Shown: positions 1 to 43,377 of the stretch, piece after piece
How positions within the stretch are numbered: the stretch's first letter is position 1
How the letters are laid out: the number at the start of each line of letters is the position of its first letter
Virus record (IMG/VR): IMGVR_UViG_3300026075_000018
Location: 1 to 43,377 of that record
From: a virus
Reading direction: 5' to 3' (one strand)
DNA: 43,377 nt
Program-made: the position numbers and the translations under genes
The notes under the pieces: generated by a model
The model's input: the letters and a program-made list of their open reading frames with translations, nothing else
What the model was told of the DNA's origin: nothing
The model's database searches: none

Positions 1-10
1 CCTAAAAAAT

Positions 11-56
11 GCCCCGGTGGGCCTTTTGGGCAGACTTTTTTGCCCCCGAAAAGTCT
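11..56 (+). terminator. Hairpins upstream of the terminase genes
   Basis: Two stem-loops lie before the first gene. GCCC/GGGC (11-22) is followed by TTTT, like a weak intrinsic terminator of an upstream gene. AGACTTTT (32-39) pairs perfectly with AAAAGTCT (49-56) around a C-rich loop. They may end transcription arriving from the left or belong to a packaging site beside the small terminase gene; the sequence does not decide. Confidence 0.4.
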
Positions 57-85
57 CCGGATCTAACTCGGAAGGAGTTGAAACC

Positions 86-439
86 ATGGCTAGTAGGCGA
101 AGAAGTGATCCGGAACCAACGCCAACTCCTCGTCGAAGGGCCACAACTCCTGAGGGACGAGAGAACCAGCTTGTCGCACTAGCTGTGGACCTCGCAGAGA
201 GGCAGTTAAAGGAAGGTACAGCCTCAGCACAAGTGATCAGTCATTTCTTGAAGCTCGGTTCGACTCGAGAGCAGCTTGAACAAGAACGTTTGGCTCACGA
301 GAACATTCTTCTTCAAGCAAAGGCTGAAGCAATCGCCGCATCAAGCCGGATTGAGGAGCTGATCTCTGAGGCCATTAAGGCGATGAGATCCTACACGGGT
401 GAAGAACCTCCTCGAGAAGAGGAAGCGTATGAGGGTTAG
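86..439 (+). CDS. terS: Putative terminase small subunit
   Basis: This 117-residue protein probably recognises phage DNA for packaging and feeds it to the large terminase encoded at 3301. It has a basic, proline-rich N-terminus, then a helical core (about residues 20-105) beginning TPEGRENQL and containing GTASAQVISHFLKLG and a charged coiled-coil-like helix. That pattern recurs in small terminase-like proteins of Gram-positive phages. The ATG at 86 is chosen because GGAAGGAGTTG lies just upstream; the frame is open further left (to 17) but has no ribosome site there. It overlaps the HNH gene by 11 bases, so the two are probably translationally coupled. The role comes from family resemblance and position; no enzymatic motif is expected. 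Confidence 0.7.
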   Translation: MASRRRSDPEPTPTPRRRATTPEGRENQLVALAVDLAERQLKEGTASAQVISHFLKLGSTREQLEQERLAHENILLQAKAEAIAASSRIEELISEAIKAMRSYTGEEPPREEEAYEG

Positions 440-839
440 AACTTACAGTGAGCTGTCAAGACTTGATGGCATGCTTTCTCGTTTTTCTTACCTAAGACTC
501 AATGGCTATCCTGGGGACAAGACTTTCGGCTTCGATCGTTGGATCAACCAGGCGTTCTATCACTCGCACCAATGGGGTCGTATTCGTCAACACGTAATCG
601 CTCGAGATCTAGGTTGTGATTTGGGTGTCGAGGGTTTCGAGATTCATAGCCGACTCTACATCCACCACATGAACCCGATGACAAGAGCCGACATCGTTGA
701 TGGAGATGACTCAATTCTTGATCCAGAGTTTCTAATCACTACTACTCATGGAACTCACAACGCAATCCACTATGGTGACGAAAGTCAAGTTCCTCGAATC
801 TTCACTCCGAGAACTCGTGGCGATACCAGACTGTGGTAG
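429..839 (+). CDS. HNH endonuclease
   Basis: A 136-residue HNH nuclease. It probably cuts or nicks DNA in support of packaging, as HNH proteins beside terminases do in several phages; a homing-type role is the alternative. The core runs from about residue 50: RQHVIARDLGCDLG, then LYIHHMNPMT with His79, His80 and Asn82, then THGTHNAIH with His107, His110, Asn111 and His114. This matches the beta-beta-alpha metal fold. Only one cysteine (C63) sits where many relatives have paired zinc cysteines. The ATG at 429 follows AAGAGGA at a good distance. A GTG in the same frame at 399 would overlap the small terminase more deeply and has no clear ribosome site. Confidence 0.85.
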   Translation: MRVRTYSELSRLDGMLSRFSYLRLNGYPGDKTFGFDRWINQAFYHSHQWGRIRQHVIARDLGCDLGVEGFEIHSRLYIHHMNPMTRADIVDGDDSILDPEFLITTTHGTHNAIHYGDESQVPRIFTPRTRGDTRLW

Positions 840-851
840 AAGGGAACTGTA

Positions 852-1592
852 ATGCGTGCAACGAACATGCAGGCTTTGACCAACGACCTGAAGAATCGGT
901 ACCCCGGTGTTGTCGTCTACGGGATTGGCGACGACGATCACAAACTCGTCTACTCAGACCACAACGAAGATGACACACCTGGTTCTCGTGCATCCCAGTC
1001 CGATTCAGATGATGTTCCTGAGCATCGTGCTATTGATGTCATGTTGGGCCCGGTGTTCACCAAGGCCGAAGCTGATGCTCTTGTCGCTAAGATGGTTGGC
1101 GATGCTGCTACGAAGCAGCGTCTGTACTACATCATCTGGAACCATCGCATCTGGTCTCGTTCGAACAGCTGGAACGCTGCGGCCTACGAGGGCAGTAACC
1201 CTCACACCGATCATCCTCATTTCTCCGGCTGGGCGGCTGACGACGAGAATGCTTCTAGCTGGCCGGTCGTCTTCTCTGCTTCAGGATCCGGCCCTACGCC
1301 GCCTCGTCTTCATCGTCAATGGCCTCTCTACATGCCGAGCAATCACTACTTCGGCTTGATCACCGGCCCCAACGCATCCCACGGTGGTTACTACGCCAGC
1401 GAACGCCCAGATGTTTCGGCAATCCAATCGAGGCTCAACGCACTGGGCTTCAGCGTTGGAACTGCCGACGGGATCTTCGGGCCAAGGACTAAGTCGGGCG
1501 TATCTGCCTGGCAATCGAAGTACTGGAGCAAGTATACCAGCCGTTACGGCGAGGTATGGAAAGACGACTGGAGTCGTCTCTTCACCTACTAG
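852..1592 (+). CDS. lysA: Endolysin, M15-like peptidase with peptidoglycan-binding domain
   Basis: A 246-residue lysin that probably cuts the peptide part of host peptidoglycan during lysis. The N-terminal domain (about 1-130) has zinc-peptidase features of the M15 / D-Ala-D-Ala carboxypeptidase-like type: EHRAIDVML with His58 and Asp62, and HTDHPHFSG with His118, His121 and His123. A glycine/proline linker near 145-152 leads to a peptidoglycan-binding domain at about 186-222 (DVSAIQSRLNALGF, TADGIFGPRTKSGV). There is no signal peptide, so release should depend on holins, which are encoded 20 kb away at 21916 and 22271. Its place between the two terminase subunits is unusual. Which peptide bond is cut is not known. 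Confidence 0.85.
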   Translation: MRATNMQALTNDLKNRYPGVVVYGIGDDDHKLVYSDHNEDDTPGSRASQSDSDDVPEHRAIDVMLGPVFTKAEADALVAKMVGDAATKQRLYYIIWNHRIWSRSNSWNAAAYEGSNPHTDHPHFSGWAADDENASSWPVVFSASGSGPTPPRLHRQWPLYMPSNHYFGLITGPNASHGGYYASERPDVSAIQSRLNALGFSVGTADGIFGPRTKSGVSAWQSKYWSKYTSRYGEVWKDDWSRLFTY

Positions 1593-1613
1593 ACCACCGA
1601 AGGAGGTGGCCAC

Positions 1614-1997
1614 ATGGAGCAAAGCGTCCTCAAGAGCGTCAAGAAGGTTCTCGGGATCGAAACAAGTGACACTTCATTCGATCTCGATATTCTGATTCAC
1701 ATCAACTCCGCCTTTGCCACGCTGAACCAACTCGGCATCGGTCCGGATGATGGATTCGAGATCGAGGATGACTCAGCCGAATGGAGCTCCTTCTACGGCA
1801 CCGATCCTCGTTACAACGCCATCCGAACTTATGTCTGGCTCAAGGTCAGGATCCTCTTTGATCCTCCACAGACGTCATATGCTGTTGAGGCTTTGAAGGA
1901 TCAAATCCGAGAACACGAATGGCGACTAAACGCATACAGAGAAACAACCGAATGGATCGATCCTAACCCACCAGAGATTCCCGAAGAGGAGGTATGA
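1614..1997 (+). CDS. Head-tail adaptor, gp6-like
   Basis: A 127-residue protein resembling gp6-like head-tail connector proteins, which form a ring under the portal. The evidence is an all-helical pattern with DLDILIHINSAFATLNQLGIG near residue 23, the central YVWLKVRILFDPPQTS (about 73-88) and REHEWRLNAYRE near the end. The LK-RxLFDPP segment is characteristic of this family. AAGGAGGTGGCC lies 4-14 bases before the ATG. It ends inside the start region of the 2H phosphoesterase gene (stop TGA 1995-1997). The usual site for such a gene is after the capsid gene, so its location before the large terminase shows a shuffled head module. Confidence 0.7.
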   Translation: MEQSVLKSVKKVLGIETSDTSFDLDILIHINSAFATLNQLGIGPDDGFEIEDDSAEWSSFYGTDPRYNAIRTYVWLKVRILFDPPQTSYAVEALKDQIREHEWRLNAYRETTEWIDPNPPEIPEEEV

Positions 1998-2854
1998 TGC
2001 CTGAACTTACAATCGTCGCCATTCCTTGCCGGGATGACTATGTCTGGAGACTGTCAAGTGAGAAGGTTCCTCATTTGACACTTATGTACCTGGGCGAGGT
2101 TGACGAAGAGGATACCGACCAGATCGAGGATTTCCTGGAACATGTTGTAGATACATCCATGTGTCCCTTCGGTCTGGAAGTTGATTATCGTGGGGAGCTT
2201 GGTCCGAAGAACGCCGACGTGCTTTTCTTCAAGGAGTACTGCGTTGAAACTCTTGAGGAAGTTCGTTCGTATCTCATGACTGACGAACATATTTTCCGAG
2301 CCTACAACGCCACGGATCAGTTCGATGTCTGGGTACCCCATTTGACTATGGGTTATCCTGAGTCTCCCGCACACGAGGACGAGCGTGAGTACCCTGGAAC
2401 ACGATGGGTGAACTTCGACACGGTTGCTCTTTGGACTGGAGACTACAGCGGGTATGAGTATCGTCTTGATTACCCTTACGAGGGACAGATGTACATGAAT
2501 GACGATACTGAAGGCCTGACCCACTACGGGATCCGAGGAATGAAGTGGGGTATTCGACGTTCTAAGAAGCAGATCGCTGCGTCGACAGATCACCAGGTTG
2601 CTGAAGCTGCCAGAGCGAAAGCTCGAAAGGGCGGAGTAAAGACGCTTAGCAACGCCGAACTTAAGACACTCGTTGATCGAATGAATCTTGAGCAACAGTA
2701 TGCTCGCGTTGTTCCTCCTTCAACTGGTGCAAAGCTCACCAGAGCTGGGGGTAAGTTCGCTGGTGAAGTTCTAGTCGGTGTTGGCAAGCAACAAGCAACC
2801 AAGATCGCCAATGACCAAGCAACTAAGCTCATAGCTTCAGCATTTAAGAAGTAA
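1997..2854 (+). CDS. 2H phosphoesterase fused to an HYGIRGMKWG-motif tail
   Basis: A 285-residue two-part protein. Residues 1-165 look like a 2H (2'-5' RNA ligase / cyclic phosphodiesterase) domain, with the two diagnostic HxT motifs HLTLMYLG (26-33) and HLTMGY (115-120). Such enzymes open 2',3'-cyclic phosphates or 2'-5' linkages, and some phage members destroy the cyclic nucleotides of CBASS-type defence. The remainder carries HYGIRGMKWGIRR (176-188), a short motif found in many phage proteins, followed by a basic helical tail. ATGs at 1994 and 1997 are both possible; 1997 is preferred because AGGAGG would otherwise touch the start. It sits among head genes, so the enzyme may be part of the virion (inference). 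Substrate unknown. Confidence 0.75.
   Translation: MPELTIVAIPCRDDYVWRLSSEKVPHLTLMYLGEVDEEDTDQIEDFLEHVVDTSMCPFGLEVDYRGELGPKNADVLFFKEYCVETLEEVRSYLMTDEHIFRAYNATDQFDVWVPHLTMGYPESPAHEDEREYPGTRWVNFDTVALWTGDYSGYEYRLDYPYEGQMYMNDDTEGLTHYGIRGMKWGIRRSKKQIAASTDHQVAEAARAKARKGGVKTLSNAELKTLVDRMNLEQQYARVVPPSTGAKLTRAGGKFAGEVLVGVGKQQATKIANDQATKLIASAFKK
2522..2560 (+). other. HYGxRGMKWG motif, copy 1
   Basis: This encodes HYGIRGMKWGIRR within the 2H phosphoesterase protein. The same pattern recurs at 5114-5152 (HYGVRGMKWGQRR), and a looser version opens the RNA polymerase candidate at 40436. It is seen directly in sequence. Function is not established; a shared targeting or packaging tag is one reading. Confidence 0.8.
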
Positions 2855-2862
2855 GGAGCATG

Positions 2863-3285
2863 ATGCATATTGTCGGTAGGAAGATCTCTTTATATGCGCA
2901 TTTAACAGCGCTTCAAGAAGAGCGTGATCGACGGTATGCCGAAGTGGCTGAAGAGCGTGATCGACGGTATGCCGAAGTGGCTATAGAACGAGAAAAGGCT
3001 CTAAAGATCAAAGACGAAGCCGATCGAAGAGCCCTTACTTTGGCTGATGAGATTCAAAAGTACAAAGACGAGAAGGCTAACAATCTTCGAACTCAAATCG
3101 AAACCGAACGGGGTAGTTACGCTACAAAAGATGATTTGAGTTCTTTGAACAAAGAATTTCAGGCCATGATCAAACCCTTAGCCGAGTTTGTTTCTCGTTC
3201 ACGTGGAGGAACTGATAAGTGGGGACAGATTGTAATAGGAATCGGACTCATAGGTACGATCTTAACGATCCTTTTTAAGTTTTAG
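2863..3285 (+). CDS. Coiled-coil protein with C-terminal membrane helix
   Basis: I do not recognise a family for this 140-residue protein. Residues from about 18 to 90 are highly charged and should form a long coiled coil, including two identical 11-residue units (EERDRRYAEVA). A region like GSYATKDDLSSLNKEF follows. The C-terminus is a single membrane helix, IVIGIGLIGTILTILFKF, with the rest presumably in the cytoplasm or virion. ATGs at 2860 and 2863 are possible; 2863 leaves a better gap after AAGGAG. It lies between the 2H protein and the large terminase. Codon use looks more A/T-rich than that of the capsid genes. A membrane-anchored scaffold or spanin-like role is possible but unsupported. 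Confidence 0.6.
   Translation: MHIVGRKISLYAHLTALQEERDRRYAEVAEERDRRYAEVAIEREKALKIKDEADRRALTLADEIQKYKDEKANNLRTQIETERGSYATKDDLSSLNKEFQAMIKPLAEFVSRSRGGTDKWGQIVIGIGLIGTILTILFKF
2917..2982 (+). repeat. Tandem 33-bp in-frame duplication
   Basis: Two back-to-back identical 33-base units (2917-2949 and 2950-2982) encode EERDRRYAEVA twice inside the coiled-coil gene. Perfect identity at synonymous positions points to a recent duplication by slippage. The 11-residue unit fits a coiled-coil hendecad, so the insertion would keep the helix in register. Confidence 0.95.
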
Positions 3286-3300
3286 AAGGGAGGGTTGGCA

Positions 3301-5043
3301 ATGGCGTTTTCGAACAGAGCAGTGCCGAAATATTACGGTCAGTTCCGTGATTCGGTTCTGCGCGGTGAGATCCCCGTGAATCGTGAGATCTCTATGGAGA
3401 TGAACCGCATCGATGCGTTGATTGCCAATCCATCCATCTACTACGATGATCAAGCGGTCGAAGGGTTCGTACGTTACTGTGAAGCAGAGCTCACTCTGAC
3501 CGATGGCACTGACTTCTACATGCTTCCTACGTTCAAACTCTGGGCTGAACAGATCTTCGGGTGGTACTACTTCGTTCAAAGAAGCGTCTTCGAGCCGGAC
3601 GGTAAAGGAGGGGGCCGTTTCGTCGAGAAGACAATCAAGATGCGTTTGACCACTAAGCAGTATCTCATCGTGGCTCGAGGCGCAGCCAAGTCCATGTACG
3701 CCGAGTGCATCCAGAGCTACTTCCTGAATGTAGACACGTCGACGACCCATCAAGTTACCACGGCTCCGACGATGAAGCAGGCCGATGAGGTCATGCAGCC
3801 GTTCAGGACAGCCATAACCCGGTCAAGAGGACCGCTCTTTAGGTTCCTGACTGAGGGAAGCCTGCAAAACACTACGGGTAACAGGGCACTTAGGCAGAAG
3901 CTAGTGTCTACTAAGAAGGGGATTGAGAACTTCCTCACCGGTTCTCTCCTCGAAGTTCGACCAATGACTATCGCTAAGCTCCAAGGACTTCGACCAAAAG
4001 TCTGTACAATCGACGAATGGTTGTCTGGAGATCTTAGAGAAGATGTTGTTGGAGCTATTGAACAAGGAGCTTCGAAACTCGATGACTGGTTGATTGTTGC
4101 CATTAGTTCTGAAGGAACAGTTCGGAATGGTTCTGGTGACACAATCAAAATGGAACTCGCTAAGATCCTTAAAGGTGAGTATCGAGCTCCTCACATCTCG
4201 ATCTGGCACTACAAGCTTGATGAACTTGAGGAAGTTGCAAATCCGGCCATGTGGCCCAAGGCGCAACCAAATCTTGGCCTAACCGTTTCGTATGAAACGT
4301 ACCACTTGGATGTTGAAAGAGCTGAGAACGCACCAGCATCTAGAAACGACATCCTTGCGAAGCGGTTTGGTATCCCCATGGAAGGTTACACTTATTTCTT
4401 TACCTATGAAGAGACGCTTCCGCATCGTCAGAGAGAATTCTGGGAGATGCCCTGTGCTCTTGGAGCTGACTTATCGCAAGGTGACGATTTCTGTGCATTC
4501 ACTTTCCTCTTCCCGTTACCCGATGGGACGTTTGGGGTTAAGACTCGAAGTTACATAACTTCTCTCACGTTGAAGAAGCTTCCTGGAGCTATGCGAAGCA
4601 AGTACCAGGAGTTTATAGATGAGGGAAGTCTGCATGTCCTTGAGGGAACCATTCTTGACATGATGGAGGTGTACGACGATCTCGAAGCCTTCATTGAAAC
4701 TTCCAGGTACGACGTTCGTTGTCTAGGGTTCGACCCATACAACGCCAAGGAGTTTGTTACTCGTTGGGAAACGGAGAACGGACCTTTTGGTATAGAGAAG
4801 GTAATCCAAGGCGCTCGAACCGAGTCAGTTCCTCTTGGTGAGCTGAAGAACTTGAGTGAACAGCGTCTTCTCTTGTTTGATCAAGCCCTTATGTCATTCG
4901 CCATGGGTAATGCAATCACCATGGAGGATACAAACGGGAATCGGAAGCTTCTCAAGAAACGTTACGATGAGAAGATCGACAACGTGGCTGCGATGATGGA
5001 CGCCTTTGTCGCATACAAAGTCAACAAGGAGGCGTTCGAGTGA
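3301..5043 (+). CDS. terL: Terminase large subunit
   Basis: A 580-residue packaging motor and nuclease. The ATPase domain has a Walker A variant ARGAAKS at 125-131 and a Walker B ending IDE, with Asp238 and Glu239. The C-terminal RNase H-like nuclease has acidic residues at LGADLSQGDD (Asp390), LGFDPYNAKEF (Asp478) and NVAAMMDAF (Asp567). Full length for the family, no breaks. The ATG at 3301 is chosen over a TTG at 3295 because AAGGGAGGG sits 6 bases before it. It partners with the portal (5967) and the small subunit (86). Several unrelated genes lie between the two terminase subunits, which is unusual. Confidence 0.95.
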   Translation: MAFSNRAVPKYYGQFRDSVLRGEIPVNREISMEMNRIDALIANPSIYYDDQAVEGFVRYCEAELTLTDGTDFYMLPTFKLWAEQIFGWYYFVQRSVFEPDGKGGGRFVEKTIKMRLTTKQYLIVARGAAKSMYAECIQSYFLNVDTSTTHQVTTAPTMKQADEVMQPFRTAITRSRGPLFRFLTEGSLQNTTGNRALRQKLVSTKKGIENFLTGSLLEVRPMTIAKLQGLRPKVCTIDEWLSGDLREDVVGAIEQGASKLDDWLIVAISSEGTVRNGSGDTIKMELAKILKGEYRAPHISIWHYKLDELEEVANPAMWPKAQPNLGLTVSYETYHLDVERAENAPASRNDILAKRFGIPMEGYTYFFTYEETLPHRQREFWEMPCALGADLSQGDDFCAFTFLFPLPDGTFGVKTRSYITSLTLKKLPGAMRSKYQEFIDEGSLHVLEGTILDMMEVYDDLEAFIETSRYDVRCLGFDPYNAKEFVTRWETENGPFGIEKVIQGARTESVPLGELKNLSEQRLLLFDQALMSFAMGNAITMEDTNGNRKLLKKRYDEKIDNVAAMMDAFVAYKVNKEAFE

Positions 5044-5068
5044 TATCTTGTCGAACAGGAGGTGTTAC

Positions 5069-5488
5069 ATGGATCACCGAGTAAAGCCAAGTTCTCCTGA
5101 GGATCTACTAGTTCACTATGGCGTTAGAGGAATGAAGTGGGGTCAGCGCCGAGCTAACCGAAAGGAGATGCGATCTCTCAACAAGGTTTCACGTCAGAAG
5201 GATCGTGAAGAAAGGAATCGACAGATCGACACGGCTCGGGGTCGTCTTCACAGTGGAGAACTATCTCGAGACTATGCTTCTGCTAAGTCTGAATACAAGT
5301 CTCAGCGTCACGTTGTCGGTCGTCGCGAAGCTGGTAAGGTTCTTAAGGCTAAGCGAGAGAAGCTCGACGCTGAGTACAGGTTGTCCCAAGAGACTAAGCA
5401 TGGGGCAGAAACTACCGCAGCAGTTCTCGGCACTGTGGGTGGAGTTGTTATTGGAACGGCAGCAGCTGCGGCTCTTACTCGACGCTAG
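5069..5488 (+). CDS. Small basic protein with HYGVRGMKWG motif
   Basis: A 139-residue, very basic protein. Residues 16-28 read HYGVRGMKWGQRR, matching the tail of the 2H phosphoesterase protein. Residues 30-110 are rich in Arg, Lys and Glu and should be helical. Near the C-terminus a small, hydrophobic segment (AAVLGTVGGVVIGTAAAAA) could be a membrane or virion-internal helix. AGGAGG lies 5 bases before the ATG at 5069; upstream in-frame codons overlap the terminase end and lack a ribosome site. The gene lies between large terminase and portal, where minor head or scaffold proteins are common. I infer a minor virion protein; no enzyme motif is visible. Confidence 0.7.
   Translation: MDHRVKPSSPEDLLVHYGVRGMKWGQRRANRKEMRSLNKVSRQKDREERNRQIDTARGRLHSGELSRDYASAKSEYKSQRHVVGRREAGKVLKAKREKLDAEYRLSQETKHGAETTAAVLGTVGGVVIGTAAAAALTRR
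5114..5152 (+). other. HYGxRGMKWG motif, copy 2
   Basis: Encodes HYGVRGMKWGQRR close to the N-terminus of the small basic protein. Compared with copy 1 the only changes are I to V and I to Q, while the nucleotides differ, so the match is conserved at protein level. Confidence 0.8.
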
Positions 5489-5533
5489 TCCACAGATCAT
5501 ATCCTAGAAACGAACGTCTAAGGAGACTCTTCA

Positions 5534-5929
5534 ATGACATCCCAGATGGTTACTAAGCTGCTTGTTGTGAATGGAGACAATGCTCCAGTAAACCAGCAGT
5601 TCCAACAGGTTGCACTCTTCGATTCCGACGGCGATCCGGTGGTTCTTCCGACTAACGTCACGGGTGACGACGTCCCCATGACTGGGTACGAGATCGCTGT
5701 TGGTGCGGCTGCTGTTGCTGACACGGACAGTGTGAACGAAGCGGTCGGCAAGGTTGAGTTCCGTCTCGCTGCTTTGGAGACCAGTGAGGCCGGCGAGGTC
5801 GACACCGCTGCCGAGGTTCGCGGTACAGTTCTAACCGGCCTTTCTCTTGCTACTGCTACAGATGTTGTCGACACCGACAGCATTCTCGTAGCTATCGGCA
5901 AGCTTCAGGCGCAGATCAACGCCCTGTAG
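5534..5929 (+). CDS. Putative head fibre or decoration protein
   Basis: A 131-residue acidic, Ala/Val/Thr-rich protein between terminase and portal. Two internal segments resemble each other: VADTDSVNEAVGKVEFRLAA and VVDTDSILVAIGKLQAQI share the core VDTDS-(8)-GK, each followed by a short heptad-like stretch suited to trimerisation. Such modules are common at the start of fibrous virion proteins. AAGGAGACT lies before the ATG at 5534. Codon use is already shifted toward C-ending codons, like the capsid gene, which suggests high expression. I cannot assign it to a named family with certainty; a head fibre, decoration or scaffold protein is the best guess from position. Confidence 0.5.
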   Translation: MTSQMVTKLLVVNGDNAPVNQQFQQVALFDSDGDPVVLPTNVTGDDVPMTGYEIAVGAAAVADTDSVNEAVGKVEFRLAALETSEAGEVDTAAEVRGTVLTGLSLATATDVVDTDSILVAIGKLQAQINAL

Positions 5930-5966
5930 TCACCCGGCCGCTTCTTCCTTGGAAGGGAGGTGACAC

Positions 5967-7223
5967 ATGGCTATATTCTCGCGTATAACAGCGGCCCTTG
6001 TTCATGGGTGGAATGCATTTGTAAACACGAATCGAGAGATCCACTCGGCCGCAGGGGCAGTAAGTTTCGGCAGTAGGCCGGATAGGGTTCGTCTTCGGAC
6101 GACTAACGAACGTTCGATCATATCTTCGATCTTTACACGCTTAGCAATTGACGCTGCTGGGGCAGAGTTGCGACACGTTCGTCTTGATGATGAAGGTCGT
6201 TATTCTGAAGACATCAAAAGTGGATTACAAGATTGTCTGACGGTTGAAGCTAACATCGATCAGGCAGCTCGACACTTCCGTCAGGATGTCTTCATGTCGC
6301 TATTCAACATAGGCGTGATTGCTATTGTTCCGGTCGACACAACGTTGGATCCTACAAACGGTGGATTCGACATCAAGACGATGCGGGTTGGGGAGATCGT
6401 TGGATGGGAAAAATACCACGTCAGAGTTAACGTTTACAACGAAAGAGAAGGTGCTCGAGAGCAGATCACCCTAGAGAAGAAGTTCGTTGCAATCGTTGAG
6501 AATCCTATGTATGCGGTTATGAATGAGCCGAACTCGACTCTTCAACGCCTTATTAGGAAGCTGAACCTCCTTGACGTGGTAGACGAACAATCAAGCTCCG
6601 GGAAACTCGATATCATCATCCAATTGCCTTACGCCGTTAAGTCTGAGACCCGACGGCAACAGGCGCAGCAACGTCGAACTGATCTGGAGTTTCAACTCAG
6701 TGGTAGTAAGTACGGCATTGCCTATGTAGATGCCACTGAGAAGATTACTCAACTGAATCGCCCGGCCGAGAACAACCTCTTGAAGCAGGTCGAGTATTTG
6801 ATGGGCATGCTATACGCCCAATTGGGTCTAACGGTAGACGTAATGAACGGCACGGCTGATGAAAAGGCCATGCTTAACTACAACAACCGGACGATTGAAC
6901 CTCTTGTAACCGCTGTCGTCGAAGCCATGCGTCGCGCATTCCTTACCAAGACTGCACGGTCGCAGAAGCAGACAGTTATGGCGTTCAGAGACCCGTTTAA
7001 GCTTGTACCTATCAGTGAGGTAGCCGAGATCGCCGACGTCTTCATCCGAGGAACAATTGCTTCCCCCAATGACATTCGAACTTCTATTGGATGGAAGCCT
7101 TCTAAGGATCCAAAGTCTGACGAACTCCGAAACACAAGCATGCCGGAAACTTCACCAGCTCCGTCGGAGCAAACTCTAACGACAGAGAACGAAAAGGAGG
7201 GGAACAGTCAAAATGGAAGCTGA
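5967..7223 (+). CDS. Portal protein
   Basis: A 418-residue protein that should form the dodecameric portal through which DNA enters and leaves the capsid. It follows the HK97-type portal layout: an N-terminal segment with RSIISSIFTRLAIDAAG (about 50-66), a central crown region, and near 265-300 the conserved helix with QLGLTVDVMNGTADEKAMLNYNN. The C-terminus is a low-complexity polar tail. GGAAGGGAGGTGAC precedes the ATG. Its end overlaps the start of the protease-capsid gene by 11 bases, so the two are probably coupled. Location between large terminase and capsid genes agrees. Confidence 0.9.
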   Translation: MAIFSRITAALVHGWNAFVNTNREIHSAAGAVSFGSRPDRVRLRTTNERSIISSIFTRLAIDAAGAELRHVRLDDEGRYSEDIKSGLQDCLTVEANIDQAARHFRQDVFMSLFNIGVIAIVPVDTTLDPTNGGFDIKTMRVGEIVGWEKYHVRVNVYNEREGAREQITLEKKFVAIVENPMYAVMNEPNSTLQRLIRKLNLLDVVDEQSSSGKLDIIIQLPYAVKSETRRQQAQQRRTDLEFQLSGSKYGIAYVDATEKITQLNRPAENNLLKQVEYLMGMLYAQLGLTVDVMNGTADEKAMLNYNNRTIEPLVTAVVEAMRRAFLTKTARSQKQTVMAFRDPFKLVPISEVAEIADVFIRGTIASPNDIRTSIGWKPSKDPKSDELRNTSMPETSPAPSEQTLTTENEKEGNSQNGS

Positions 7224-9198
7224 TTTCAGCGGTTATGCCACTAAGGCTGGTCTCAAGTGCTCCGACGGTCGCATGATCACTGCCGAAGCATTCAAGCACA
7301 TGGACGGGATGCAGGTTCCGCTCGTCTGGCAGCACGGCCACAATGATCCTGAGAACGTTTTGGGCCACGTGAAGCTCGAAGCGGTTGAAGATGGGGTGCG
7401 TTGCCACGCTTTCTTCAATGATTCGCCAAAGGGACAAGCTGCGAAAGCTCTCGTCATCCACAAGGACATCAACGCACTTTCGATCTACGCCAACGGTCTC
7501 GTCGAGAAGATGATCGGGAGGGCCAAGCAGGTCCTTCACGGCATCATTCGTGAGGTTAGTCTCGTCCTCTCCGGGGCGAATCCTGGAGCAATCATCGACT
7601 ACGTCGCTGTTCAACATGGCGATGGAGATCTCGAAGTTCTCGAGGACGAGGCTGTTATCTACACCGGTCTTGCGTTGGAACTCAATCTTGCTCATGCCGA
7701 AGACGACTCTGAGGGAAGGACCCTGGAGGACGTTTACAACTCAATGAGCGATGAGCAGAAGGCGGCTTGCCATTACCTGCTCGGAGTCGCTCTCGAGAAC
7801 GCCGGAATGGCTCAATCCGGAACTGAAGAAGACGAGAAGACCGAAACCACCGAAGACACCGAGGGCGATGCTCTCACCCACCAGGAAGGAAACACCACCG
7901 TGTCGAAGAATGTCTTCGAGCAGAAGAACGGCCCGGCGGAGGGTGAGAAGCACACCCTCTCGCACGCTGATGTCATGTCCATCTTCGAGTCGGCGAAGCA
8001 GTCCAAGTCTTTCAAGACGGCAGTGCAGGAGTACGCACTGGCTCACGGGATCGACAACATCGAGCTTCTCTTCCCGGAAGCCAAGGCGATCACCGACCGC
8101 CCCGAATGGGACAAGCGTCGGACTGAGTGGGTTGCGAGCGTTCTCAACGGAACCCACAAGACTCCCTTCGCCAAGATCAAGACTCTGTCGGCGGATCTGA
8201 CCCTCGACGAAGCCCGCGCGAAGGGTTACGTCAAGGGCACCCTGAAGAAGGAAGAGTTCTTCGCGATCTCCAAGCGGACGACTGGTCCGACCACCGTCTA
8301 CAAGAAGCAGAAGCTGGACCGCGATGACATCATCGACATCACGGACTTCGATGTCGTCGCCTGGCTCTGGGGCGAGATCCGGCTCATGCTGGAGGAGGAA
8401 GTTGCCCGCGCAGTCCTGATCGGCGATGGTCGGGACGTCAACGATGACGACAAGATCCAAGACCCGATGGCGATCGCCAGTGGTGACGGCGTACGTTCCA
8501 TCCTCAACGATCACGACTACTACGCTCAGACGTTCTACGTGAACCTGCTGAACGCGAGTTCTTCCTACGCCGAGTTCATCGATGCGGTGATCAAGAACCG
8601 TCGCTACTACAAGGGTACCGGCATGCCGACGATGTACACCACTGAGGTGGTCATCGCCGAACTTCTGACCCTTCGCGACGCTGTAGGCCGACGGATCTAC
8701 CGGACTCTCGACGAACTGGCGACCGAACTCCGTGTGTCGGCGATCGTTCCAGTCGAGGTCATGGAATCGGAGACCGATCTGCTCTGCATCCTGGTGAACC
8801 TGCAGGACTACAACATCGGTACCAACAAGGGCGGCGAGATCTCGCAGTTCGACTTCTTCGACATCGACTACAACCAGTACAAGTACCTGATGGAGACCCG
8901 TCTGTCGGGTGCTCTGACGAAGCTCAAGTCGGCTCAGATCTACAAGCAGGTTGCTGGCACTGACACTCTGGTGGTTCCGAACGCACCGACCTTCGTGTCG
9001 AGCACTGGCGTCGTCACCATCGTCGCCACCACCGGCGTGGTCTACAAGAACAAGGACACTGGAGCTACTCTGTCTACTGGTGCTCAGTCGGCTATCGCAG
9101 CCGGCGCTAGCATCACCGTGGTTGCTACTCCGGCGTCTGGTTACTACATCGCCGACAACGTCAACGACGAGTGGACGTTCACCCGCGACGACGCGTAG
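7213..9198 (+). CDS. Prohead protease fused to major capsid protein
   Basis: A 661-residue fusion. Residues 1-135 are an HK97-type serine prohead protease, with His41 in VPLVWQHGHNDP and Ser116 in IIREVSLVLSGANPGA. Residues about 135-275 are acidic and helical, like a scaffold or delta domain. From about 275 to 585 comes an HK97-fold major capsid protein. A final 70-residue beta domain (APTFVSSTGVVTIV to the end) looks like an immunoglobulin-like surface decoration and resembles the end of the major tail protein. A GTG at 7900 (Val230) preceded by AGGAAGGA could start a free capsid protein. Codon use changes sharply toward C-ending codons around 7900. The fusion could be resolved by self-cleavage, internal initiation, or both. 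Confidence 0.88.
   Translation: MEADFSGYATKAGLKCSDGRMITAEAFKHMDGMQVPLVWQHGHNDPENVLGHVKLEAVEDGVRCHAFFNDSPKGQAAKALVIHKDINALSIYANGLVEKMIGRAKQVLHGIIREVSLVLSGANPGAIIDYVAVQHGDGDLEVLEDEAVIYTGLALELNLAHAEDDSEGRTLEDVYNSMSDEQKAACHYLLGVALENAGMAQSGTEEDEKTETTEDTEGDALTHQEGNTTVSKNVFEQKNGPAEGEKHTLSHADVMSIFESAKQSKSFKTAVQEYALAHGIDNIELLFPEAKAITDRPEWDKRRTEWVASVLNGTHKTPFAKIKTLSADLTLDEARAKGYVKGTLKKEEFFAISKRTTGPTTVYKKQKLDRDDIIDITDFDVVAWLWGEIRLMLEEEVARAVLIGDGRDVNDDDKIQDPMAIASGDGVRSILNDHDYYAQTFYVNLLNASSSYAEFIDAVIKNRRYYKGTGMPTMYTTEVVIAELLTLRDAVGRRIYRTLDELATELRVSAIVPVEVMESETDLLCILVNLQDYNIGTNKGGEISQFDFFDIDYNQYKYLMETRLSGALTKLKSAQIYKQVAGTDTLVVPNAPTFVSSTGVVTIVATTGVVYKNKDTGATLSTGAQSAIAAGASITVVATPASGYYIADNVNDEWTFTRDDA
7900..9198 (+). 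CDS. Possible nested start: free major capsid protein
   Basis: An in-frame GTG at 7900, with AGGAAGGA at 7883-7890 (9-base gap), would yield a 432-residue product beginning VSKNVFEQKNG. This is a typical opening for a stand-alone scaffold-plus-capsid protein. The start also coincides with the onset of strongly C-biased codon use. A capsid needs hundreds of coat subunits but few protease molecules, so a nested start would make sense. This is inference; the full-length fusion is equally open. Confidence 0.4.
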   Translation: MSKNVFEQKNGPAEGEKHTLSHADVMSIFESAKQSKSFKTAVQEYALAHGIDNIELLFPEAKAITDRPEWDKRRTEWVASVLNGTHKTPFAKIKTLSADLTLDEARAKGYVKGTLKKEEFFAISKRTTGPTTVYKKQKLDRDDIIDITDFDVVAWLWGEIRLMLEEEVARAVLIGDGRDVNDDDKIQDPMAIASGDGVRSILNDHDYYAQTFYVNLLNASSSYAEFIDAVIKNRRYYKGTGMPTMYTTEVVIAELLTLRDAVGRRIYRTLDELATELRVSAIVPVEVMESETDLLCILVNLQDYNIGTNKGGEISQFDFFDIDYNQYKYLMETRLSGALTKLKSAQIYKQVAGTDTLVVPNAPTFVSSTGVVTIVATTGVVYKNKDTGATLSTGAQSAIAAGASITVVATPASGYYIADNVNDEWTFTRDDA

Positions 9199-9216
9199 TT
9201 CTGGAGGTAGTACCCG

Positions 9217-9537
9217 ATGAGATTTCATGGCGTAATCGGGTACGGAGAGTCGACTGAGACCTCTCCTGGAGTTTTCGAGGATGTTATCACAGAATTTACA
9301 TATTCTGGCGATGTTGTCCGTAATACTCGAAAACTCCAGGAGGGTGATCAGGTTAACGACGATATTTCGGTTCAAAACTCCATTAGCATTGTCGCTGACG
9401 CCTACGCCAACGAACACTTCTTCGCCATTCGCTATATTGTCTGGCAGGGTGCCCGGTGGAAAGTCACGGAAGTGGAAGTCCAACGCCCCCGCCTGTTACT
9501 TAGGTTGGGGGGTGTATACAATGGGAACACGGCTTGA
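9217..9537 (+). CDS. Head-tail stopper-like protein
   Basis: A 106-residue beta-rich protein in the position of the head-completion or stopper ring, directly after the capsid gene. The middle reads NSISIVADAYANEHFFAIRYI and the end VWQGARWKVTEVEVQRPRLL with LGGVYNG, a pattern seen in small head closure proteins of Gram-positive siphoviruses. TGGAGGTAG lies 6 bases before the ATG at 9217. It overlaps the start of the next gene by 17 bases. Such proteins sit between adaptor and tail terminator and hold DNA in the head until tail joining. Assignment rests on size, order and pattern. Confidence 0.65.
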   Translation: MRFHGVIGYGESTETSPGVFEDVITEFTYSGDVVRNTRKLQEGDQVNDDISVQNSISIVADAYANEHFFAIRYIVWQGARWKVTEVEVQRPRLLLRLGGVYNGNTA

Positions 9538-9820
9538 GTTGCAAACACTTCTTGAGACGATCACTTCTAACGTATACTTCCAACCTCCGAATGGGTTATC
9601 GATGGAGTATCCATGTATCGTATACAAACGCGACAACATGGACGTCGACTTTGCTAACGATTCTCCATACCGTTTAACTACGCGATATTTGGTGACCGTA
9701 ATCGATCAGAGTCCAGATAGTACTATTGTTCCTCTGGTCGCTAGCTTGCCAATGTGTCTCTATAATAGGGGATATGCGGCAAGGAATCTCAATCATGACG
9801 TGTTCAATCTCTACTTCTGA
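9521..9820 (+). CDS. Tail terminator-like protein
   Basis: A 99-residue protein with the profile of tail terminator or tail completion proteins: an N-terminal helix (LELQTLLETIT), then MEYPCIVYKRDNMDVDFAND, then strands RLTTRYLVTVIDQSPDS and a closing HDVFNLYF. These cap the tail tube and join it to the head. The ATG at 9521 follows GGGGGGTG; the open frame continues upstream to 9281 but would overlap nearly all of the stopper gene. It lies between stopper and major tail protein, exactly where a terminator is expected. Confidence 0.65.
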   Translation: MGTRLELQTLLETITSNVYFQPPNGLSMEYPCIVYKRDNMDVDFANDSPYRLTTRYLVTVIDQSPDSTIVPLVASLPMCLYNRGYAARNLNHDVFNLYF

Positions 9821-9833
9821 GGAGAAGTAAACC

Positions 9834-10712
9834 ATGACGGCTCTCACCTGGGACACCGTCGGCGAGCGGTTCTACGAGACCGGCTGCGACCACGGAGTTC
9901 TGTACCGAATCAACCCAAGTGGTGTCTACGACACTGGCTTCGCCTGGAATGGTCTGACCTCGGTTACCGAGGCACCGACTGGCGCAGAATCGACGAAGAC
10001 CTACGCCGACAACATCCCCTATCTGAACCTGATCTCCATCGAGGAGTTCGAGGCTACGATCGAGGCCTACACCTACCCGGACGAGTTCGCTGAGTGCGAT
10101 GGGTCGGCCCAGCCGGAGTCTGGTGTTCTCATCGGTCAGCAGCCACGCAAGTTGTTCGGTCTGTCGTACCGGACACGAGTTGGCAACGATCTCGAGGGCA
10201 CTGAACTCGGCTACAAACTTCACCTGGTCTGGAACGCCTACGCTGCGCCTTCAGAGAAGGCGTACAACACGATCAACGACTCTCCCGAGGCGATCACCTT
10301 CAGCTGGGATCTTACTACTACTCCGGTTCCGATGACCGGATACAAGCCGACGGCCAGCATGACGATCGACAGTACGAAGGTCGATTCTACTGCTCTGGCC
10401 ACTCTTGAATCGATGCTCTACGGCAGCGTCGGCGTCGATCCGCTGCTTCCGACCCCGGACGACGTACTGGCCATCTTCACCGGATCGGTCACTACTACAG
10501 CCATGCCGACTGCGCCGACCTACAACTCGACGACGGACATCGTCACGATCCCGACCATCACTGGCGTCATCTACTACACGGACGCCGATGGCGATCTGCC
10601 TTCCGGCGCCTACGGCCCGATCACGGCGAACGTACTGATCAAGGTCCGTCCGGACACCGGCTACAAGTTCCCGGCCGGCTCGGACGATGACTTCCTGATC
10701 GTCTTCGCCTAG
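9834..10712 (+). CDS. Major tail protein
   Basis: A 292-residue tail tube subunit. The first 220 residues ([20 protein letters not shown], then [47 protein letters not shown]) match the tube proteins of Gram-positive siphoviruses. From about residue 226 ([14 protein letters not shown]) to the end is a beta domain resembling the C-terminus of the capsid protein, probably exposed on the tail surface. Codon use is strongly C-biased, as in the capsid gene, consistent with very high expression. GGAGAAGT precedes the ATG. A diverged second copy of the tube domain occurs at 11295. Confidence 0.88.
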
Positions 10713-10741
10713 TCCCTTCTCCGACAGAAAGGAGGCCAGAG

Positions 10742-11284
10742 ATGCTTCAGATCTTTGTAACTATGTCAGAGGCTTTTGATGAGGAAACTAGTCAATTCGT
10801 TCCGCTGAAAACTTTTGTCTTGGAGATGGAGCATTCTCTGGTCTCCCTGTCAAAATGGGAGTCCCGCTACAAGAGGCCGTTCCTAAACAAAACTGATAAG
10901 ACTTCTGAAGAGATTCTCTACTACATCAAGGCCATGGTTTTGACTCCGGAGGTTCCTCCAGAAGTCTTTGCACACCTGTCCAAAGACAACGTTAAGCAGA
11001 TCAACGACTACATCAGTGATTCAATGACTGCTACTACATTTGTTGAGCAAGGCGTTCAGAAGATGAGTCGAGAAGGAATCACATCGGAACTTATCTACTA
11101 TTGGATGATCGCACTAAACATTCCCTTCGAATGTCAGCATTGGCACCTCAATCGGCTCTTGACTCTCGTCAAGGTATGTAATCGTAAGAATTCCCCAGCG
11201 AAGAAGATGAGCCGCCGAGACATGCTTGCACAACAACGTGCGTTGAACGCACAACGCCGCGAAGCCATGGGTACAAGGGGCTGA
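10742..11284 (+). CDS. Tail assembly chaperone
   Basis: A 180-residue helical protein that should coat the tape measure during tail assembly. Recognisable stretches are [20 protein letters not shown] (about 27-46), [12 protein letters not shown] (about 89-100) and [19 protein letters not shown] with [10 protein letters not shown], a pattern typical of this family in Firmicutes and actinobacterial phages. The C-terminus is basic ([20 protein letters not shown]). AAAGGAGGCC precedes the ATG. In many phages a longer form arises by frameshifting; I see no convincing slippery heptamer near the stop. Unusually, four genes, including a tailspike, separate it from the tape measure gene. Confidence 0.75.
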
Positions 11285-11294
11285 GAGGAACCTT

Positions 11295-12083
11295 ATGACT
11301 AGACTCGTTTGGGATGACTCCGGTTCTCGTATCTATGAAACTGGTGTTGACCGAGGAGTGTTATCAGTAAACGGAGATCCAGGAGTTGCTTGGTCTGGTC
11401 TTAGCTCGATTGTTGAGAACCTAAGAGGGGAAGAGACTAAAGCTTACTACTTGGATGGGGAGAAGTATCTACAAGTTCCTTCATACGAGGAGTTTGAAGC
11501 TACTGTCTCTGCTTTCACCTATCCAGAAGAGTTCGAAGAATGTGAAGGTACATACAGAATTCGTTATGGACTCTATCTATCTCAGCAGAAGAAGAGATCG
11601 TTCGATCTTTCCTACAGATCATTTGTTGGGAACGATTTAGATGGTCTTGACTTTGCTTATAAGATTCATATCGTCTATAACGCGATTGTTAGACCTTCAG
11701 CTAGGAGCTACACGACTGTAAACCCTAACACGAATCCTATGTTGTTCAGTTGGGATTTGACAACGTTACCGTCTAGTGTCGATGGCTACAAGAAATCGGC
11801 CCATATCGTAATAGATTCTCGACTGACTAATGAAGCTACTCTTTCTGCCATCGAGGATCTCTTATATGGGGACGAAAGCGGTAACTCAACCATACCAACG
11901 ATCGAAGAAGTCATTCAAATCTACGAGGAGAATGCAATTCTTCGTGTCATAGAAGAAGACGGAGTGGCAACAATCATTGGTCCGGATGAAGCAATAGTAG
12001 CAATCGATTCGGACAGTTATTCCATCACTTGGCCTTCCGTTGTGAGTCTTAGTGCTGACGTCTATGAGATAAGTTCTCAATAA
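11295..12083 (+). CDS. Second major-tail-like protein
   Basis: A 262-residue paralog of the major tail protein at 9834. The two align along the tube domain: LVWDDSGSRIYETGVDRGVL against [39 protein letters not shown] against [28 protein letters not shown] against TRVGNDLEG, and LFSWDLTTLPSSVDGYKKSA against [20 protein letters not shown]. The C-terminal domain is much more diverged. Codon use here is A/T-richer than in the first copy, suggesting lower expression, which would suit a minor ring at one end of the tail, a tail-tip component, or a variant subunit. AGAGGAACC precedes the ATG. No tube-disrupting truncation is visible. Confidence 0.8.
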   Translation: MTRLVWDDSGSRIYETGVDRGVLSVNGDPGVAWSGLSSIVENLRGEETKAYYLDGEKYLQVPSYEEFEATVSAFTYPEEFEECEGTYRIRYGLYLSQQKKRSFDLSYRSFVGNDLDGLDFAYKIHIVYNAIVRPSARSYTTVNPNTNPMLFSWDLTTLPSSVDGYKKSAHIVIDSRLTNEATLSAIEDLLYGDESGNSTIPTIEEVIQIYEENAILRVIEEDGVATIIGPDEAIVAIDSDSYSITWPSVVSLSADVYEISSQ

Positions 12084-12095
12084 GAAGGGATTGAC

Positions 12096-14033
12096 ATGGC
12101 TACTGTCGAGGTATACACCAAGGCCTCTATGGACACTGTCTTGGCAGGGAAAGCCTCAACTGCTCATGCTTCCACGCATGCTAGCGCTGGTTCTGACCCA
12201 ATCACTATATCCCAGTCACAAGTAACTGGGTTGGTCACTCTTCTTGACGCGACAATGCAAGAAGGTGATCTGTTCATCAATGTCAAAGATTACGGGGCTC
12301 TTGGTAACGGTAGTGCGGACGACTACGCAGAGATTGCTGCTGCGATTGCTGCGTGTCCTCGTGGAGGTACTGTTTTCTTCCCACCGGGGGTCTACAGAAT
12401 CTCTCAAGAACTGGTTGTTCCTCCTAGAACGACTCTCCAAGGGACCCACGCTCCTAGGTGGCCTCAGTATGCCAAGGAACCAACAGGAATTTCATCGTGT
12501 ATCAAACCCACGACGTCAGCGTTCGCTTCCAATGCTCTTGTGCGAATCCTCGACGAAGATGAAGGTGGATACGCCGAGCCCTACACAAGTGCAATTCGGT
12601 TGATTGACATCACTCTTGATGGCGAAGCTCTCGATGGTGCGGGCTCTAACCCCATCGATGGTATCTATGCCACGGGTGAAGTCATCGACGTTGCTCTGCA
12701 TCGAGTTTGCATCCACAACATGAGTGGTGATGGTGTTCATACCGATACGAATGCTACGGGACACCCCAAGGGATGGGTATTCGATGGGTGTTATGTCCAG
12801 TCGAGTGCTGGATACGCCTACAACCATGAGAACACTGGCGCGGAGTCATTTGCCATTACAGATGCAACTTATATTGCCTGTTGGGCCGGTGCCAACGAAT
12901 CGGGTGGTTGGTACTGGGCCTCAGTTCTCTCTGCGGATCTCATTTCTTGTCGATCTGAGTTCAACACGGGTCATGGTTATGAAGTGTACGGTTCTTCGCG
13001 TATGCGTTTCATCAATTGTGATACGGATCGTAACACCAAAGATGGTTGGCACCTGGAATCTCGAGGTACTGGCGTAAGATCAGTTCAACTGGTTGGATGT
13101 ATCGCCAATCGCGATGGCGCTAACGACGACGTTACTCCTGCTGGCTATGCAGGTTTCAATGTTCTTGGAGCTACTGGCGGCGGTAGCAACAACCACAACC
13201 CCATCACTATGGTTGGATGTGTAGTAAACACCAACCGTAATGATGCGGGTGCAGGGATCTATAGTCCAGATTATGGTCTAAAGATCTCTTATGCTCCTCA
13301 GATTAGTGCTTCTGGATGTCATTTCAACGGTACAGTAGCAGCCACTCTGGACAATCAGAGCCAGCTCTGCTATGACAACACGACTCGCTTCAATGTTACG
13401 AACCCTTCTACGGGAACTGTAACGTTGGAACAGGCGAACTCATTGCGTGTCATTGGTGAAGCTGGAACTAACCGTGACCTTGAGATCTGGACAACCACTT
13501 CTGGGAAGCGGTGGACTGTTCGAGCCACTTCGACGGCAGAAGCTGGCAGTAACACAGGATCCAACTTCGCTGTAAGTCGTTATGATGACTCGGGCGTTGT
13601 CATCGATGTTCCTTTTACTATTGCCCGAGACACTGGCGTGGCCTCAGTAGTTCAGCCATTCAAGTTCGCTACCCTGACATCTGATCCATCACCAACGCCG
13701 AACAGCGGATCTATGTGGTACCGTTCGGATACAGGTGAGTTACGTGCAAGAATCAACGCATCTAACGGTACGATCCGCCAAGCAGTGAAAGCCACGGCTA
13801 CCTTGGACTTCGGTTCGATATCTGCAGGTGCAACGGCTGAGTTGACTATCACTGCTACTGGCGCAGCCACCGGTGATCCTGTTTCGGCCGGCCCGCCTTC
13901 AAACCTCAACGCAGGTCTTATGGTTACTGTTTACGTCTCTTCGACGAACACAGTAACTGTGAGATTGCATAACACTACGGGCTCGGCAATCGATCCCGCA
14001 AGCTCTAGCTGGTCCGTGACGGTTCACAAGTAG
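12096..14033 (+). CDS. Beta-helix tailspike, pectate-lyase-like
   Basis: A 645-residue receptor-binding or depolymerase protein. After an adaptor region (1-60) with HASTHASAGSDPI comes the start of a right-handed beta-helix of the pectate lyase superfamily: INVKDYGALGNGSADDYAEI and GGTVFFPPGVYRI (about 60-105). The following 320 residues show the repeating short strands of such a solenoid (for example DGCYVQSS, CRSEFNTGHGYEVYGSS). From about 440 there is a different region with a GSMWYRSDTGELRARIN module (about 540-560) and a beta sandwich end. It probably binds or cuts a host surface polysaccharide. AAGGGATTGAC precedes the ATG. Its place before the tape measure gene is unusual, since most tailspikes follow the baseplate genes. 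Confidence 0.85.
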   Translation: MATVEVYTKASMDTVLAGKASTAHASTHASAGSDPITISQSQVTGLVTLLDATMQEGDLFINVKDYGALGNGSADDYAEIAAAIAACPRGGTVFFPPGVYRISQELVVPPRTTLQGTHAPRWPQYAKEPTGISSCIKPTTSAFASNALVRILDEDEGGYAEPYTSAIRLIDITLDGEALDGAGSNPIDGIYATGEVIDVALHRVCIHNMSGDGVHTDTNATGHPKGWVFDGCYVQSSAGYAYNHENTGAESFAITDATYIACWAGANESGGWYWASVLSADLISCRSEFNTGHGYEVYGSSRMRFINCDTDRNTKDGWHLESRGTGVRSVQLVGCIANRDGANDDVTPAGYAGFNVLGATGGGSNNHNPITMVGCVVNTNRNDAGAGIYSPDYGLKISYAPQISASGCHFNGTVAATLDNQSQLCYDNTTRFNVTNPSTGTVTLEQANSLRVIGEAGTNRDLEIWTTTSGKRWTVRATSTAEAGSNTGSNFAVSRYDDSGVVIDVPFTIARDTGVASVVQPFKFATLTSDPSPTPNSGSMWYRSDTGELRARINASNGTIRQAVKATATLDFGSISAGATAELTITATGAATGDPVSAGPPSNLNAGLMVTVYVSSTNTVTVRLHNTTGSAIDPASSSWSVTVHK

Positions 14034-14051
14034 GTCGTTTGGAGGAGTCTT

Positions 14052-14429
14052 ATGTTTTATGTTGAATCTAAAGGCTCCTTCCAAAAAACCGAGTCTTTCC
14101 TTAAGAATGCTTTACGTAATGAGCATGTAATGAGCATTCTAAATTATGGCGGGTTGAAAGGCGTATTAGCACTACGTCTTGCGACACCGGTTGATAGTGG
14201 AAGGACTGCTGCATCATGGGACTATGAGGTTAAGAAGGTTAAGGGAGGTTATATCCTGACTTTCACCAACTCCGATATCGAAAACGGGTTCCCTGTGGCA
14301 GTAATGATTCAATACGGCTACGGAACAGGCTCCGGGGGATATGTCCAAGGTATTGATTACATAAATCCAGCTCTTAAACCCGTGTTCGATGAGATCTCTA
14401 ACGAGTTGTGGAGGGTGGTGACCTCTTAA
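14052..14429 (+). CDS. HK97 gp10-like neck/tail completion protein
   Basis: A 125-residue protein with the gp10-like signature: LATPVDSGRTAASWDYEV (about 42-59), where the PVDSGR-A-SW part marks the family, then VAVMIQYGYGTGSGGYVQG and IDYINPALKPVFDEI. In other phages such proteins belong to the neck or tail completion ring and are encoded between head stopper and tail terminator. Here the gene has moved to just before the tape measure. GGAGGAGTC precedes the ATG. Its final A is shared with the next ATG (TAATG), so translation is coupled to the tape measure gene. Confidence 0.75.
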   Translation: MFYVESKGSFQKTESFLKNALRNEHVMSILNYGGLKGVLALRLATPVDSGRTAASWDYEVKKVKGGYILTFTNSDIENGFPVAVMIQYGYGTGSGGYVQGIDYINPALKPVFDEISNELWRVVTS

Positions 14430-17400
14430 TGAGCAGTATAGACGAGCGCGTTGTTTCTATGAGATTCGACAACGCCCAGTTTGAGCAAGGAATCAAGACA
14501 ACGCTCGCGTCGCTGGACGCCCTCAACAAGAGCCTCAAGCTCGAAGGGGCTACCAAAGGTCTTACGGACCTAAACAATGCGGGTAAGAATGTTCAGCTGG
14601 GTCATATTTCGGACTCTCTCGATCATATAGGCAATCACTTCCATGCTATGTCGGTTGTGGCTATAACGGCCCTCGCCACAATCGCTCACAAGGCTGTAGA
14701 AGTAGGTACCTCGCTCGTCAAGTCTTTGACCATCGATCCACTCAAGTCAGGTTTCGGCGAGTATGAGACCAATCTGAACTCGATTCAGACAATCCTCGCT
14801 AACACTGGCGCAGCTTCAGTCTCACTCGAGCAGGTAACGGCAGCTCTAGATGAGTTGAACCACTACGCGGATCTTACCATCTACAGCTTCTCTGAGATGG
14901 CTCGGAACATCGGTACTTTCACCGCTGCTGGTGTGGCTCTTACACCTGCGGTATCGGCCATCAAGGGTATTGCTAATCTCGCCGCTCTATCTGGTTCGAA
15001 CTCGATGCAGGCTGCGACAGCCATGTACCAGCTGTCTCAAGCTCTCTCGACCGGTACTGTGAAGCTTATCGACTGGAACTCAGTCGTTAACGCAGGTATG
15101 GGTGGTACAGTTTTCCAGCGTGCGTTGGCTGAGACTGCTGTTGTCATGGGGAAGTTGAATGCCGGTGCAGTAACTCTGTCCGGTAGCATGAAGACAGTCA
15201 AAATCGATGGTGACTCGTTCCGTAGTTCACTCGAGAAGGGCTGGCTTACTGCCGACGTTCTTACCAACACACTGGCTCAGTTTACCGGAGATCTCAAGGA
15301 TGCAGAACTTGCTGCCCTTGGTTTCAGTCAAACACAGATCACTGCGATCCAGAAGCAGGCTGCCACTGCGAGAGCTGCTGCCACTGAAGTAAAGACGATG
15401 AGTCAGCTTCTTGGCGCCCTTCGTGAGTCAGCTGGCTCTGGATGGGCTCAGACTTGGCAGCTTATCTTTGGTAACTTCACGGAAGCTAAGCAGCTATGGT
15501 CTGGTGTATATTCTGTCCTAGATGGAATCATCGGAGGTTCTGCAGATGCGCGTAACCAGCTACTCAAGGACTGGAAAGAGGCCGGAGGCCGAGCAGACCT
15601 CCTTGAGGGTATCGGGAACATATTCAAGGCTTTCGCGGCTTTCGTAGAGCCCATTAGAGAAGCTTTCCGCACTATATTCCCACCAACAACTGGTCAACGC
15701 CTAGCTGAGATCTCTGAGAACTTCCGAGAATTTACAGAACAACTCATGCCGAGTAAAGAGACTCTAGAACAGATCTCTCGTATTGCGCATGGTGTGTTTG
15801 CAATTCTTGATGTTGGTTGGACCATCATATCTAAGGGTATTGGTCTGATAGCACATCTACTGGGTCTTGCCTTTGAAGGCTCCGGGGGATTTTTGGAATT
15901 TGCCGCTTCAATCGGCGATTTCCTGAGTAACCTCCGCGTTGCCATCTATGAAGGTGGAACGATCAACGAAACGTTCGAGAACCTCGGACGGATTCTTGAA
16001 GTACCGATCGACATGCTACATATCCTGGGCCGAGCGATCGCCAAGGTCTTTGGTGGTGTTGACACTGAAGCTGCAGCTCAAGGTGTATCGGACTTCATCA
16101 GTGGCATCAATGTTCTAGGCGGGATGGCTGATTTCATCGTCAACGCTTGGGACAAGGTTATATCCTTGTTTGATGAGCTCTGGAAGTCGATGGAACCCTT
16201 CGCGAACAAGATTGCGGAGTGGTCTCATGATATCAGTACAGCTGTAGGTGGACTGAACTTCGAATCCTTGCTGAACGCTATCAATACAGGCGTGTTCGCC
16301 GGATTCTTGGTTATGATCCATAACATGCTCGGCAAGAGCGGTATCTCCGGGGTAATCAACGAGTTCACAAGCGTTTTATCCTCGATGCAACACACGTTGC
16401 AAGCAGCTACCTTGATGCAAATCGCTATCGCGATTGCTGTATTGGCTGCCGCAGCATTGGTTATGTCTGAAATCGATTCTGAGAAGCTCAGCAAGGCTTT
16501 AGGTGCTTTGGCAATCATGTTCACGCAGTTGCTTCTAGCACTGGCGATCATGTCGAAGCTTCCTGATACAAATGTGATCAAACTCTACGTAACTGCAGCA
16601 GCTCTAACTGTTCTTGGCATCGCCATCAACATACTAGCTCTAGCAGTTCGTCAACTAGCTGGAATCGACGCAAAGGCCTTGCATAAGGGTCTTATCGCCA
16701 CAGCGCTTCTTATCGGGGCTGTTGTTGGGGCTGCGAATCTCTTGCCAAGTGGTGCAGAACTTGTGGGTGTTGGTGTTAGTCTTCTTATCTTGTCAACCGC
16801 GATTCTAGTCTTAACTCAGTCAGTAAAGCAACTAGCAACTTTGGACTGGGAAGAACTTGCTAAAGGTTTGACAGGTGTTGCAACTCTTCTAGCTGCATTG
16901 ACACTCTTCACTAGGTTTGCTCAAGCAAATGCTACCGGAGTACTTGCCGGGGCAGGGATAGTTCTTCTTGCTGCAGGAATCAAGATCCTTGCCAGCGCAG
17001 TTATGGATCTCTCGAGCGTTTCCTGGGAGAACATCGGCAAGGGCATGGCAACACTTGCGACCAGTTTGGCTTTGATTGGTGGAGCACTATATCTCATCCC
17101 ACCAACTGCGCCACTTCAAGCCGCTGGTATCGCTGTTGTAGCTGCCTCGTTGCTTATCCTAGGAGAAGCAATCGAGAAGATCTCTGGCATATCTTGGGAG
17201 AACGTTGCTAAGGGCATGAGTGTCCTTAGCATCTCTCTTCTTCTTATCACAGCAGCTCTGGTCATTCTTTCGGATGTAGCACCAACTGCACTTCTGTCGG
17301 CGGGAGCAATTCTCGTTGTAGCATTCGCAGTTACGATCCTTGCCGATGCCATTGCCGAGATGTCTAAGATGTCTTGGGAAGAGATCGCTAAGGGTCTAGT

Positions 17401-18832
17401 TGTTCTTGCCGGTTCACTCGCAATCATCGTAATAGCTCTTAACGCTATGACAAGCGCAGTTCCTGGAGCACTTGCGCTATTCATAGTTGCTAACTCACTC
17501 TTGGTCCTCTCTGGAGTTCTCAAGATTCTAGGAAGCATGTCTTGGGGAGAGATCGTTAAGGGTCTTGTAACTCTTGCGGCAGTCTTCCTTGTTCTTGGCG
17601 TTGCAGGAGCTCTATTGACACCGGTTATCCCGACTCTCCTTGGTCTTGGAGCAGCGATTGCTCTCATCGGTCTAGGATTGGCTTTAGCTGGCGCAGGATT
17701 ATTCTTGTTTGCAACAGGTCTTACAGCTCTAAGCGTTGCTGGAGCTGCTGGAGCCGCGGCCATCGTCGCTATACTAAGCGGAATCATAGGGCTTATCCCC
17801 GCGATTGTTCAACAAGTTGGTGTTGGCCTGTTGATCCTCATCGATGTGCTTATCGAGGCCGTCCCTAAGATTGTCGAACTCATCGTTAACCTGATCATAC
17901 AGCTTCTAGAGGCACTTGACGATCTTCTGCCTAAGTTGGGCGAATTCATCGTTAAACTGATCCTGGTTATATTGACGATCCTCGAACAAGCCATTCCTAG
18001 GCTGGTAGAGGCTGGTCTTCATATTCTGCTTGGGATCCTTGCAGGGATTCGTAACAACATCGGCAAGGTAGTTGATACCGTTACCGAGATCATAGTTGAG
18101 TTCCTGAAGGCCATGGGCAAGAACATACCCAAGGTCGTGGATCAAGGTTTCAAGACAATTGTTGCTTTGATTCAGGGTATCTCGAAGGCAATCGACGCAA
18201 ACGCTGACGCATTGGGCAAGGCAGGTGCCGATTTGGCATTCGCTCTTGTTCAAGGTGTCGTCAGAGGACTTGGCAGCTTTGGCGGTCGTATCGGCGAGAA
18301 GTTGATGAGCCTAGCTAAGAGTGCCTGGAACGCCGTTCTTGACTTCTTCGGCGTCCATTCACCCTCAACTGAAGCTATCTGGATGTCTCGGATGATTGTG
18401 GAGGGTTTGGCGATTGGTCTTGAGCGATACGCCAAACTATCTGAAGAAGCTGCTGAGCATGTTGGTGAGAGAACATTGGATGGTCTCTCTCGTTCCCTAG
18501 CAGACATATCCGAGATGGTTCATGATAACGTCGATCTTACCCCAACCATCACGCCTGTTCTTGATCTGACTGATGTGAAACGTCGTTCAGCAGAACTTTG
18601 GAACATGCTCGACACCAAGCCTATATCTGTAGATTCTTCAGTGGTTTCAGCCCAACAAGCTGAAGCTGGTGTTCAACAGAACAAGGATGATACAGATCCC
18701 GGTGACACTCCAGGTGGCGATACGTTCAACTTCGTCCAGAACAATACTTCGCCGAAGGCTCTATCAACGGCGGACATCTACAGGAATACTAAGAACCAAC
18801 TGTCCGTTGCGAAGGGGGTGCTACCCACGTAA
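14429..18832 (+). CDS. Tape measure protein
   Basis: At 1467 residues this is the longest protein in the window; it sets tail length and probably inserts into the membrane during DNA entry. The N-terminal 350 residues hold the usual tape measure domain (LSTGTVKLIDWNSVVNAGMG, QLLGALRESAGSGWAQTW, LIFGNFTEAKQLW). The middle, about residues 660-1110, is extremely hydrophobic and includes at least five similar units with a SWEEIAKGL-type core (LDWEELAKGL, VSWENIGKGM, ISWENVAKGM, MSWEEIAKGL, MSWGEIVKGL) each followed by a membrane-like helix. The end has VHSPSTEAIW, common in tape measures. The ATG at 14429 overlaps the previous stop. An earlier in-frame GTG (14408) is unlikely. Confidence 0.92.
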   Translation: MSSIDERVVSMRFDNAQFEQGIKTTLASLDALNKSLKLEGATKGLTDLNNAGKNVQLGHISDSLDHIGNHFHAMSVVAITALATIAHKAVEVGTSLVKSLTIDPLKSGFGEYETNLNSIQTILANTGAASVSLEQVTAALDELNHYADLTIYSFSEMARNIGTFTAAGVALTPAVSAIKGIANLAALSGSNSMQAATAMYQLSQALSTGTVKLIDWNSVVNAGMGGTVFQRALAETAVVMGKLNAGAVTLSGSMKTVKIDGDSFRSSLEKGWLTADVLTNTLAQFTGDLKDAELAALGFSQTQITAIQKQAATARAAATEVKTMSQLLGALRESAGSGWAQTWQLIFGNFTEAKQLWSGVYSVLDGIIGGSADARNQLLKDWKEAGGRADLLEGIGNIFKAFAAFVEPIREAFRTIFPPTTGQRLAEISENFREFTEQLMPSKETLEQISRIAHGVFAILDVGWTIISKGIGLIAHLLGLAFEGSGGFLEFAASIGDFLSNLRVAIYEGGTINETFENLGRILEVPIDMLHILGRAIAKVFGGVDTEAAAQGVSDFISGINVLGGMADFIVNAWDKVISLFDELWKSMEPFANKIAEWSHDISTAVGGLNFESLLNAINTGVFAGFLVMIHNMLGKSGISGVINEFTSVLSSMQHTLQAATLMQIAIAIAVLAAAALVMSEIDSEKLSKALGALAIMFTQLLLALAIMSKLPDTNVIKLYVTAAALTVLGIAINILALAVRQLAGIDAKALHKGLIATALLIGAVVGAANLLPSGAELVGVGVSLLILSTAILVLTQSVKQLATLDWEELAKGLTGVATLLAALTLFTRFAQANATGVLAGAGIVLLAAGIKILASAVMDLSSVSWENIGKGMATLATSLALIGGALYLIPPTAPLQAAGIAVVAASLLILGEAIEKISGISWENVAKGMSVLSISLLLITAALVILSDVAPTALLSAGAILVVAFAVTILADAIAEMSKMSWEEIAKGLVVLAGSLAIIVIALNAMTSAVPGALALFIVANSLLVLSGVLKILGSMSWGEIVKGLVTLAAVFLVLGVAGALLTPVIPTLLGLGAAIALIGLGLALAGAGLFLFATGLTALSVAGAAGAAAIVAILSGIIGLIPAIVQQVGVGLLILIDVLIEAVPKIVELIVNLIIQLLEALDDLLPKLGEFIVKLILVILTILEQAIPRLVEAGLHILLGILAGIRNNIGKVVDTVTEIIVEFLKAMGKNIPKVVDQGFKTIVALIQGISKAIDANADALGKAGADLAFALVQGVVRGLGSFGGRIGEKLMSLAKSAWNAVLDFFGVHSPSTEAIWMSRMIVEGLAIGLERYAKLSEEAAEHVGERTLDGLSRSLADISEMVHDNVDLTPTITPVLDLTDVKRRSAELWNMLDTKPISVDSSVVSAQQAEAGVQQNKDDTDPGDTPGGDTFNFVQNNTSPKALSTADIYRNTKNQLSVAKGVLPT

Positions 18833-19653
18833 TGATCACTAAGATTGAAGTACGATCGGCTCTCGGCCAGCTGCTTACATTAGAGCTAGATACGACCGAT
18901 GATGGTCTGATCGTCCAAGATATCGATGGGTTAGACCCTGTTAAGGCGACTCTTGTATCGTCTTCCTTTGCACAATTGGACGGAGGACTTTACCAATCAA
19001 GTCGGAGAGAGCTTCGTAATATCGTCATGACCATAGGGCTTGAACCCGATTACAGTACTACTTCTGTCCGTGATCTTCGAAACCAGCTTTACGTCTTCTT
19101 CATGCCTAAGAGTGCAGTAAACCTTAGGTTCTTTATGGAAGACGACCTTGTTGCGTCTATCGATGGACGAGTGGAGACGTTTGATACTATCTTGTTCACC
19201 AAGGAACCTAAAGTAGTCATATCCTTGATCTGTTTCGATCCAGATTTCGTGGATCTGACTCCAGTTCAGGTGCTTGGCGATACCGTTGAAACCACTGATG
19301 AGATCACTGTTCAGTACGACGGAACGGTTCCGACAGGCATCTTGTTCAGTCTTATGGTTGACCGTACTCTTGAAGAGTTCACAATCTATCATCGTGCTGG
19401 TGACGATGTGGTGAATACTCTAGACTTCGCGGCCAATCTTGAGGCGGATGATATCCTGGTTATCAACACGGTTACGGGTAGTAAGGCTGTGTCACTAACG
19501 CGTTCATCTGTGGTAAGTTCACTGCTCTACGGTATGTCGCCTCAGTCTATCTGGATTGAGCTTCAACCCGGTGTGAACTATATTCGTGTCTTTGCAGTTG
19601 GCGCAGCCATTCCCTTCTCGATCGACTACACGACCAGGTACGGAGGCTTGTAA
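18832..19653 (+). CDS. Distal tail (Dit-like) protein
   Basis: A 273-residue baseplate hub protein following the tape measure, where the distal tail protein is expected. The N-terminal half fits the Dit fold: an opening strand pair, IDGLDPVKATLV, LDGGLYQSSRRELRNIVMTI, then LRNQLYVFFMPKSAVNLRFF. The second half is a galectin-like beta region ending in YTTRYGGL. The ATG at 18832 overlaps the tape measure stop (TAATG), and the gene's own end overlaps the next ATG in the same way, so tape measure, Dit and Gp37-like proteins are translated as a coupled set. Confidence 0.8.
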   Translation: MITKIEVRSALGQLLTLELDTTDDGLIVQDIDGLDPVKATLVSSSFAQLDGGLYQSSRRELRNIVMTIGLEPDYSTTSVRDLRNQLYVFFMPKSAVNLRFFMEDDLVASIDGRVETFDTILFTKEPKVVISLICFDPDFVDLTPVQVLGDTVETTDEITVQYDGTVPTGILFSLMVDRTLEEFTIYHRAGDDVVNTLDFAANLEADDILVINTVTGSKAVSLTRSSVVSSLLYGMSPQSIWIELQPGVNYIRVFAVGAAIPFSIDYTTRYGGL

Positions 19654-20801
19654 TGGAGGTGTATATCCTTGACAGCCTCTATCGTCGTATCGCAGTAGTG
19701 GACAAGTTCGAATCGCTCATCTGGGCGGAGCGAATGCGGGCCGCCGGCGACTTCGAGTTGCATATCGTGTCATCCGCTCAGAACCGGAGCATCTTCGTTC
19801 CTGGAGTTAACCTGGCGGTCAATACCTCAACTCGAATCATGACGGTGGAAACTGTCCAAGATAGCACCGACGACGAAGGCCGACGTGTTCTTAAGATTAC
19901 TGGCCCCTCTCTCGAGAACGTTCTTAGGCAGCGAATCATCGCGATGGATGATGCTGGCGAATGGGTTCCTTGGGAGAGTGATGAGGATGATCCTCGAGCC
20001 ATAGCAACTGACATGTTTCATGATATCTGCGTCACAGGCATCCTTAACGCCGGCGACATCATATCCGGCGTAACAGAAGGAAGTTTCTACCCGACCGACA
20101 CCATCGATGAGCCTTCTGATCTTATCGTCTATATTCCAGACATTCAAGACTTGTACACGGGATTGAAAGATCTGTGTGACGCGTATATGATGGGTTTCCG
20201 TCTTGTCCGTCATCCAGTCACCAATACGTTATATTTCGATGTCTATATGGGGAGTGACCGTACCACTGCTCAGACGGCTCTTGGTGCTGTGGTGTTCAGC
20301 CCAGACCTTGACAATCTTCGTAACACAAATCGTCTGACATCGTCAGCGTTGTTCAAGAACGTGGCTTATGTGGTCAATGACACAGACCACGAAGTTGTAT
20401 ATCTGGACGACGTTGATCCTGGGATCGAGGGATTCGAGCGGAGAGTTTTACTCGTTTCTTGTGATGAAGGTCTAACTTCGGAAGAGATGATCCAGAAAGG
20501 TGTGGATGAACTCGCCAAGAGTCGAATGATGACTGCGTTGGATGGACAACTAGCAACGTTGACGTCTTATATCTACGAAGTGGACTACTACCTCGGTGAT
20601 CTCGTTGAGCTCCGAGACGATGATGGCACTACAAGCAACATGCAGGTAACTGAGCAAATCTTCATTCATGATAAGGAAGGAGAACGTGCATATCCGACGT
20701 TGACTATGAACACGTTCATCTTCCCTGGTTCCTGGATCGCGTGGGACTTCGCGCAGGAATGGGACGATCTTACTACCGAACATTGGGACGAACTACCGTA
20801 A
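19653..20801 (+). CDS. ReqiPepy6 Gp37-like minor tail protein
   Basis: A 382-residue baseplate hub protein of the siphovirus ReqiPepy6 Gp37-like family. Its N-terminus, VYILDSLYRRIAVVDKFES with LIWAERMRAAGDFELHI, and the central ILKITGPSLENVLRQRI-like segment are typical. The middle has LKDLCDAYMMGFRLVRH, and the end has YEVDYYLGDLVELRDDD, a pattern of gp27/gp44-type hub proteins. It probably forms the tail tip onto which fibres attach. The start overlaps the Dit stop by one base. The family occurs in phages of Gram-positive bacteria and is a mild pointer to an actinobacterial host. Confidence 0.85.
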   Translation: MEVYILDSLYRRIAVVDKFESLIWAERMRAAGDFELHIVSSAQNRSIFVPGVNLAVNTSTRIMTVETVQDSTDDEGRRVLKITGPSLENVLRQRIIAMDDAGEWVPWESDEDDPRAIATDMFHDICVTGILNAGDIISGVTEGSFYPTDTIDEPSDLIVYIPDIQDLYTGLKDLCDAYMMGFRLVRHPVTNTLYFDVYMGSDRTTAQTALGAVVFSPDLDNLRNTNRLTSSALFKNVAYVVNDTDHEVVYLDDVDPGIEGFERRVLLVSCDEGLTSEEMIQKGVDELAKSRMMTALDGQLATLTSYIYEVDYYLGDLVELRDDDGTTSNMQVTEQIFIHDKEGERAYPTLTMNTFIFPGSWIAWDFAQEWDDLTTEHWDELP

Positions 20802-20816
20802 TGAGGGAGGTGCACT

Positions 20817-21056
20817 ATGCCTGTTGGCGACGATGCTGCAGCAGCGGGTTATCCTTTGGTTCCTGACAACACAGAGGAAGGACGCGTTCGTTGGGGTGCT
20901 CGTGAGATCAACCGTACTCGAGATTTCGTTGCTTTGCTCAAGGCCTTGATTCCTGTAGGCAAGGCGAACTACCGTACTTCGGCTGGCATATCCTCGGGTA
21001 CGGCCGACCCATCGGGTGGTAACGACGGAGACATCTACTTCAAGATTCTGACGTAG
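20817..21056 (+). CDS. Small tail-associated protein
   Basis: A 79-residue protein between two baseplate genes. It contains RVRWGAREINRTRDFVALLKALIP, probably helical, and ends with ADPSGGNDGDIYFKIL, the short module that often terminates or links phage fibre proteins (GGxDGDIYFK). GGGAGGTG lies 5 bases before the ATG. It may be a connector between hub and fibre or a remnant of a longer fibre. Function is inferred only from the C-terminal module and the neighbourhood. Confidence 0.6.
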   Translation: MPVGDDAAAAGYPLVPDNTEEGRVRWGAREINRTRDFVALLKALIPVGKANYRTSAGISSGTADPSGGNDGDIYFKILT

Positions 21057-21064
21057 GGGGTCTC

Positions 21065-21889
21065 ATGTCTACGTCAGGTCAAATTCTGGGCGATGCTCTG
21101 TCAGGCGAAAGAGTGTACTTCAACTGGCAACTCGCTTCACAGAACATTCCAGGTAACTATTCTTTGATCAACTGGCAGGTCGGTTGGATCTACCCAGCTT
21201 TGACCTGTCGTGGTCTTCGAGCCGGTTTCGCAAGCATTGGTGGAATCACCGTATACCAATCCTCTGGTTCTGGCGATAACGTCCACCACTTCAGTTCCTC
21301 TCATCTGACTTCTGCGGGGGATCACCCTGGATCAAATCAGTTTGCAGCAGGTCAGTTTGGCGTTGTTCATAACGCTGATGGAACTAGGAACTTTGGCGCA
21401 GCTGTATCCATGCGAGGATGGGAAGGCGGAGGACCAAACTTCCTATCCGATGGAACGGGATCTTGGGATCTTCCAACGATTCCTAGAGATCCAGGTGCTC
21501 CTAGTGCACCAGTCATATCCAACGTTGACCAGACTTCTTTAGACCTTGCCTGGACGCAGAATCCTTCTGATGGGTTACCAGTTACGGTCTACACAATCAG
21601 TTATGGGACAGCGACGGATGCGACAGGAGCTACCACAACATCAGACGTTTTAACCAAGACAATCACAGGTTTGAATCCTGGCGTGAAGTACTACTTCAAG
21701 GTCAAAGCTACTAACTCAGTCGGTACTGGGCCATATTCTTCGATCTCGAATACTACGATGGTTGCGGGGGCATATGTCTTGGATGGAACGTACAAGAAGG
21801 CCATTCCTTATGTGAAGGATGGTGGCGTTTGGAAGGTAGCCAGACCATATGGCAAGGTTCTTGGGGTCTGGCAAAAGTCAACAAACTAG
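21065..21889 (+). CDS. Minor tail protein with fibronectin type III domain
   Basis: A 274-residue tail fibre or tip protein. Residues about 1-140 form a Gly- and Ser-rich beta region (ERVYFNWQLASQNIPGNYSL, FGAAVSMRGWEGGG). Residues about 143-228 are a fibronectin type III domain: PSAPVISNVDQTSLDLAW, the central YTISYGT, and LNPGVKYYFKVKATNSVG with the conserved tyrosines. The end, PYVKDGGVWKVARPYGKVLG, resembles short repeats often found at fibre tips. FnIII domains in tail proteins are thought to aid carbohydrate contact. GGGGGTCTC before the ATG is a modest ribosome site. Confidence 0.8.
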   Translation: MSTSGQILGDALSGERVYFNWQLASQNIPGNYSLINWQVGWIYPALTCRGLRAGFASIGGITVYQSSGSGDNVHHFSSSHLTSAGDHPGSNQFAAGQFGVVHNADGTRNFGAAVSMRGWEGGGPNFLSDGTGSWDLPTIPRDPGAPSAPVISNVDQTSLDLAWTQNPSDGLPVTVYTISYGTATDATGATTTSDVLTKTITGLNPGVKYYFKVKATNSVGTGPYSSISNTTMVAGAYVLDGTYKKAIPYVKDGGVWKVARPYGKVLGVWQKSTN

Positions 21890-21915
21890 TCCTCCATTGC
21901 AAAGGAGGTGAAAGG

Positions 21916-22311
21916 TTGTTTACCATGCAACAATGGACTCAGATTCTGTTGACTGCTTTGCTGGCAGTTATCGGGTCATCAGGTTTCTGGGCCTATTTGC
22001 AGCGTCGTGATAGTAAGAAGTCTAAAACTGATCTTCTGCTGCAGGGGCTGGCATACGATCGTATCATAGCTATGGGTATGTCGTATATCGAACGTGGTTG
22101 GATCACCAACGACGAATACAACGACTACCGAAAACTCTACGATGCCTATAAAGCACTCGGAGGGAATGGCGTAACTGAGCGAATAATGGCGGAAGTATCT
22201 AATCTTCCGCTTAAGCAACGCGCTAAGTACGCAGAAGTCATCCGTGAAGCCAAGACAAGGGGTGGAACTAATGAAGACACCGAATTCAACCACATCTCCG
22301 ACGCTGCCTAG
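21916..22311 (+). CDS. Holin-like membrane protein
   Basis: A 131-residue protein with one N-terminal membrane helix (WTQILLTALLAVIGSSGFWAYL) and a charged cytoplasmic region containing GLAYDRIIAMGMSYIERGW and YDAYKALGGNGVTERIM. That second half is a recognisable pattern in small membrane proteins located in lysis regions of Gram-positive phages. A TTG at 21916 is chosen because AAAGGAGGTG lies 5 bases ahead; the ATG at 21925 is too far from it. It overlaps the r1t-type holin gene. Together they probably control release of the endolysin, although it could be an antiholin or structural protein. Confidence 0.65.
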   Translation: MFTMQQWTQILLTALLAVIGSSGFWAYLQRRDSKKSKTDLLLQGLAYDRIIAMGMSYIERGWITNDEYNDYRKLYDAYKALGGNGVTERIMAEVSNLPLKQRAKYAEVIREAKTRGGTNEDTEFNHISDAA

Positions 22312-22645
22312 TAGTGCAGTGTACGACAAGCTCAAACTTACGGCGCAGTTGATTCTTCCTGCTTTTGCTGCGCTATATTTCGGTCTGTCTCAGATCTGGA
22401 ATCTCCCCGCTGGCGCAGAAGTCAGTGGCACCGTATCTCTCATCAACGTGTTCGTCGGAGTGATCGTGGTGTGGCTCAAGTCGCTGCATAACGCTGCAGG
22501 CCCTCAGTACGATGGGTACCTGACTTGGGAAGATCATGACGAAGGCAGTGCACTACGTTTGACGAGTGTCGATCTCAAGGCGCTAGAGCAGAAGGGGGAG
22601 ATCCTGATGAAGGTTACTCGCCCCGAAACACCACCAACTGGGTAG
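22271..22645 (+). CDS. Holin, r1t type
   Basis: A 124-residue holin. It has YDKLKLTAQLILPAFAALYFGLSQIW (first membrane helix), then LPAGAEVSGTVSLINVFVGVIVVWLK (second helix), matching the r1t holin pattern of two membrane segments with a short polar turn. The C-terminus is hydrophilic and charged. Holins open the cytoplasmic membrane at a set time so that the endolysin (852) reaches the wall. The ATG at 22271 follows GGGGTGG; upstream in-frame ATG 22244 lacks a ribosome site. This is the last gene of the late region; the next element is a phage-type promoter at 22646. Confidence 0.85.
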   Translation: MKTPNSTTSPTLPSSAVYDKLKLTAQLILPAFAALYFGLSQIWNLPAGAEVSGTVSLINVFVGVIVVWLKSLHNAAGPQYDGYLTWEDHDEGSALRLTSVDLKALEQKGEILMKVTRPETPPTG

Positions 22646-22677
22646 TCGCGGACTAAACATCTCCTATAATGAGACCC
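22646..22677 (+). promoter_or_regulatory. Promoter-like element P1
   Basis: TCGCG at 22646-22650, exactly 14 bases, TATAAT at 22665-22670, then GAGACCC. It drives the cassette at 22694. Member of a 13-copy family with invariant spacing. Confidence 0.85.
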
Positions 22678-22693
22678 TAACAAAGGAGAACGT

Positions 22694-22975
22694 ATGTTCA
22701 GAAAGCCCAAACCACCAAGCAAGTTGGAGTTGGCCATTGACGCACTACTCGATCGCGTCGCGACGGAAGAATACGACTCCGAAGAGACACCCAAGATCGT
22801 CGACCAGGTAACCAAGCTCATCAAGCTGAAGGAGACTAGCACTCCCAAGCGGCCGAGCCCTGACACCTGGATCCTCGTGGCTGGGAACCTCATCGGAATC
22901 GTGATCATCATCGGACACGAACGAGCAAACGTCATAACCAGCAAAGCACTCGGCTTTGTGATGAGGCTGAAGTAG
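22694..22975 (+). CDS. Small membrane protein, first promoter cassette
   Basis: A 93-residue protein with its own promoter (P1) and terminator. Residues 1-58 are charged (KLELAIDALLDRVATEEY, IVDQVTKLIKLKE) and should be helical and cytoplasmic. Residues about 60-75 form a membrane helix (WILVAGNLIGIVIIIG). AAAGGAG sits 7 bases before the ATG, and the 5' untranslated region should be only about 20 bases. No family recognised. Like its cassette neighbours, it may act early on the host envelope, an inference from size and arrangement only. Confidence 0.75.
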   Translation: MFRKPKPPSKLELAIDALLDRVATEEYDSEETPKIVDQVTKLIKLKETSTPKRPSPDTWILVAGNLIGIVIIIGHERANVITSKALGFVMRLK

Positions 22976-23007
22976 CAGACTTTCCAGTTGTTACGGACGA
23001 GATGAAA

Positions 23008-23045
23008 GGGTGTGTAGCTGACAACTACATGCCCTCTCGTTTTTG
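23008..23045 (+). terminator. Terminator of the first cassette
   Basis: GGGTGTGTAG pairs with CTACATGCCC (10 pairs, two G-T), followed by CTCG and TTTTTG. It ends the transcript of the gene at 22694 and lies 3 bases before promoter P2. Confidence 0.8.
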
Positions 23046-23047
23046 AT

Positions 23048-23079
23048 TCGCGAAGTTTTCAAACCCTATAACGAGACCC
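23048..23079 (+). promoter_or_regulatory. Promoter-like element P2
   Basis: TCGCG at 23048-23052, 14 bases, TATAAC at 23067-23072, then GAGACCC. It drives the gene at 23098. Confidence 0.85.
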
Positions 23080-23097
23080 TTAGAGAAAGGAAGATCA

Positions 23098-23283
23098 ATG
23101 CTTCAGGTAAACGCCGTCATCACCGACGAACAGAACAATCAAGTACTCGTAAACGTTACGGGAACCGAAGAAGTCGAGATCATCGTCACCAAAGCTGAAA
23201 GGCAGCAGAAGATGACCTTGACTTGGGCGGAAGCCGCAGCACTGCGAGGACTGTTGGACTTCGCCGAGGATAACTGCATCTAA
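23098..23283 (+). CDS. Small cassette protein A
   Basis: A 61-residue soluble protein with an N-terminal beta part (LQVNAVITDEQNNQVLVNV) and a helical end (WAEAAALRGLLDFAEDN). It resembles the protein encoded at 23390: both have a strand-rich first half followed by a xE(A/I)AxLRxLL helix, so they are probably ancient paralogs. AGAAAGGAAGATC precedes the ATG. It lies between P2 and its own terminator, as a one-gene transcript. Function unknown. Confidence 0.75.
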   Translation: MLQVNAVITDEQNNQVLVNVTGTEEVEIIVTKAERQQKMTLTWAEAAALRGLLDFAEDNCI

Positions 23284-23313
23284 CTGAATCGTATCGACCC
23301 TCTAGAGCTCAAG

Positions 23314-23342
23314 ACCAGAGTCCCTACAAGGACTTTGGTTTT
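23314..23342 (+). terminator. Terminator of cassette A
   Basis: ACCAGAGTCC pairs with GGACTTTGGT over 10 positions (one G-T pair), loop CTACAA, then TTTT. The T run merges into the TTTTCGCA of promoter P3. Confidence 0.85.
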
Positions 23343-23372
23343 CGCAAAACTTTCAGGGCATATAATGAACCC
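23342..23372 (+). promoter_or_regulatory. Promoter-like element P3
   Basis: TCGCA at 23342-23346, 14 bases, TATAAT at 23361-23366, then GAACCC. It begins inside the T run of the preceding terminator and serves the gene at 23390. Confidence 0.85.
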
Positions 23373-23389
23373 TACAGAAAGGAAGACCC

Positions 23390-23587
23390 ATGATTCTGAT
23401 TCGACGCGACTTCATTAACGAAGCCGGAGAAGAAGTCTCGATTGAAGTTATCGAAGATGTGAAAGGTGTAACGATTGCTCGTACCAGGCCGGAAGGCCAG
23501 ACGGAAACGTTGTACTATCCAACTGAGATAGCTGTCTTGAGAGAACTTCTCGGACTTCTTACGCCCGCGTTCAAGACGAAAGGTTAA
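23390..23587 (+). CDS. Small cassette protein B
   Basis: A 65-residue protein, similar in layout to cassette protein A: strands in MILIRRDFINEAGEEVSIEV and GVTIARTRPE, then a helix TEIAVLRELLGLLTP. A basic tail ends it. GAAAGGAAGACCC precedes the ATG. It is bracketed by P3 and a hairpin terminator. No known family recognised; the paired cassettes suggest duplication followed by divergence. Confidence 0.75.
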   Translation: MILIRRDFINEAGEEVSIEVIEDVKGVTIARTRPEGQTETLYYPTEIAVLRELLGLLTPAFKTKG

Positions 23588-23604
23588 TCCCGACTTGGTT
23601 CAAA

Positions 23605-23635
23605 ACCAGACTCCCCTGACAAGGAGTTTGGTTTT
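23605..23635 (+). terminator. Terminator of cassette B
   Basis: ACCAGACTCC pairs with GGAGTTTGGT (10 pairs, one G-T), loop CCTGACAA, followed by TTTTCG. Nearly the same stem as the terminator at 23314. Confidence 0.85.
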
Positions 23636-23675
23636 CGTTTTCCAAAAATCCCCCGGGTGGAATTTTCAGAAAAGG

Positions 23676-23707
23676 TCGCAGAATTTACATGGGCCCTAAT
23701 GAGACCC
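23676..23707 (+). promoter_or_regulatory. Promoter-like element P4
   Basis: TCGCA at 23676-23680, 14 bases, CCTAAT at 23695-23700, then GAGACCC. The -10 part is degenerate but the spacing and downstream GAGACCC are kept. It drives the gene at 23728. Confidence 0.75.
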
Positions 23708-23727
23708 CCCTACTGAAGGAGAACCCC

Positions 23728-23895
23728 ATGAAGAAGATTGACGATGCACTCGCCAAGGCCACTTCTGACGGAACCATCAACGGTAAGGCACTCGCTGTCA
23801 AGCTCGGCTTGATGGCGGCTGCTACCGCTGCTGGTGTCGTCGGAACTGTACTTGTCCAGCGCACCCTCGATCGGAAAGCGTCGGACTCTGAATAG
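23728..23895 (+). CDS. Small membrane cassette protein
   Basis: A 55-residue protein: a charged N-terminal helix (KKIDDALAKATSDGTIN), then one membrane helix (LGLMAAATAAGVVGTVLV) and a polar end (DRKASDSE). The ATG at 23728 follows GAAGGAGAACCCC. An in-frame ATG at 23689 falls inside promoter P4 and cannot be used from it. It is followed by a weak hairpin. The resemblance to other cassette membrane proteins in this window is in size and layout, not clear sequence identity. Confidence 0.75.
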   Translation: MKKIDDALAKATSDGTINGKALAVKLGLMAAATAAGVVGTVLVQRTLDRKASDSE

Positions 23896-23905
23896 GAGAA
23901 GCCTG

Positions 23906-23933
23906 AAGCCCCGTTACACGGGCTTTGGGTTTC
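23906..23933 (+). terminator. Weak terminator
   Basis: AAGCCCCGT folds back on ACGGGCTT with one bulged C, followed by TGGGTTTCG. The T run is short, so read-through into the gene at 23956, which has no promoter of its own, is likely. Confidence 0.55.
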
Positions 23934-23955
23934 GTTATGCCCGGAGAGGAGGATT

Positions 23956-24189
23956 ATGGGTTGGTTAGAACTTATCGCAGCTGTCTTGATGAACGTACTT
24001 ATCTTGGCAGTTACGATCTATGTGGTGCTCTATGTTCTAGTACCATTTGCGATGTTATGTGTTGTTGTCGCTAAGTACGATCTCTCTTCTAAGAAGCGAC
24101 AAGAAGAGAAGGAACGCGAGAAGAATGCCGCAAATGGCTACGTAATGACGAATGAGGAGTTGGATCGGATGTATGGTGGCCCTTGGTGA
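23956..24189 (+). CDS. Small membrane protein
   Basis: A 77-residue protein whose first 38 residues are almost entirely hydrophobic (LELIAAVLMNVLILAVTIYV continuing to AMLCVVVA), forming one long or two short membrane helices. The remainder is charged (KKRQEEKEREKN) and ends DRMYGGPW. GGAGAGGAGGATT provides a strong ribosome site. It overlaps the next gene, at 24173, by 17 bases, so the two are co-translated. No family recognised. Confidence 0.7.
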   Translation: MGWLELIAAVLMNVLILAVTIYVVLYVLVPFAMLCVVVAKYDLSSKKRQEEKEREKNAANGYVMTNEELDRMYGGPW

Positions 24190-24958
24190 TCTAATTAAGC
24201 GGCTCGAGAAGCTTGTAGTAGACAATTCGCCAACCATACTCACTGCGATTGGTGTGACTGGTACTCTCACTACAGCATATTTGACCGCACAAGCTACATT
24301 CAAGGCTGCAGAACTTATCTATCTAGAAGAAGTGCGTCGGCTAGAGTTACGTAAACAAGGCGACGAGTCACCGGGTTACCTGCTTCCCAAAGACGCCGTT
24401 AAGCTTGTCTGGAAGTTGTATATCCCTTCAGCAGCTACTGCTGCAATGACGATTGCTTCCATCATCGGGTCAGATCGTATCAGTTCCCGTCGTGCAGCCG
24501 CGGTAGCTGTTGCATATTCCATCACTGAGAAGGCCTTCGCAGAGTATCGCGACAAGGTTGTCGAGAAGATCGGAGAGAAGAAGGAAGAAGCCATTCGCTC
24601 TGAGTTGGCTCAAGCACGTGTCGACAGGGATCCCGTTGGCAACGCCACAGTCATCATCGGAGAAGGACGAGTTCTGTGTTACGAAGAGTTCACCGGGCGT
24701 TTCTTCTACTCTGATATGGAGTCACTCCGGAGGGCTGAGAACGACATCAATGCGCAGGTCATCAACGACTCATATGCAGCACTGTCGGATCTGTATGACC
24801 TGCTCAGCTTGCCCCATACTTCCGAATCAAGCGAGGTCGGATGGAATCTTGACCGACTCCTCAAGCTGGAGTTCTCGCCCCTGATATCGGAAGGTCGTCC
24901 GTGCATATCTGTCGGGTTCTCTGTTAAGCCCATCCGTGGTTTCGCCCGACTCCAGTAA
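24173..24958 (+). CDS. DUF6353-like phage membrane protein, copy 1
   Basis: A 261-residue protein resembling the DUF6353-type phage family. An N-terminal membrane helix (SPTILTAIGVTGTLTTAYLT) is followed by a charged linker and a second hydrophobic stretch (YIPSAATAAMTIASIIG). The conserved block RRAAAVAVAYSITEKAFAEY comes next. The C-terminal half includes FTGRFFYSDMESLRRAENDI and LSDLYDLLSLP. A paralog with the same layout lies at 27291. The start is uncertain: ATG 24173 overlaps the previous gene and has only a modest ribosome site. Function of the family is unknown; it commonly sits near tail and lysis genes. Confidence 0.65.
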   Translation: MVALGDLIKRLEKLVVDNSPTILTAIGVTGTLTTAYLTAQATFKAAELIYLEEVRRLELRKQGDESPGYLLPKDAVKLVWKLYIPSAATAAMTIASIIGSDRISSRRAAAVAVAYSITEKAFAEYRDKVVEKIGEKKEEAIRSELAQARVDRDPVGNATVIIGEGRVLCYEEFTGRFFYSDMESLRRAENDINAQVINDSYAALSDLYDLLSLPHTSESSEVGWNLDRLLKLEFSPLISEGRPCISVGFSVKPIRGFARLQ

Positions 24959-24982
24959 CACCTAATCAAGAAGGAGAACGAA

Positions 24983-25123
24983 ATGAAGTCACTGTTCAAG
25001 GCACTCAAGACCAAGAAGGTCATCATCCCTCTCGTCGCGACTCTCGTCACCACTCTGGTCGTCGTTGGCCTGGGTGTCGCAACCAAGACTCAGCTCGCGG
25101 TGGAGGACGAGACCGAAGACTGA
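24983..25123 (+). CDS. Small membrane protein (46 residues)
   Basis: A 46-residue protein beginning MKSLFKALKTKKVIIPL, with a basic N-terminus, one membrane helix (IIPLVATLVTTLVVVGLGV) and an acidic tail (VEDETED). GAAGGAGAACG lies before the ATG. The charge pattern predicts the C-terminus outside. It could equally be a short lipoprotein-less secreted peptide. Nothing indicates a specific role. Confidence 0.7.
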   Translation: MKSLFKALKTKKVIIPLVATLVTTLVVVGLGVATKTQLAVEDETED

Positions 25124-25163
25124 TCACTACTCATTAATCGAAACGTATACGAAGGGTAAGAGC

Positions 25164-25742
25164 GTGCTCAAGAAGACAATCAAGTACAAGAATCTCGACG
25201 GTGAACCGATCACCGGAGACTTCTACTTCAACATGACCAAAATGGAACTCGCTGAGATGGAGGTTCTCAAGGAGGGTGGCCTTCGTGAGCATCTCGAGCG
25301 AATCATCAAGGAGCAGGATCGTCGTCAGATTCTGATGGCCTTCAAGGATCTCATCGCGGCGACTGTCGGTCGGCGTTCGGAGGATGGTATCCGGTTCGAG
25401 AAGTCCGAGAAGATCACCAATGAGTTCATGCAGACTGACGCCTACTCCGAACTCATCCTCTCGTTCTTCACGGATCCGAAGGCCGCGGTCGAGTTCATCA
25501 GCGGAGTCATGCCGAAGGACCTTGTCGACAAGGTGGACATGACGAAGGTGATGTCACAGCCTATGGTCCTTGAGTCCGGACCGAAGGATGAACCAGGGAA
25601 GAGGGAGCTCGGCGACTACAGCTACGAGGAACTCGAAGCGATGCCCTTCGATGAGTTCTCGGATCTTGTGGGTCGTCAGAAGGGCAACGTCGACAAGGCT
25701 ATCCTCATGCTGGCGATGCGGAGGGCAACTTACCGGAGGTAA
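25164..25742 (+). CDS. Tail-assembly-chaperone-like protein
   Basis: A 192-residue soluble protein. The opening VLKKTIKYKNLDGEPITGDF with FNMTKMELAEMEV, then LREHLERIIKEQDRRQILMA and FKDLIAATVGRRS, and later TDAYSELILSFFTD matches a widespread phage family often labelled tail assembly chaperone or minor structural protein. The C-terminus (about 145-190) is a further helical region with LEAMPFDEFSDLVG. GTG at 25164 is used since CGAAGGGTAAGAGC precedes it; earlier in-frame codons overlap the small gene upstream. Because a better chaperone candidate occurs at 10742, the precise job here is uncertain. Confidence 0.6.
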   Translation: MLKKTIKYKNLDGEPITGDFYFNMTKMELAEMEVLKEGGLREHLERIIKEQDRRQILMAFKDLIAATVGRRSEDGIRFEKSEKITNEFMQTDAYSELILSFFTDPKAAVEFISGVMPKDLVDKVDMTKVMSQPMVLESGPKDEPGKRELGDYSYEELEAMPFDEFSDLVGRQKGNVDKAILMLAMRRATYRR

Positions 25743-25746
25743 GTAG

Positions 25747-25839
25747 ATGATAGTTAAAGTTCTGATCCATTTGTTCTTGACCTGCATAACCGGCGGGTTG
25801 TGGCTTCTGGGTCTCATCATCTGGCGGATGCTTAAGTAG
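25747..25839 (+). CDS. Tiny membrane protein (30 residues)
   Basis: A 30-residue protein starting MIVKVLIHLFLTCITGGLW and ending IIWRMLK. The IHLxLTxxTGGLWLxxLIIW pattern is a common short membrane protein of actinobacteria and their phages. GGAGG lies 7 bases before the ATG, at the very end of the preceding gene, so expression is coupled to it. Confidence 0.65.
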   Translation: MIVKVLIHLFLTCITGGLWLLGLIIWRMLK

Positions 25840-25860
25840 CGCGATGAGGGGGGACCAGCA

Positions 25861-25894
25861 AGACTAGAGGGTACGGGTCTCACCCATCTAGTCT
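25861..25894 (+). other. Strong hairpin without a T run
   Basis: AGACTAGA (25861-25868) pairs perfectly with TCTAGTCT (25887-25894), and inside it GGGT can pair with ACCC. No U-tract follows, so it is not a standard terminator. It sits in a 136-base gap between 25839 and 25976 and may be a processing or stability element. Confidence 0.6.
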
Positions 25895-25975
25895 ATACCG
25901 GATGCTAGGTCTTCAACGACAGCCGAGAGTGCGGTACATGTGCCCGACATCGCGATAACTTATAAGTAGGTAAGG

Positions 25976-26143
25976 ATGTATCTCGATACGGTTTTGGACA
26001 TGGATACAATGCCTATATTCACTGGAACTCCTGATGAGATACGAGAGTGGGTGAGAAGGAAGAAGATTGGTCACGATAGATGGGTCTACATCGAGGATAG
26101 CGGCCAATGTGTAAGTATCAAGGAGTACCTGACTCGCACATAA
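25976..26143 (+). CDS. Small conserved-looking protein (55 residues)
   Basis: A 55-residue protein with the pattern TGTPDEIREWVRRKKIGHDR then WVYIEDSGQCVSIKEYL. This looks like a real small alpha/beta protein: a helix with basic residues followed by strand, Gly-containing turn and a closing helix. GTAGGTAAGG lies before the ATG at 25976. Its last codons contain the TCGCA of promoter P5. Function not recognised. Confidence 0.6.
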   Translation: MYLDTVLDMDTMPIFTGTPDEIREWVRRKKIGHDRWVYIEDSGQCVSIKEYLTRT

Positions 26144-26165
26144 AACATATCCCTTAATGAGACCT
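26134..26165 (+). promoter_or_regulatory. Promoter-like element P5
   Basis: TCGCA at 26134-26138, 14 bases, CTTAAT at 26153-26158, then GAGACCT. It drives the gene at 26189 and overlaps the end of the preceding coding region. Confidence 0.75.
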
Positions 26166-26188
26166 ACTTTAAACAGAAGGAGACCCCC

Positions 26189-26443
26189 ATGACCAAAACG
26201 GAAATCGCGAAAGCGTTGACCTCGTGTGTCGTCGGGTTCGCCACTTCTACTGTTGTCAAGGAGATTGTCAAGAACAACACTGACCCTGAGAAGGTTGCTG
26301 ATAAGGCAGCCGTAATCATCGCCAGTTATGTCCTTGGCGCTATCGCCGCTGATGCCAGTAAGGATTGGACGGACACGAAGATCGACGAGCTCGTCGCCAA
26401 GTGGAGGAAGTTGACGTCGAAGGACGAACTAACCACTGTCTAG
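26189..26443 (+). CDS. Small cassette protein with hydrophobic segments
   Basis: An 84-residue protein. Two mildly hydrophobic stretches, ALTSCVVGFATSTVVKEIV and KAAVIIASYVLGAIAADA, are separated by a polar DPEKVADK; the end (IDELVAKWRKLTSKDEL) is a charged helix. It could lie on or in the membrane. AGAAGGAGACCCCC precedes the ATG. It is framed by P5 and a hairpin terminator as a single-gene transcript. No known family recognised. Confidence 0.7.
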   Translation: MTKTEIAKALTSCVVGFATSTVVKEIVKNNTDPEKVADKAAVIIASYVLGAIAADASKDWTDTKIDELVAKWRKLTSKDELTTV

Positions 26444-26452
26444 ATCTCGAAG

Positions 26453-26480
26453 CCTGAGCCCCCACAAGGGCTCTGGTTTT
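26453..26480 (+). terminator. Terminator of the 26189 cassette
   Basis: CCTGAGCCC pairs with GGGCTCTGG (one T-T mismatch), loop CCACAA, followed by TTTTCGCATGG. The same stem-loop core (GAGCCC...GGGCTC) recurs at 37433. Here no -10 element follows the TCGCA, so transcription of 26500 may depend on read-through. Confidence 0.75.
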
Positions 26481-26499
26481 CGCATGGAAAGAAGGATTC

Positions 26500-27144
26500 G
26501 TGGACGAAAGAGAGTTTCCAAGCAACAAGCGTCCCCAAGTTCGGCCGGCTAAGGCGAAAGAGACCGTTGAGAAGGTCGTCACGGGCAAGGTAGTCACTCG
26601 GCGCAAGCCTTTGACCCGCCGGTTCGCGGAGACATTCATCGCGGAAGACTCTCAGAGCGTTGGGCGCTATATTCTTCTCGAAGTACTGATTCCCGCGGCT
26701 AAGGATCTCATCTCCGACATGGTTTCACAAGCTGTGGATCGTACTCTGTTCGGCGGAGGACGGAGTGGACGAGGACGTCCGGGATATCGCCCAAGTGGTT
26801 CAACCAGTCACGTGAGTTACAACCGATACGCTTCGTCGACAACAGGTCCGCCGTGGCGTCGTGAAGAGGAACGTCCAGGCATCAGTCGATCGGCACGTCG
26901 TAACCATGACTTCGATGAAATCGTGTTGGCTACCCGCGCAGAAGCCAATGAGGTCATTGATCGGTTGTTCGACCTGATTTCGAAGTACGAGCAAGCCACT
27001 GTGTCCGATCTCTATGACCTTGTAGGGCTCGAGGCGAAGTTTACTGATGAGAAGTGGGGATGGCGTGATATGCGTGGCGTCCAAGCAGTTCGAGTGGGCG
27101 GCGGATATCTGCTGGATCTACCCAAACCGGAACAGCTCGACTAA
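26500..27144 (+). CDS. Conserved phage protein, basic N-terminus
   Basis: A 214-residue protein. Residues 1-90 are basic and helical (KRPQVRPAKAKETVEKVV, ISDMVSQAVDRTLFG), then comes a Gly/Arg/Ser-rich linker (about 85-125). The last 80 residues, EIVLATRAEANEVIDRLFDL, ISKYEQATVSDLYDLVG, KWGWRDMRGVQAVRVGGGY and LLDLPKPE, form a module found in many phages of Gram-positive bacteria, whose role is unknown to me. GTG at 26500 is used because GAAGGATTC lies just ahead. It is followed by three genes that look like a co-conserved set up to 29457. A virion or membrane-associated role is possible. Confidence 0.65.
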   Translation: MDEREFPSNKRPQVRPAKAKETVEKVVTGKVVTRRKPLTRRFAETFIAEDSQSVGRYILLEVLIPAAKDLISDMVSQAVDRTLFGGGRSGRGRPGYRPSGSTSHVSYNRYASSTTGPPWRREEERPGISRSARRNHDFDEIVLATRAEANEVIDRLFDLISKYEQATVSDLYDLVGLEAKFTDEKWGWRDMRGVQAVRVGGGYLLDLPKPEQLD

Positions 27145-27153
27145 GGCCATGCC

Positions 27154-27291
27154 ATGGCTACGATGTCGGAGCGTGAGCTTCTGAAGAAAGCATATCCTTA
27201 CCCCACATGGTGGGCAAAAGTCAACAAGATGTCCGACGCCCAGGTACATGCAATCTTCATACAAATGAGACTGAAAGGAAAGGTTGCGTAA
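27154..27291 (+). CDS. Small conserved phage protein (45 residues)
   Basis: A 45-residue protein: SERELLKKAYPYPTWWAKV, then KMSDAQVHAIFIQMRLKGKV. The AYP-P-WxxKVxKMSDxQVxAI pattern is a common short phage protein, usually found beside its neighbours here. No strong ribosome site is visible before the ATG at 27154. Its stop shares a base with the next start (TAATG), indicating coupling with the gene at 27291. Confidence 0.65.
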   Translation: MATMSERELLKKAYPYPTWWAKVNKMSDAQVHAIFIQMRLKGKVA

Positions 27292-28181
27292 TGAACCTCA
27301 AACCACTAGCGAATGCGGTGACCAGTCGAGTCGGTCGCCAGGTACTGAAAGTTCGTAAGCACTCACCTGTTCTTCTGTTCACCGCCGGCGTTGTCGGAGT
27401 CGTCAGCGCGGCCGTCCTTGCAAGTCGGGCCACTCTGAAGCTCGACGAGATCCTGCTTGATGCTGAAGAGGATCTCGAGAAGGTTCGCCGGGCCGAACTG
27501 ATGACATACTCCGACGAGATGCGTGAACGCGACAAGGTCATCATCTATGTTCGTACCGGCATGCGGATTGCTCGTGTCTATGCGCCTGCGGTCGGCGTCG
27601 GAGTGCTCTCCATCCTCGCTCTTACTGGCTCACATGTCATCCTCACCAAGCGGAACGCAGCTATGGCCGCGGCCTACGCTGTCCTCGACAGGGGGTTCCG
27701 GGAGTACCGGGCCCGAGTCGAGGAAGCTTACGGCGCTGATCGTGAGCGAGAACTTCGCTATGGTCTTGAAGAGCGAGAGATCTTCGACGATGAGACCGGG
27801 AAGGCGACGACCGTTCGGGATCTCATGACCAAGGGATCTATCTATGCTCGATTGTTCGATGAGACGAACCAGAACTGGAAGAAGGAACATCACTACAACC
27901 AGTTCTTCTTGTCTGCGCAGCAGCAGTACTGCAACGACAAGTTGCGGGCCCAGGGTCACCTGTTCCTGAACGAGGTCTACGACATGCTCGGACTGGATCG
28001 ATCCAAGGAAGGCGCCATCGTCGGATGGATCTGGAACGACTGTGACGGATCCGAGAACAACTACGTCGACTTCGGCATCTTCGTCGGCAACCGAGAGATG
28101 GGCATGCGGTTTGCCAGAGGGTACGAGCGGTCGATTTGGCTCGACTTCAACGTCGACGGCATCATCTACGACAAGATTTAG
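27291..28181 (+). CDS. DUF6353-like phage membrane protein, copy 2
   Basis: A 296-residue paralog of the protein at 24173. An N-terminal membrane helix (SPVLLFTAGVVGVVSAAVLA) is followed by a charged coil, a second hydrophobic stretch (YAPAVGVGVLSILALTG) and the conserved KRNAAMAAAYAVLDRGFREY. It is longer than copy 1 by an insertion around LFDETNQNWKKEHHYNQF and ends with FARGYERSIWLDFNVDG. GAAAGGAAAGG precedes the ATG. Codon use is more C-rich than in copy 1, so the copies may differ in expression or history. Two copies in one genome suggests they form a hetero-complex or act at different times (inference). Confidence 0.7.
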   Translation: MNLKPLANAVTSRVGRQVLKVRKHSPVLLFTAGVVGVVSAAVLASRATLKLDEILLDAEEDLEKVRRAELMTYSDEMRERDKVIIYVRTGMRIARVYAPAVGVGVLSILALTGSHVILTKRNAAMAAAYAVLDRGFREYRARVEEAYGADRERELRYGLEEREIFDDETGKATTVRDLMTKGSIYARLFDETNQNWKKEHHYNQFFLSAQQQYCNDKLRAQGHLFLNEVYDMLGLDRSKEGAIVGWIWNDCDGSENNYVDFGIFVGNREMGMRFARGYERSIWLDFNVDGIIYDKI

Positions 28182-28192
28182 GAGCTGAGATC

Positions 28193-28927
28193 GTGAAGAA
28201 GTTGATTATTGGCGCAGTTGGAGGACTTGTTCTTGGTCTTGGTGCCGGGTTCTTCGCGGGGTTCGAGATTACTCGTCGTAAGTTGGGGGCCGAGTACGAC
28301 GAACGCCTCGAGCACGAAATCAACTCCACCAAGGCATATCTCAACGAGAAGTTTAAGAATGATGTTCTCGCTTCGGTTAACGAAGATATGCCCGAAGACC
28401 CGCAGACGGAAGAAGAGGTCGACGGCGCGAGGGGTGTTACTGATGACACCTTGCGAGGGGTGATCCGCGGTCTCAGATACGGACCAACTGTCGATGCTAA
28501 ACCAGCTCTGGTATCGACCCGTAACGTCTTCCTTGGAAAGCCGAATGAGGATGACGAGGATTACGTAGAGGAGGATTCCAAGCGAACCTTGGATAGTCCT
28601 TATGTGATCGATCGTGACGAGTACATGGAAGGAGAACGTGGTTACAGTCAGGTAACTCTGACCTACTTCGCCGAGGATGACACCCTGGTCGATGAGGGTG
28701 ATATGCCGGTGGAGAATCCCGATCGTGTTGTCGGGATTGTCAATCTGGATAAGTTCGGACATCGGTCAATGGACCCTCGCATCGTTTACATCAGGAACGA
28801 GAAGCTTTCAGCCGACTACGAGGTTCTCTTGCACGATGGGTCATACGGCGAGGTTGTGCACGGTCAGATCTCGCCGCCTAGAAAGAAGGCGTCTTCTAGG
28901 ATTAGCAGGAAGATGCGCGAGGAGTAA
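28193..28927 (+). CDS. Conserved phage membrane-anchored protein
   Basis: A 244-residue protein anchored by an N-terminal membrane helix (KKLIIGAVGGLVLGLGAGFF). Next is a charged helix (YDERLEHEINSTKAYLNEKF). A folded domain from about 125 contains SPYVIDRDEYMEGERGYSQV with TLTYFAEDDTLVD and ends DPRIVYIRNEKLSADYEVLL; this domain is frequent in phages of Gram-positive bacteria but has no assigned function that I know. The basic tail is KKASSRISRKMREE. GTG at 28193 follows TAGGAGCTGAGATC. It lies in the same probable operon as 27291 and 28930. Confidence 0.7.
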   Translation: MKKLIIGAVGGLVLGLGAGFFAGFEITRRKLGAEYDERLEHEINSTKAYLNEKFKNDVLASVNEDMPEDPQTEEEVDGARGVTDDTLRGVIRGLRYGPTVDAKPALVSTRNVFLGKPNEDDEDYVEEDSKRTLDSPYVIDRDEYMEGERGYSQVTLTYFAEDDTLVDEGDMPVENPDRVVGIVNLDKFGHRSMDPRIVYIRNEKLSADYEVLLHDGSYGEVVHGQISPPRKKASSRISRKMREE

Positions 28928-28929
28928 CA

Positions 28930-29457
28930 GTGGACAAGCCGCTTGATGAGCTGTACTTCATATGGCTCTACAGTCAAGTCGGCGATCCGGATATCAAGAA
29001 TCCAGCCCGTACATATTGGAGGATCTTCAAACATCTCTTCACGAAGGAGTTCGTGTGGATCGTCCCTAATGATGACAATCGCATCGAAGACGGTAGGGAT
29101 CTCAGATACGAGTTCGTCGGCGATCTGGCCCTGAAGAAGGTAGATCAAGACTGGATGAAGCTTGGATGCTCGATGTTTGAGCTTCTGGTCGGACTATCCC
29201 GGAGGCTTGCCTTCGAATGTGACGGTGAGCCCCGGGACTGGTTCTGGCATCTTATGGAAAACCTAGATTTTAGACAACACAATGATAGGAGTACTTTTGA
29301 CATAGCTCAAGTCGATGAGATCCTCGATCGTGTAATCTGGAGAACTTATGACTACGACGGACGTGGGGGTCTCTTCCCACTTCGTCATGCTGATAGGGAC
29401 CAGAGGAAGATAGAGATCTGGTACCAGTTGAACGCGTACATACTTGAGATAGGTTAG
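28930..29457 (+). CDS. Conserved phage protein (175 residues)
   Basis: A 175-residue soluble protein with FIWLYSQVGDPDIKNPARTY, FTKEFVWIVPNDDNRIEDGR, LRYEFVGD and CSMFELLVGLSRRLAFECDG then DWFWHLMENL. The series is a familiar conserved phage protein, often adjacent to the family at 28193, of unknown function. GTG at 28930 has GAGGAG 5 bases ahead, at the end of the previous gene. The last gene before the replication operon, it ends 14 bases before the replicase start. Confidence 0.7.
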   Translation: MDKPLDELYFIWLYSQVGDPDIKNPARTYWRIFKHLFTKEFVWIVPNDDNRIEDGRDLRYEFVGDLALKKVDQDWMKLGCSMFELLVGLSRRLAFECDGEPRDWFWHLMENLDFRQHNDRSTFDIAQVDEILDRVIWRTYDYDGRGGLFPLRHADRDQRKIEIWYQLNAYILEIG

Positions 29458-29471
29458 CGGGAGGAGGGTAG

Positions 29472-32400
29472 ATGGATTTCTTTCAGATTCTTGAGAGAGA
29501 AGTCAAAGGTGGAGCTGTTGAGTTAGTTCCTGACTTCACCGTTGCTAGGTCTAGAGATCTGATGATTCGAGGCCGTTCGTTTTACGCCATCTGGGATGAG
29601 GATACGCAGCTTTGGTCCACAGATGAATATGACGTACAACGAATGGTCGACCAAGCCATCTTCCGCAGAGTAATCGAACTCGAGGGTGAAGGTAAGATTG
29701 TAAAGGCTAAGTATCTCCGATCGTTTGCGAACAACGGATGGACTCAGTTCAGAAGGTTTCTTGGCAATGTTAGTGACAACTCACATCAACTCGACGAGGA
29801 GCTGACGTTCCTAAATACGCCTACAAAGAAGGAAGATTATGTCAGCCGTCGTTTACCATATGCTCTCGCTGAAGGTGATTACAGTGCTTGGGATGAACTC
29901 GCGGGGACGCTTTACTCTCCTGAAGAGCGTGCGAAGATCGAGTGGGCTATTGGTGCTGTACTGTCTGGCGATGCCAAGAAGATCCAGAAGTTCTTGGTCT
30001 TTTACGGTGCTGCCGGAACCGGGAAGTCAACCGTCCTCAACATCATTCAAAGGCTCTTCGTGGGTTATTACGTATCCTTCGAAGCGAAAGCGCTTACGGG
30101 GAACAACAATTCGTTCGCGACGGAGGTCTTCAGATCAAACCCCCTAGTTGCGATCCAACACGACGGGGACTTGAGCAAGATTGAGGACAACTCAAAACTG
30201 AACTCCATCATATCTCACGAAGATATGACCATGAACGAAAAGTACAAACCGAGTTACACTGCTCGTATCAATGCGTTCTTGTTCATGGGAACAAACAGGC
30301 CAGTAAGAATCTCAGACGCTAAGAGTGGGATCATTAGACGTCTGATTGATGTGAGACCCACTGGTGTTAAGATCCCAATCAATCACTACAACACGTTGAT
30401 GGCGAGGATTGAGTTCGAACTTGGAGCCATCGCTTACCACTGTTTAGCGGTCTATCGCTCGATGGGCAAGAACTACTACAATAGTTATCGCCCAATGGAG
30501 ATGATGTTTCAAACTGATGTCTTCTTTAACTTTGTCGAGGCCCACTACGACATCTTTAGGGATCAGGATGGCATCTCACTCAAGCAAGCCTACGCTCTCT
30601 ACAAGACTTACTGCGCTGAAACGGGTGTGGATTTCGTACTACCGCAGTACAAAGTCCGTGAAGAGCTTAGGAACTACTTCAAAGAGTTCTTAGAGCGAAC
30701 GAATGTCGGCGGTGTTACTATACGTAGCTACTATTCTGGTTTCACTTCCGAGCACTTCAAGACACCTGTTGCTGATAGCACTAACGTTTTTAGTCTTGTT
30801 CTTGAGGAAACTACTTCTTTACTTGATCTGGAGCTGGCGGATCAACCAGCACAATACGCGAAGGAAGATGGAACCCCGGAACAATATTGGACCGACGAAG
30901 AACGTGTAATCAACGGAATCTTTAGAAAACCGAAATCGTGGCAGGTAGTTAAAACGACTCTCAGTGAGTTGAATACCTCTAAAGTACATTACGTACGAGT
31001 CCCAGAGAACCACATCGTTATCGATTTCGACATAAGGGACGAAGATGGTAACAAATCTCTTGAACGAAATCTTGCAGCGGCTAGTGAATGGCCGCCCACT
31101 TATGGGGAGCTTAGTAAGAGCGGACAAGGAGTACACCTCCATTACCATTACACTGATGAAGCAACCCTCGACCAATTGGCACCTTCTTACGGTGACGGGA
31201 TCGAGGTCAAATCCTTCAGGGGTAATTCCTCACTCCGCCGAGCTCTTAGTAGATGTAACTCCGTACCTATAGCCGAAATCAATGGCGGTCTGCCGCTGAA
31301 GGAGAAGAAGGTGCTTCAAGCCGATACGATTCACAGCGAGAAGGGCCTGCGTGAACTCATCAAGCGGAACCTGCGTAAGGAGATTCACCCGGGAACTAAG
31401 CCTTCAATCGACTTCATTGCGCATATCCTGAACGAAGCCTACGAGTCAGGACTTGTTTATGATTTAACTGACATGCGTAATCGGATTATGGCATTCGCTA
31501 ACAATAGCAGTAATCAACCGTTGGCGTGCCTCAAAGTTGTCCAGAAGATGCACTTCAAATCTGAAGACGTTGAACTTTGTCTCGGAGATGGATCGACCGC
31601 TGTTGTTACGTCTGAGGTCAAGGACGAGCGTCTAGTCTTCTACGACGTAGAGGTTTACCCAAACCTCTTCGTGGTCTGCTGGAAGTACCGAGGTGTAGAC
31701 AACGTCGTTAAGATGATCAACCCAACTCCTCAGGAGATAGAGGGGTTGTTCCTTCTTAAACTGGTTGGCTTCAATAATCGTCGGTATGACAACCACATGA
31801 TATGGGCGCGTTTCATGGGGTATGACAACGAGCAACTATACAAGCTTAGCCAGAAGATCATCGAAGGTAATGTTGGTTCCATGTTCGGCGAGGCATACAA
31901 CCTGTCTTACGCAGACGTGTATGACTTCAGTTCGGTCAAGAAGGGACTGAAGAAATTCCAGATCGACTTGGGTATTCATCATGTCGAGATAGATCTGCCG
32001 TGGGATCAACCCGTACCTACAAACCGGATCAAAGATGTCGTCGACTACTGCTGTAACGATGTCATATCGCTAGAAGCCGTGTTCGATTCGAGGGAACAGG
32101 ACTTCATTGCGAGGCAAATCCTTGCAGAACTTAGTGGACTTACTGTCAACGACACCACACAGAAGCACACCGCTGCAATCGTGTTCGGTGGAGATCGCAA
32201 CCCACAACGCAGCTTCGTCTATACTGATCTCAGTAAGGAGTTCCCAGGTTATGCCTATGATCGCGGTAAGAGTACATATCGCGGGGAAGATGTGGGCGAA
32301 GGAGGTTATGTCTACGCCGAGCCTGGCATGTATACGGATGTCGCCGTTCTGGACGTCGCTTCCATGCACCCGACGTCGATCAAAGTCCTTAACCTATTCG

Positions 32401-33305
32401 GTGAGTACACGTCAAGGTTCGCAGAGCTAACGACGGCTCGAATCGCCATCAAGAGGAAGGACTTCGGTGCTGCACGAAAGGCCATGGGTGGTAAGCTCGC
32501 CCCCTTCCTTAAGGATGAGTCACAGGCAAAGGCTCTTAGTGACGCTCTTAAGATCATTATCAACATTGTCTATGGTCTTACTAGCGCAAAGTTCGACAAC
32601 CCCTTCCGAGACAACCGAAACAAAGACAACATCGTAGCCAAGCGTGGTGCACTCTTCATGATCGATCTCAAACACTACATCAAAGAAATGGGGTTTGATG
32701 TAGTTCACATCAAAACTGACTCGGTGAAGATCCCAAACGCTACACCAGAGATCATCGACGCAGTTAAAGTGTTCGGTCAGAAGTACGGTTATGAGTTTGA
32801 ACACGAGGTTACGTACGACCAGCTCTGTCTCGTGAATGATGCTGTCTACATCGCTCGAGAAGATGAGTGTCTAGTGCCGAAGTGGACCGCAGTAGGTGCA
32901 CAGTTCCAGCACCCATACGTCTTCAAGACACTCTTCACTAAAGAAGAAGTTACCTTCGACGACTTGTGTGAAGCGAAATCCGTCTCTCAAGGAGCCATGT
33001 ACTTGGACTTCGAGGCTGACCGGCCAATGGTTCTTGTGGAAGGGATGCAGTTCGTCGGTCGTACAGGTCTGTTCGTGCCCGTCAAAACCAAGGGTGGTGT
33101 TCTCTATCGTGTGAAGGACGGCAAGCATTACGCCGTCACTGGAACGAAGGGCTACCGTTGGATCGAGGCGGAGCATGCTAGGAACATGTCTACGGAAGAT
33201 GTGGACATGTCATACTTTGAACATCTAGCAGAGGAGGCTTACAAGGCTATCGACTACTGGGGCCCATTCGCTACGTTTGTTGGCGGGAGGATAGATGCCA
33301 CATGA
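29472..33305 (+). CDS. Fused SF3 helicase, AEP primase and family B DNA polymerase
   Basis: A 1277-residue replicase with three enzyme parts. Part 1 (about 1-400) is an SF3/D5-like helicase: Walker A GAAGTGKS at 179-186, acidic HDGD near Asp231-Asp233, sensor GTNRP near 273-277. Part 2 (about 440-620) looks like an archaeo-eukaryotic primase: DFD (Asp518, Asp520), SGQGVHLH (550-557) and EVKSFRGN (578-585). Part 3 (about 720-1200) resembles a 3'-5' exonuclease plus family B polymerase: YDVEVYP (Asp725, Glu727), motif A LDVASMHPTSI (Asp961), motif B KIIINIVYG (1027-1035) and motif C KTDS (Asp1083). The first Asp of the usual DTDS is Lys here. GGAGGAGGGTAG precedes the ATG. The order helicase-primase-polymerase in one chain is unusual. 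Confidence 0.85.
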   Translation: MDFFQILEREVKGGAVELVPDFTVARSRDLMIRGRSFYAIWDEDTQLWSTDEYDVQRMVDQAIFRRVIELEGEGKIVKAKYLRSFANNGWTQFRRFLGNVSDNSHQLDEELTFLNTPTKKEDYVSRRLPYALAEGDYSAWDELAGTLYSPEERAKIEWAIGAVLSGDAKKIQKFLVFYGAAGTGKSTVLNIIQRLFVGYYVSFEAKALTGNNNSFATEVFRSNPLVAIQHDGDLSKIEDNSKLNSIISHEDMTMNEKYKPSYTARINAFLFMGTNRPVRISDAKSGIIRRLIDVRPTGVKIPINHYNTLMARIEFELGAIAYHCLAVYRSMGKNYYNSYRPMEMMFQTDVFFNFVEAHYDIFRDQDGISLKQAYALYKTYCAETGVDFVLPQYKVREELRNYFKEFLERTNVGGVTIRSYYSGFTSEHFKTPVADSTNVFSLVLEETTSLLDLELADQPAQYAKEDGTPEQYWTDEERVINGIFRKPKSWQVVKTTLSELNTSKVHYVRVPENHIVIDFDIRDEDGNKSLERNLAAASEWPPTYGELSKSGQGVHLHYHYTDEATLDQLAPSYGDGIEVKSFRGNSSLRRALSRCNSVPIAEINGGLPLKEKKVLQADTIHSEKGLRELIKRNLRKEIHPGTKPSIDFIAHILNEAYESGLVYDLTDMRNRIMAFANNSSNQPLACLKVVQKMHFKSEDVELCLGDGSTAVVTSEVKDERLVFYDVEVYPNLFVVCWKYRGVDNVVKMINPTPQEIEGLFLLKLVGFNNRRYDNHMIWARFMGYDNEQLYKLSQKIIEGNVGSMFGEAYNLSYADVYDFSSVKKGLKKFQIDLGIHHVEIDLPWDQPVPTNRIKDVVDYCCNDVISLEAVFDSREQDFIARQILAELSGLTVNDTTQKHTAAIVFGGDRNPQRSFVYTDLSKEFPGYAYDRGKSTYRGEDVGEGGYVYAEPGMYTDVAVLDVASMHPTSIKVLNLFGEYTSRFAELTTARIAIKRKDFGAARKAMGGKLAPFLKDESQAKALSDALKIIINIVYGLTSAKFDNPFRDNRNKDNIVAKRGALFMIDLKHYIKEMGFDVVHIKTDSVKIPNATPEIIDAVKVFGQKYGYEFEHEVTYDQLCLVNDAVYIAREDECLVPKWTAVGAQFQHPYVFKTLFTKEEVTFDDLCEAKSVSQGAMYLDFEADRPMVLVEGMQFVGRTGLFVPVKTKGGVLYRVKDGKHYAVTGTKGYRWIEAEHARNMSTEDVDMSYFEHLAEEAYKAIDYWGPFATFVGGRIDAT

Positions 33306-33411
33306 TGCAATCCTGAGGAAGATCTTCATGTTACTCAGGATAGAACTCGGTCGTAACCCATCCGTATCAGAAGTCATGGAACGAATCAAAGAGAGGAACG
33401 CCAATGGCTAA
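33295..33411 (+). CDS. Small helical protein (38 residues)
   Basis: A 38-residue protein, MPHDAILRKIFMLLRIELG followed by NPSVSEVMERIKERNANG. Two amphipathic helices around a short turn resemble a miniature helix-turn-helix (PSVSEVMERI). GGGAGGATAG precedes the ATG, which lies 11 bases inside the replicase end; its own end overlaps the next small gene by 8 bases. Such tight packing supports it being real. Confidence 0.6.
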   Translation: MPHDAILRKIFMLLRIELGRNPSVSEVMERIKERNANG

Positions 33412-33532
33412 GCCCGATCCCGACAAGACCGCCGAACACAAGCAAACCCACAAGACTCGTATCGACAAGCTTCGCGATGCTGCAAAGCAGATCAAGACCG
33501 ACAGGGACAAGTACGACAAGAAGAATCCGTAA
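33404..33532 (+). CDS. Small lysine-rich protein (42 residues)
   Basis: A 42-residue, strongly basic protein, starting MAKPDPDKTAEHKQTHKTR and continuing through KLRDAAKQIKTDRDKY. It should be one charged helix and may bind nucleic acid, an inference from composition only. The ATG lies inside the end of the preceding small gene; GAGAGGAACGCC is the ribosome site. Confidence 0.6.
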   Translation: MAKPDPDKTAEHKQTHKTRIDKLRDAAKQIKTDRDKYDKKNP

Positions 33533-33547
33533 CATCTGGAGGTTATA

Positions 33548-34072
33548 ATGGATCAAGAATTAGAACAGCCAAAGCCTGATCCTCTCGTTTACCCTCTCGG
33601 TTTCTCCAACACCCCATTCGAATGGCTTGATGGGATGACTCCAAATCAACACGTTGACAAGTTCGGACGTGAAGTCACCATACAAGCCATTCAGAACTAC
33701 GAGGAGGAGTGCAGGAGGGTCACAGCAAAAGAATCTAAGATGAAGGGAGTGATTCCAGAACTCTATCTTAAAGAAATCGTGAATGTTCCTTTGGTGGTTT
33801 ATATCGATGCCGAAGGAAATATGACCGATGCTTCCGATAAGCGAGAAGGCGTTACTCGTCATATCGTCGGCGAAGCAGTTGTTAACGGAAACGAAGTATC
33901 CATGACCTTGGCCGACCGTGTCGCCGATGAGGTATTGGATAGCCTATTGGCTTACCCATCAAACGCTTCGTTCGGTTTATCTATCTCGGATGAACCTAAC
34001 CCGTACCGTTTCAACCCGACACCAAACGATGCTGAGCTGATAGCCAAGTGGAAAGCGAAGGAAAATGGCTAG
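33548..34072 (+). CDS. Hypothetical protein in the replication operon
   Basis: A 174-residue acidic protein that I do not recognise. It opens with EQPKPDPLVYPLGFSNTPFE, then has TPNQHVDKFGREVTIQAIQN, a central beta part (VPLVVYIDAEGNMTDASD) and a helical, proline-containing end (NDAELIAKWKAKENG). CTGGAGGTTATA precedes the ATG. It overlaps the next gene by 8 bases. Position between polymerase and the putative ssDNA-binding protein suggests a replication accessory role (inference). Confidence 0.65.
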   Translation: MDQELEQPKPDPLVYPLGFSNTPFEWLDGMTPNQHVDKFGREVTIQAIQNYEEECRRVTAKESKMKGVIPELYLKEIVNVPLVVYIDAEGNMTDASDKREGVTRHIVGEAVVNGNEVSMTLADRVADEVLDSLLAYPSNASFGLSISDEPNPYRFNPTPNDAELIAKWKAKENG

Positions 34073-34250
34073 CGAATCAGAACGCCTACGCCAGGCTATC
34101 GCTGCTCATACCTCAGCCACCCAAGGTCTCTCTAAAGTACTGGCAGCTCTTCGAGAGAGTATTCTCGACTTCCATCGGGAATGGCGAGAGATGAACCAAA
34201 CTAATCAGAACACCACATCTTCGGAAGAAGGTACTGATGGCAAACGGTGA
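34065..34250 (+). CDS. Small helical protein (61 residues)
   Basis: A 61-residue protein consisting mainly of one or two helices (SERLRQAIAAHTSATQGLSK, VLAALRESILDFHREWREM) and a polar tail (NQTNQNTTSSEEGTDGKR). Heptad-like spacing suggests oligomerisation. The ATG overlaps the previous gene's end and the tail overlaps the next gene by 14 bases. No family recognised. Confidence 0.6.
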   Translation: MASESERLRQAIAAHTSATQGLSKVLAALRESILDFHREWREMNQTNQNTTSSEEGTDGKR

Positions 34251-34758
34251 GCACATTACTTTCGACGACGCCCGACTTCTCTTCAAGAACTTCGCCGGCA
34301 AGGAGACGAAGTTCAACCGTGAGGGTGATCGCAACTTCTGTGTGGTCATCCCGAAAGACGACATCGTCGAGCAGCTCCTCGAGGACGGATGGAACGTCAA
34401 GACTCTGGCTCCTCGTGAAGAGGGCGACGATCCACTTCACTACATGAAGGTCTCGGTGAGCTACAAGGGGCGGCCGCCGAAGATCGTCATCATCACTTCC
34501 CGTGGCCGGACCGACATCGATCAGGATCTCGTGTCCATGCTGGACTTCGCGGACATGGCGAAGGTCGATCTGATCGTTCGTCCTTACCACTGGACCGTCA
34601 AGGGTGACAGTGGCGTGTCTGCTTACCTCAAGACCATGTTCGTCACCATTCGTGAGGACGAGCTCGAACTGCGTTACGCCGACGTCCCAGAGATCGCCTA
34701 CCCGAGGACATTGGCCATCGAGTCTGGCAACTTCGTTGACGGGGAGGTCATCGACTGA
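34237..34758 (+). CDS. Putative ssDNA-binding protein
   Basis: A 173-residue protein resembling single-stranded DNA-binding proteins of Gram-positive phages. Recognisable segments are ITFDDARLLFKNFAGKETKF, REGDRNFCVVIPKDDI, LEDGWNVKTLAPREEGDD, HYMKVSVSYKGRPPKIVIIT, LDFADMAKVDLIVRPYHW and SGVSAYLKTMFVTI. A compact beta-rich fold like an OB domain is likely. Codon use is C-rich, unlike its neighbours, which fits a protein needed in many copies. It would cover the unwound strands produced by the fused replicase encoded at 29472. GAAGAAGG precedes the ATG. It lacks a long acidic tail, although the end (VDGEVID) is acidic. Confidence 0.7.
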   Translation: MANGEHITFDDARLLFKNFAGKETKFNREGDRNFCVVIPKDDIVEQLLEDGWNVKTLAPREEGDDPLHYMKVSVSYKGRPPKIVIITSRGRTDIDQDLVSMLDFADMAKVDLIVRPYHWTVKGDSGVSAYLKTMFVTIREDELELRYADVPEIAYPRTLAIESGNFVDGEVID

Positions 34759-34964
34759 TGCGGGGTTGGATACATCTTTACAGCGGTATTAACGTGATGC
34801 CGAGCTTCCCTGTCCTGATCTCTACTTGCGGTCATCCCATCGTTCCACGCAAGGGCGATGCCGTATTCGATGGAGAACGTCGATACATAGTCGACGATGT
34901 GGTTTGGGATCTAGTAGCTCAAACCGTAACTGTTAGTGCTCAGGCAGAAAGGATGAATGAGTGA
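34758..34964 (+). CDS. Small protein of the replication operon
   Basis: A 68-residue protein with a beta-barrel-like pattern: HLYSGINVMPSFPVLI, CGHPIVPRKGDAVFDGERRY, IVDDVVWDLVAQTVTVSAQA. The KGDxVxxxxxxYxVxxVxWDL layout resembles small SH3-like or translation-associated barrels, but no family is certain. It overlaps its neighbours at both ends (TGATG upstream, GTGA downstream), a clear sign of coupling. Confidence 0.6.
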   Translation: MRGWIHLYSGINVMPSFPVLISTCGHPIVPRKGDAVFDGERRYIVDDVVWDLVAQTVTVSAQAERMNE

Positions 34965-35167
34965 ACAAACTGTGGTTCATATATCCCTTGCGGATGCTTC
35001 GTCTCGTTCAGGGGTATTGTCCACTTTGCAACTCATCTCCGCCAGATAAACGTTGCCCGGTGTGTAATGGTTCTTACATCTACGGAGCCGGGATGAGTGA
35101 GTTCAGACGTGCTACATGGTTACGGAGATTCGAAGAATGGCACCGAGGAGGTAAAACTGATGGTTAA
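34961..35167 (+). CDS. Small zinc-ribbon protein
   Basis: A 68-residue protein with CPLCNSSPPDKRCPVCNG (about 20-37): two CxxC pairs separated by 9 residues, a zinc ribbon. The N-terminus is basic and hydrophobic and the C-terminus is a basic helix (SEFRRATWLRRFEEWHRGG). It may contact nucleic acid or a replication partner. The GTG at 34961 overlaps the preceding stop (GTGA). Confidence 0.65.
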   Translation: MNKLWFIYPLRMLRLVQGYCPLCNSSPPDKRCPVCNGSYIYGAGMSEFRRATWLRRFEEWHRGGKTDG

Positions 35168-35324
35168 CTGGGCGTGGGTCATCACGTCCGGCCTTTTGTG
35201 TGGGACAGTTGGACTGACACTCGGGTTCTTCGTTTCCATGCACTTCGTCGGCAAGGTGGTCAGAGAAGCTAACGCCGTGAAAGCCAAGAACACCACCACA
35301 ACTATCCAGAAAGCAGAGAGATGA
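35160..35324 (+). CDS. Small membrane protein (54 residues)
   Basis: A 54-residue protein beginning MVNWAWVITSGLLCGTVGL, with one membrane helix (about 4-30) and a polar helical tail (KVVREANAVKAKNTTTTIQK). GAGGAGGTAAAACTG precedes the ATG at 35160, inside the end of the zinc-ribbon gene. It overlaps the following gene by 4 bases (ATGA). Unknown function. Confidence 0.65.
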   Translation: MVNWAWVITSGLLCGTVGLTLGFFVSMHFVGKVVREANAVKAKNTTTTIQKAER

Positions 35325-35611
35325 GCCTCAACATCCAGCGCTACACTCATGTGCCCTTGTATGTGGAAGCCGTTCAGGTGACAGCTGACAACATGGCCAA
35401 AGTCGCTGAGTGGGTCGGCGGAACTATCCAGATGGATTCCGAGAACCAGCAGTACATCAAGATCGCCACCATCCGGCCTCTGCGCGATCGTCAGACGCAA
35501 GCCTATGTCGGCGACTGGGCCCTGAAGACTGACGTCGGCCTGAAGGTGTACACGAACAAGGCCTTCGGTCGAGGGTTCATGGCTGCTCCCCTGGAGTCTG
35601 CGAAGGTATAA
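35321..35611 (+). CDS. Small conserved phage protein (96 residues)
   Basis: A 96-residue protein with the recurring phage pattern YTHVPLYVEAVQVTADNMAK, VAEWVGG, YIKIATIRPLRDRQTQAYVG and DWALKTDVGLKVYTNKAFGR. Similar short proteins are widespread in phages of actinobacteria and Firmicutes, and their role is unknown. It closes the replication operon: a hairpin terminator begins 13 bases after its stop. Confidence 0.7.
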   Translation: MSLNIQRYTHVPLYVEAVQVTADNMAKVAEWVGGTIQMDSENQQYIKIATIRPLRDRQTQAYVGDWALKTDVGLKVYTNKAFGRGFMAAPLESAKV

Positions 35612-35623
35612 CTCTTGAAGGTT

Positions 35624-35649
35624 AGGTAGAGAAACGGGGCTCTACCTTT
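35624..35649 (+). terminator. Terminator of the replication operon
   Basis: AGGTAGAG (35624-35631) pairs perfectly with CTCTACCT (35640-35647) around AAACGGGG, followed by TTCC. The T run is short but placed correctly. Confidence 0.65.
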
Positions 35650-35675
35650 CCTTGAGGAGTTAGGAGGTGAGAACG

Positions 35676-35690
35676 ATGAAGGGGCGCTAA
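35676..35690 (+). CDS. Possible four-residue leader ORF (MKGR)
   Basis: ATG AAG GGG CGC TAA lies 5 bases after TAGGAGGTGAGAA, an excellent ribosome site, and between two hairpins (35624 and 35701). A ribosome on this mini-ORF would lie next to the GGCG...CGCC fold that starts within it. It resembles a leader peptide of an attenuator but could be accidental. Confidence 0.25.
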   Translation: MKGR

Positions 35691-35700
35691 AGACGCCGTT

Positions 35701-35732
35701 AGGTAGGGGAACTCCACGGGCCCCTACCTTCT
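35701..35732 (+). terminator. Terminator-like hairpin before the tRNA-like gene
   Basis: AGGTAGGGG (35701-35709) pairs perfectly with CCCCTACCT (35721-35729), 9 pairs, loop of 11, then TCTT. The stem is very stable and the T run weak. It may be a terminator or the 5' boundary of the tRNA-like RNA. Confidence 0.6.
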
Positions 35733-35733
35733 T

Positions 35734-35818
35734 GGGGTGGTGGCCTATTGGCAAGGGCACGGTCGTGGCCACGTAAAGAAGATCAACCGAGAACTGGGTT
35801 CGATTCCCAGCCACCCCG
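35734..35818 (+). tRNA. tRNA-like gene with atypical anticodon arm
   Basis: The acceptor stem GGGGTGG (35734-35740) pairs with CCACCCC (35811-35817). A D-arm GCCT/GGGC closes a loop containing GG. The T-arm CTGGG-TTCGATT-CCCAG is canonical. The 35 bases in between do not form a normal five-pair anticodon stem with a seven-base loop: CGGT can pair with ACCG only around a 22-base loop, which itself holds the palindrome CGTGGCCACG. I therefore cannot assign an amino acid. It could be a tRNA with an insertion, a decayed tRNA or a tRNA-like structure. No CCA is encoded. A promoter-like element (P6) follows 2 bases later. Confidence 0.5.
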
Positions 35819-35820
35819 CT

Positions 35821-35852
35821 TCGCAAACTAAACATTCCCTATAATGACCGAT
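35821..35852 (+). promoter_or_regulatory. Promoter-like element P6
   Basis: TCGCA at 35821-35825, 14 bases, TATAAT at 35840-35845, then GACCGA instead of GAGACCC. No sizeable gene follows, only a candidate small RNA. Confidence 0.8.
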
Positions 35853-35982
35853 GGACCCATGCTATTGTAATCACCAAACCATCCTTAATGCTGTCGAGTA
35901 ACACAGATCGCAGGATGGTGCGGCAAGATCTTAGCGTCCGAGTCCCGGAAGATGAGATGGACGTGCATGCCATCTCATTTTG
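35851..35982 (+). ncRNA. Candidate small RNA 1
   Basis: A transcript of about 130 bases is predicted between P6 and a clean terminator. Inside, CCATCCT (35880-35886 region) can pair with AGGATGG about 27 bases later, giving an internal hairpin, and the 3' end is the ATGAGATGG/CCATCTCAT hairpin with TTTTG. No gene with a ribosome site is present. One tiny ORF of 16 codons (35851-35901, starting MDPCYCNHQT) begins exactly at the expected start of transcription and could be translated as a leaderless message, which is common in actinobacteria. Function unknown. Confidence 0.55.
35952..35982 (+). terminator. Terminator of candidate small RNA 1
   Basis: ATGAGATGG (35952-35960) pairs perfectly with CCATCTCAT (35970-35978), followed by TTTG. 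It lies 4 bases before the TCGCA of P7. Confidence 0.75.
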
Positions 35983-35986
35983 CTCC

Positions 35987-36017
35987 TCGCAGGTTCTACA
36001 TGTTGCATAATGAGGTA
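35987..36017 (+). promoter_or_regulatory. Promoter-like element P7
   Basis: TCGCA at 35987-35991, 14 bases, CATAAT at 36006-36011, then GAGGTA. It drives candidate small RNA 2. Confidence 0.75.
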
Positions 36018-36106
36018 AACCTCGAAGGAAGCAGAAGACTGTGACCTAACGAGAGAGCCTCGAAAGGGTAAGACTCCGTATGTAAGCTGCGGAGTCTTAC
36101 TCTTTA
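36018..36106 (+). ncRNA. Candidate small RNA 2
   Basis: About 89 bases lie between P7 and a perfect 11-pair terminator. The predicted RNA starts in or near GAGGTAAACCTC, itself a small hairpin, and the centre repeats CCTCGAA twice (CCTCGAAGGAAG and CCTCGAAAGGG). No ORF with a start, a ribosome site and more than three codons is present. It is the clearest stand-alone small RNA in the window. A regulatory or antisense function is possible; no target was identified. Confidence 0.65.
36068..36106 (+). terminator. Terminator of candidate small RNA 2
   Basis: GTAAGACTCCG (36068-36078) pairs perfectly with CGGAGTCTTAC (36090-36100), 11 pairs with an 11-base loop, followed by TCTTTAT. Confidence 0.85.
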
Positions 36107-36131
36107 TCTTTGCAAACCCTATCGTTTTTAG

Positions 36132-36163
36132 TCGCATTCTAACCATACTGTCTAATGAGACCC
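36132..36163 (+). promoter_or_regulatory. Promoter-like element P8
   Basis: TCGCA at 36132-36136, 14 bases, TCTAAT at 36151-36156, then GAGACCC. It drives the gene at 36183. Confidence 0.85.
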
Positions 36164-36182
36164 TACTACACAAGGAGATTGA

Positions 36183-36374
36183 GTGATTACCAAAGAAACT
36201 GCGAAGAAGATTGCTTTGGGCGCTACTGTCGGATTTGTTGTCGGAGCCACAGTTACCATCATCGCTACTGATAAACTGAGCTTCGTCCTCAAAGAAGCCA
36301 AGTGGACCCCGCAAGGCGATATGCTTCTGTACTTCTATGGTCGTAAACACCACATGATCATCCCCAAACCGTAG
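36183..36374 (+). CDS. Small membrane cassette protein (63 residues)
   Basis: A 63-residue protein with a basic N-terminus (TKETAKKIALG), one membrane helix (ATVGFVVGATVTIIAT) and a folded-looking polar end (GDMLLYFYGRKHHMIIPKP). GTG at 36183 follows AAGGAGATTGA. It is a one-gene transcript between P8 and a hairpin terminator. The C-terminal domain suggests it does more than span the membrane. No family recognised. Confidence 0.7.
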   Translation: MITKETAKKIALGATVGFVVGATVTIIATDKLSFVLKEAKWTPQGDMLLYFYGRKHHMIIPKP

Positions 36375-36383
36375 AGTCAATAG

Positions 36384-36412
36384 CCGAAACCCCTTCAACA
36401 AGGGTTTTGGTT
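36384..36412 (+). terminator. Terminator of the 36183 cassette
   Basis: CCGAAACCCCTT folds on AAGGGTTTTGG (11 pairs with one bulged C and one G-T), loop CAAC, followed by TTATCGCA, so it abuts P9. Confidence 0.75.
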
Positions 36413-36413
36413 A

Positions 36414-36445
36414 TCGCAAACTATACGCATCCTTTAATGAAACCC
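36414..36445 (+). promoter_or_regulatory. Promoter-like element P9
   Basis: TCGCA at 36414-36418, 14 bases, TTTAAT at 36433-36438, then GAAACCC. It drives the gene at 36463. Confidence 0.8.
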
Positions 36446-36462
36446 CAATGAAAGGAGCCATC

Positions 36463-36594
36463 ATGGATAAGGCATGGTACATGGCACTAGCTACAAACGG
36501 AAACGTCGTCTTCCTGCTGATAGCAGTAGCCGTGGCCACACCCACATTCATCGTGCGCCGAGTAATCAGGAGGTTCAATCCCGACAAGGACTAA
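36463..36594 (+). CDS. Small membrane cassette protein (43 residues)
   Basis: A 43-residue protein beginning MDKAWYMALATNGNVVFLL with a central membrane helix (NVVFLLIAVAVATPTFIV) and a strongly basic end (RRVIRRFNPDKD), predicting the C-terminus inside the cell. GAAAGGAGCC lies 5 bases before the ATG. One-gene transcript from P9. Function unknown. Confidence 0.7.
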   Translation: MDKAWYMALATNGNVVFLLIAVAVATPTFIVRRVIRRFNPDKD

Positions 36595-36600
36595 TGTAGA

Positions 36601-36635
36601 AGAATAGACTGCTCGTAACTGACGGTCTATTCTTT
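36601..36635 (+). terminator. Terminator of the 36463 cassette
   Basis: AGAATAGAC (36601-36609) pairs perfectly with GTCTATTCT (36625-36633), followed by TTCGCA; the U-tract runs directly into P10. Confidence 0.8.
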
Positions 36636-36666
36636 CGCAAAAGTTACAAAGGCTCTAATGAGACCC
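36635..36666 (+). promoter_or_regulatory. Promoter-like element P10
   Basis: TCGCA at 36635-36639, 14 bases, TCTAAT at 36654-36659, then GAGACCC. It drives the gene at 36689. Confidence 0.85.
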
Positions 36667-36688
36667 CCATCTACCGAAAGGAAGAGCT

Positions 36689-36955
36689 ATGTCGACCGAA
36701 GGAATCGTCGTCGGCGCCATTGTTGGCGTTGCCGTTGGAGCTTTCTCAGCCGTCGTTGCTAATGGTGCAATCCGTGAACTACTCGATAAGTCCCACAAGG
36801 AAGAACTCGAGGAGACTCGGCACGCAGCATTCAACGAAGGTTGGGGAGCCGCCAGCACTAACGCGAACAATGTCCGACAGTCCTACGTTCGTCTGTTCCC
36901 CGAACCGGAAGAGTCAAAGGGTACAACCCTCAAAGCTGGCCGCAAGGCTGCCTAG
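36689..36955 (+). CDS. Membrane cassette protein (88 residues)
   Basis: An 88-residue protein with an N-terminal membrane helix (GIVVGAIVGVAVGAFSAVVA) followed by a helix rich in Glu, Lys and His (RELLDKSHKEELEETRHAAF), a small-residue region (GWGAASTNANN) and a basic end. CCGAAAGGAAGAGCT precedes the ATG. One-gene transcript between P10 and a strong terminator. No family recognised. Confidence 0.7.
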   Translation: MSTEGIVVGAIVGVAVGAFSAVVANGAIRELLDKSHKEELEETRHAAFNEGWGAASTNANNVRQSYVRLFPEPEESKGTTLKAGRKAA

Positions 36956-36959
36956 AAGG

Positions 36960-36993
36960 CTCTAGGGCCCCTTAAACAAGGGCTCTAGAGTTT
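36960..36993 (+). terminator. Terminator of the 36689 cassette
   Basis: CTCTAGGGCCC (36960-36970) pairs with GGGCTCTAGAG (36980-36990), 11 pairs with one G-T, followed by TTT of the TTTCGCA that begins P11. Confidence 0.85.
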
Positions 36994-37024
36994 CGCAGAA
37001 CCCCCACGTCCTCTAATGAGACCC
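36993..37024 (+). promoter_or_regulatory. Promoter-like element P11
   Basis: TCGCA at 36993-36997, 14 bases, TCTAAT at 37012-37017, then GAGACCC. It drives the gene at 37043. Confidence 0.85.
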
Positions 37025-37042
37025 CCTAAAGAAGGAGAAGCT

Positions 37043-37225
37043 ATGCTAAGTGTGGACGAGATGAAGAGCATCTTGGACAGTCTTTACAAGAAGCAAGCGG
37101 ACCGACTTGTCGCGTCGAATGAGCCACTGGAACAGTTTCTCAATCGACCTGATGAGGCGGCCGTGACCTTCGAGATCGATTGTTACGAAGCCCTAATCGA
37201 AGACGCAGCAAAAGCCCGATCCTGA
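37043..37225 (+). CDS. Small acidic cassette protein (60 residues)
   Basis: A 60-residue, largely helical acidic protein: LSVDEMKSILDSLYKKQADR, then EPLEQFLNRPDEAAVTFEID and CYEALIEDAAKARS. Unlike most cassette products it has no membrane helix. The ATG at 37043 follows AAGAAGGAGAAGCT; the frame extends up to 37016 but that overlaps P11. Bracketed by P11 and its own terminator. Function unknown. Confidence 0.7.
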   Translation: MLSVDEMKSILDSLYKKQADRLVASNEPLEQFLNRPDEAAVTFEIDCYEALIEDAAKARS

Positions 37226-37233
37226 AAGGAGTC

Positions 37234-37265
37234 ACCAGGGCCCCCTAGACAAGGGCTCTGGTTTT
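37234..37265 (+). terminator. Terminator of the 37043 cassette
   Basis: ACCAGGGCCC pairs with GGGCTCTGGT (10 pairs, one G-T), loop CCTAGACAA, then TTTTAG. Confidence 0.85.
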
Positions 37266-37269
37266 AGTT

Positions 37270-37300
37270 TCGCATGGAAAGCACGCCCTATAATGAATAC
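37270..37300 (+). promoter_or_regulatory. Promoter-like element P12
   Basis: TCGCA at 37270-37274, 14 bases, TATAAT at 37289-37294, then GAATAC. It drives the gene at 37320. Confidence 0.8.
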
Positions 37301-37319
37301 TAACGAAGGGACACTCACC

Positions 37320-37427
37320 ATGTCTGATCAAGTACTACAACACGCCCATGTTATCGGCCTAGTTATCTTAGGCGGAATTGGTGGTGCATGTATCGTTCTA
37401 CTGTTCAGGAAATTTGGACCACGTTAG
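37320..37427 (+). CDS. Tiny membrane cassette protein (35 residues)
   Basis: A 35-residue protein: MSDQVLQHAHVIGLVILGG with a membrane helix (VIGLVILGGIGGACIVLLF) and a basic end (RKFGPR). The Gly-rich helix (GGxGG) suggests helix packing or oligomerisation in the membrane. GAAGGGACACTCACC precedes the ATG. One-gene transcript between P12 and a terminator. Confidence 0.65.
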   Translation: MSDQVLQHAHVIGLVILGGIGGACIVLLFRKFGPR

Positions 37428-37432
37428 TAAGG

Positions 37433-37463
37433 CCCGAGCCCCTTAAACAAGGGCTCTGGTTTT
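37433..37463 (+). terminator. Terminator of the 37320 cassette
   Basis: CCCGAGCCC pairs with GGGCTCTGG apart from one internal mismatch, loop CTTAAACAA, followed by TTTTC. No promoter element follows. Confidence 0.8.
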
Positions 37464-37480
37464 CTTGGAAGGAGAGAGAG

Positions 37481-37693
37481 TTGACCATTGAAGATTCGCC
37501 TCGTTGGGAGCGGTATTGTGTGGACTCGGGTCGGCCGGTATACATGGTAGGCGGAGACAGATGTATGAAACATGGGGACCAGTCCACTCCTTGTTTCACG
37601 TCTATCCGCATCGCAAAGTGCACACACCCAAATTTTTCACCAAATCATCCAACACCGCACTGTGCTGAGTGTGGACGAGAATTGGAGGAATGA
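37481..37693 (+). CDS. Small Cys/His protein, possible zinc binder
   Basis: A 70-residue protein with Cys and His suited to metal binding: CVDSGRPVYMVGGDRCMKHG in the first half and CTHPNFSPNHPTPHCAECGR near the end. TTG at 37481 is chosen since GGAAGGAGAGAGAG lies just before it; the open frame continues left into the preceding terminator. No promoter of its own is seen, so it may be expressed by read-through. Function unknown. Confidence 0.55.
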   Translation: MTIEDSPRWERYCVDSGRPVYMVGGDRCMKHGDQSTPCFTSIRIAKCTHPNFSPNHPTPHCAECGRELEE

Positions 37694-37856
37694 TGACCCC
37701 GATCTACGACCAGCTGCTATGGGAGTACGTCGATCGAGAGGACACCACCTTTGAAACGTATCATGGTACCACTGAAACGAAGAATGTGCTTCCTGGACTA
37801 TGCACAAGGACTGAGATACGCCATACGATCTCGATTCGACAAAAGGAGGTCGCATC
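37693..37856 (+). other. Uncertain ORF or frameshift region ahead of the helicase
   Basis: An ATG at 37693 (or 37690) follows GGAGGAATG and reads MTPIYDQLLWEYVDREDTT, a plausible start of a small protein. The frame then runs 442 bases into the helicase gene with unlikely composition. A second frame, from a TTG at 37751, contains LDYAQGLRYAIRSRFDKRR, also protein-like. A +1 shift would join the two. Either a short gene overlaps the helicase start, or the gene is broken or misread. I cannot choose. Confidence 0.3.
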
Positions 37857-39155
37857 TTGCTCCAGACATATCTCTATCCCCATCAGCAAGACGCCCTTAC
37901 CAGACTTGGAAACGGCAAGATCCTCTGGGGAGGGGTCGGCACCGGTAAGTCCCGAGTCGCCGCGGCCTACTACATCCAGAAAGAAGCCCCCCGCCAAGTC
38001 ATCGTCATCACGACGGCCAAGAAGCGAGACTCCCTCGAGTGGGAAGGGGAGTTCGTCAAGTACGGGGTCGGCAAGACGGAAGAAGCCACCACCCAAGGCG
38101 TTCTCACAGTCGACTCCTGGAACAACATCGCCAAGTACCAGAACCTCTACGGAGCCTTCTTCATCTTCGACGAGCAGCGACTTGTCGGCTCCGGCAAATG
38201 GGTCAAGTCGTTCATCAGGATCTCTCGGCGTAACCATTGGATCCTACTTAGCGCTACTCCTGGTGACACGTGGCTTGATTACATACCGGTCTTCATAGCC
38301 AACGGGTTCTTCGACAACCAGACCCACTTCAAGCGTGAGCATGTGATCTACAAGACGTACAGCAAGTTTCCCAAGGTTGACCGGTATGTTGGCCTTGGGA
38401 AGCTGCTGCGTTTGAGGAACAGTATCTTGGTAGAGATGCCCTATCTTAGACAGACGGTCAGGCATTGTAAGGACGTGATCGTCGACTATGATCAAGAACT
38501 ATACAATAGGGTGGTGAAACGTAAGTGGCACGTCTATGCGAATCGACCACTGAAGAACGTTCCGGAACTATTCCTTGTGATGAGGAAGGTTGTAAACTCC
38601 GACTCCTCGCGGGTTGGCTGGGTACGTCAGTTGCTCAACAAGCATTCGAGACTCATTGTGTTCTACAACTTCGACTACGAGCTGGACTTGCTGAGGAGCC
38701 TGGCATCTCAGTTGAGCCCCTCGGAGAACCACAAGACTACCGAGTTGTTAGTTCCTTCGAACTTGAGCGATACAAAACCGATCATGAACCTGAGTTCCCC
38801 GAGCGACGAGATCTTACAGAAGAAATCGAATGGTATAAAGATCGACGTCGCCGAATGGAACGGCCACAAACACGAACCGATCCCCCGGAATGATTGCTGG
38901 CTTTACTTAGTGCAGTATTCGGCTGGGGCAGAGGGGTGGAACTGCGTCACTACTAATGCGATGTGCTTCTACTCCTTGCCCTATTCATACAAGCTTTGGC
39001 ATCAAGCACATGGTCGAATTGATCGATTGAATACCCCTTACATCGACTTGTATTACTACTCTCTTCTAACAAACTCGGACATCGATCGGGCTATCAAGCG
39101 ATCTCTCGATGCTAAGAAGAGCTTCAATGAATCTGTATATCGTAGGGCAAGATAG
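37857..39155 (+). CDS. SF2 (SNF2/DEAD-like) helicase
   Basis: A 432-residue DNA or RNA helicase. Motifs in order: YPHQQDAL (7-14), Walker A GGVGTGKS (25-32), motif II FDEQ (104-107; Q replaces the usual H or D), motif III LSATPGDTW (131-139), and near the end motif VI QAHGRIDR (383-390). This is close to the small SNF2-like helicases that sit beside primase-polymerase genes in Gram-positive phages. It probably remodels DNA during replication. TTG at 37857 follows AAAAGGAGGTCGCATC at a good distance. The repeats at 39164-39287 begin 9 bases after the stop. Confidence 0.85.
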   Translation: MLQTYLYPHQQDALTRLGNGKILWGGVGTGKSRVAAAYYIQKEAPRQVIVITTAKKRDSLEWEGEFVKYGVGKTEEATTQGVLTVDSWNNIAKYQNLYGAFFIFDEQRLVGSGKWVKSFIRISRRNHWILLSATPGDTWLDYIPVFIANGFFDNQTHFKREHVIYKTYSKFPKVDRYVGLGKLLRLRNSILVEMPYLRQTVRHCKDVIVDYDQELYNRVVKRKWHVYANRPLKNVPELFLVMRKVVNSDSSRVGWVRQLLNKHSRLIVFYNFDYELDLLRSLASQLSPSENHKTTELLVPSNLSDTKPIMNLSSPSDEILQKKSNGIKIDVAEWNGHKHEPIPRNDCWLYLVQYSAGAEGWNCVTTNAMCFYSLPYSYKLWHQAHGRIDRLNTPYIDLYYYSLLTNSDIDRAIKRSLDAKKSFNESVYRRAR

Positions 39156-39163
39156 TGCAATAC

Positions 39164-39287
39164 AGGACATAGGAGTGACGAAAGGGTATGAACTAGGACA
39201 TAGGAGTGACGAAAGGGTATGAACTAGGACATAGGAGTGACGAAAGGGTATGAACTAGGACATAGGAGTGACGAAAGGGTATGAACT
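39164..39287 (+). repeat. Four perfect tandem 31-bp repeats
   Basis: Four identical head-to-tail copies begin at 39164, 39195, 39226 and 39257. Each starts AGGACATAGGAGTGACGAAA and ends GGGTATGAACT. There are no spacers, so it is not a CRISPR array. The array is in a 430-base gene-free stretch next to replication genes and an A/T-rich inverted repeat, so iterons of a replication origin are a reasonable reading. Perfect identity implies recent expansion or strong selection. Confidence 0.95.
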
Positions 39288-39335
39288 AGGGTGAAACGAC
39301 ACTGTTTTGAGTGGATTTTGGCCTTGGGAGGATAA

Positions 39336-39470
39336 GAATCTGCCAAAAACCAAGAATTCTTGCCAAAAACTTTTCTATAATGTTATATACTCTACGCGCG
39401 CGAGTAAAGGTAGTAGTAAGTAACATATAAAAAGTTTTTTTCTGCAAAATTTTTGGTTTTTGGCAGAATC
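39336..39470 (+). repeat. Inverted repeat around an A/T-rich core
   Basis: GAATCTGCCAAAAACCAAGA (39336 on, 23 bases in all) is an inverted match, with two differences, to the 23 bases ending GGTTTTTGGCAGAATC at 39470. TGCCAAAAAC also occurs a second time at 39361. The core is A/T-rich, includes TATAATGTTATATAC and CATATAAAAAG, and contains an unusual CTACGCGCGCGAG step. AAACGACAC occurs on both outer flanks (about 39292 and 39475). Together these look like an origin or a protein-binding control region. Confidence 0.85.
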
Positions 39471-39505
39471 GGACAAAACGACACCCGCACAAGTTCTAGA
39501 CGATG

Positions 39506-39536
39506 TCGCGTAAAAAACGTGGACTATAATAGAAGG
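39506..39536 (+). promoter_or_regulatory. Promoter-like element P13
   Basis: TCGCG at 39506-39510, 14 bases, TATAAT at 39525-39530, then AGAAGGG rather than GAGACCC. It is the only member of the family ahead of a multi-gene operon (39587-43341), which includes the RNA polymerase candidate. Confidence 0.75.
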
Positions 39537-39586
39537 GAGTAGATCAAGCAAATTGCATACCCTCTTAATTTCGGCAGGAGTACATC

Positions 39587-39898
39587 ATGCTAGAGAGCAA
39601 GTACCAAGCTCAACTGATCAAAACTCTTCGTCGCCTATTCCCAGGGTGCGTCATCTTGAAGAACGATTCGGACTACATGCAAGGAATCCCAGATTTAGTC
39701 ATCTTCTTCGGTGGACGTTGGGCCTTCCTCGAGGTTAAGGCTTCCGAGTATGCGCCAAGTCAATCTAATCAAGAGTACTGGGTGAACTATCTAAACGACA
39801 TGTGGTTCGCAGCATTCATCTACCCTGAGAATGAAGCGGAGATCTTAGATGCTCTTCAACAAGCACTCGAATCTGTTAGGAACCCATGCGTTTCTTAG
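39587..39898 (+). CDS. VRR-NUC-type nuclease
   Basis: A 103-residue nuclease of the VRR-NUC / PD-(D/E)xK superfamily. The core is intact: KNDSDYMQGIPDLVIFFGG with Asp36, then WAFLEVKASE with Glu49 and Lys51, and the following QSNQEYW with Gln62. Such compact proteins often sit next to phage helicases and cut branched or flap DNA during replication. CAGGAGTACATC precedes the ATG. Its end overlaps the next gene by 50 bases. First gene after P13. Confidence 0.85.
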   Translation: MLESKYQAQLIKTLRRLFPGCVILKNDSDYMQGIPDLVIFFGGRWAFLEVKASEYAPSQSNQEYWVNYLNDMWFAAFIYPENEAEILDALQQALESVRNPCVS

Positions 39899-40409
39899 TG
39901 CCAGCAACTATCATTGGATCAACTACGACGAGGAGAAGCTCGATCGTACGTACCTAGCCTCCATGGCAGCTAAACGTGGTAGAGAACTTCATGAGTTCGC
40001 CAAGGAAGCAATCCGTTTGGGAATCAAACTCCCCGCAGCTAAGAGGACTTTGAATCTTTACGTCAATGATGCTATCGGCTATCGAATGACAGCTGAACAG
40101 GTTCTCTACTTTTCGCCAAATTGTTATGGTACAGCCGACACCATCGGCTTTCGTCATAATAAGTTGCGGATTCATGACTTGAAGACCGGAGTGACTGAGG
40201 CTTCCGTTCATCAACTAGAAGTGTATGCAGCACTCTTCTGTCTGGAGTATCGCGTGAAACCTACCGCAATCCAGATAGAGTTGCGCATCTATCAACAAGA
40301 TGAGATCAAGATCTACGATGGTGATCCGGATGTGATAACGCACATCATTGACCGGATCGTTACATTCGACAAGCGGATCAACGCGATGCGACAGGAGGTT
40401 GTCTCATGA
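39849..40409 (+). CDS. RecB/Cas4-like PD-(D/E)xK nuclease
   Basis: A 186-residue nuclease of the RecB/Cas4-like type. It has RGRELHEFA with His48, GTADTIG with Asp97, IHDLKTG with Asp110 and Lys112, and HQLEVYAALF with Gln122 and Tyr126, covering the five RecB-type motifs. There are no Cys residues arranged as in the iron-sulphur cluster of true Cas4, so it is more like phage recombination or DNA-processing nucleases. The ATG at 39849 has GGAG 8 bases ahead; no alternative in-frame start fits, so the 50-base overlap with 39587 is accepted. It overlaps the polymerase candidate by 4 bases. Confidence 0.8.
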   Translation: MLFNKHSNLLGTHAFLSASNYHWINYDEEKLDRTYLASMAAKRGRELHEFAKEAIRLGIKLPAAKRTLNLYVNDAIGYRMTAEQVLYFSPNCYGTADTIGFRHNKLRIHDLKTGVTEASVHQLEVYAALFCLEYRVKPTAIQIELRIYQQDEIKIYDGDPDVITHIIDRIVTFDKRINAMRQEVVS

Positions 40410-43081
40410 TCCTTGAAGAGGGCGAGTATCTCGCGCACTACGGTATTCTGCGACGCTCTGGTCGCTATCCGTGGGGATCGGGCGGTAACGTCACTACCAG
40501 AAGTCGAAGCTTCTTGGATCACGTCCGAGAACTTAGGAACCAAGGTTTGAGTGATGCGACTATCGCATCAGGCTTTGGGATGACTACGACAGAACTTCGT
40601 GCTGCCAACTCCATCGCAAGAAATGAGAGCAAGCAGGCAGATATAGCTCAGGCTCAGCGTTTGAAAGATAAGGGATGGTCGAACATCGCTATCGGTAAAC
40701 GTATGGGCAGAAACGAATCGTATGTTCGTGGTCTCTTGGCTCCAGGTCAGAAGGACAAGGCTGATATCCTAGTCGCCACGTCTAACAAGCTGAAGAGTGA
40801 TGTTGATACTCATGGTTTCATTGACGTAGGTGTCGGTGTCGAGAGACACATGGGCGTTAGTCGCACTCGTCTGGACACAGCTATCGCTCGCTTGAAAGAG
40901 CAAGGCTATGAAGTACACTCAGTCCAGATCGATCAGTTAGGTACTACAGGCAAAACTACAGTGAAGGTGCTAGCGCCTCCTGGTACTACATACCGCGACA
41001 TCGTTACAAACAAGAGTGCGATTCATTCGATTGCTGGTTACTCAACCGATGGTGGTCGTTCTTACGAAGTCTTTCATCCTCCACTCTCTATTAGCTCGAA
41101 GCGTTTGGATATTAAGTACGCTGAAGATGGTGGAACCTCAGCCGATGGCGTGATCTACGTTCGTCGTGGTGTGAAGGATGTATCTCTTGGTGGGGCTAAC
41201 TATGCTCAGGTTCGTATCGTTATCGATGGTACGCACTACATCAAGGGTATGGCGATGTACAAGGATGACTTGCCTCCAGGAGTTGACCTTCAGTTCAACA
41301 CTAACAAGTCGAGTACTGGCCATAAGCTTGATGCTTTGAAAGAACTGAAGAAGGATAGAGAAACTGGAGAGATTGATCCTGATCTTCCCTTTGGTTCTGT
41401 CATTCGACGTCAAGTCTTGGAAACTGATAGTAATGGTCATAAGAAGGTAACCTCTGCTATGAACTTGGTGAATGAGCAAGGAACATGGGACACTTGGTCT
41501 CGTAGCCTTTCTTCACAGGTTCTTTCTAAGCAGAGTCCAACCTTAGCAAGAGAACAACTTCGAATGGTGATTGATCGGAAGCAACACGAACTGGATGAGA
41601 TTCTTTCACTTACTAATCCGGCCGTGCGTAAGAAGCTTCTCGAGGAGTTTGCTGATGAAGCCGACTCAGCCTCTGTACATCTAAAGGCTGCCGCCCTTCC
41701 AAGACAAGCCAGTCATGTGATTCTTCCTGTAAACTCCTTGAAGGATAGTGAAGTCTTTGCTCCAGGGTATCGTAACGGAGAGAGAGTCGTTCTGATTCGT
41801 CATCCACATGGTGGTAAGTTTGAGATTCCTGAGCTTACTGTTAACAACCGTAACGCTGAAGCTAAGCGTCTTATCGGCAGTGATGCACAGGATGCAGTAG
41901 GTATCAATCATAAGGTAGCACAACGTTTGTCTGGTGCTGACTTCGATGGCGATGCCGTCCTAGTCATCCCCAATACAGGTGGGAAGATCAAGACATCTCC
42001 TGCTCTAGAGGGATTGAAGAACTTTGACCCCATCTCTTCTTACCCTGGCTATCCTGGTATGTCGAAGATGACAGCCCAGAAGAAAGGGTTTGAGATGGGA
42101 GATGTCTCTAACCTGATTACAGACATGACCATCCAAGGTGCTCACAATAATGAGATTGCCCGTGCTGTTCGTCACTCCATGGTTGTCATCGATGCTGAGA
42201 AGCATGGACTCAACTACAAACAATCGGCTATTGACAACGGCATCGCACAATTGAAACAGAAGTACCAAGGTAAGGCGGATGCGGGTGCAAGAACTCTAAT
42301 CTCGAGAGCTAAATCTCGTATAGACGTTCCTGCTAGGAAGCCTAGGTCTGCAGCTAAGGGTGGACCAATAGACAAGGCTACTGGAAAGAGAGTCTTCGAG
42401 CCTACTGGCGAACAATTTGTTGGACGTAACGGCAAGATAGTAGTAGTTAAGACTCGGTCTAAGCAATTGGCTGAAGTTGACGATGCTCATACCTTGTCGT
42501 CGGGTACTAAGATAGAAACCATCTACGCTGATCATTCCAACAAACTTAAGTCCATGGCTAACCAAGCAAGGCGTGAGATGGTTGCTACTGGTAACACTAA
42601 GTGGTCACCAACTGCTAAAGCCGCCTACTCGAAACAAGTAGACTCCCTTAGAGCTAAGCTAAACATTGCTTTGAGGAACGCCCCCGTTGAAAGACACGCC
42701 CAGCTCATAGCAAACACCACCGTCGCAATTAAACGGGCAGCAAACCCCGACATGGATCAAGCCGACGTCAAGAAACTTAAATCAAAAGCTCTAAACGATG
42801 CTCGTGCAAGAACCGGGGCTGGTAAACATCGAATTCACATCACCGATGCAGAATGGGATGCCATTCAAGCCGGTGCCATAAGTAACAATGAACTAAGTAA
42901 GATCTTGTCTAATGCAGACGCTGATCGTGTTCGAGCCCTCGCCACTCCTAGAAGTAAGGTTCTTATGACCTCTGCTAAGACCGCCCGTGCCAAGAGAATG
43001 CTTGCTTCTGGATACACCCAGGCAGAGGTGGCCGATGCACTAGGAGTTTCTCTAACAACACTCAAGGAGGGTGTTAAGTAG
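40406..43081 (+). CDS. Candidate single-chain RNA polymerase (YonO / crAss-like type)
   Basis: An 891-residue protein. Residues about 471-520 end in RLSGADFDGDAVLVIP, closely matching the active-site loop of bacterial RpoC (NADFDGDQMAVHVP). The three aspartates are D512, D514 and D516. A single chain with this loop is the hallmark of YonO of phage SPbeta, crAss-like virion polymerases and eukaryotic RNA-dependent polymerases. The N-terminus has HYGILRRSGRYPWGSGG (11-27), then two helix-turn-helix segments (GLSDATIASGFGMT near 47-60, GWSNIAIGKRMGRNESYVRG near 90-109); a third, TQAEVADALGVSLTTLKEG, ends the protein. ATG 40406 overlaps the nuclease stop. Activity and template (DNA assumed) are unproven. 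Confidence 0.75.
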   Translation: MILEEGEYLAHYGILRRSGRYPWGSGGNVTTRSRSFLDHVRELRNQGLSDATIASGFGMTTTELRAANSIARNESKQADIAQAQRLKDKGWSNIAIGKRMGRNESYVRGLLAPGQKDKADILVATSNKLKSDVDTHGFIDVGVGVERHMGVSRTRLDTAIARLKEQGYEVHSVQIDQLGTTGKTTVKVLAPPGTTYRDIVTNKSAIHSIAGYSTDGGRSYEVFHPPLSISSKRLDIKYAEDGGTSADGVIYVRRGVKDVSLGGANYAQVRIVIDGTHYIKGMAMYKDDLPPGVDLQFNTNKSSTGHKLDALKELKKDRETGEIDPDLPFGSVIRRQVLETDSNGHKKVTSAMNLVNEQGTWDTWSRSLSSQVLSKQSPTLAREQLRMVIDRKQHELDEILSLTNPAVRKKLLEEFADEADSASVHLKAAALPRQASHVILPVNSLKDSEVFAPGYRNGERVVLIRHPHGGKFEIPELTVNNRNAEAKRLIGSDAQDAVGINHKVAQRLSGADFDGDAVLVIPNTGGKIKTSPALEGLKNFDPISSYPGYPGMSKMTAQKKGFEMGDVSNLITDMTIQGAHNNEIARAVRHSMVVIDAEKHGLNYKQSAIDNGIAQLKQKYQGKADAGARTLISRAKSRIDVPARKPRSAAKGGPIDKATGKRVFEPTGEQFVGRNGKIVVVKTRSKQLAEVDDAHTLSSGTKIETIYADHSNKLKSMANQARREMVATGNTKWSPTAKAAYSKQVDSLRAKLNIALRNAPVERHAQLIANTTVAIKRAANPDMDQADVKKLKSKALNDARARTGAGKHRIHITDAEWDAIQAGAISNNELSKILSNADADRVRALATPRSKVLMTSAKTARAKRMLASGYTQAEVADALGVSLTTLKEGVK
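40436..40486 (+). other. HYG...YPWGSGG motif of the polymerase candidate
   Basis: Residues 11-27, HYGILRRSGRYPWGSGG, share the HYG start, basic centre and aromatic-W-G end with the HYGxRGMKWG motif of the proteins at 1997 and 5069. The match is partial. If that motif marks virion proteins, this polymerase may be packaged in the capsid. Confidence 0.5.
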
Positions 43082-43092
43082 GAAGGAGGATC

Positions 43093-43341
43093 ATGAAGGA
43101 ACTAATGGTAACTACTATCGACAATCCTTATGATCCTTTTACACAATGGGAGGAATGGGATTCGTTTGACAGAACCTCCGGCTACTTTACATCCGGCCTC
43201 CTTGCAAGAGTTGTCAAAAGTTCTGGCGACCTCTCCGATGCCGACCAACGTCAAGCAATCAATGATGCAGTAGATGAGATCGTAGATCTGAACGTCCTTG
43301 GGATCTATAGGCGGGTATCCAGGGATGTAGAAGAAGGGTAG
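43093..43341 (+). CDS. Small conserved phage protein (82 residues)
   Basis: An 82-residue protein: MVTTIDNPYDPFTQWEEWDS, then SGYFTSGLLARVVKSSGDLS, DADQRQAINDAVDEIVDLN and VLGIYRRVSRD. The DNPYxPFTQWxEW opening with a helical rest is a familiar small phage protein, commonly next to the polymerase-like family at 40406; the role is unknown to me. GGAAGGAGGATC precedes the ATG. It is the last gene of the P13 operon in this window. Confidence 0.7.
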   Translation: MKELMVTTIDNPYDPFTQWEEWDSFDRTSGYFTSGLLARVVKSSGDLSDADQRQAINDAVDEIVDLNVLGIYRRVSRDVEEG

Positions 43342-43344
43342 GGG

Positions 43345-43372
43345 GGAGGGTCGCTTCAAATGACCCCCCTCT
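43345..43372 (+). terminator. Terminator-like hairpin at the window end
   Basis: GGGTC (43348-43352) pairs with GACCC (43362-43366), extended by GG/CC around one mismatch; loop GCTTCAAAT. It is followed by TCTTGCAT, a poor T run. It probably ends the P13 operon, though the window stops here. Confidence 0.5.
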
Positions 43373-43377
43373 TGCAT

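Follow-up and report, generated by a model that had tools for sequence, protein, structure and literature searches.

The window, i.e., the whole 43,377-nucleotide stretch of viral DNA analyzed here (IMG/VR record IMGVR_UViG_3300026075_000018), carries near its 3′ end an operon on the plus strand encoding a VRR-Nuc-like nuclease (39587–39898), a Cas4/RecB-type exonuclease (phrog_3953; 39849–40409), and a predicted single-chain two-barrel RNA polymerase (phrog_4291; 40406–43081; the 40406 protein). The polymerase gene is followed on the same strand by a gene for a small conserved protein of 82 amino acids (phrog_4303; 43093–43341). In addition, 13 copies of a promoter-like element, in which TCGC(A/G) is separated from a −10-like hexamer by 14 bases, were observed. 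All of them were on the plus strand in the non-structural half of the genome, and no copy was found in the structural half (1–22645). The elements sit just 5′ of Shine-Dalgarno sequences.

The element at 22646–22677 (TCGCG-N14-TATAAT-GAGACCC; 40.2 bits) lies 5′ of the ORF at 22694–22975, and that at 23048–23079 (TCGCG-N14-TATAAC-GAGACCC), which is preceded by a terminator at 23007–23035, lies 5′ of 23098–23283. The elements at 23342–23373 (TCGCA-N14-TATAAT-GAACCCT), 23676–23707 (TCGCA-N14-CCTAAT-GAGACCC), and 26134–26165 (TCGCA-N14-CTTAAT-GAGACCT) are located 5′ of 23390–23587, a small ORF inside 23689–23895, and 26189–26443, respectively. A plus-strand terminator-like hairpin followed by TGGTTTTCGC at 26456–26473 exemplifies the promoter-gene-terminator layout, and further examples were found at 23007, 23910, 36391, and 37440. 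The copy at 35821–35852 (TCGCA-N14-TATAAT-GACCGAT) precedes no ORF, and the approximately 140 nucleotides after it end in a strong hairpin; that at 35987–36018 (TCGCA-N14-CATAAT-GAGGTAA) precedes no clear ORF, and the approximately 100 nucleotides after it end in a hairpin and a T tract. Both are candidate small RNA units. Three copies share TCGCA-N14-TCTAAT-GAGACCC; they are positioned at 36132–36163 (5′ of 36183–36374), 36635–36666 (5′ of 36689–36955), and 36993–37024 (5′ of a small gene starting directly after the element). The copies at 36414–36445 (TCGCA-N14-TTTAAT-GAAACCC; terminator at 36391–36404 upstream) and 37270–37301 (TCGCA-N14-TATAAT-GAATACT) each precede a small gene. The last copy, at 39506–39537 (TCGCG-N14-TATAAT-AGAAGGG), is a distinct variant (TATAATAGAAGGGAGTAGA) and heads the nuclease-exonuclease-polymerase operon.

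A sequence-only reading of this DNA had listed 13 copies with a rigid 14-base gap; all 13 coordinates were correct, and the gap was exactly 14 bases in every copy. It had also given the hexamer as TATAAT and stated that most copies continue with GAGACCC. The hexamer is exact in only five copies (22646, 23342, 35821, 37270, and 39506), and the other eight have TATAAC, CCTAAT, CTTAAT, CATAAT, TCTAAT (three copies), or TTTAAT. An exact GAGACCC follows in 6 of the 13 copies, and two more differ from it by one base. Position −11 was A in 7 of the 13 copies, and position −7 was T in 12. A further conserved block, ACA, located 5 bases 5′ of the hexamer, had been missed.

The pattern TCGC[AG]-N14-nnTAA[TC] occurred 13 times in the window, compared with a mean of 0.53 and a maximum of 4 in 300 first-order Markov resamplings, and the strict TATAAT form occurred 5 times versus 0.06 expected. 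When a purine was required after TAAT, 12 matches were obtained at gap 14 and one at a single other gap (24), while the reverse strand gave one match, at gap 8. No TTGACA-like −35 hexamer was present 16–18 bases 5′ of the −10 hexamer at any of the 13 sites. A scan of 20001–40000 for consensus sigma70 promoters yielded 9 matches, compared with 16.4 in shuffled sequences, and none of these corresponded to the 13 elements. Scans of the window for tRNAs and Rfam families gave no match.

The motif scan suggested in the sequence-only reading was run on the window and related phages, and the fixed gap recurred in the relatives. Eleven annotated relatives contained 55 sites at gap 14 but no more than 3 at each of the other gaps, and their reverse strands showed no peak. 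In the relatives, the element consists of three blocks one helical turn apart, namely TCGC(A/G) at −31, ACA at −20, and TATA(A/G)T plus GAGACC. It was present in related phages of Streptomyces, Rhodococcus, Gordonia, Arthrobacter, Microbacterium, and Curtobacterium and was altered in those of Lactococcus, the rigid architecture being kept across phages of at least seven host genera in two phyla (Actinomycetota and Bacillota). When the hexamer was left unconstrained, A at −11 and T at −7 were found in 74% and 80% of the relatives' sites, respectively, and the hexamer consensus of the gut clade was TTTTAT. The fixed version in the Lactococcus phages P078/P162 was TTTTA-n-TTTTACATACCCTATAATGAAAGG, and that in 1706/CHPC971 was nCRCA-n-TTTTACATACACTATAGTAGAAAG. 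The version thus tracks the phage and not the host, since two groups of L. lactis phages each have their own. In most relatives, a variant site was located 860–950 nucleotides 5′ of the polymerase gene. Among 2.9 million viral contigs of IMG/VR, at least 119 stretches matched at gap 14, none matched at gap 13, and none matched at gap 15 with a slightly stricter pattern. Bacterial genomes totaling 257 Gb were almost devoid of the element, with matches in only two small contigs. A literature search with the motif letters retrieved only unrelated papers, although a prior description for ReqiPepy6 is not excluded; the genome papers of Arthrobacter AM/AU, Gordonia, and Microbacterium phages do not describe the motif.

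The 40406 protein has 891 residues and matches phrog_4291 with an E value of 0. Because PDB sequences searched with phmmer and with profiles yielded no meaningful match, its fold had to be compared. The protein passed the test for a catalytic DxDxD motif, with GADFDGD at residues 510–516 (DFDGD at 512–516); SGADFDGD is invariant, and GADFDGD is unchanged across 49 aligned homologues. An AlphaFold2 model (pLDDT 81.2, pTM 0.67) also passed the test for a two-barrel core fold, matching QDE-1 with a Foldseek E value of 2.9e-9 (VIA Z 17.0, 376 residues, 4.4 Å). The catalytic core comprises residues 224–729, for which QDE-1 was the best structural match (Z 16–17), and P23-45 gp64 and P74 gp62 were matched with Z of 12.6 and 12.9, respectively. 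An N-terminal HTH is located at residues 93–110. On the basis of the model, the 40406 protein is a two-barrel RNA polymerase; RNA synthesis on DNA is inferred, without biochemistry. Approximately 250 sequenced phages carry a protein of this type, mostly annotated as an HTH protein, as hypothetical, or as "RNA-dependent RNA polymerase", and the likeness to QDE-1 is probably the source of the last annotation. In each of the 13 relatives compared, the polymerase gene is followed by that for the 82-amino-acid protein, which has no assigned function and is possibly an accessory factor. It was rejected as the reader of the motif because it matched no family and an HTH was not visible. The genes common to all relatives included no conserved transcription protein besides the polymerase.

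Motif and polymerase were observed to occur together. When near-complete genomes were selected by the polymerase, all 18 contained the motif on one strand (0 with the reversed control), and all 28 motif-chosen records of at least 39 kb encode a relative of the 40406 protein. The exception was MT835485, a 70.6-kb gut scaffold with at least 18 sites and no detectable polymerase. This scaffold was not accepted as a clear case of the motif without the polymerase; the neighboring nuclease and exonuclease are also missing, and it may therefore be truncated. The Oengus-type phages have the polymerase and few sites. However, the co-occurrence lies within one phage lineage, whose members also share DNA polymerase, helicase, and other genes, and shared descent alone could therefore link the two. 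The upstream boxes, recovered without anchoring on the box, were also compared with the N-terminal HTH of the polymerase. In the actinophages, TCGC(A/G) pairs with the recognition helix xESxVR, in 1706 a box of about CRCA pairs with SESSVRNW, and in P078/P162 TTTTA pairs with SPGSVTNY. The helix is otherwise near-invariant and changes where TCGC becomes TTTT. This change amounts essentially to one evolutionary event plus an intermediate, which limits its weight.

The dedicated, phage-encoded reader envisaged in the sequence-only reading is supported by the phage-specific rigid architecture, the near-absence from bacteria, and the co-occurrence with the polymerase. Among the candidates it had named (an activator, a modified host polymerase, or the phage polymerase), the phage polymerase fits best in view of its fold and the HTH-to-box change. 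We consider it likely that the 13 elements belong to one class of phage-specific promoters and are recognized by the polymerase that the phage encodes, although there are no RNA data and promoter activity is inferred. Against this reading, the hexamer in most relatives is a fair bacterial −10 sequence that suits a sigma factor too, and YonO, which is the best-known relative, transcribes late genes.

It is also conceivable, though unlikely, that the reader is the host RNA polymerase; its main sigma factor would recognize the TATAAT-like block, and a phage activator at TCGC/ACA would replace the −35 contact, as in the case of T4 MotA/AsiA. MotA acts at a box near −30, where the upstream box is also found, and both the resemblance of the hexamer to the sigma70/sigmaA −10 in most relatives and the lack of a −35 hexamer would be in keeping with such an activator. 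However, Pfam scans of the non-structural ORFs of the window matched no MotA, AsiA, sigma, or WhiB family (a divergent activator could escape), and the polymerase alone looks transcription-related among the genes common to all relatives. A at −11 is usually critical for sigma factors, whereas it is missing in 6 of the 13 sites and in the gut clade. Furthermore, GAGACC directly 3′ of the hexamer puts pyrimidines where sigma-dependent starts usually fall.

The chance resemblance of ordinary host promoters combined with recent duplication scarcely deserves credence. TATAAT-like −10 sequences and closely spaced small genes would allow it, but the rigid three-block pattern is found in phages that infect other phyla and have polymerases only about 40% identical, gaps 13 and 15 are absent, and 257 Gb of bacterial genomes yielded just the two contigs. 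Somewhat more plausible, yet still very improbable, is a non-promoter role, either as repeated sites for a binding protein (operator- or stoperator-like) or as conserved leaders that influence translation or RNA processing. Actinobacteriophage genomes often contain intergenic repeats with no assigned function, start-associated sequences and stoperators among them (PMC7302621, PMC13313380), and the proximity to Shine-Dalgarno sequences would also be in keeping with such a role. On the other hand, the elements are strictly oriented with transcription, contain a TATAAT-like block, are placed directly 3′ of terminators, and are asymmetric, unlike most operators; some copies are followed not by an ORF but by tRNAs or a non-coding unit, and conservation is strongest 5′ of any plausible leader.

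The elements resemble T4 middle promoters (MotA box plus sigma70 −10) in having a non-standard box near −30 and a TATAAT-like −10, and differ in the conserved GAGACC on the 3′ side, the dispensable A at −11, the lack of a MotA/AsiA match, and the candidate polymerase encoded by the phage. QDE-1 is a eukaryotic RNA-silencing enzyme without promoters; the phage protein shares the catalytic core with it and with eukaryotic RNA-dependent RNA polymerases but carries added HTH regions. Thermus phage P23-45 has a virion (gp96) and a non-virion (gp64) two-barrel RNA polymerase and two promoter motifs, and phages lacking its type of virion polymerase also lack its motif (PMC10770324). The present phage is likewise a siphovirus that has its own DFDGD two-barrel polymerase, which matches gp64 in predicted fold, and whose early genes are preceded by a conserved motif. 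In contrast to P23-45, the enzyme is free-standing, with N-terminal and C-terminal HTH regions and no fusion to the tape measure protein, the promoter consists of three spaced blocks, and no similarity in sequence can be detected beyond the catalytic motif. The start-associated sequences (SAS/ESAS) of cluster K and EF phages are likewise conserved 5′ of start codons in actinobacteriophages but represent a ribosome-binding site (PMC7302621), whereas the present element is promoter-like and further 5′.

YonO of SPbeta is a single-chain DNA-dependent RNA polymerase that transcribes the late structural operon from 5′ of yonK; the study describing it did not define its promoter and left open which promoter such a polymerase uses and whether it recognizes this promoter alone (PMC5467207). 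Both YonO and the 40406 protein are single-chain phage two-barrel polymerases of about 100 kDa, but the sites described here precede non-structural genes, and a search of the yonK-yonN region of SPbeta, which holds the YonO start site, revealed nothing resembling the motif. The 40406-type protein is now linked to a specific, testable promoter code, and its family offers hundreds of natural promoters together with a candidate DNA-reading domain. This points to the manner in which transcription starts in lytic phages of Streptomyces, Gordonia, Arthrobacter, Rhodococcus, and Lactococcus and could be developed into compact orthogonal expression systems for high-GC bacteria.

If the phage polymerase reads the elements, tandem HTH domains in its N-terminal extension would take the place of a sigma factor. 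The inferred contacts of these domains are with TCGC(A/G) at about −31 and with ACA at about −20; the polymerase would melt the TATA(A/G)T block, which lies one turn further 3′, and synthesis would begin on the purines just 3′ of the hexamer (GAGA, GAAA, or AGAA). Three blocks approximately 10 bp apart on one face of the DNA would account for the rigid 14-base gap. The promoters would drive short, often single-gene, terminator-closed units comprising small non-structural genes and the two candidate small RNAs, and the variant at 39506 would drive the polymerase's own operon. The polymerase may ride in the virion so as to act early. The full proposal, offered only tentatively, is that a virion-delivered single-chain two-barrel polymerase with built-in sigma function reads the three-block promoter at fixed one-turn spacing through its tandem N-terminal HTHs, that phages of Actinomycetota and Bacillota share this code with lineage-specific letters, and that early genes are thereby transcribed without host sigma. 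Virion delivery is inferred. In phage 1706, orf75, which encodes a 40406-type protein, was labeled "structural protein" by the depositors, while its neighbors were labeled "unknown". In addition, the N-terminal HYG..SGRYPWGSG of the polymerase resembles the HYG.RGMKWG motif (DUF7211) of two proteins encoded near the terminase gene. These two observations are no more than hints of virion presence.

The complete record of 43,377 bases, to which the search in the phage's own genome was confined, was scanned for the promoter-like element. The sequence-only reading had claimed 13 rigidly spaced copies, and all 13 were confirmed on the forward strand (22646 to 39506), each comprising an upstream box TCGC(A/G), exactly 14 bases and a −10-like hexamer nnTAA(T/C). 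This count compares with 0.53 expected and a maximum of 4 in 300 Markov resamplings. The hexamer was, however, looser than claimed, TATAAT being exact in 5 of the 13 (0.06 expected in the window for this strict form), and GAGACCC, said to follow in most copies, was exact in 6. With a pattern of TAAT plus purine, the only gap other than 14 on the sense strand was 24, found once, and the reverse strand gave a single match, with a gap of 8. All copies lay to the right of the tail and holin genes; the structural half of the window contained none.

The sequence-only reading had also proposed scanning related phages. A matrix based on the window together with phage ReqiPepy6 of Rhodococcus recovered forward-strand sites in phages of Streptomyces, Gordonia, Arthrobacter, Microbacterium and Curtobacterium as well as in oral phages; in Lactococcus phages, the sites it recovered were altered. 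On the reverse strand of these relatives, no site exceeded the threshold. The per-genome consensus sequences had TCGC(A/G)-n6-ACA-n5-hexamer-GA in common, and the block centres are inferred to lie near −29, −19 and −9.5, which would space them by roughly one turn of the helix. Among 2.9 million IMG/VR contigs, the gap-14 pattern was found in at least 119 stretches, and neither a gap-13 nor a slightly stricter gap-15 pattern occurred. Only two contigs in 257 Gb of bacterial genomes matched, both small and from metagenome bins. No description of the motif was found in the literature searched, which did not include several of the original genome papers.

The 40406 protein (40406..43081, forward strand; 891 residues), the proposed reader of the elements, is a member of phrog_4291 (E = 0) with relatives in about 250 phage records, the hosts being Arthrobacter, Gordonia, Streptomyces, Lactococcus, Curtobacterium, Rhodococcus, Microbacterium and Faecalibacterium. 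SGADFDGD was invariant among the aligned homologues. An AlphaFold2 model built from 49 homologues (pLDDT 81) matched QDE-1, with a Foldseek E of 2.9e-9 and a Z of 17 across residues 227-729, as well as the polymerases of P23-45-type phages (Z 12.6-12.9). On the basis of this motif and the predicted fold, the protein is assigned as a two-barrel RNA polymerase, its RNA-synthesis activity being inferred. Its N-terminal part contains HTH-like segments (Pfam HTH_38 at 79-105), with modeled helices at 93-100 and 104-110.

The motif was present on one strand in all 18 near-complete IMG/VR genomes picked by the polymerase, and the reversed pattern in none of these 18. Conversely, 32 of 39 records picked by the motif encoded the polymerase, including every one of the 28 that were at least 39 kb long; the seven without it were each shorter than 39 kb. 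This linkage is confounded by common descent, because the same phages also share a DNA polymerase. A variant, TCGCG...ACAT..CCTTTATGA, had at least 18 sites in MT835485, a 70.6-kb human gut scaffold in which the polymerase, exonuclease and VRR-Nuc were not found; this may be a truncated scaffold or a phage that has lost the polymerase.

The idea of a dedicated reader was supported. Two groups of L. lactis phages carry different versions of the motif, each constant across roughly a dozen sites: TTTTA...ACATACCCTATAATGAAAGG in P078/P162 and nCRCA...ACATACACTATAGTAGAAAG in 1706/CHPC971. Specificity thus goes with the phage and not with the host, which favors a phage-encoded reader. When sites were collected independently of the upstream box, this box proved to be TCGC(A/G) in all actinophages yielding sites (polymerase recognition helix xESxVR), approximately CRCA in 1706 (SESSVRNW) and TTTTA in P078/P162 (SPGSVTNY). 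This co-change of box and helix points the same way, but is merely suggestive because it is close to one evolutionary change. Reading by the host RNA polymerase with an activator is retained as an unlikely possibility, because in most relatives the hexamer looks like a bacterial −10, with A at −11 in 74%. However, the non-structural ORFs of the window yielded no match to sigma, MotA or WhiB, and the polymerase alone resembles a transcription protein among the genes common to all 13 relatives. The strongest candidate for the reader is the phage polymerase, and we consider this probable, promoter reading being inferred.

In its proposed working the system resembles that of P23-45, whose two-barrel phage polymerases rely on promoter motifs of their own (PMC10770324), but the phage studied here has a free-standing enzyme, HTH regions and a three-block promoter. 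YonO, a functional relative in kind, transcribes late genes from a promoter left undefined (PMC5467207), whereas the present sites precede non-structural genes, in the window as in relatives. To serve early genes, a phage polymerase has either to be carried in the virion or to be made first from a different promoter. The depositors of phage 1706 labeled its polymerase homologue 'structural protein' and the neighbors 'unknown', which suggests, by inference, detection in virions. The polymerase N-terminus, HYG..SGRYPWGSG (HYGILRRSGRYPWGSG), resembles the HYG(I/V)RGMKWG motif (DUF7211, PF23847) that two proteins encoded close to the terminase gene carry (1994-2854 and 5006-5488); the three proteins possibly share a capsid-targeting signal. 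The label and the resemblance make virion delivery plausible, although it is putative without virion data and we regard the matter as evenly balanced.

Ten of the 13 elements had a Shine-Dalgarno sequence and the start codon of a small ORF within about 60 bases downstream. Terminator-like hairpins (at 23007, 36391 and other positions) directly precede several elements, giving promoter-gene-terminator units. The units following elements 35821 (35846-35985, about 140 nt) and 35987 (36012-36115, about 100 nt) have no clear ORF, and each ends in a strong hairpin. Both fold far better than shuffled sequences (z −3.3 and −6.6, respectively) and are candidate small non-coding RNAs. A tRNA-like element at 35736-35818, with a 7-bp acceptor-type stem and a TTCGATTC loop, was not called by ARAGORN and is possibly a degenerate or unusual tRNA. 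Paralogous DUF6353 proteins of unassigned function (24152-24958 and 27207-28181) were kept in all 13 relatives compared.

The last copy, 39506, stands at the head of the operon of the VRR-Nuc-like nuclease, the exonuclease and the 40406 protein, and a variant site lies about 900 nt upstream of the polymerase gene in most genomes compared. This promoter (39506-39545, and the equivalent place in most relatives) carries a conserved leader peculiar to it, TATAATAGAAGG(A/G)GTAGAAT, and CGCAG often replaces ACA; it forms a separate subclass, whose timing may differ. In the gap separating the helicase from this operon, a 31-bp unit, AGGACATAGGAGTGACGAAAGGGTATGAACT, is repeated four times head-to-tail (39164-39287) and followed by an AT-rich tract (39340-39480); the repeats are candidate replication origin iterons.

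Follow-up and report, generated by a model that had tools for sequence, protein, structure and literature searches.

A HelPrimPolB/GP55-type replicase predicted from a single open reading frame in a tailed-phage genome

Results

The replicase gene and its genomic context

The window, meaning the whole 43,377-base virus record that was analysed, carries terminase, portal, head protease and tail genes of tailed-phage type. Positions 29472-33305 hold one uninterrupted open reading frame of 1277 codons on the plus strand, which starts with ATG and is covered over residues 1-1271 by the PHROGs profile phrog_4210 ("DNA polymerase"; E=0, 2049 bits).

29472..33305, +: HelPrimPolB/GP55-type replicase, 1277 aa (single ORF; phrog_4210; GP55 homology)

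The 1277-aa protein is odd to the eye because Pfam alone shows just a DUF5906 helicase (E=1.5e-12) and a sub-threshold Prim-Pol match. A preliminary description of this DNA had listed helicase, primase and polymerase motifs in that order within the 1277 residues, and all of them are present as it described. The domain order that we assign is D5-type SF3 helicase, AEP (PriS-like) primase, helical linker, family B 3′-5′ exonuclease and polymerase; judged by sequence, this set and order of motifs far exceeds what chance would be expected to give. The catalytic residues named below, N768 aside, are invariant or nearly so in about 200 relatives, with K1027 occurring as K or R. AlphaFold2 models were built with 28 window and IMG/VR sequences and have a mean pLDDT of 85.8 (residues 1-712) and 85.0 (residues 430-1277).

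Downstream of the replicase, the same strand carries the following genes.

34237..34758, +: putative phage ssDNA-binding/single-strand annealing protein (PF24083, E=1e-67; phrog_4787, E=3e-63)
37857..39155, +: second, separate DNA helicase (phrog_62, E=4e-51)
39587..39898, +: VRR-NUC-like endonuclease (phrog_93 endonuclease, E=7.6e-14; synteny with the VRR-Nuc of RosaAsantewaa)
39849..40409, +: RecB-like exonuclease (phrog_3953, E=3.7e-76; Pfam DUF2800)

The second helicase and the putative annealing protein belong to the replication module of the replicase. The window proteins that were scanned against Pfam and PHROGs include no further primase or DNA polymerase family. Phage 1706 has this module too, with a single-strand annealing protein, a helicase, an endonuclease, an exonuclease and a gene annotated as RNA-dependent RNA polymerase. 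Streptomyces phage RosaAsantewaa carries a homologue of the replicase at 29462-33289 of its 42.7-kb genome, nearly the same position as in the window, followed in order by helicase, HNH, VRR-Nuc, RecB-like exonuclease and HTH protein genes.

Positions 40406-43081 of the window encode an 891-aa phrog_4291 protein (E=0) labelled RNA-dependent RNA polymerase, in which the stretch SGADFDGDAV resembles the DxDGD of two-barrel RNA polymerases and the C-terminus has an HTH match; a gene so labelled is also present in phage 1706 (gp75). Upstream of the replicase are two phrog_2152 genes (24152-24958 and 27207-28181), the second with a DUF6353 match.

Helicase domain

The N-terminal part of the protein is assigned to the D5-type helicases.

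29793..30752, +: D5-type SF3 helicase, residues about 108-427 (DUF5906; structural match)
30006-30032, +: Walker A GAAGTGKST, with K185, equivalent to GP55 K189 (motif; alignment)

Pfam DUF5906 matches all 28 of 28 family members. The model of residues 1-712 matched the SaPI5 primase-helicase (Z 21.4, 369 residues), vaccinia D5 (Z 18.2) and NrS-1, and AAV Rep40 was matched over residues 108-339 (Z 14.1). Both Pfam and the fold search of the model point to an SF3 AAA+ fold with Walker A, the combination by which the D5 type is recognised.

Like the SaPI5 primase-helicase (PDB 7ola, 7om0), the NrS-1 PrimPol and poxvirus D5, the window protein joins a D5-type SF3 domain to an AEP. However, the AEP stands before the helicase in those three, whereas here it follows the helicase and has a PolB fused behind it. 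A profile of the window protein matched the SaPI5 chain in two pieces of swapped order, strongly over the helicase and weakly over the AEP motif stretch. This rearrangement is not new, because GP55 of phage 1706 has the same.

AEP primase and helical domain

The region that follows the helicase is assigned to the AEP primases.

30834..31286, +: AEP/PriS-like primase, residues about 455-605 (PHROG profiles; invariant motifs; GP55 D509)
31023-31031, +: AEP motif DFD, D518/D520 (motif)
31134-31136, +: AEP H555, in SGQGVHLHY (motif)
31203-31205, +: AEP E578, in IEVK (motif)

This assignment is supported by motif conservation, PHROG profiles and GP55 mutant data. Residues 479-598 match phrog_695 (DNA polymerase/primase; E=2.2e-6), phrog_3022 (DNA primase) matches the AEP region (E=1.8e-4), and the AEP motifs hhDhD, sxH and hD/hE are represented by D518/D520, H555 and E578, respectively. 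D520 corresponds to GP55 D509, mutation of which abolishes primase activity (PMC12205980). Pfam Prim-Pol is the best match in 20 of 38 members, yet lies under the curated cut-off. A PDB profile search with the AEP and helical region gave chance matches only, with no AEP chain among them, and in fold searches of the larger models the lists were filled by helicases or polymerases, leaving AEP domains unlisted for the middle region.

The weak similarity to AEPs in Pfam could be taken to mean that the AEP has decayed and that the family B domain starts synthesis by itself, as primer-independent PolBs do; these enzymes, like the window protein, also lack the first Asp of motif C (PMC7544198). Such a decay is very improbable in view of D518, D520, H555 and E578, each of which is retained in 203 of 203 relatives. 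Moreover, GP55 D509A loses primer synthesis, and GP55 mutants without a functional primase domain carry out no de novo DNA synthesis (PMC12205980).

Between the AEP primase and the exonuclease sits a helical domain, an addition to the domains of the preliminary description.

31329..31556, +: helical domain equivalent to GP55 aHD, residues about 620-695 (predicted helices; conserved Y663/F675)

Four helices are predicted here in the AlphaFold2 model (623-634, 642-658, 666-677 and 683-691). Of 203 relatives, 191 have Y at position 663 and the other 12 have F, and F675 is present in all 203. The equivalent GP55 residues, Y655 and F667, are both needed for primer synthesis (PMC12205980).

Exonuclease and polymerase domains

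The C-terminal part is assigned to a proofreading exonuclease followed by a family B polymerase.

31623..32081, +: 3′-5′ proofreading exonuclease, residues about 718-870 (invariant Exo motifs; KOD match)
32082..33302, +: family B polymerase palm, fingers and thumb, residues about 871-1277 (KOD match; Pol II profile)
32352-32354, +: D961 of motif A, DVASMHP (equivalent to GP55 D949)
32550-32576, +: motif B, K1027...N1031..YG1035 (motif)

The Exo motifs are ExoI (D725-x-E727), ExoII (N768...D773) and ExoIII (Y859...D863), in which D725, E727, D773, Y859 and D863 are invariant among about 200 relatives. The conserved Asn of the ExoII NN is the first, N768, which 42 of 43 aligned sequences share; the second, residue 769, is often Cys (83 of 204 relatives). 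In GP55, mutation of D712/E714 (D725/E727 here) abolishes exonuclease activity, and mutation of D949 (D961 here) abolishes polymerase activity (PMC12205980).

In the model of residues 430-1277, the stretch 718-1267, from exonuclease through thumb, aligns with KOD polymerase residues 134-751 (VIA Z 15.5, 447 residues, rmsd 7.1), and Foldseek matched the model to 9N polymerase (7.6e-18). Its exonuclease, palm and thumb resemble those of KOD, of Pol alpha and of E. coli Pol II, and the last of these is also matched by a profile of the protein (E=7e-8). The preliminary description had named a C-terminal part without a polymerase palm as a result that would count against it. This is not borne out; palm, fingers and thumb match those of solved family B polymerases, and together with the exonuclease they make up a predicted fold that bears motifs A, B and C.

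Motif C

32712..32723, +: motif C KTDS, K1081-S1084 (K1081 and D1083 invariant)

The sequence does read KTDS, with Lys for the first Asp of the usual DTDS, as had been noted; what does not stand is its interpretation as a loss in this protein, since the Lys is fixed in the family. Of the 203 relatives with data, all 203 have K1081 and D1083, as does GP55 (HVKTDSFK), a set partly biased for Lys in that one locus search pattern contained KTDS itself; the 33 loci and the isolate-phage tblastn records were not selected on motif C, and those that cover the motif have Lys as well. Motif C is NTDG in phage PolBs that are more distant (Listeria P35, Eggerthella EL753P1).

The polymerases of RB69 and phi29 bind their metals through the Asp of motif A and the second Asp of motif C. 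The remark that only D961 and D1083 remain as obvious metal ligands is accurate, yet these are the normal pair, the two carboxylates that coordinate the catalytic metals in ordinary family B polymerases. As both are kept, the polymerase site of the window protein looks complete.

Alternatively, loss of the first motif C Asp may have impaired the polymerase and left a protein that is mainly a helicase-primase. The KTDS reading itself invites this view, and archaeal PolB2 enzymes without that Asp were long believed inactive (PMC7544198). Primer-independent PolBs without it are nevertheless highly active (PMC7544198), GP55 has KTDS yet polymerizes efficiently (PMC12205980), and the Lys is invariant in 203 relatives whose motifs A and B and exonuclease are all intact. 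An impaired polymerase is consequently very unlikely, and KTDS as a sign of an inactive or degenerate enzyme was rejected. Searching the literature for primer-independent PolBs that carry a KTD motif gave nothing pertinent.

The conservation indicates that KTDS is no defect but is fixed throughout the family, so that what the lysine does becomes a well-defined question for experiment. One tentative and rather doubtful suggestion is that the invariant Lys is a functional substitution by which the family B site can take over very short AEP-made primers. Such a Lys might, for example, contact the triphosphate or the end of a short RNA primer supplied by the AEP of the same or a partner chain.

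Relationship to GP55 and HelPrimPolB

GP55 of Lactococcus phage 1706 (YP_001828703.1) aligns with the window protein end to end at 39% identity. All seven GP55 positions whose mutation abolishes an activity (K189, D509, Y655, F667, D712, E714 and D949) are identical here (K185, D520, Y663, F675, D725, E727 and D961, respectively), and these are invariant across about 200 relatives, Y663 (Y/F) excepted. The two proteins are alike in domain order, in all functionally tested residues, in KTDS and in their neighbouring replication genes; they differ in length (1277 aa here versus 1317 aa) and in host group. Helicase, RNA primase, exonuclease and polymerase activities of GP55 have been reported together with the corresponding mutants; its helicase runs on UTP or dTTP, giving strand displacement, and the enzyme copies 7.2-kb M13 DNA in 0.2 min (PMC12205980). 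Because identity is 39%, the window protein may depart from GP55 in its preference for UTP/dTTP, in its priming site (CCAAC in GP55) and in being a dimer.

The name HelPrimPolB comes from a family B survey (NAR 2020), where it denotes a helicase-PrimPol-PolB fusion with a divergent motif C (PMC7544198). The window protein likewise has an SF3 helicase and a PrimPol N-terminal to a PolB with divergent motif C, and comparison with the published description detected no difference. It shows the domain order in one chain, the seven key residues and the divergent motif C that define the HelPrimPolB/GP55 group. Genes annotated "DNA primase/polymerase" in Gordonia, Arthrobacter, Streptomyces and Rhodococcus phages (mostly 50–65% identity over 98–100% of the length) are close orthologues that differ by sequence drift only.

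Proposed function

We consider it about 95% probable, from sequence and model comparisons, that the product of this gene replicates the genome of a tailed phage and belongs to the GP55/HelPrimPolB family; the host is probably an actinobacterium. The earlier proposal that one chain unwinds, primes and copies DNA is supported by structure prediction and by homology over the whole length to GP55, whose individual activities have all been measured. We infer every enzymatic activity of the window protein by homology. The N-terminal D5-type SF3 motor would open the duplex ahead of the polymerase, and the AEP and its helical partner domain would lay a short RNA primer on the exposed template. The C-terminal family B domain, with D961 and D1083 as its metal ligands, would then add dNTPs to this primer, and the DED exonuclease of the same chain would proofread.

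The enzyme type is already known, named and biochemically characterised, and the window protein is an ordinary member of the family. With its identification, a single-chain replicase already studied biochemically is seen in a further phage lineage; such enzymes are of practical interest for DNA amplification without added primers.

Distribution and broken copies

The supposed rarity of the architecture did not hold up. A tblastn search against isolate phages gave 350 records, 252 of which carry the architecture, with at least 80% of the protein covered, and more than 1000 homologues have been reported (PMC12205980). Full-length relatives include those of Rhodococcus, Gordonia, Arthrobacter, Streptomyces and Curtobacterium phages and of Lactococcus phages 1706 and P118, with up to 65% identity in the best named isolates. 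Scans of IMG/VR and bacterial genomes added many further metagenomic-phage and prophage-like loci, the bacterial contigs including Hungatella, Blautia and Faecalibacterium. One full-length ORF is present in 186 of the 204 collected loci.

Several loci depart from this pattern. In Bifidobacterium phage BitterVaud1 (MT006236.1, L037:3001-7631), the homologue is split into two ORFs just upstream of motif A, with the break at window residues 948|952 and an unrelated ORF of ~213 aa in between; this is possibly a natural split polymerase, and an Rfam search of the split gene and of the whole window gave no match and no intron. A Lachnospiraceae MAG contig (L204:2645-6583) has an apparent single in-frame stop near window residue 920, shortly before motif A. 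Streptomyces phage pSt2402 (L049:698-1438) has an extra short ORF annotated as DNA polymerase, 28% identical to helicase residues 139-330, which is perhaps a partial duplicate alongside the full gene.

Follow-up and report, generated by a model that had tools for sequence, protein, structure and literature searches.

Phage genes that are very small and that each appear to carry their own start and stop signals raise the question of what reads these signals, and of how a series of such genes changes over time. We addressed this in a 43,377-base virus record from a soil bacteriophage, analysed over its whole length (hereafter the window), whose nearest cultured relatives are Streptomyces phages of the siphovirus type, such as RosaAsantewaa and HotFries. 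Our main reading, to which we assign a probability of roughly two in three, is that the gene train in this window consists of units with promoters of ~36 bp, most likely read by a two-barrel RNA polymerase of the phage, and that these units recombine as cassettes.

A train of seven units between the prim-pol and helicase genes

A preliminary description had placed five single-gene cassettes at 36132-37463. All five were present, but the prim-pol to helicase interval holds seven units, and the train really starts at 35821 (Table 1). The plan that had been proposed for each unit, a promoter, a leader, a gene and a hairpin, was found in all five gene units on the evidence of pattern matches, open reading frames and folding. 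Each of the five genes has a ribosome-binding site, with the start codon 23-28 nt downstream of TAATGA. Four of the five products contain one hydrophobic segment and are predicted to be single-pass membrane proteins, in agreement with the preliminary description (maximum 19-residue hydropathy, in order, 2.15, 2.19, 2.54, 0.44 and 2.68). None of the cassette proteins matched a PHROG or Pfam family at useful E-values.

The hairpins of the five gene cassettes have folding energies of -15.4 to -21 kcal/mol (z -2.2 to -5.0), and the hairpin of unit 2 reaches z -7.4. A terminator stem-loop lies directly before a promoter between small genes at all five gene cassettes, and terminators merge into promoters as had been described, the hairpin being followed by a short T tract that adjoins the next TCGCA. 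Since these tracts contain 3-4 T, efficient termination at the hairpins is no more than plausible. A crude search over all 201 sites of the element in the phages studied found a hairpin plus T tract upstream of 37% of them, versus 10% of random positions. The preliminary description took each gene to be dosed separately; this may hold in the train, but some units of the same promoter class are multi-gene, such as Maya genes 40-42.

Units 1 and 2 contain no open reading frame with a ribosome-binding site. Because both have a promoter match and a terminal hairpin, they may encode small RNAs. Three similar units without an open reading frame were found in the relative G002 (at 35178, 35323 and 35443).

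Table 1 Features of the window discussed in the text; promoters, products and RNA genes are predictions.
Feature	Position	Strand	Composition or basis
Second region of the same promoter class	22646..26443	+	PWM scan; behind the lysis region
tRNA gene	35734..35818	+	Rfam RF00005, 44.2 bits, permissive filters; upstream of the train
Unit 1	35821..35986	+	Promoter 35821-35847; ~130 nt without a convincing ORF; hairpin about 35947-35983
Unit 2	35987..36110	+	Promoter 35987-36013; ORF-free stretch of ~95 nt; 18-bp hairpin 36063-36105 with a T tract behind it
Unit 3	36132..36413	+	Promoter 36132-36158; gene 36183-36374, GTG start, 63 aa, one TM helix; hairpin 36381-36413
Unit 4	36414..36634	+	Promoter 36414-36440; gene 36463-36594, 43 aa, one TM helix; hairpin 36600-36634
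Unit 5	36635..36992	+	Promoter 36635-36661; gene 36689-36955, 88 aa, N-terminal TM helix; hairpin 36958-36992
Unit 6	36993..37269	+	Promoter 36993-37019; gene 37043-37225, 60 aa, soluble; hairpin 37234-37262
Unit 7	37270..37463	+	Promoter 37270-37296; gene 37320-37427, 35 aa, one TM helix; hairpin 37429-37463
Weaker element variant, TATAATAGAAGGGA(t)AGAAT	39506..39541	+	Upstream of the exonuclease and RNA polymerase genes
Single-chain two-barrel RNA polymerase (predicted), 891 aa	40406..43081	+	phrog_4291, Pfam HTH_23, DFDGD, AlphaFold fold

A repeated element of fixed spacing

The pattern TCGCA-N14..22-TAATGA matched the window 10 times, always on the + strand and always at exactly 27 nt (TCGCA-N16-TAATGA), versus a mean of 0.19 matches expected by chance from shuffles. 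In units 3 to 7 the element starts at exactly the first base of the unit. The full element spans ~36 bp, TCGCA-N5-TACA-N5-TATAATGAGA, and GACCCC comes next before most protein genes. A weight matrix scan (PWM) gave 12 sites in the window, adding 22646 and 23048 to the pattern matches. In the second region, the sites at 22646, 23048, 23342, 23676 and 26134 precede genes of 93, 61, 65, 55 and 84 aa, respectively. The 93-aa gene (22694-22975), which follows 22646, the first site beyond the lysis region, occupies the same place in many relatives, unlike most cassette genes.

Sequences similar to the weaker variant at 39506 were found about 810-930 nt upstream of the polymerase gene in most relatives. 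This variant may control the polymerase operon itself or, once the genome ends are joined, the structural genes, in front of which no element sites were seen; that the structural genes are reached by read-through across the joined ends is a guess.

The element is shared by phages of hosts from two bacterial phyla

A 36-nt PWM was trained on six related genomes (consensus TTTTCGCAAAATTTACATGGCCTATAATGAGACCCC) and applied with a cut-off of 10 bits or more. It found 5-17 sites per genome on the + strand of further polymerase-encoding phages, FP_oengus aside, and the phages scanned infect Streptomyces, Gordonia, Arthrobacter, Rhodococcus, Curtobacterium, Microbacterium and Lactococcus. All minus strands together gave one match at this cut-off, and shuffled genomes gave at most one each. 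For the Faecalibacterium phage FP_oengus, whose polymerase is 43% identical, the PWM gave two weak sites, and an unsupervised search recovered 12 copies of a diverged form, ACGCGAAAAATnCA-N5-CTTTATGG, with the same spacing. The ~36-bp motif was present in 22 of the 22 examined genomes with a homologue of the 891-aa protein, their hosts belonging to two bacterial phyla. A fixed-pattern scan gave at least 120 matching stretches in viruses; in 84,980 prokaryote genomes it gave no match, which is also what chance predicts there with 24 fixed bases.

The sites fall into two tail classes. Where the tail is GACCCC or similar (CCC-type), a protein gene or open reading frame follows at 143 of 152 sites, mostly with the element just before the ribosome-binding site and start codon; behind purine-rich tails, a stretch without an open reading frame or a tRNA follows at 26 of 42. 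As the two classes differ in what follows, GACCCC probably belongs to the mRNA leader.

This placement also bears on whether the elements could mainly be operator or silencer sites, like stoperators, for a DNA-binding protein of the phage, and not promoters. Many dispersed copies in a single orientation would suit such a role, as would the helix-turn-helix matches in the polymerase itself. However, the position of most CCC-type sites before genes, the tRNAs (for example in FP_oengus) or stretches without open reading frames that follow other sites, the location directly after terminator-like hairpins in the train, and the resemblance to a -10 box all argue against it, and we consider an operator role very improbable.

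An 891-aa protein with a predicted two-barrel polymerase fold

The 891-aa protein matches phrog_4291, a PHROG called RNA-dependent RNA polymerase, and has helix-turn-helix matches (Pfam HTH_23) near both ends. Its catalytic, metal-binding D.DGD motif reads GADFDGDAVLVIP; DFDGD occurs in all 22 homologues and is invariant in 55 aligned polymerase sequences. Searches of the PDB by sequence (phmmer and profile) found no polymerase, and the matches came from fold comparison alone. In an AlphaFold model built from the 55 sequences (pLDDT 80.3), residues 223-727 match QDE-1 (Z 15.6 over 380 residues) and gp64 of the Thermus phage P23-45 (Z 13.5 over 358 residues). On this model, the protein has the two-barrel (DPBB) RNA polymerase fold.

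Of the 33 viral contigs of at least 38 kb in which the motif occurs, 31 encode a homologue of the polymerase; in the other two, the prim-pol gene lies near the end and the contig stops short of the helicase and polymerase region. Distances between polymerases correlate with distances between motifs (r 0.81; 0.72 given GC), as is expected for any vertically inherited gene. Prim-pol, helicase and nuclease genes are also common to these phages, and the polymerase therefore does not stand out from them by co-occurrence or by correlated divergence. The only phages found with the helicase and no polymerase are distant Enterococcus phages (22% identity), and therefore no close negative control is available.

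To our knowledge, promoters have been described for few of the single-chain two-barrel RNA polymerases. The precedent for such polymerases with their own promoter motifs is P23-45, whose gp64 and gp96 are two-barrel RNA polymerases with own motifs (PMC10770324). P23-45 has a single-chain two-barrel polymerase with a DxDxD signature and a crab-claw core, and its genome carries a dedicated promoter motif, features that the window is predicted to share. There is no clear sequence match between the two, and the P23-45 motifs, AT-rich or GC-rich, are different; the link between polymerase and motif was drawn there from ChIP-seq and mapped start sites. YonO of phage SPbeta is likewise a single-chain phage polymerase with a D.DGD motif, and matches the polymerase profile very weakly. 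It transcribes the late genes as one operon, from a promoter whose sequence was unknown in 2017 (PMC5467207). No motif similar to the window element was seen in the SPbeta yonK region.

Host or phage polymerase as the reader

The same cassette architecture would result if the host RNA polymerase, carrying a sigma70-type factor, used the elements as early promoters. TATAAT would then be the -10 box, and the upstream blocks would bind a phage or host activator replacing the -35 box. Over the 201 sites, this part is near the sigma70 -10 consensus (T97 A86 T98 A91 A79 T98%), and the sites cluster between lysis and replication genes. Two reports also take the motif as a sigma70 promoter: a 50-bp intergenic motif in the Gordonia phage Vardy (PMC9671010) and a 43-base motif in the Gordonia phage Conley (PMC10868162). 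Both motifs are, like the window element, intergenic with a central TATAAT, and have predicted terminators and membrane-protein genes nearby. Vardy and Conley belong to cluster DJ and encode the same polymerase as the window, and their motif is very probably the same element. The reports cover five copies in one genome each, and make no link to the polymerase, other host genera or cassette gain and loss.

No -35 signal was found, however, at any usual spacing, TTGACA at 16-18 nt being present at 17 of 201 sites versus 9.6% of random positions, and a generic sigma70 promoter scan did not detect the element sites. The -10-like part drifts (TTAAAT or TTATAT in Rosa, CTTTAT in FP_oengus) while the spacing and the upstream blocks are kept, and the element is conserved in phages whose hosts span two bacterial phyla. 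Reading by the host keeps a minor share of the probability, owing to the fit of TATAAT to sigma70, and we regard it as unlikely. We favour the phage polymerase as the reader. With somewhat less confidence than for the train, we consider it probable that the element is a dedicated, sigma-independent promoter of a two-barrel polymerase lineage in phages of Actinomycetota and Bacillota, and that together with the terminator it forms an expression and recombination module by which small membrane-protein and RNA genes are traded.

Gain and loss of single cassettes

The preliminary description had seen in the train an accessory locus with gene gain and loss, which is supported by differences in gene content and by single-cassette indels in relatives. 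Comparison with close relatives, the check that had been named beforehand, showed that the gene content of the interval varies. The genes for 63 and 43 aa were found only in the window and in the near-identical L006, the 60-aa gene additionally in G002 and L034, and the 35-aa gene additionally in G002 and L008. Between the prim-pol and helicase genes there are 7 sites in the window, 11 in G002, 5 in L008, 8 in G007 and 3 in L046, versus 0-2 in all other relatives counted, which indicates that the train expanded in the window's part of the tree.

In the window's own lineage only gene content differs, and the cassette junctions were mapped in its Rimavirus relatives (Rima, Maya, TieDye and Meibysrarus), in which the aligned flanks are mostly 98.5-99.9% identical. 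Three indels of ~300-340 bp were found there, each of one single-gene unit. A 301-bp unit with Maya gene 34 is present or absent among these genomes, with its junction in a shared terminator; a second unit, of 322 bp and carrying Maya gene 43, is likewise present or absent, with its junction at the promoter and the upstream flank replaced; and a 342-bp unit of Rima is absent from Maya, with its junction in a terminator.

In the mechanism that we propose, each unit would comprise a ~36-bp promoter, a single small gene or a small RNA, and a terminator hairpin adjoining the next promoter, and the single-chain polymerase would recognise these promoters without a host sigma factor. We infer that the motif is a promoter, that the phage polymerase reads it, that termination is efficient and that each transcript carries one gene. 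Since the units are near-identical in their terminator and promoter sequences, recombination between such copies would insert or delete whole cassettes, and the train would thereby serve as an accessory region whose proteins are small and mostly membrane-bound.

In the PeSLs of T4-type phages, the host polymerase reads the promoters, which are T4 early promoters. According to PMC4503421, which cites Arbiol et al. 2010 and Comeau et al. 2014, PeSLs are composite promoter-terminator elements that mediate cassette shuffling, and to that extent they resemble the window train, with its composite terminator-promoter sequences between small genes. Unlike PeSLs, the window has a longer, different promoter motif, in siphovirus-type phages with their own polymerase; the window is not from a T4-type phage with T4 early promoters, as its relatives are siphovirus-type and its element lacks a TTGACA -35 box.

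The motif in two Gordonia phages and composite terminator-promoter cassettes in T4-type phages were thus already known. Within the literature searched, what is new is how far the motif extends across host phyla, its link to a polymerase of the two-barrel type, the division of its tails into two classes and the mapping of cassette junctions; there may be earlier reports of the motif. The likely promoter is long, has up to about 17 copies per genome and occurs in cultured phages that infect laboratory strains, which makes the polymerase link directly testable. If true, it would provide a one-protein transcription system for actinomycetes and would explain the trading of small accessory genes across a large phage group.

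Sequences upstream of the train

The tRNA gene upstream of the train was called neither by ARAGORN nor by a gathering-mode Rfam scan, and no motif site was seen in front of it. A strong inverted repeat lies at 35609-35662 (23-nt arms, 83% complementary, -29.9 kcal/mol), and is followed by a second hairpin near 35700-35730.
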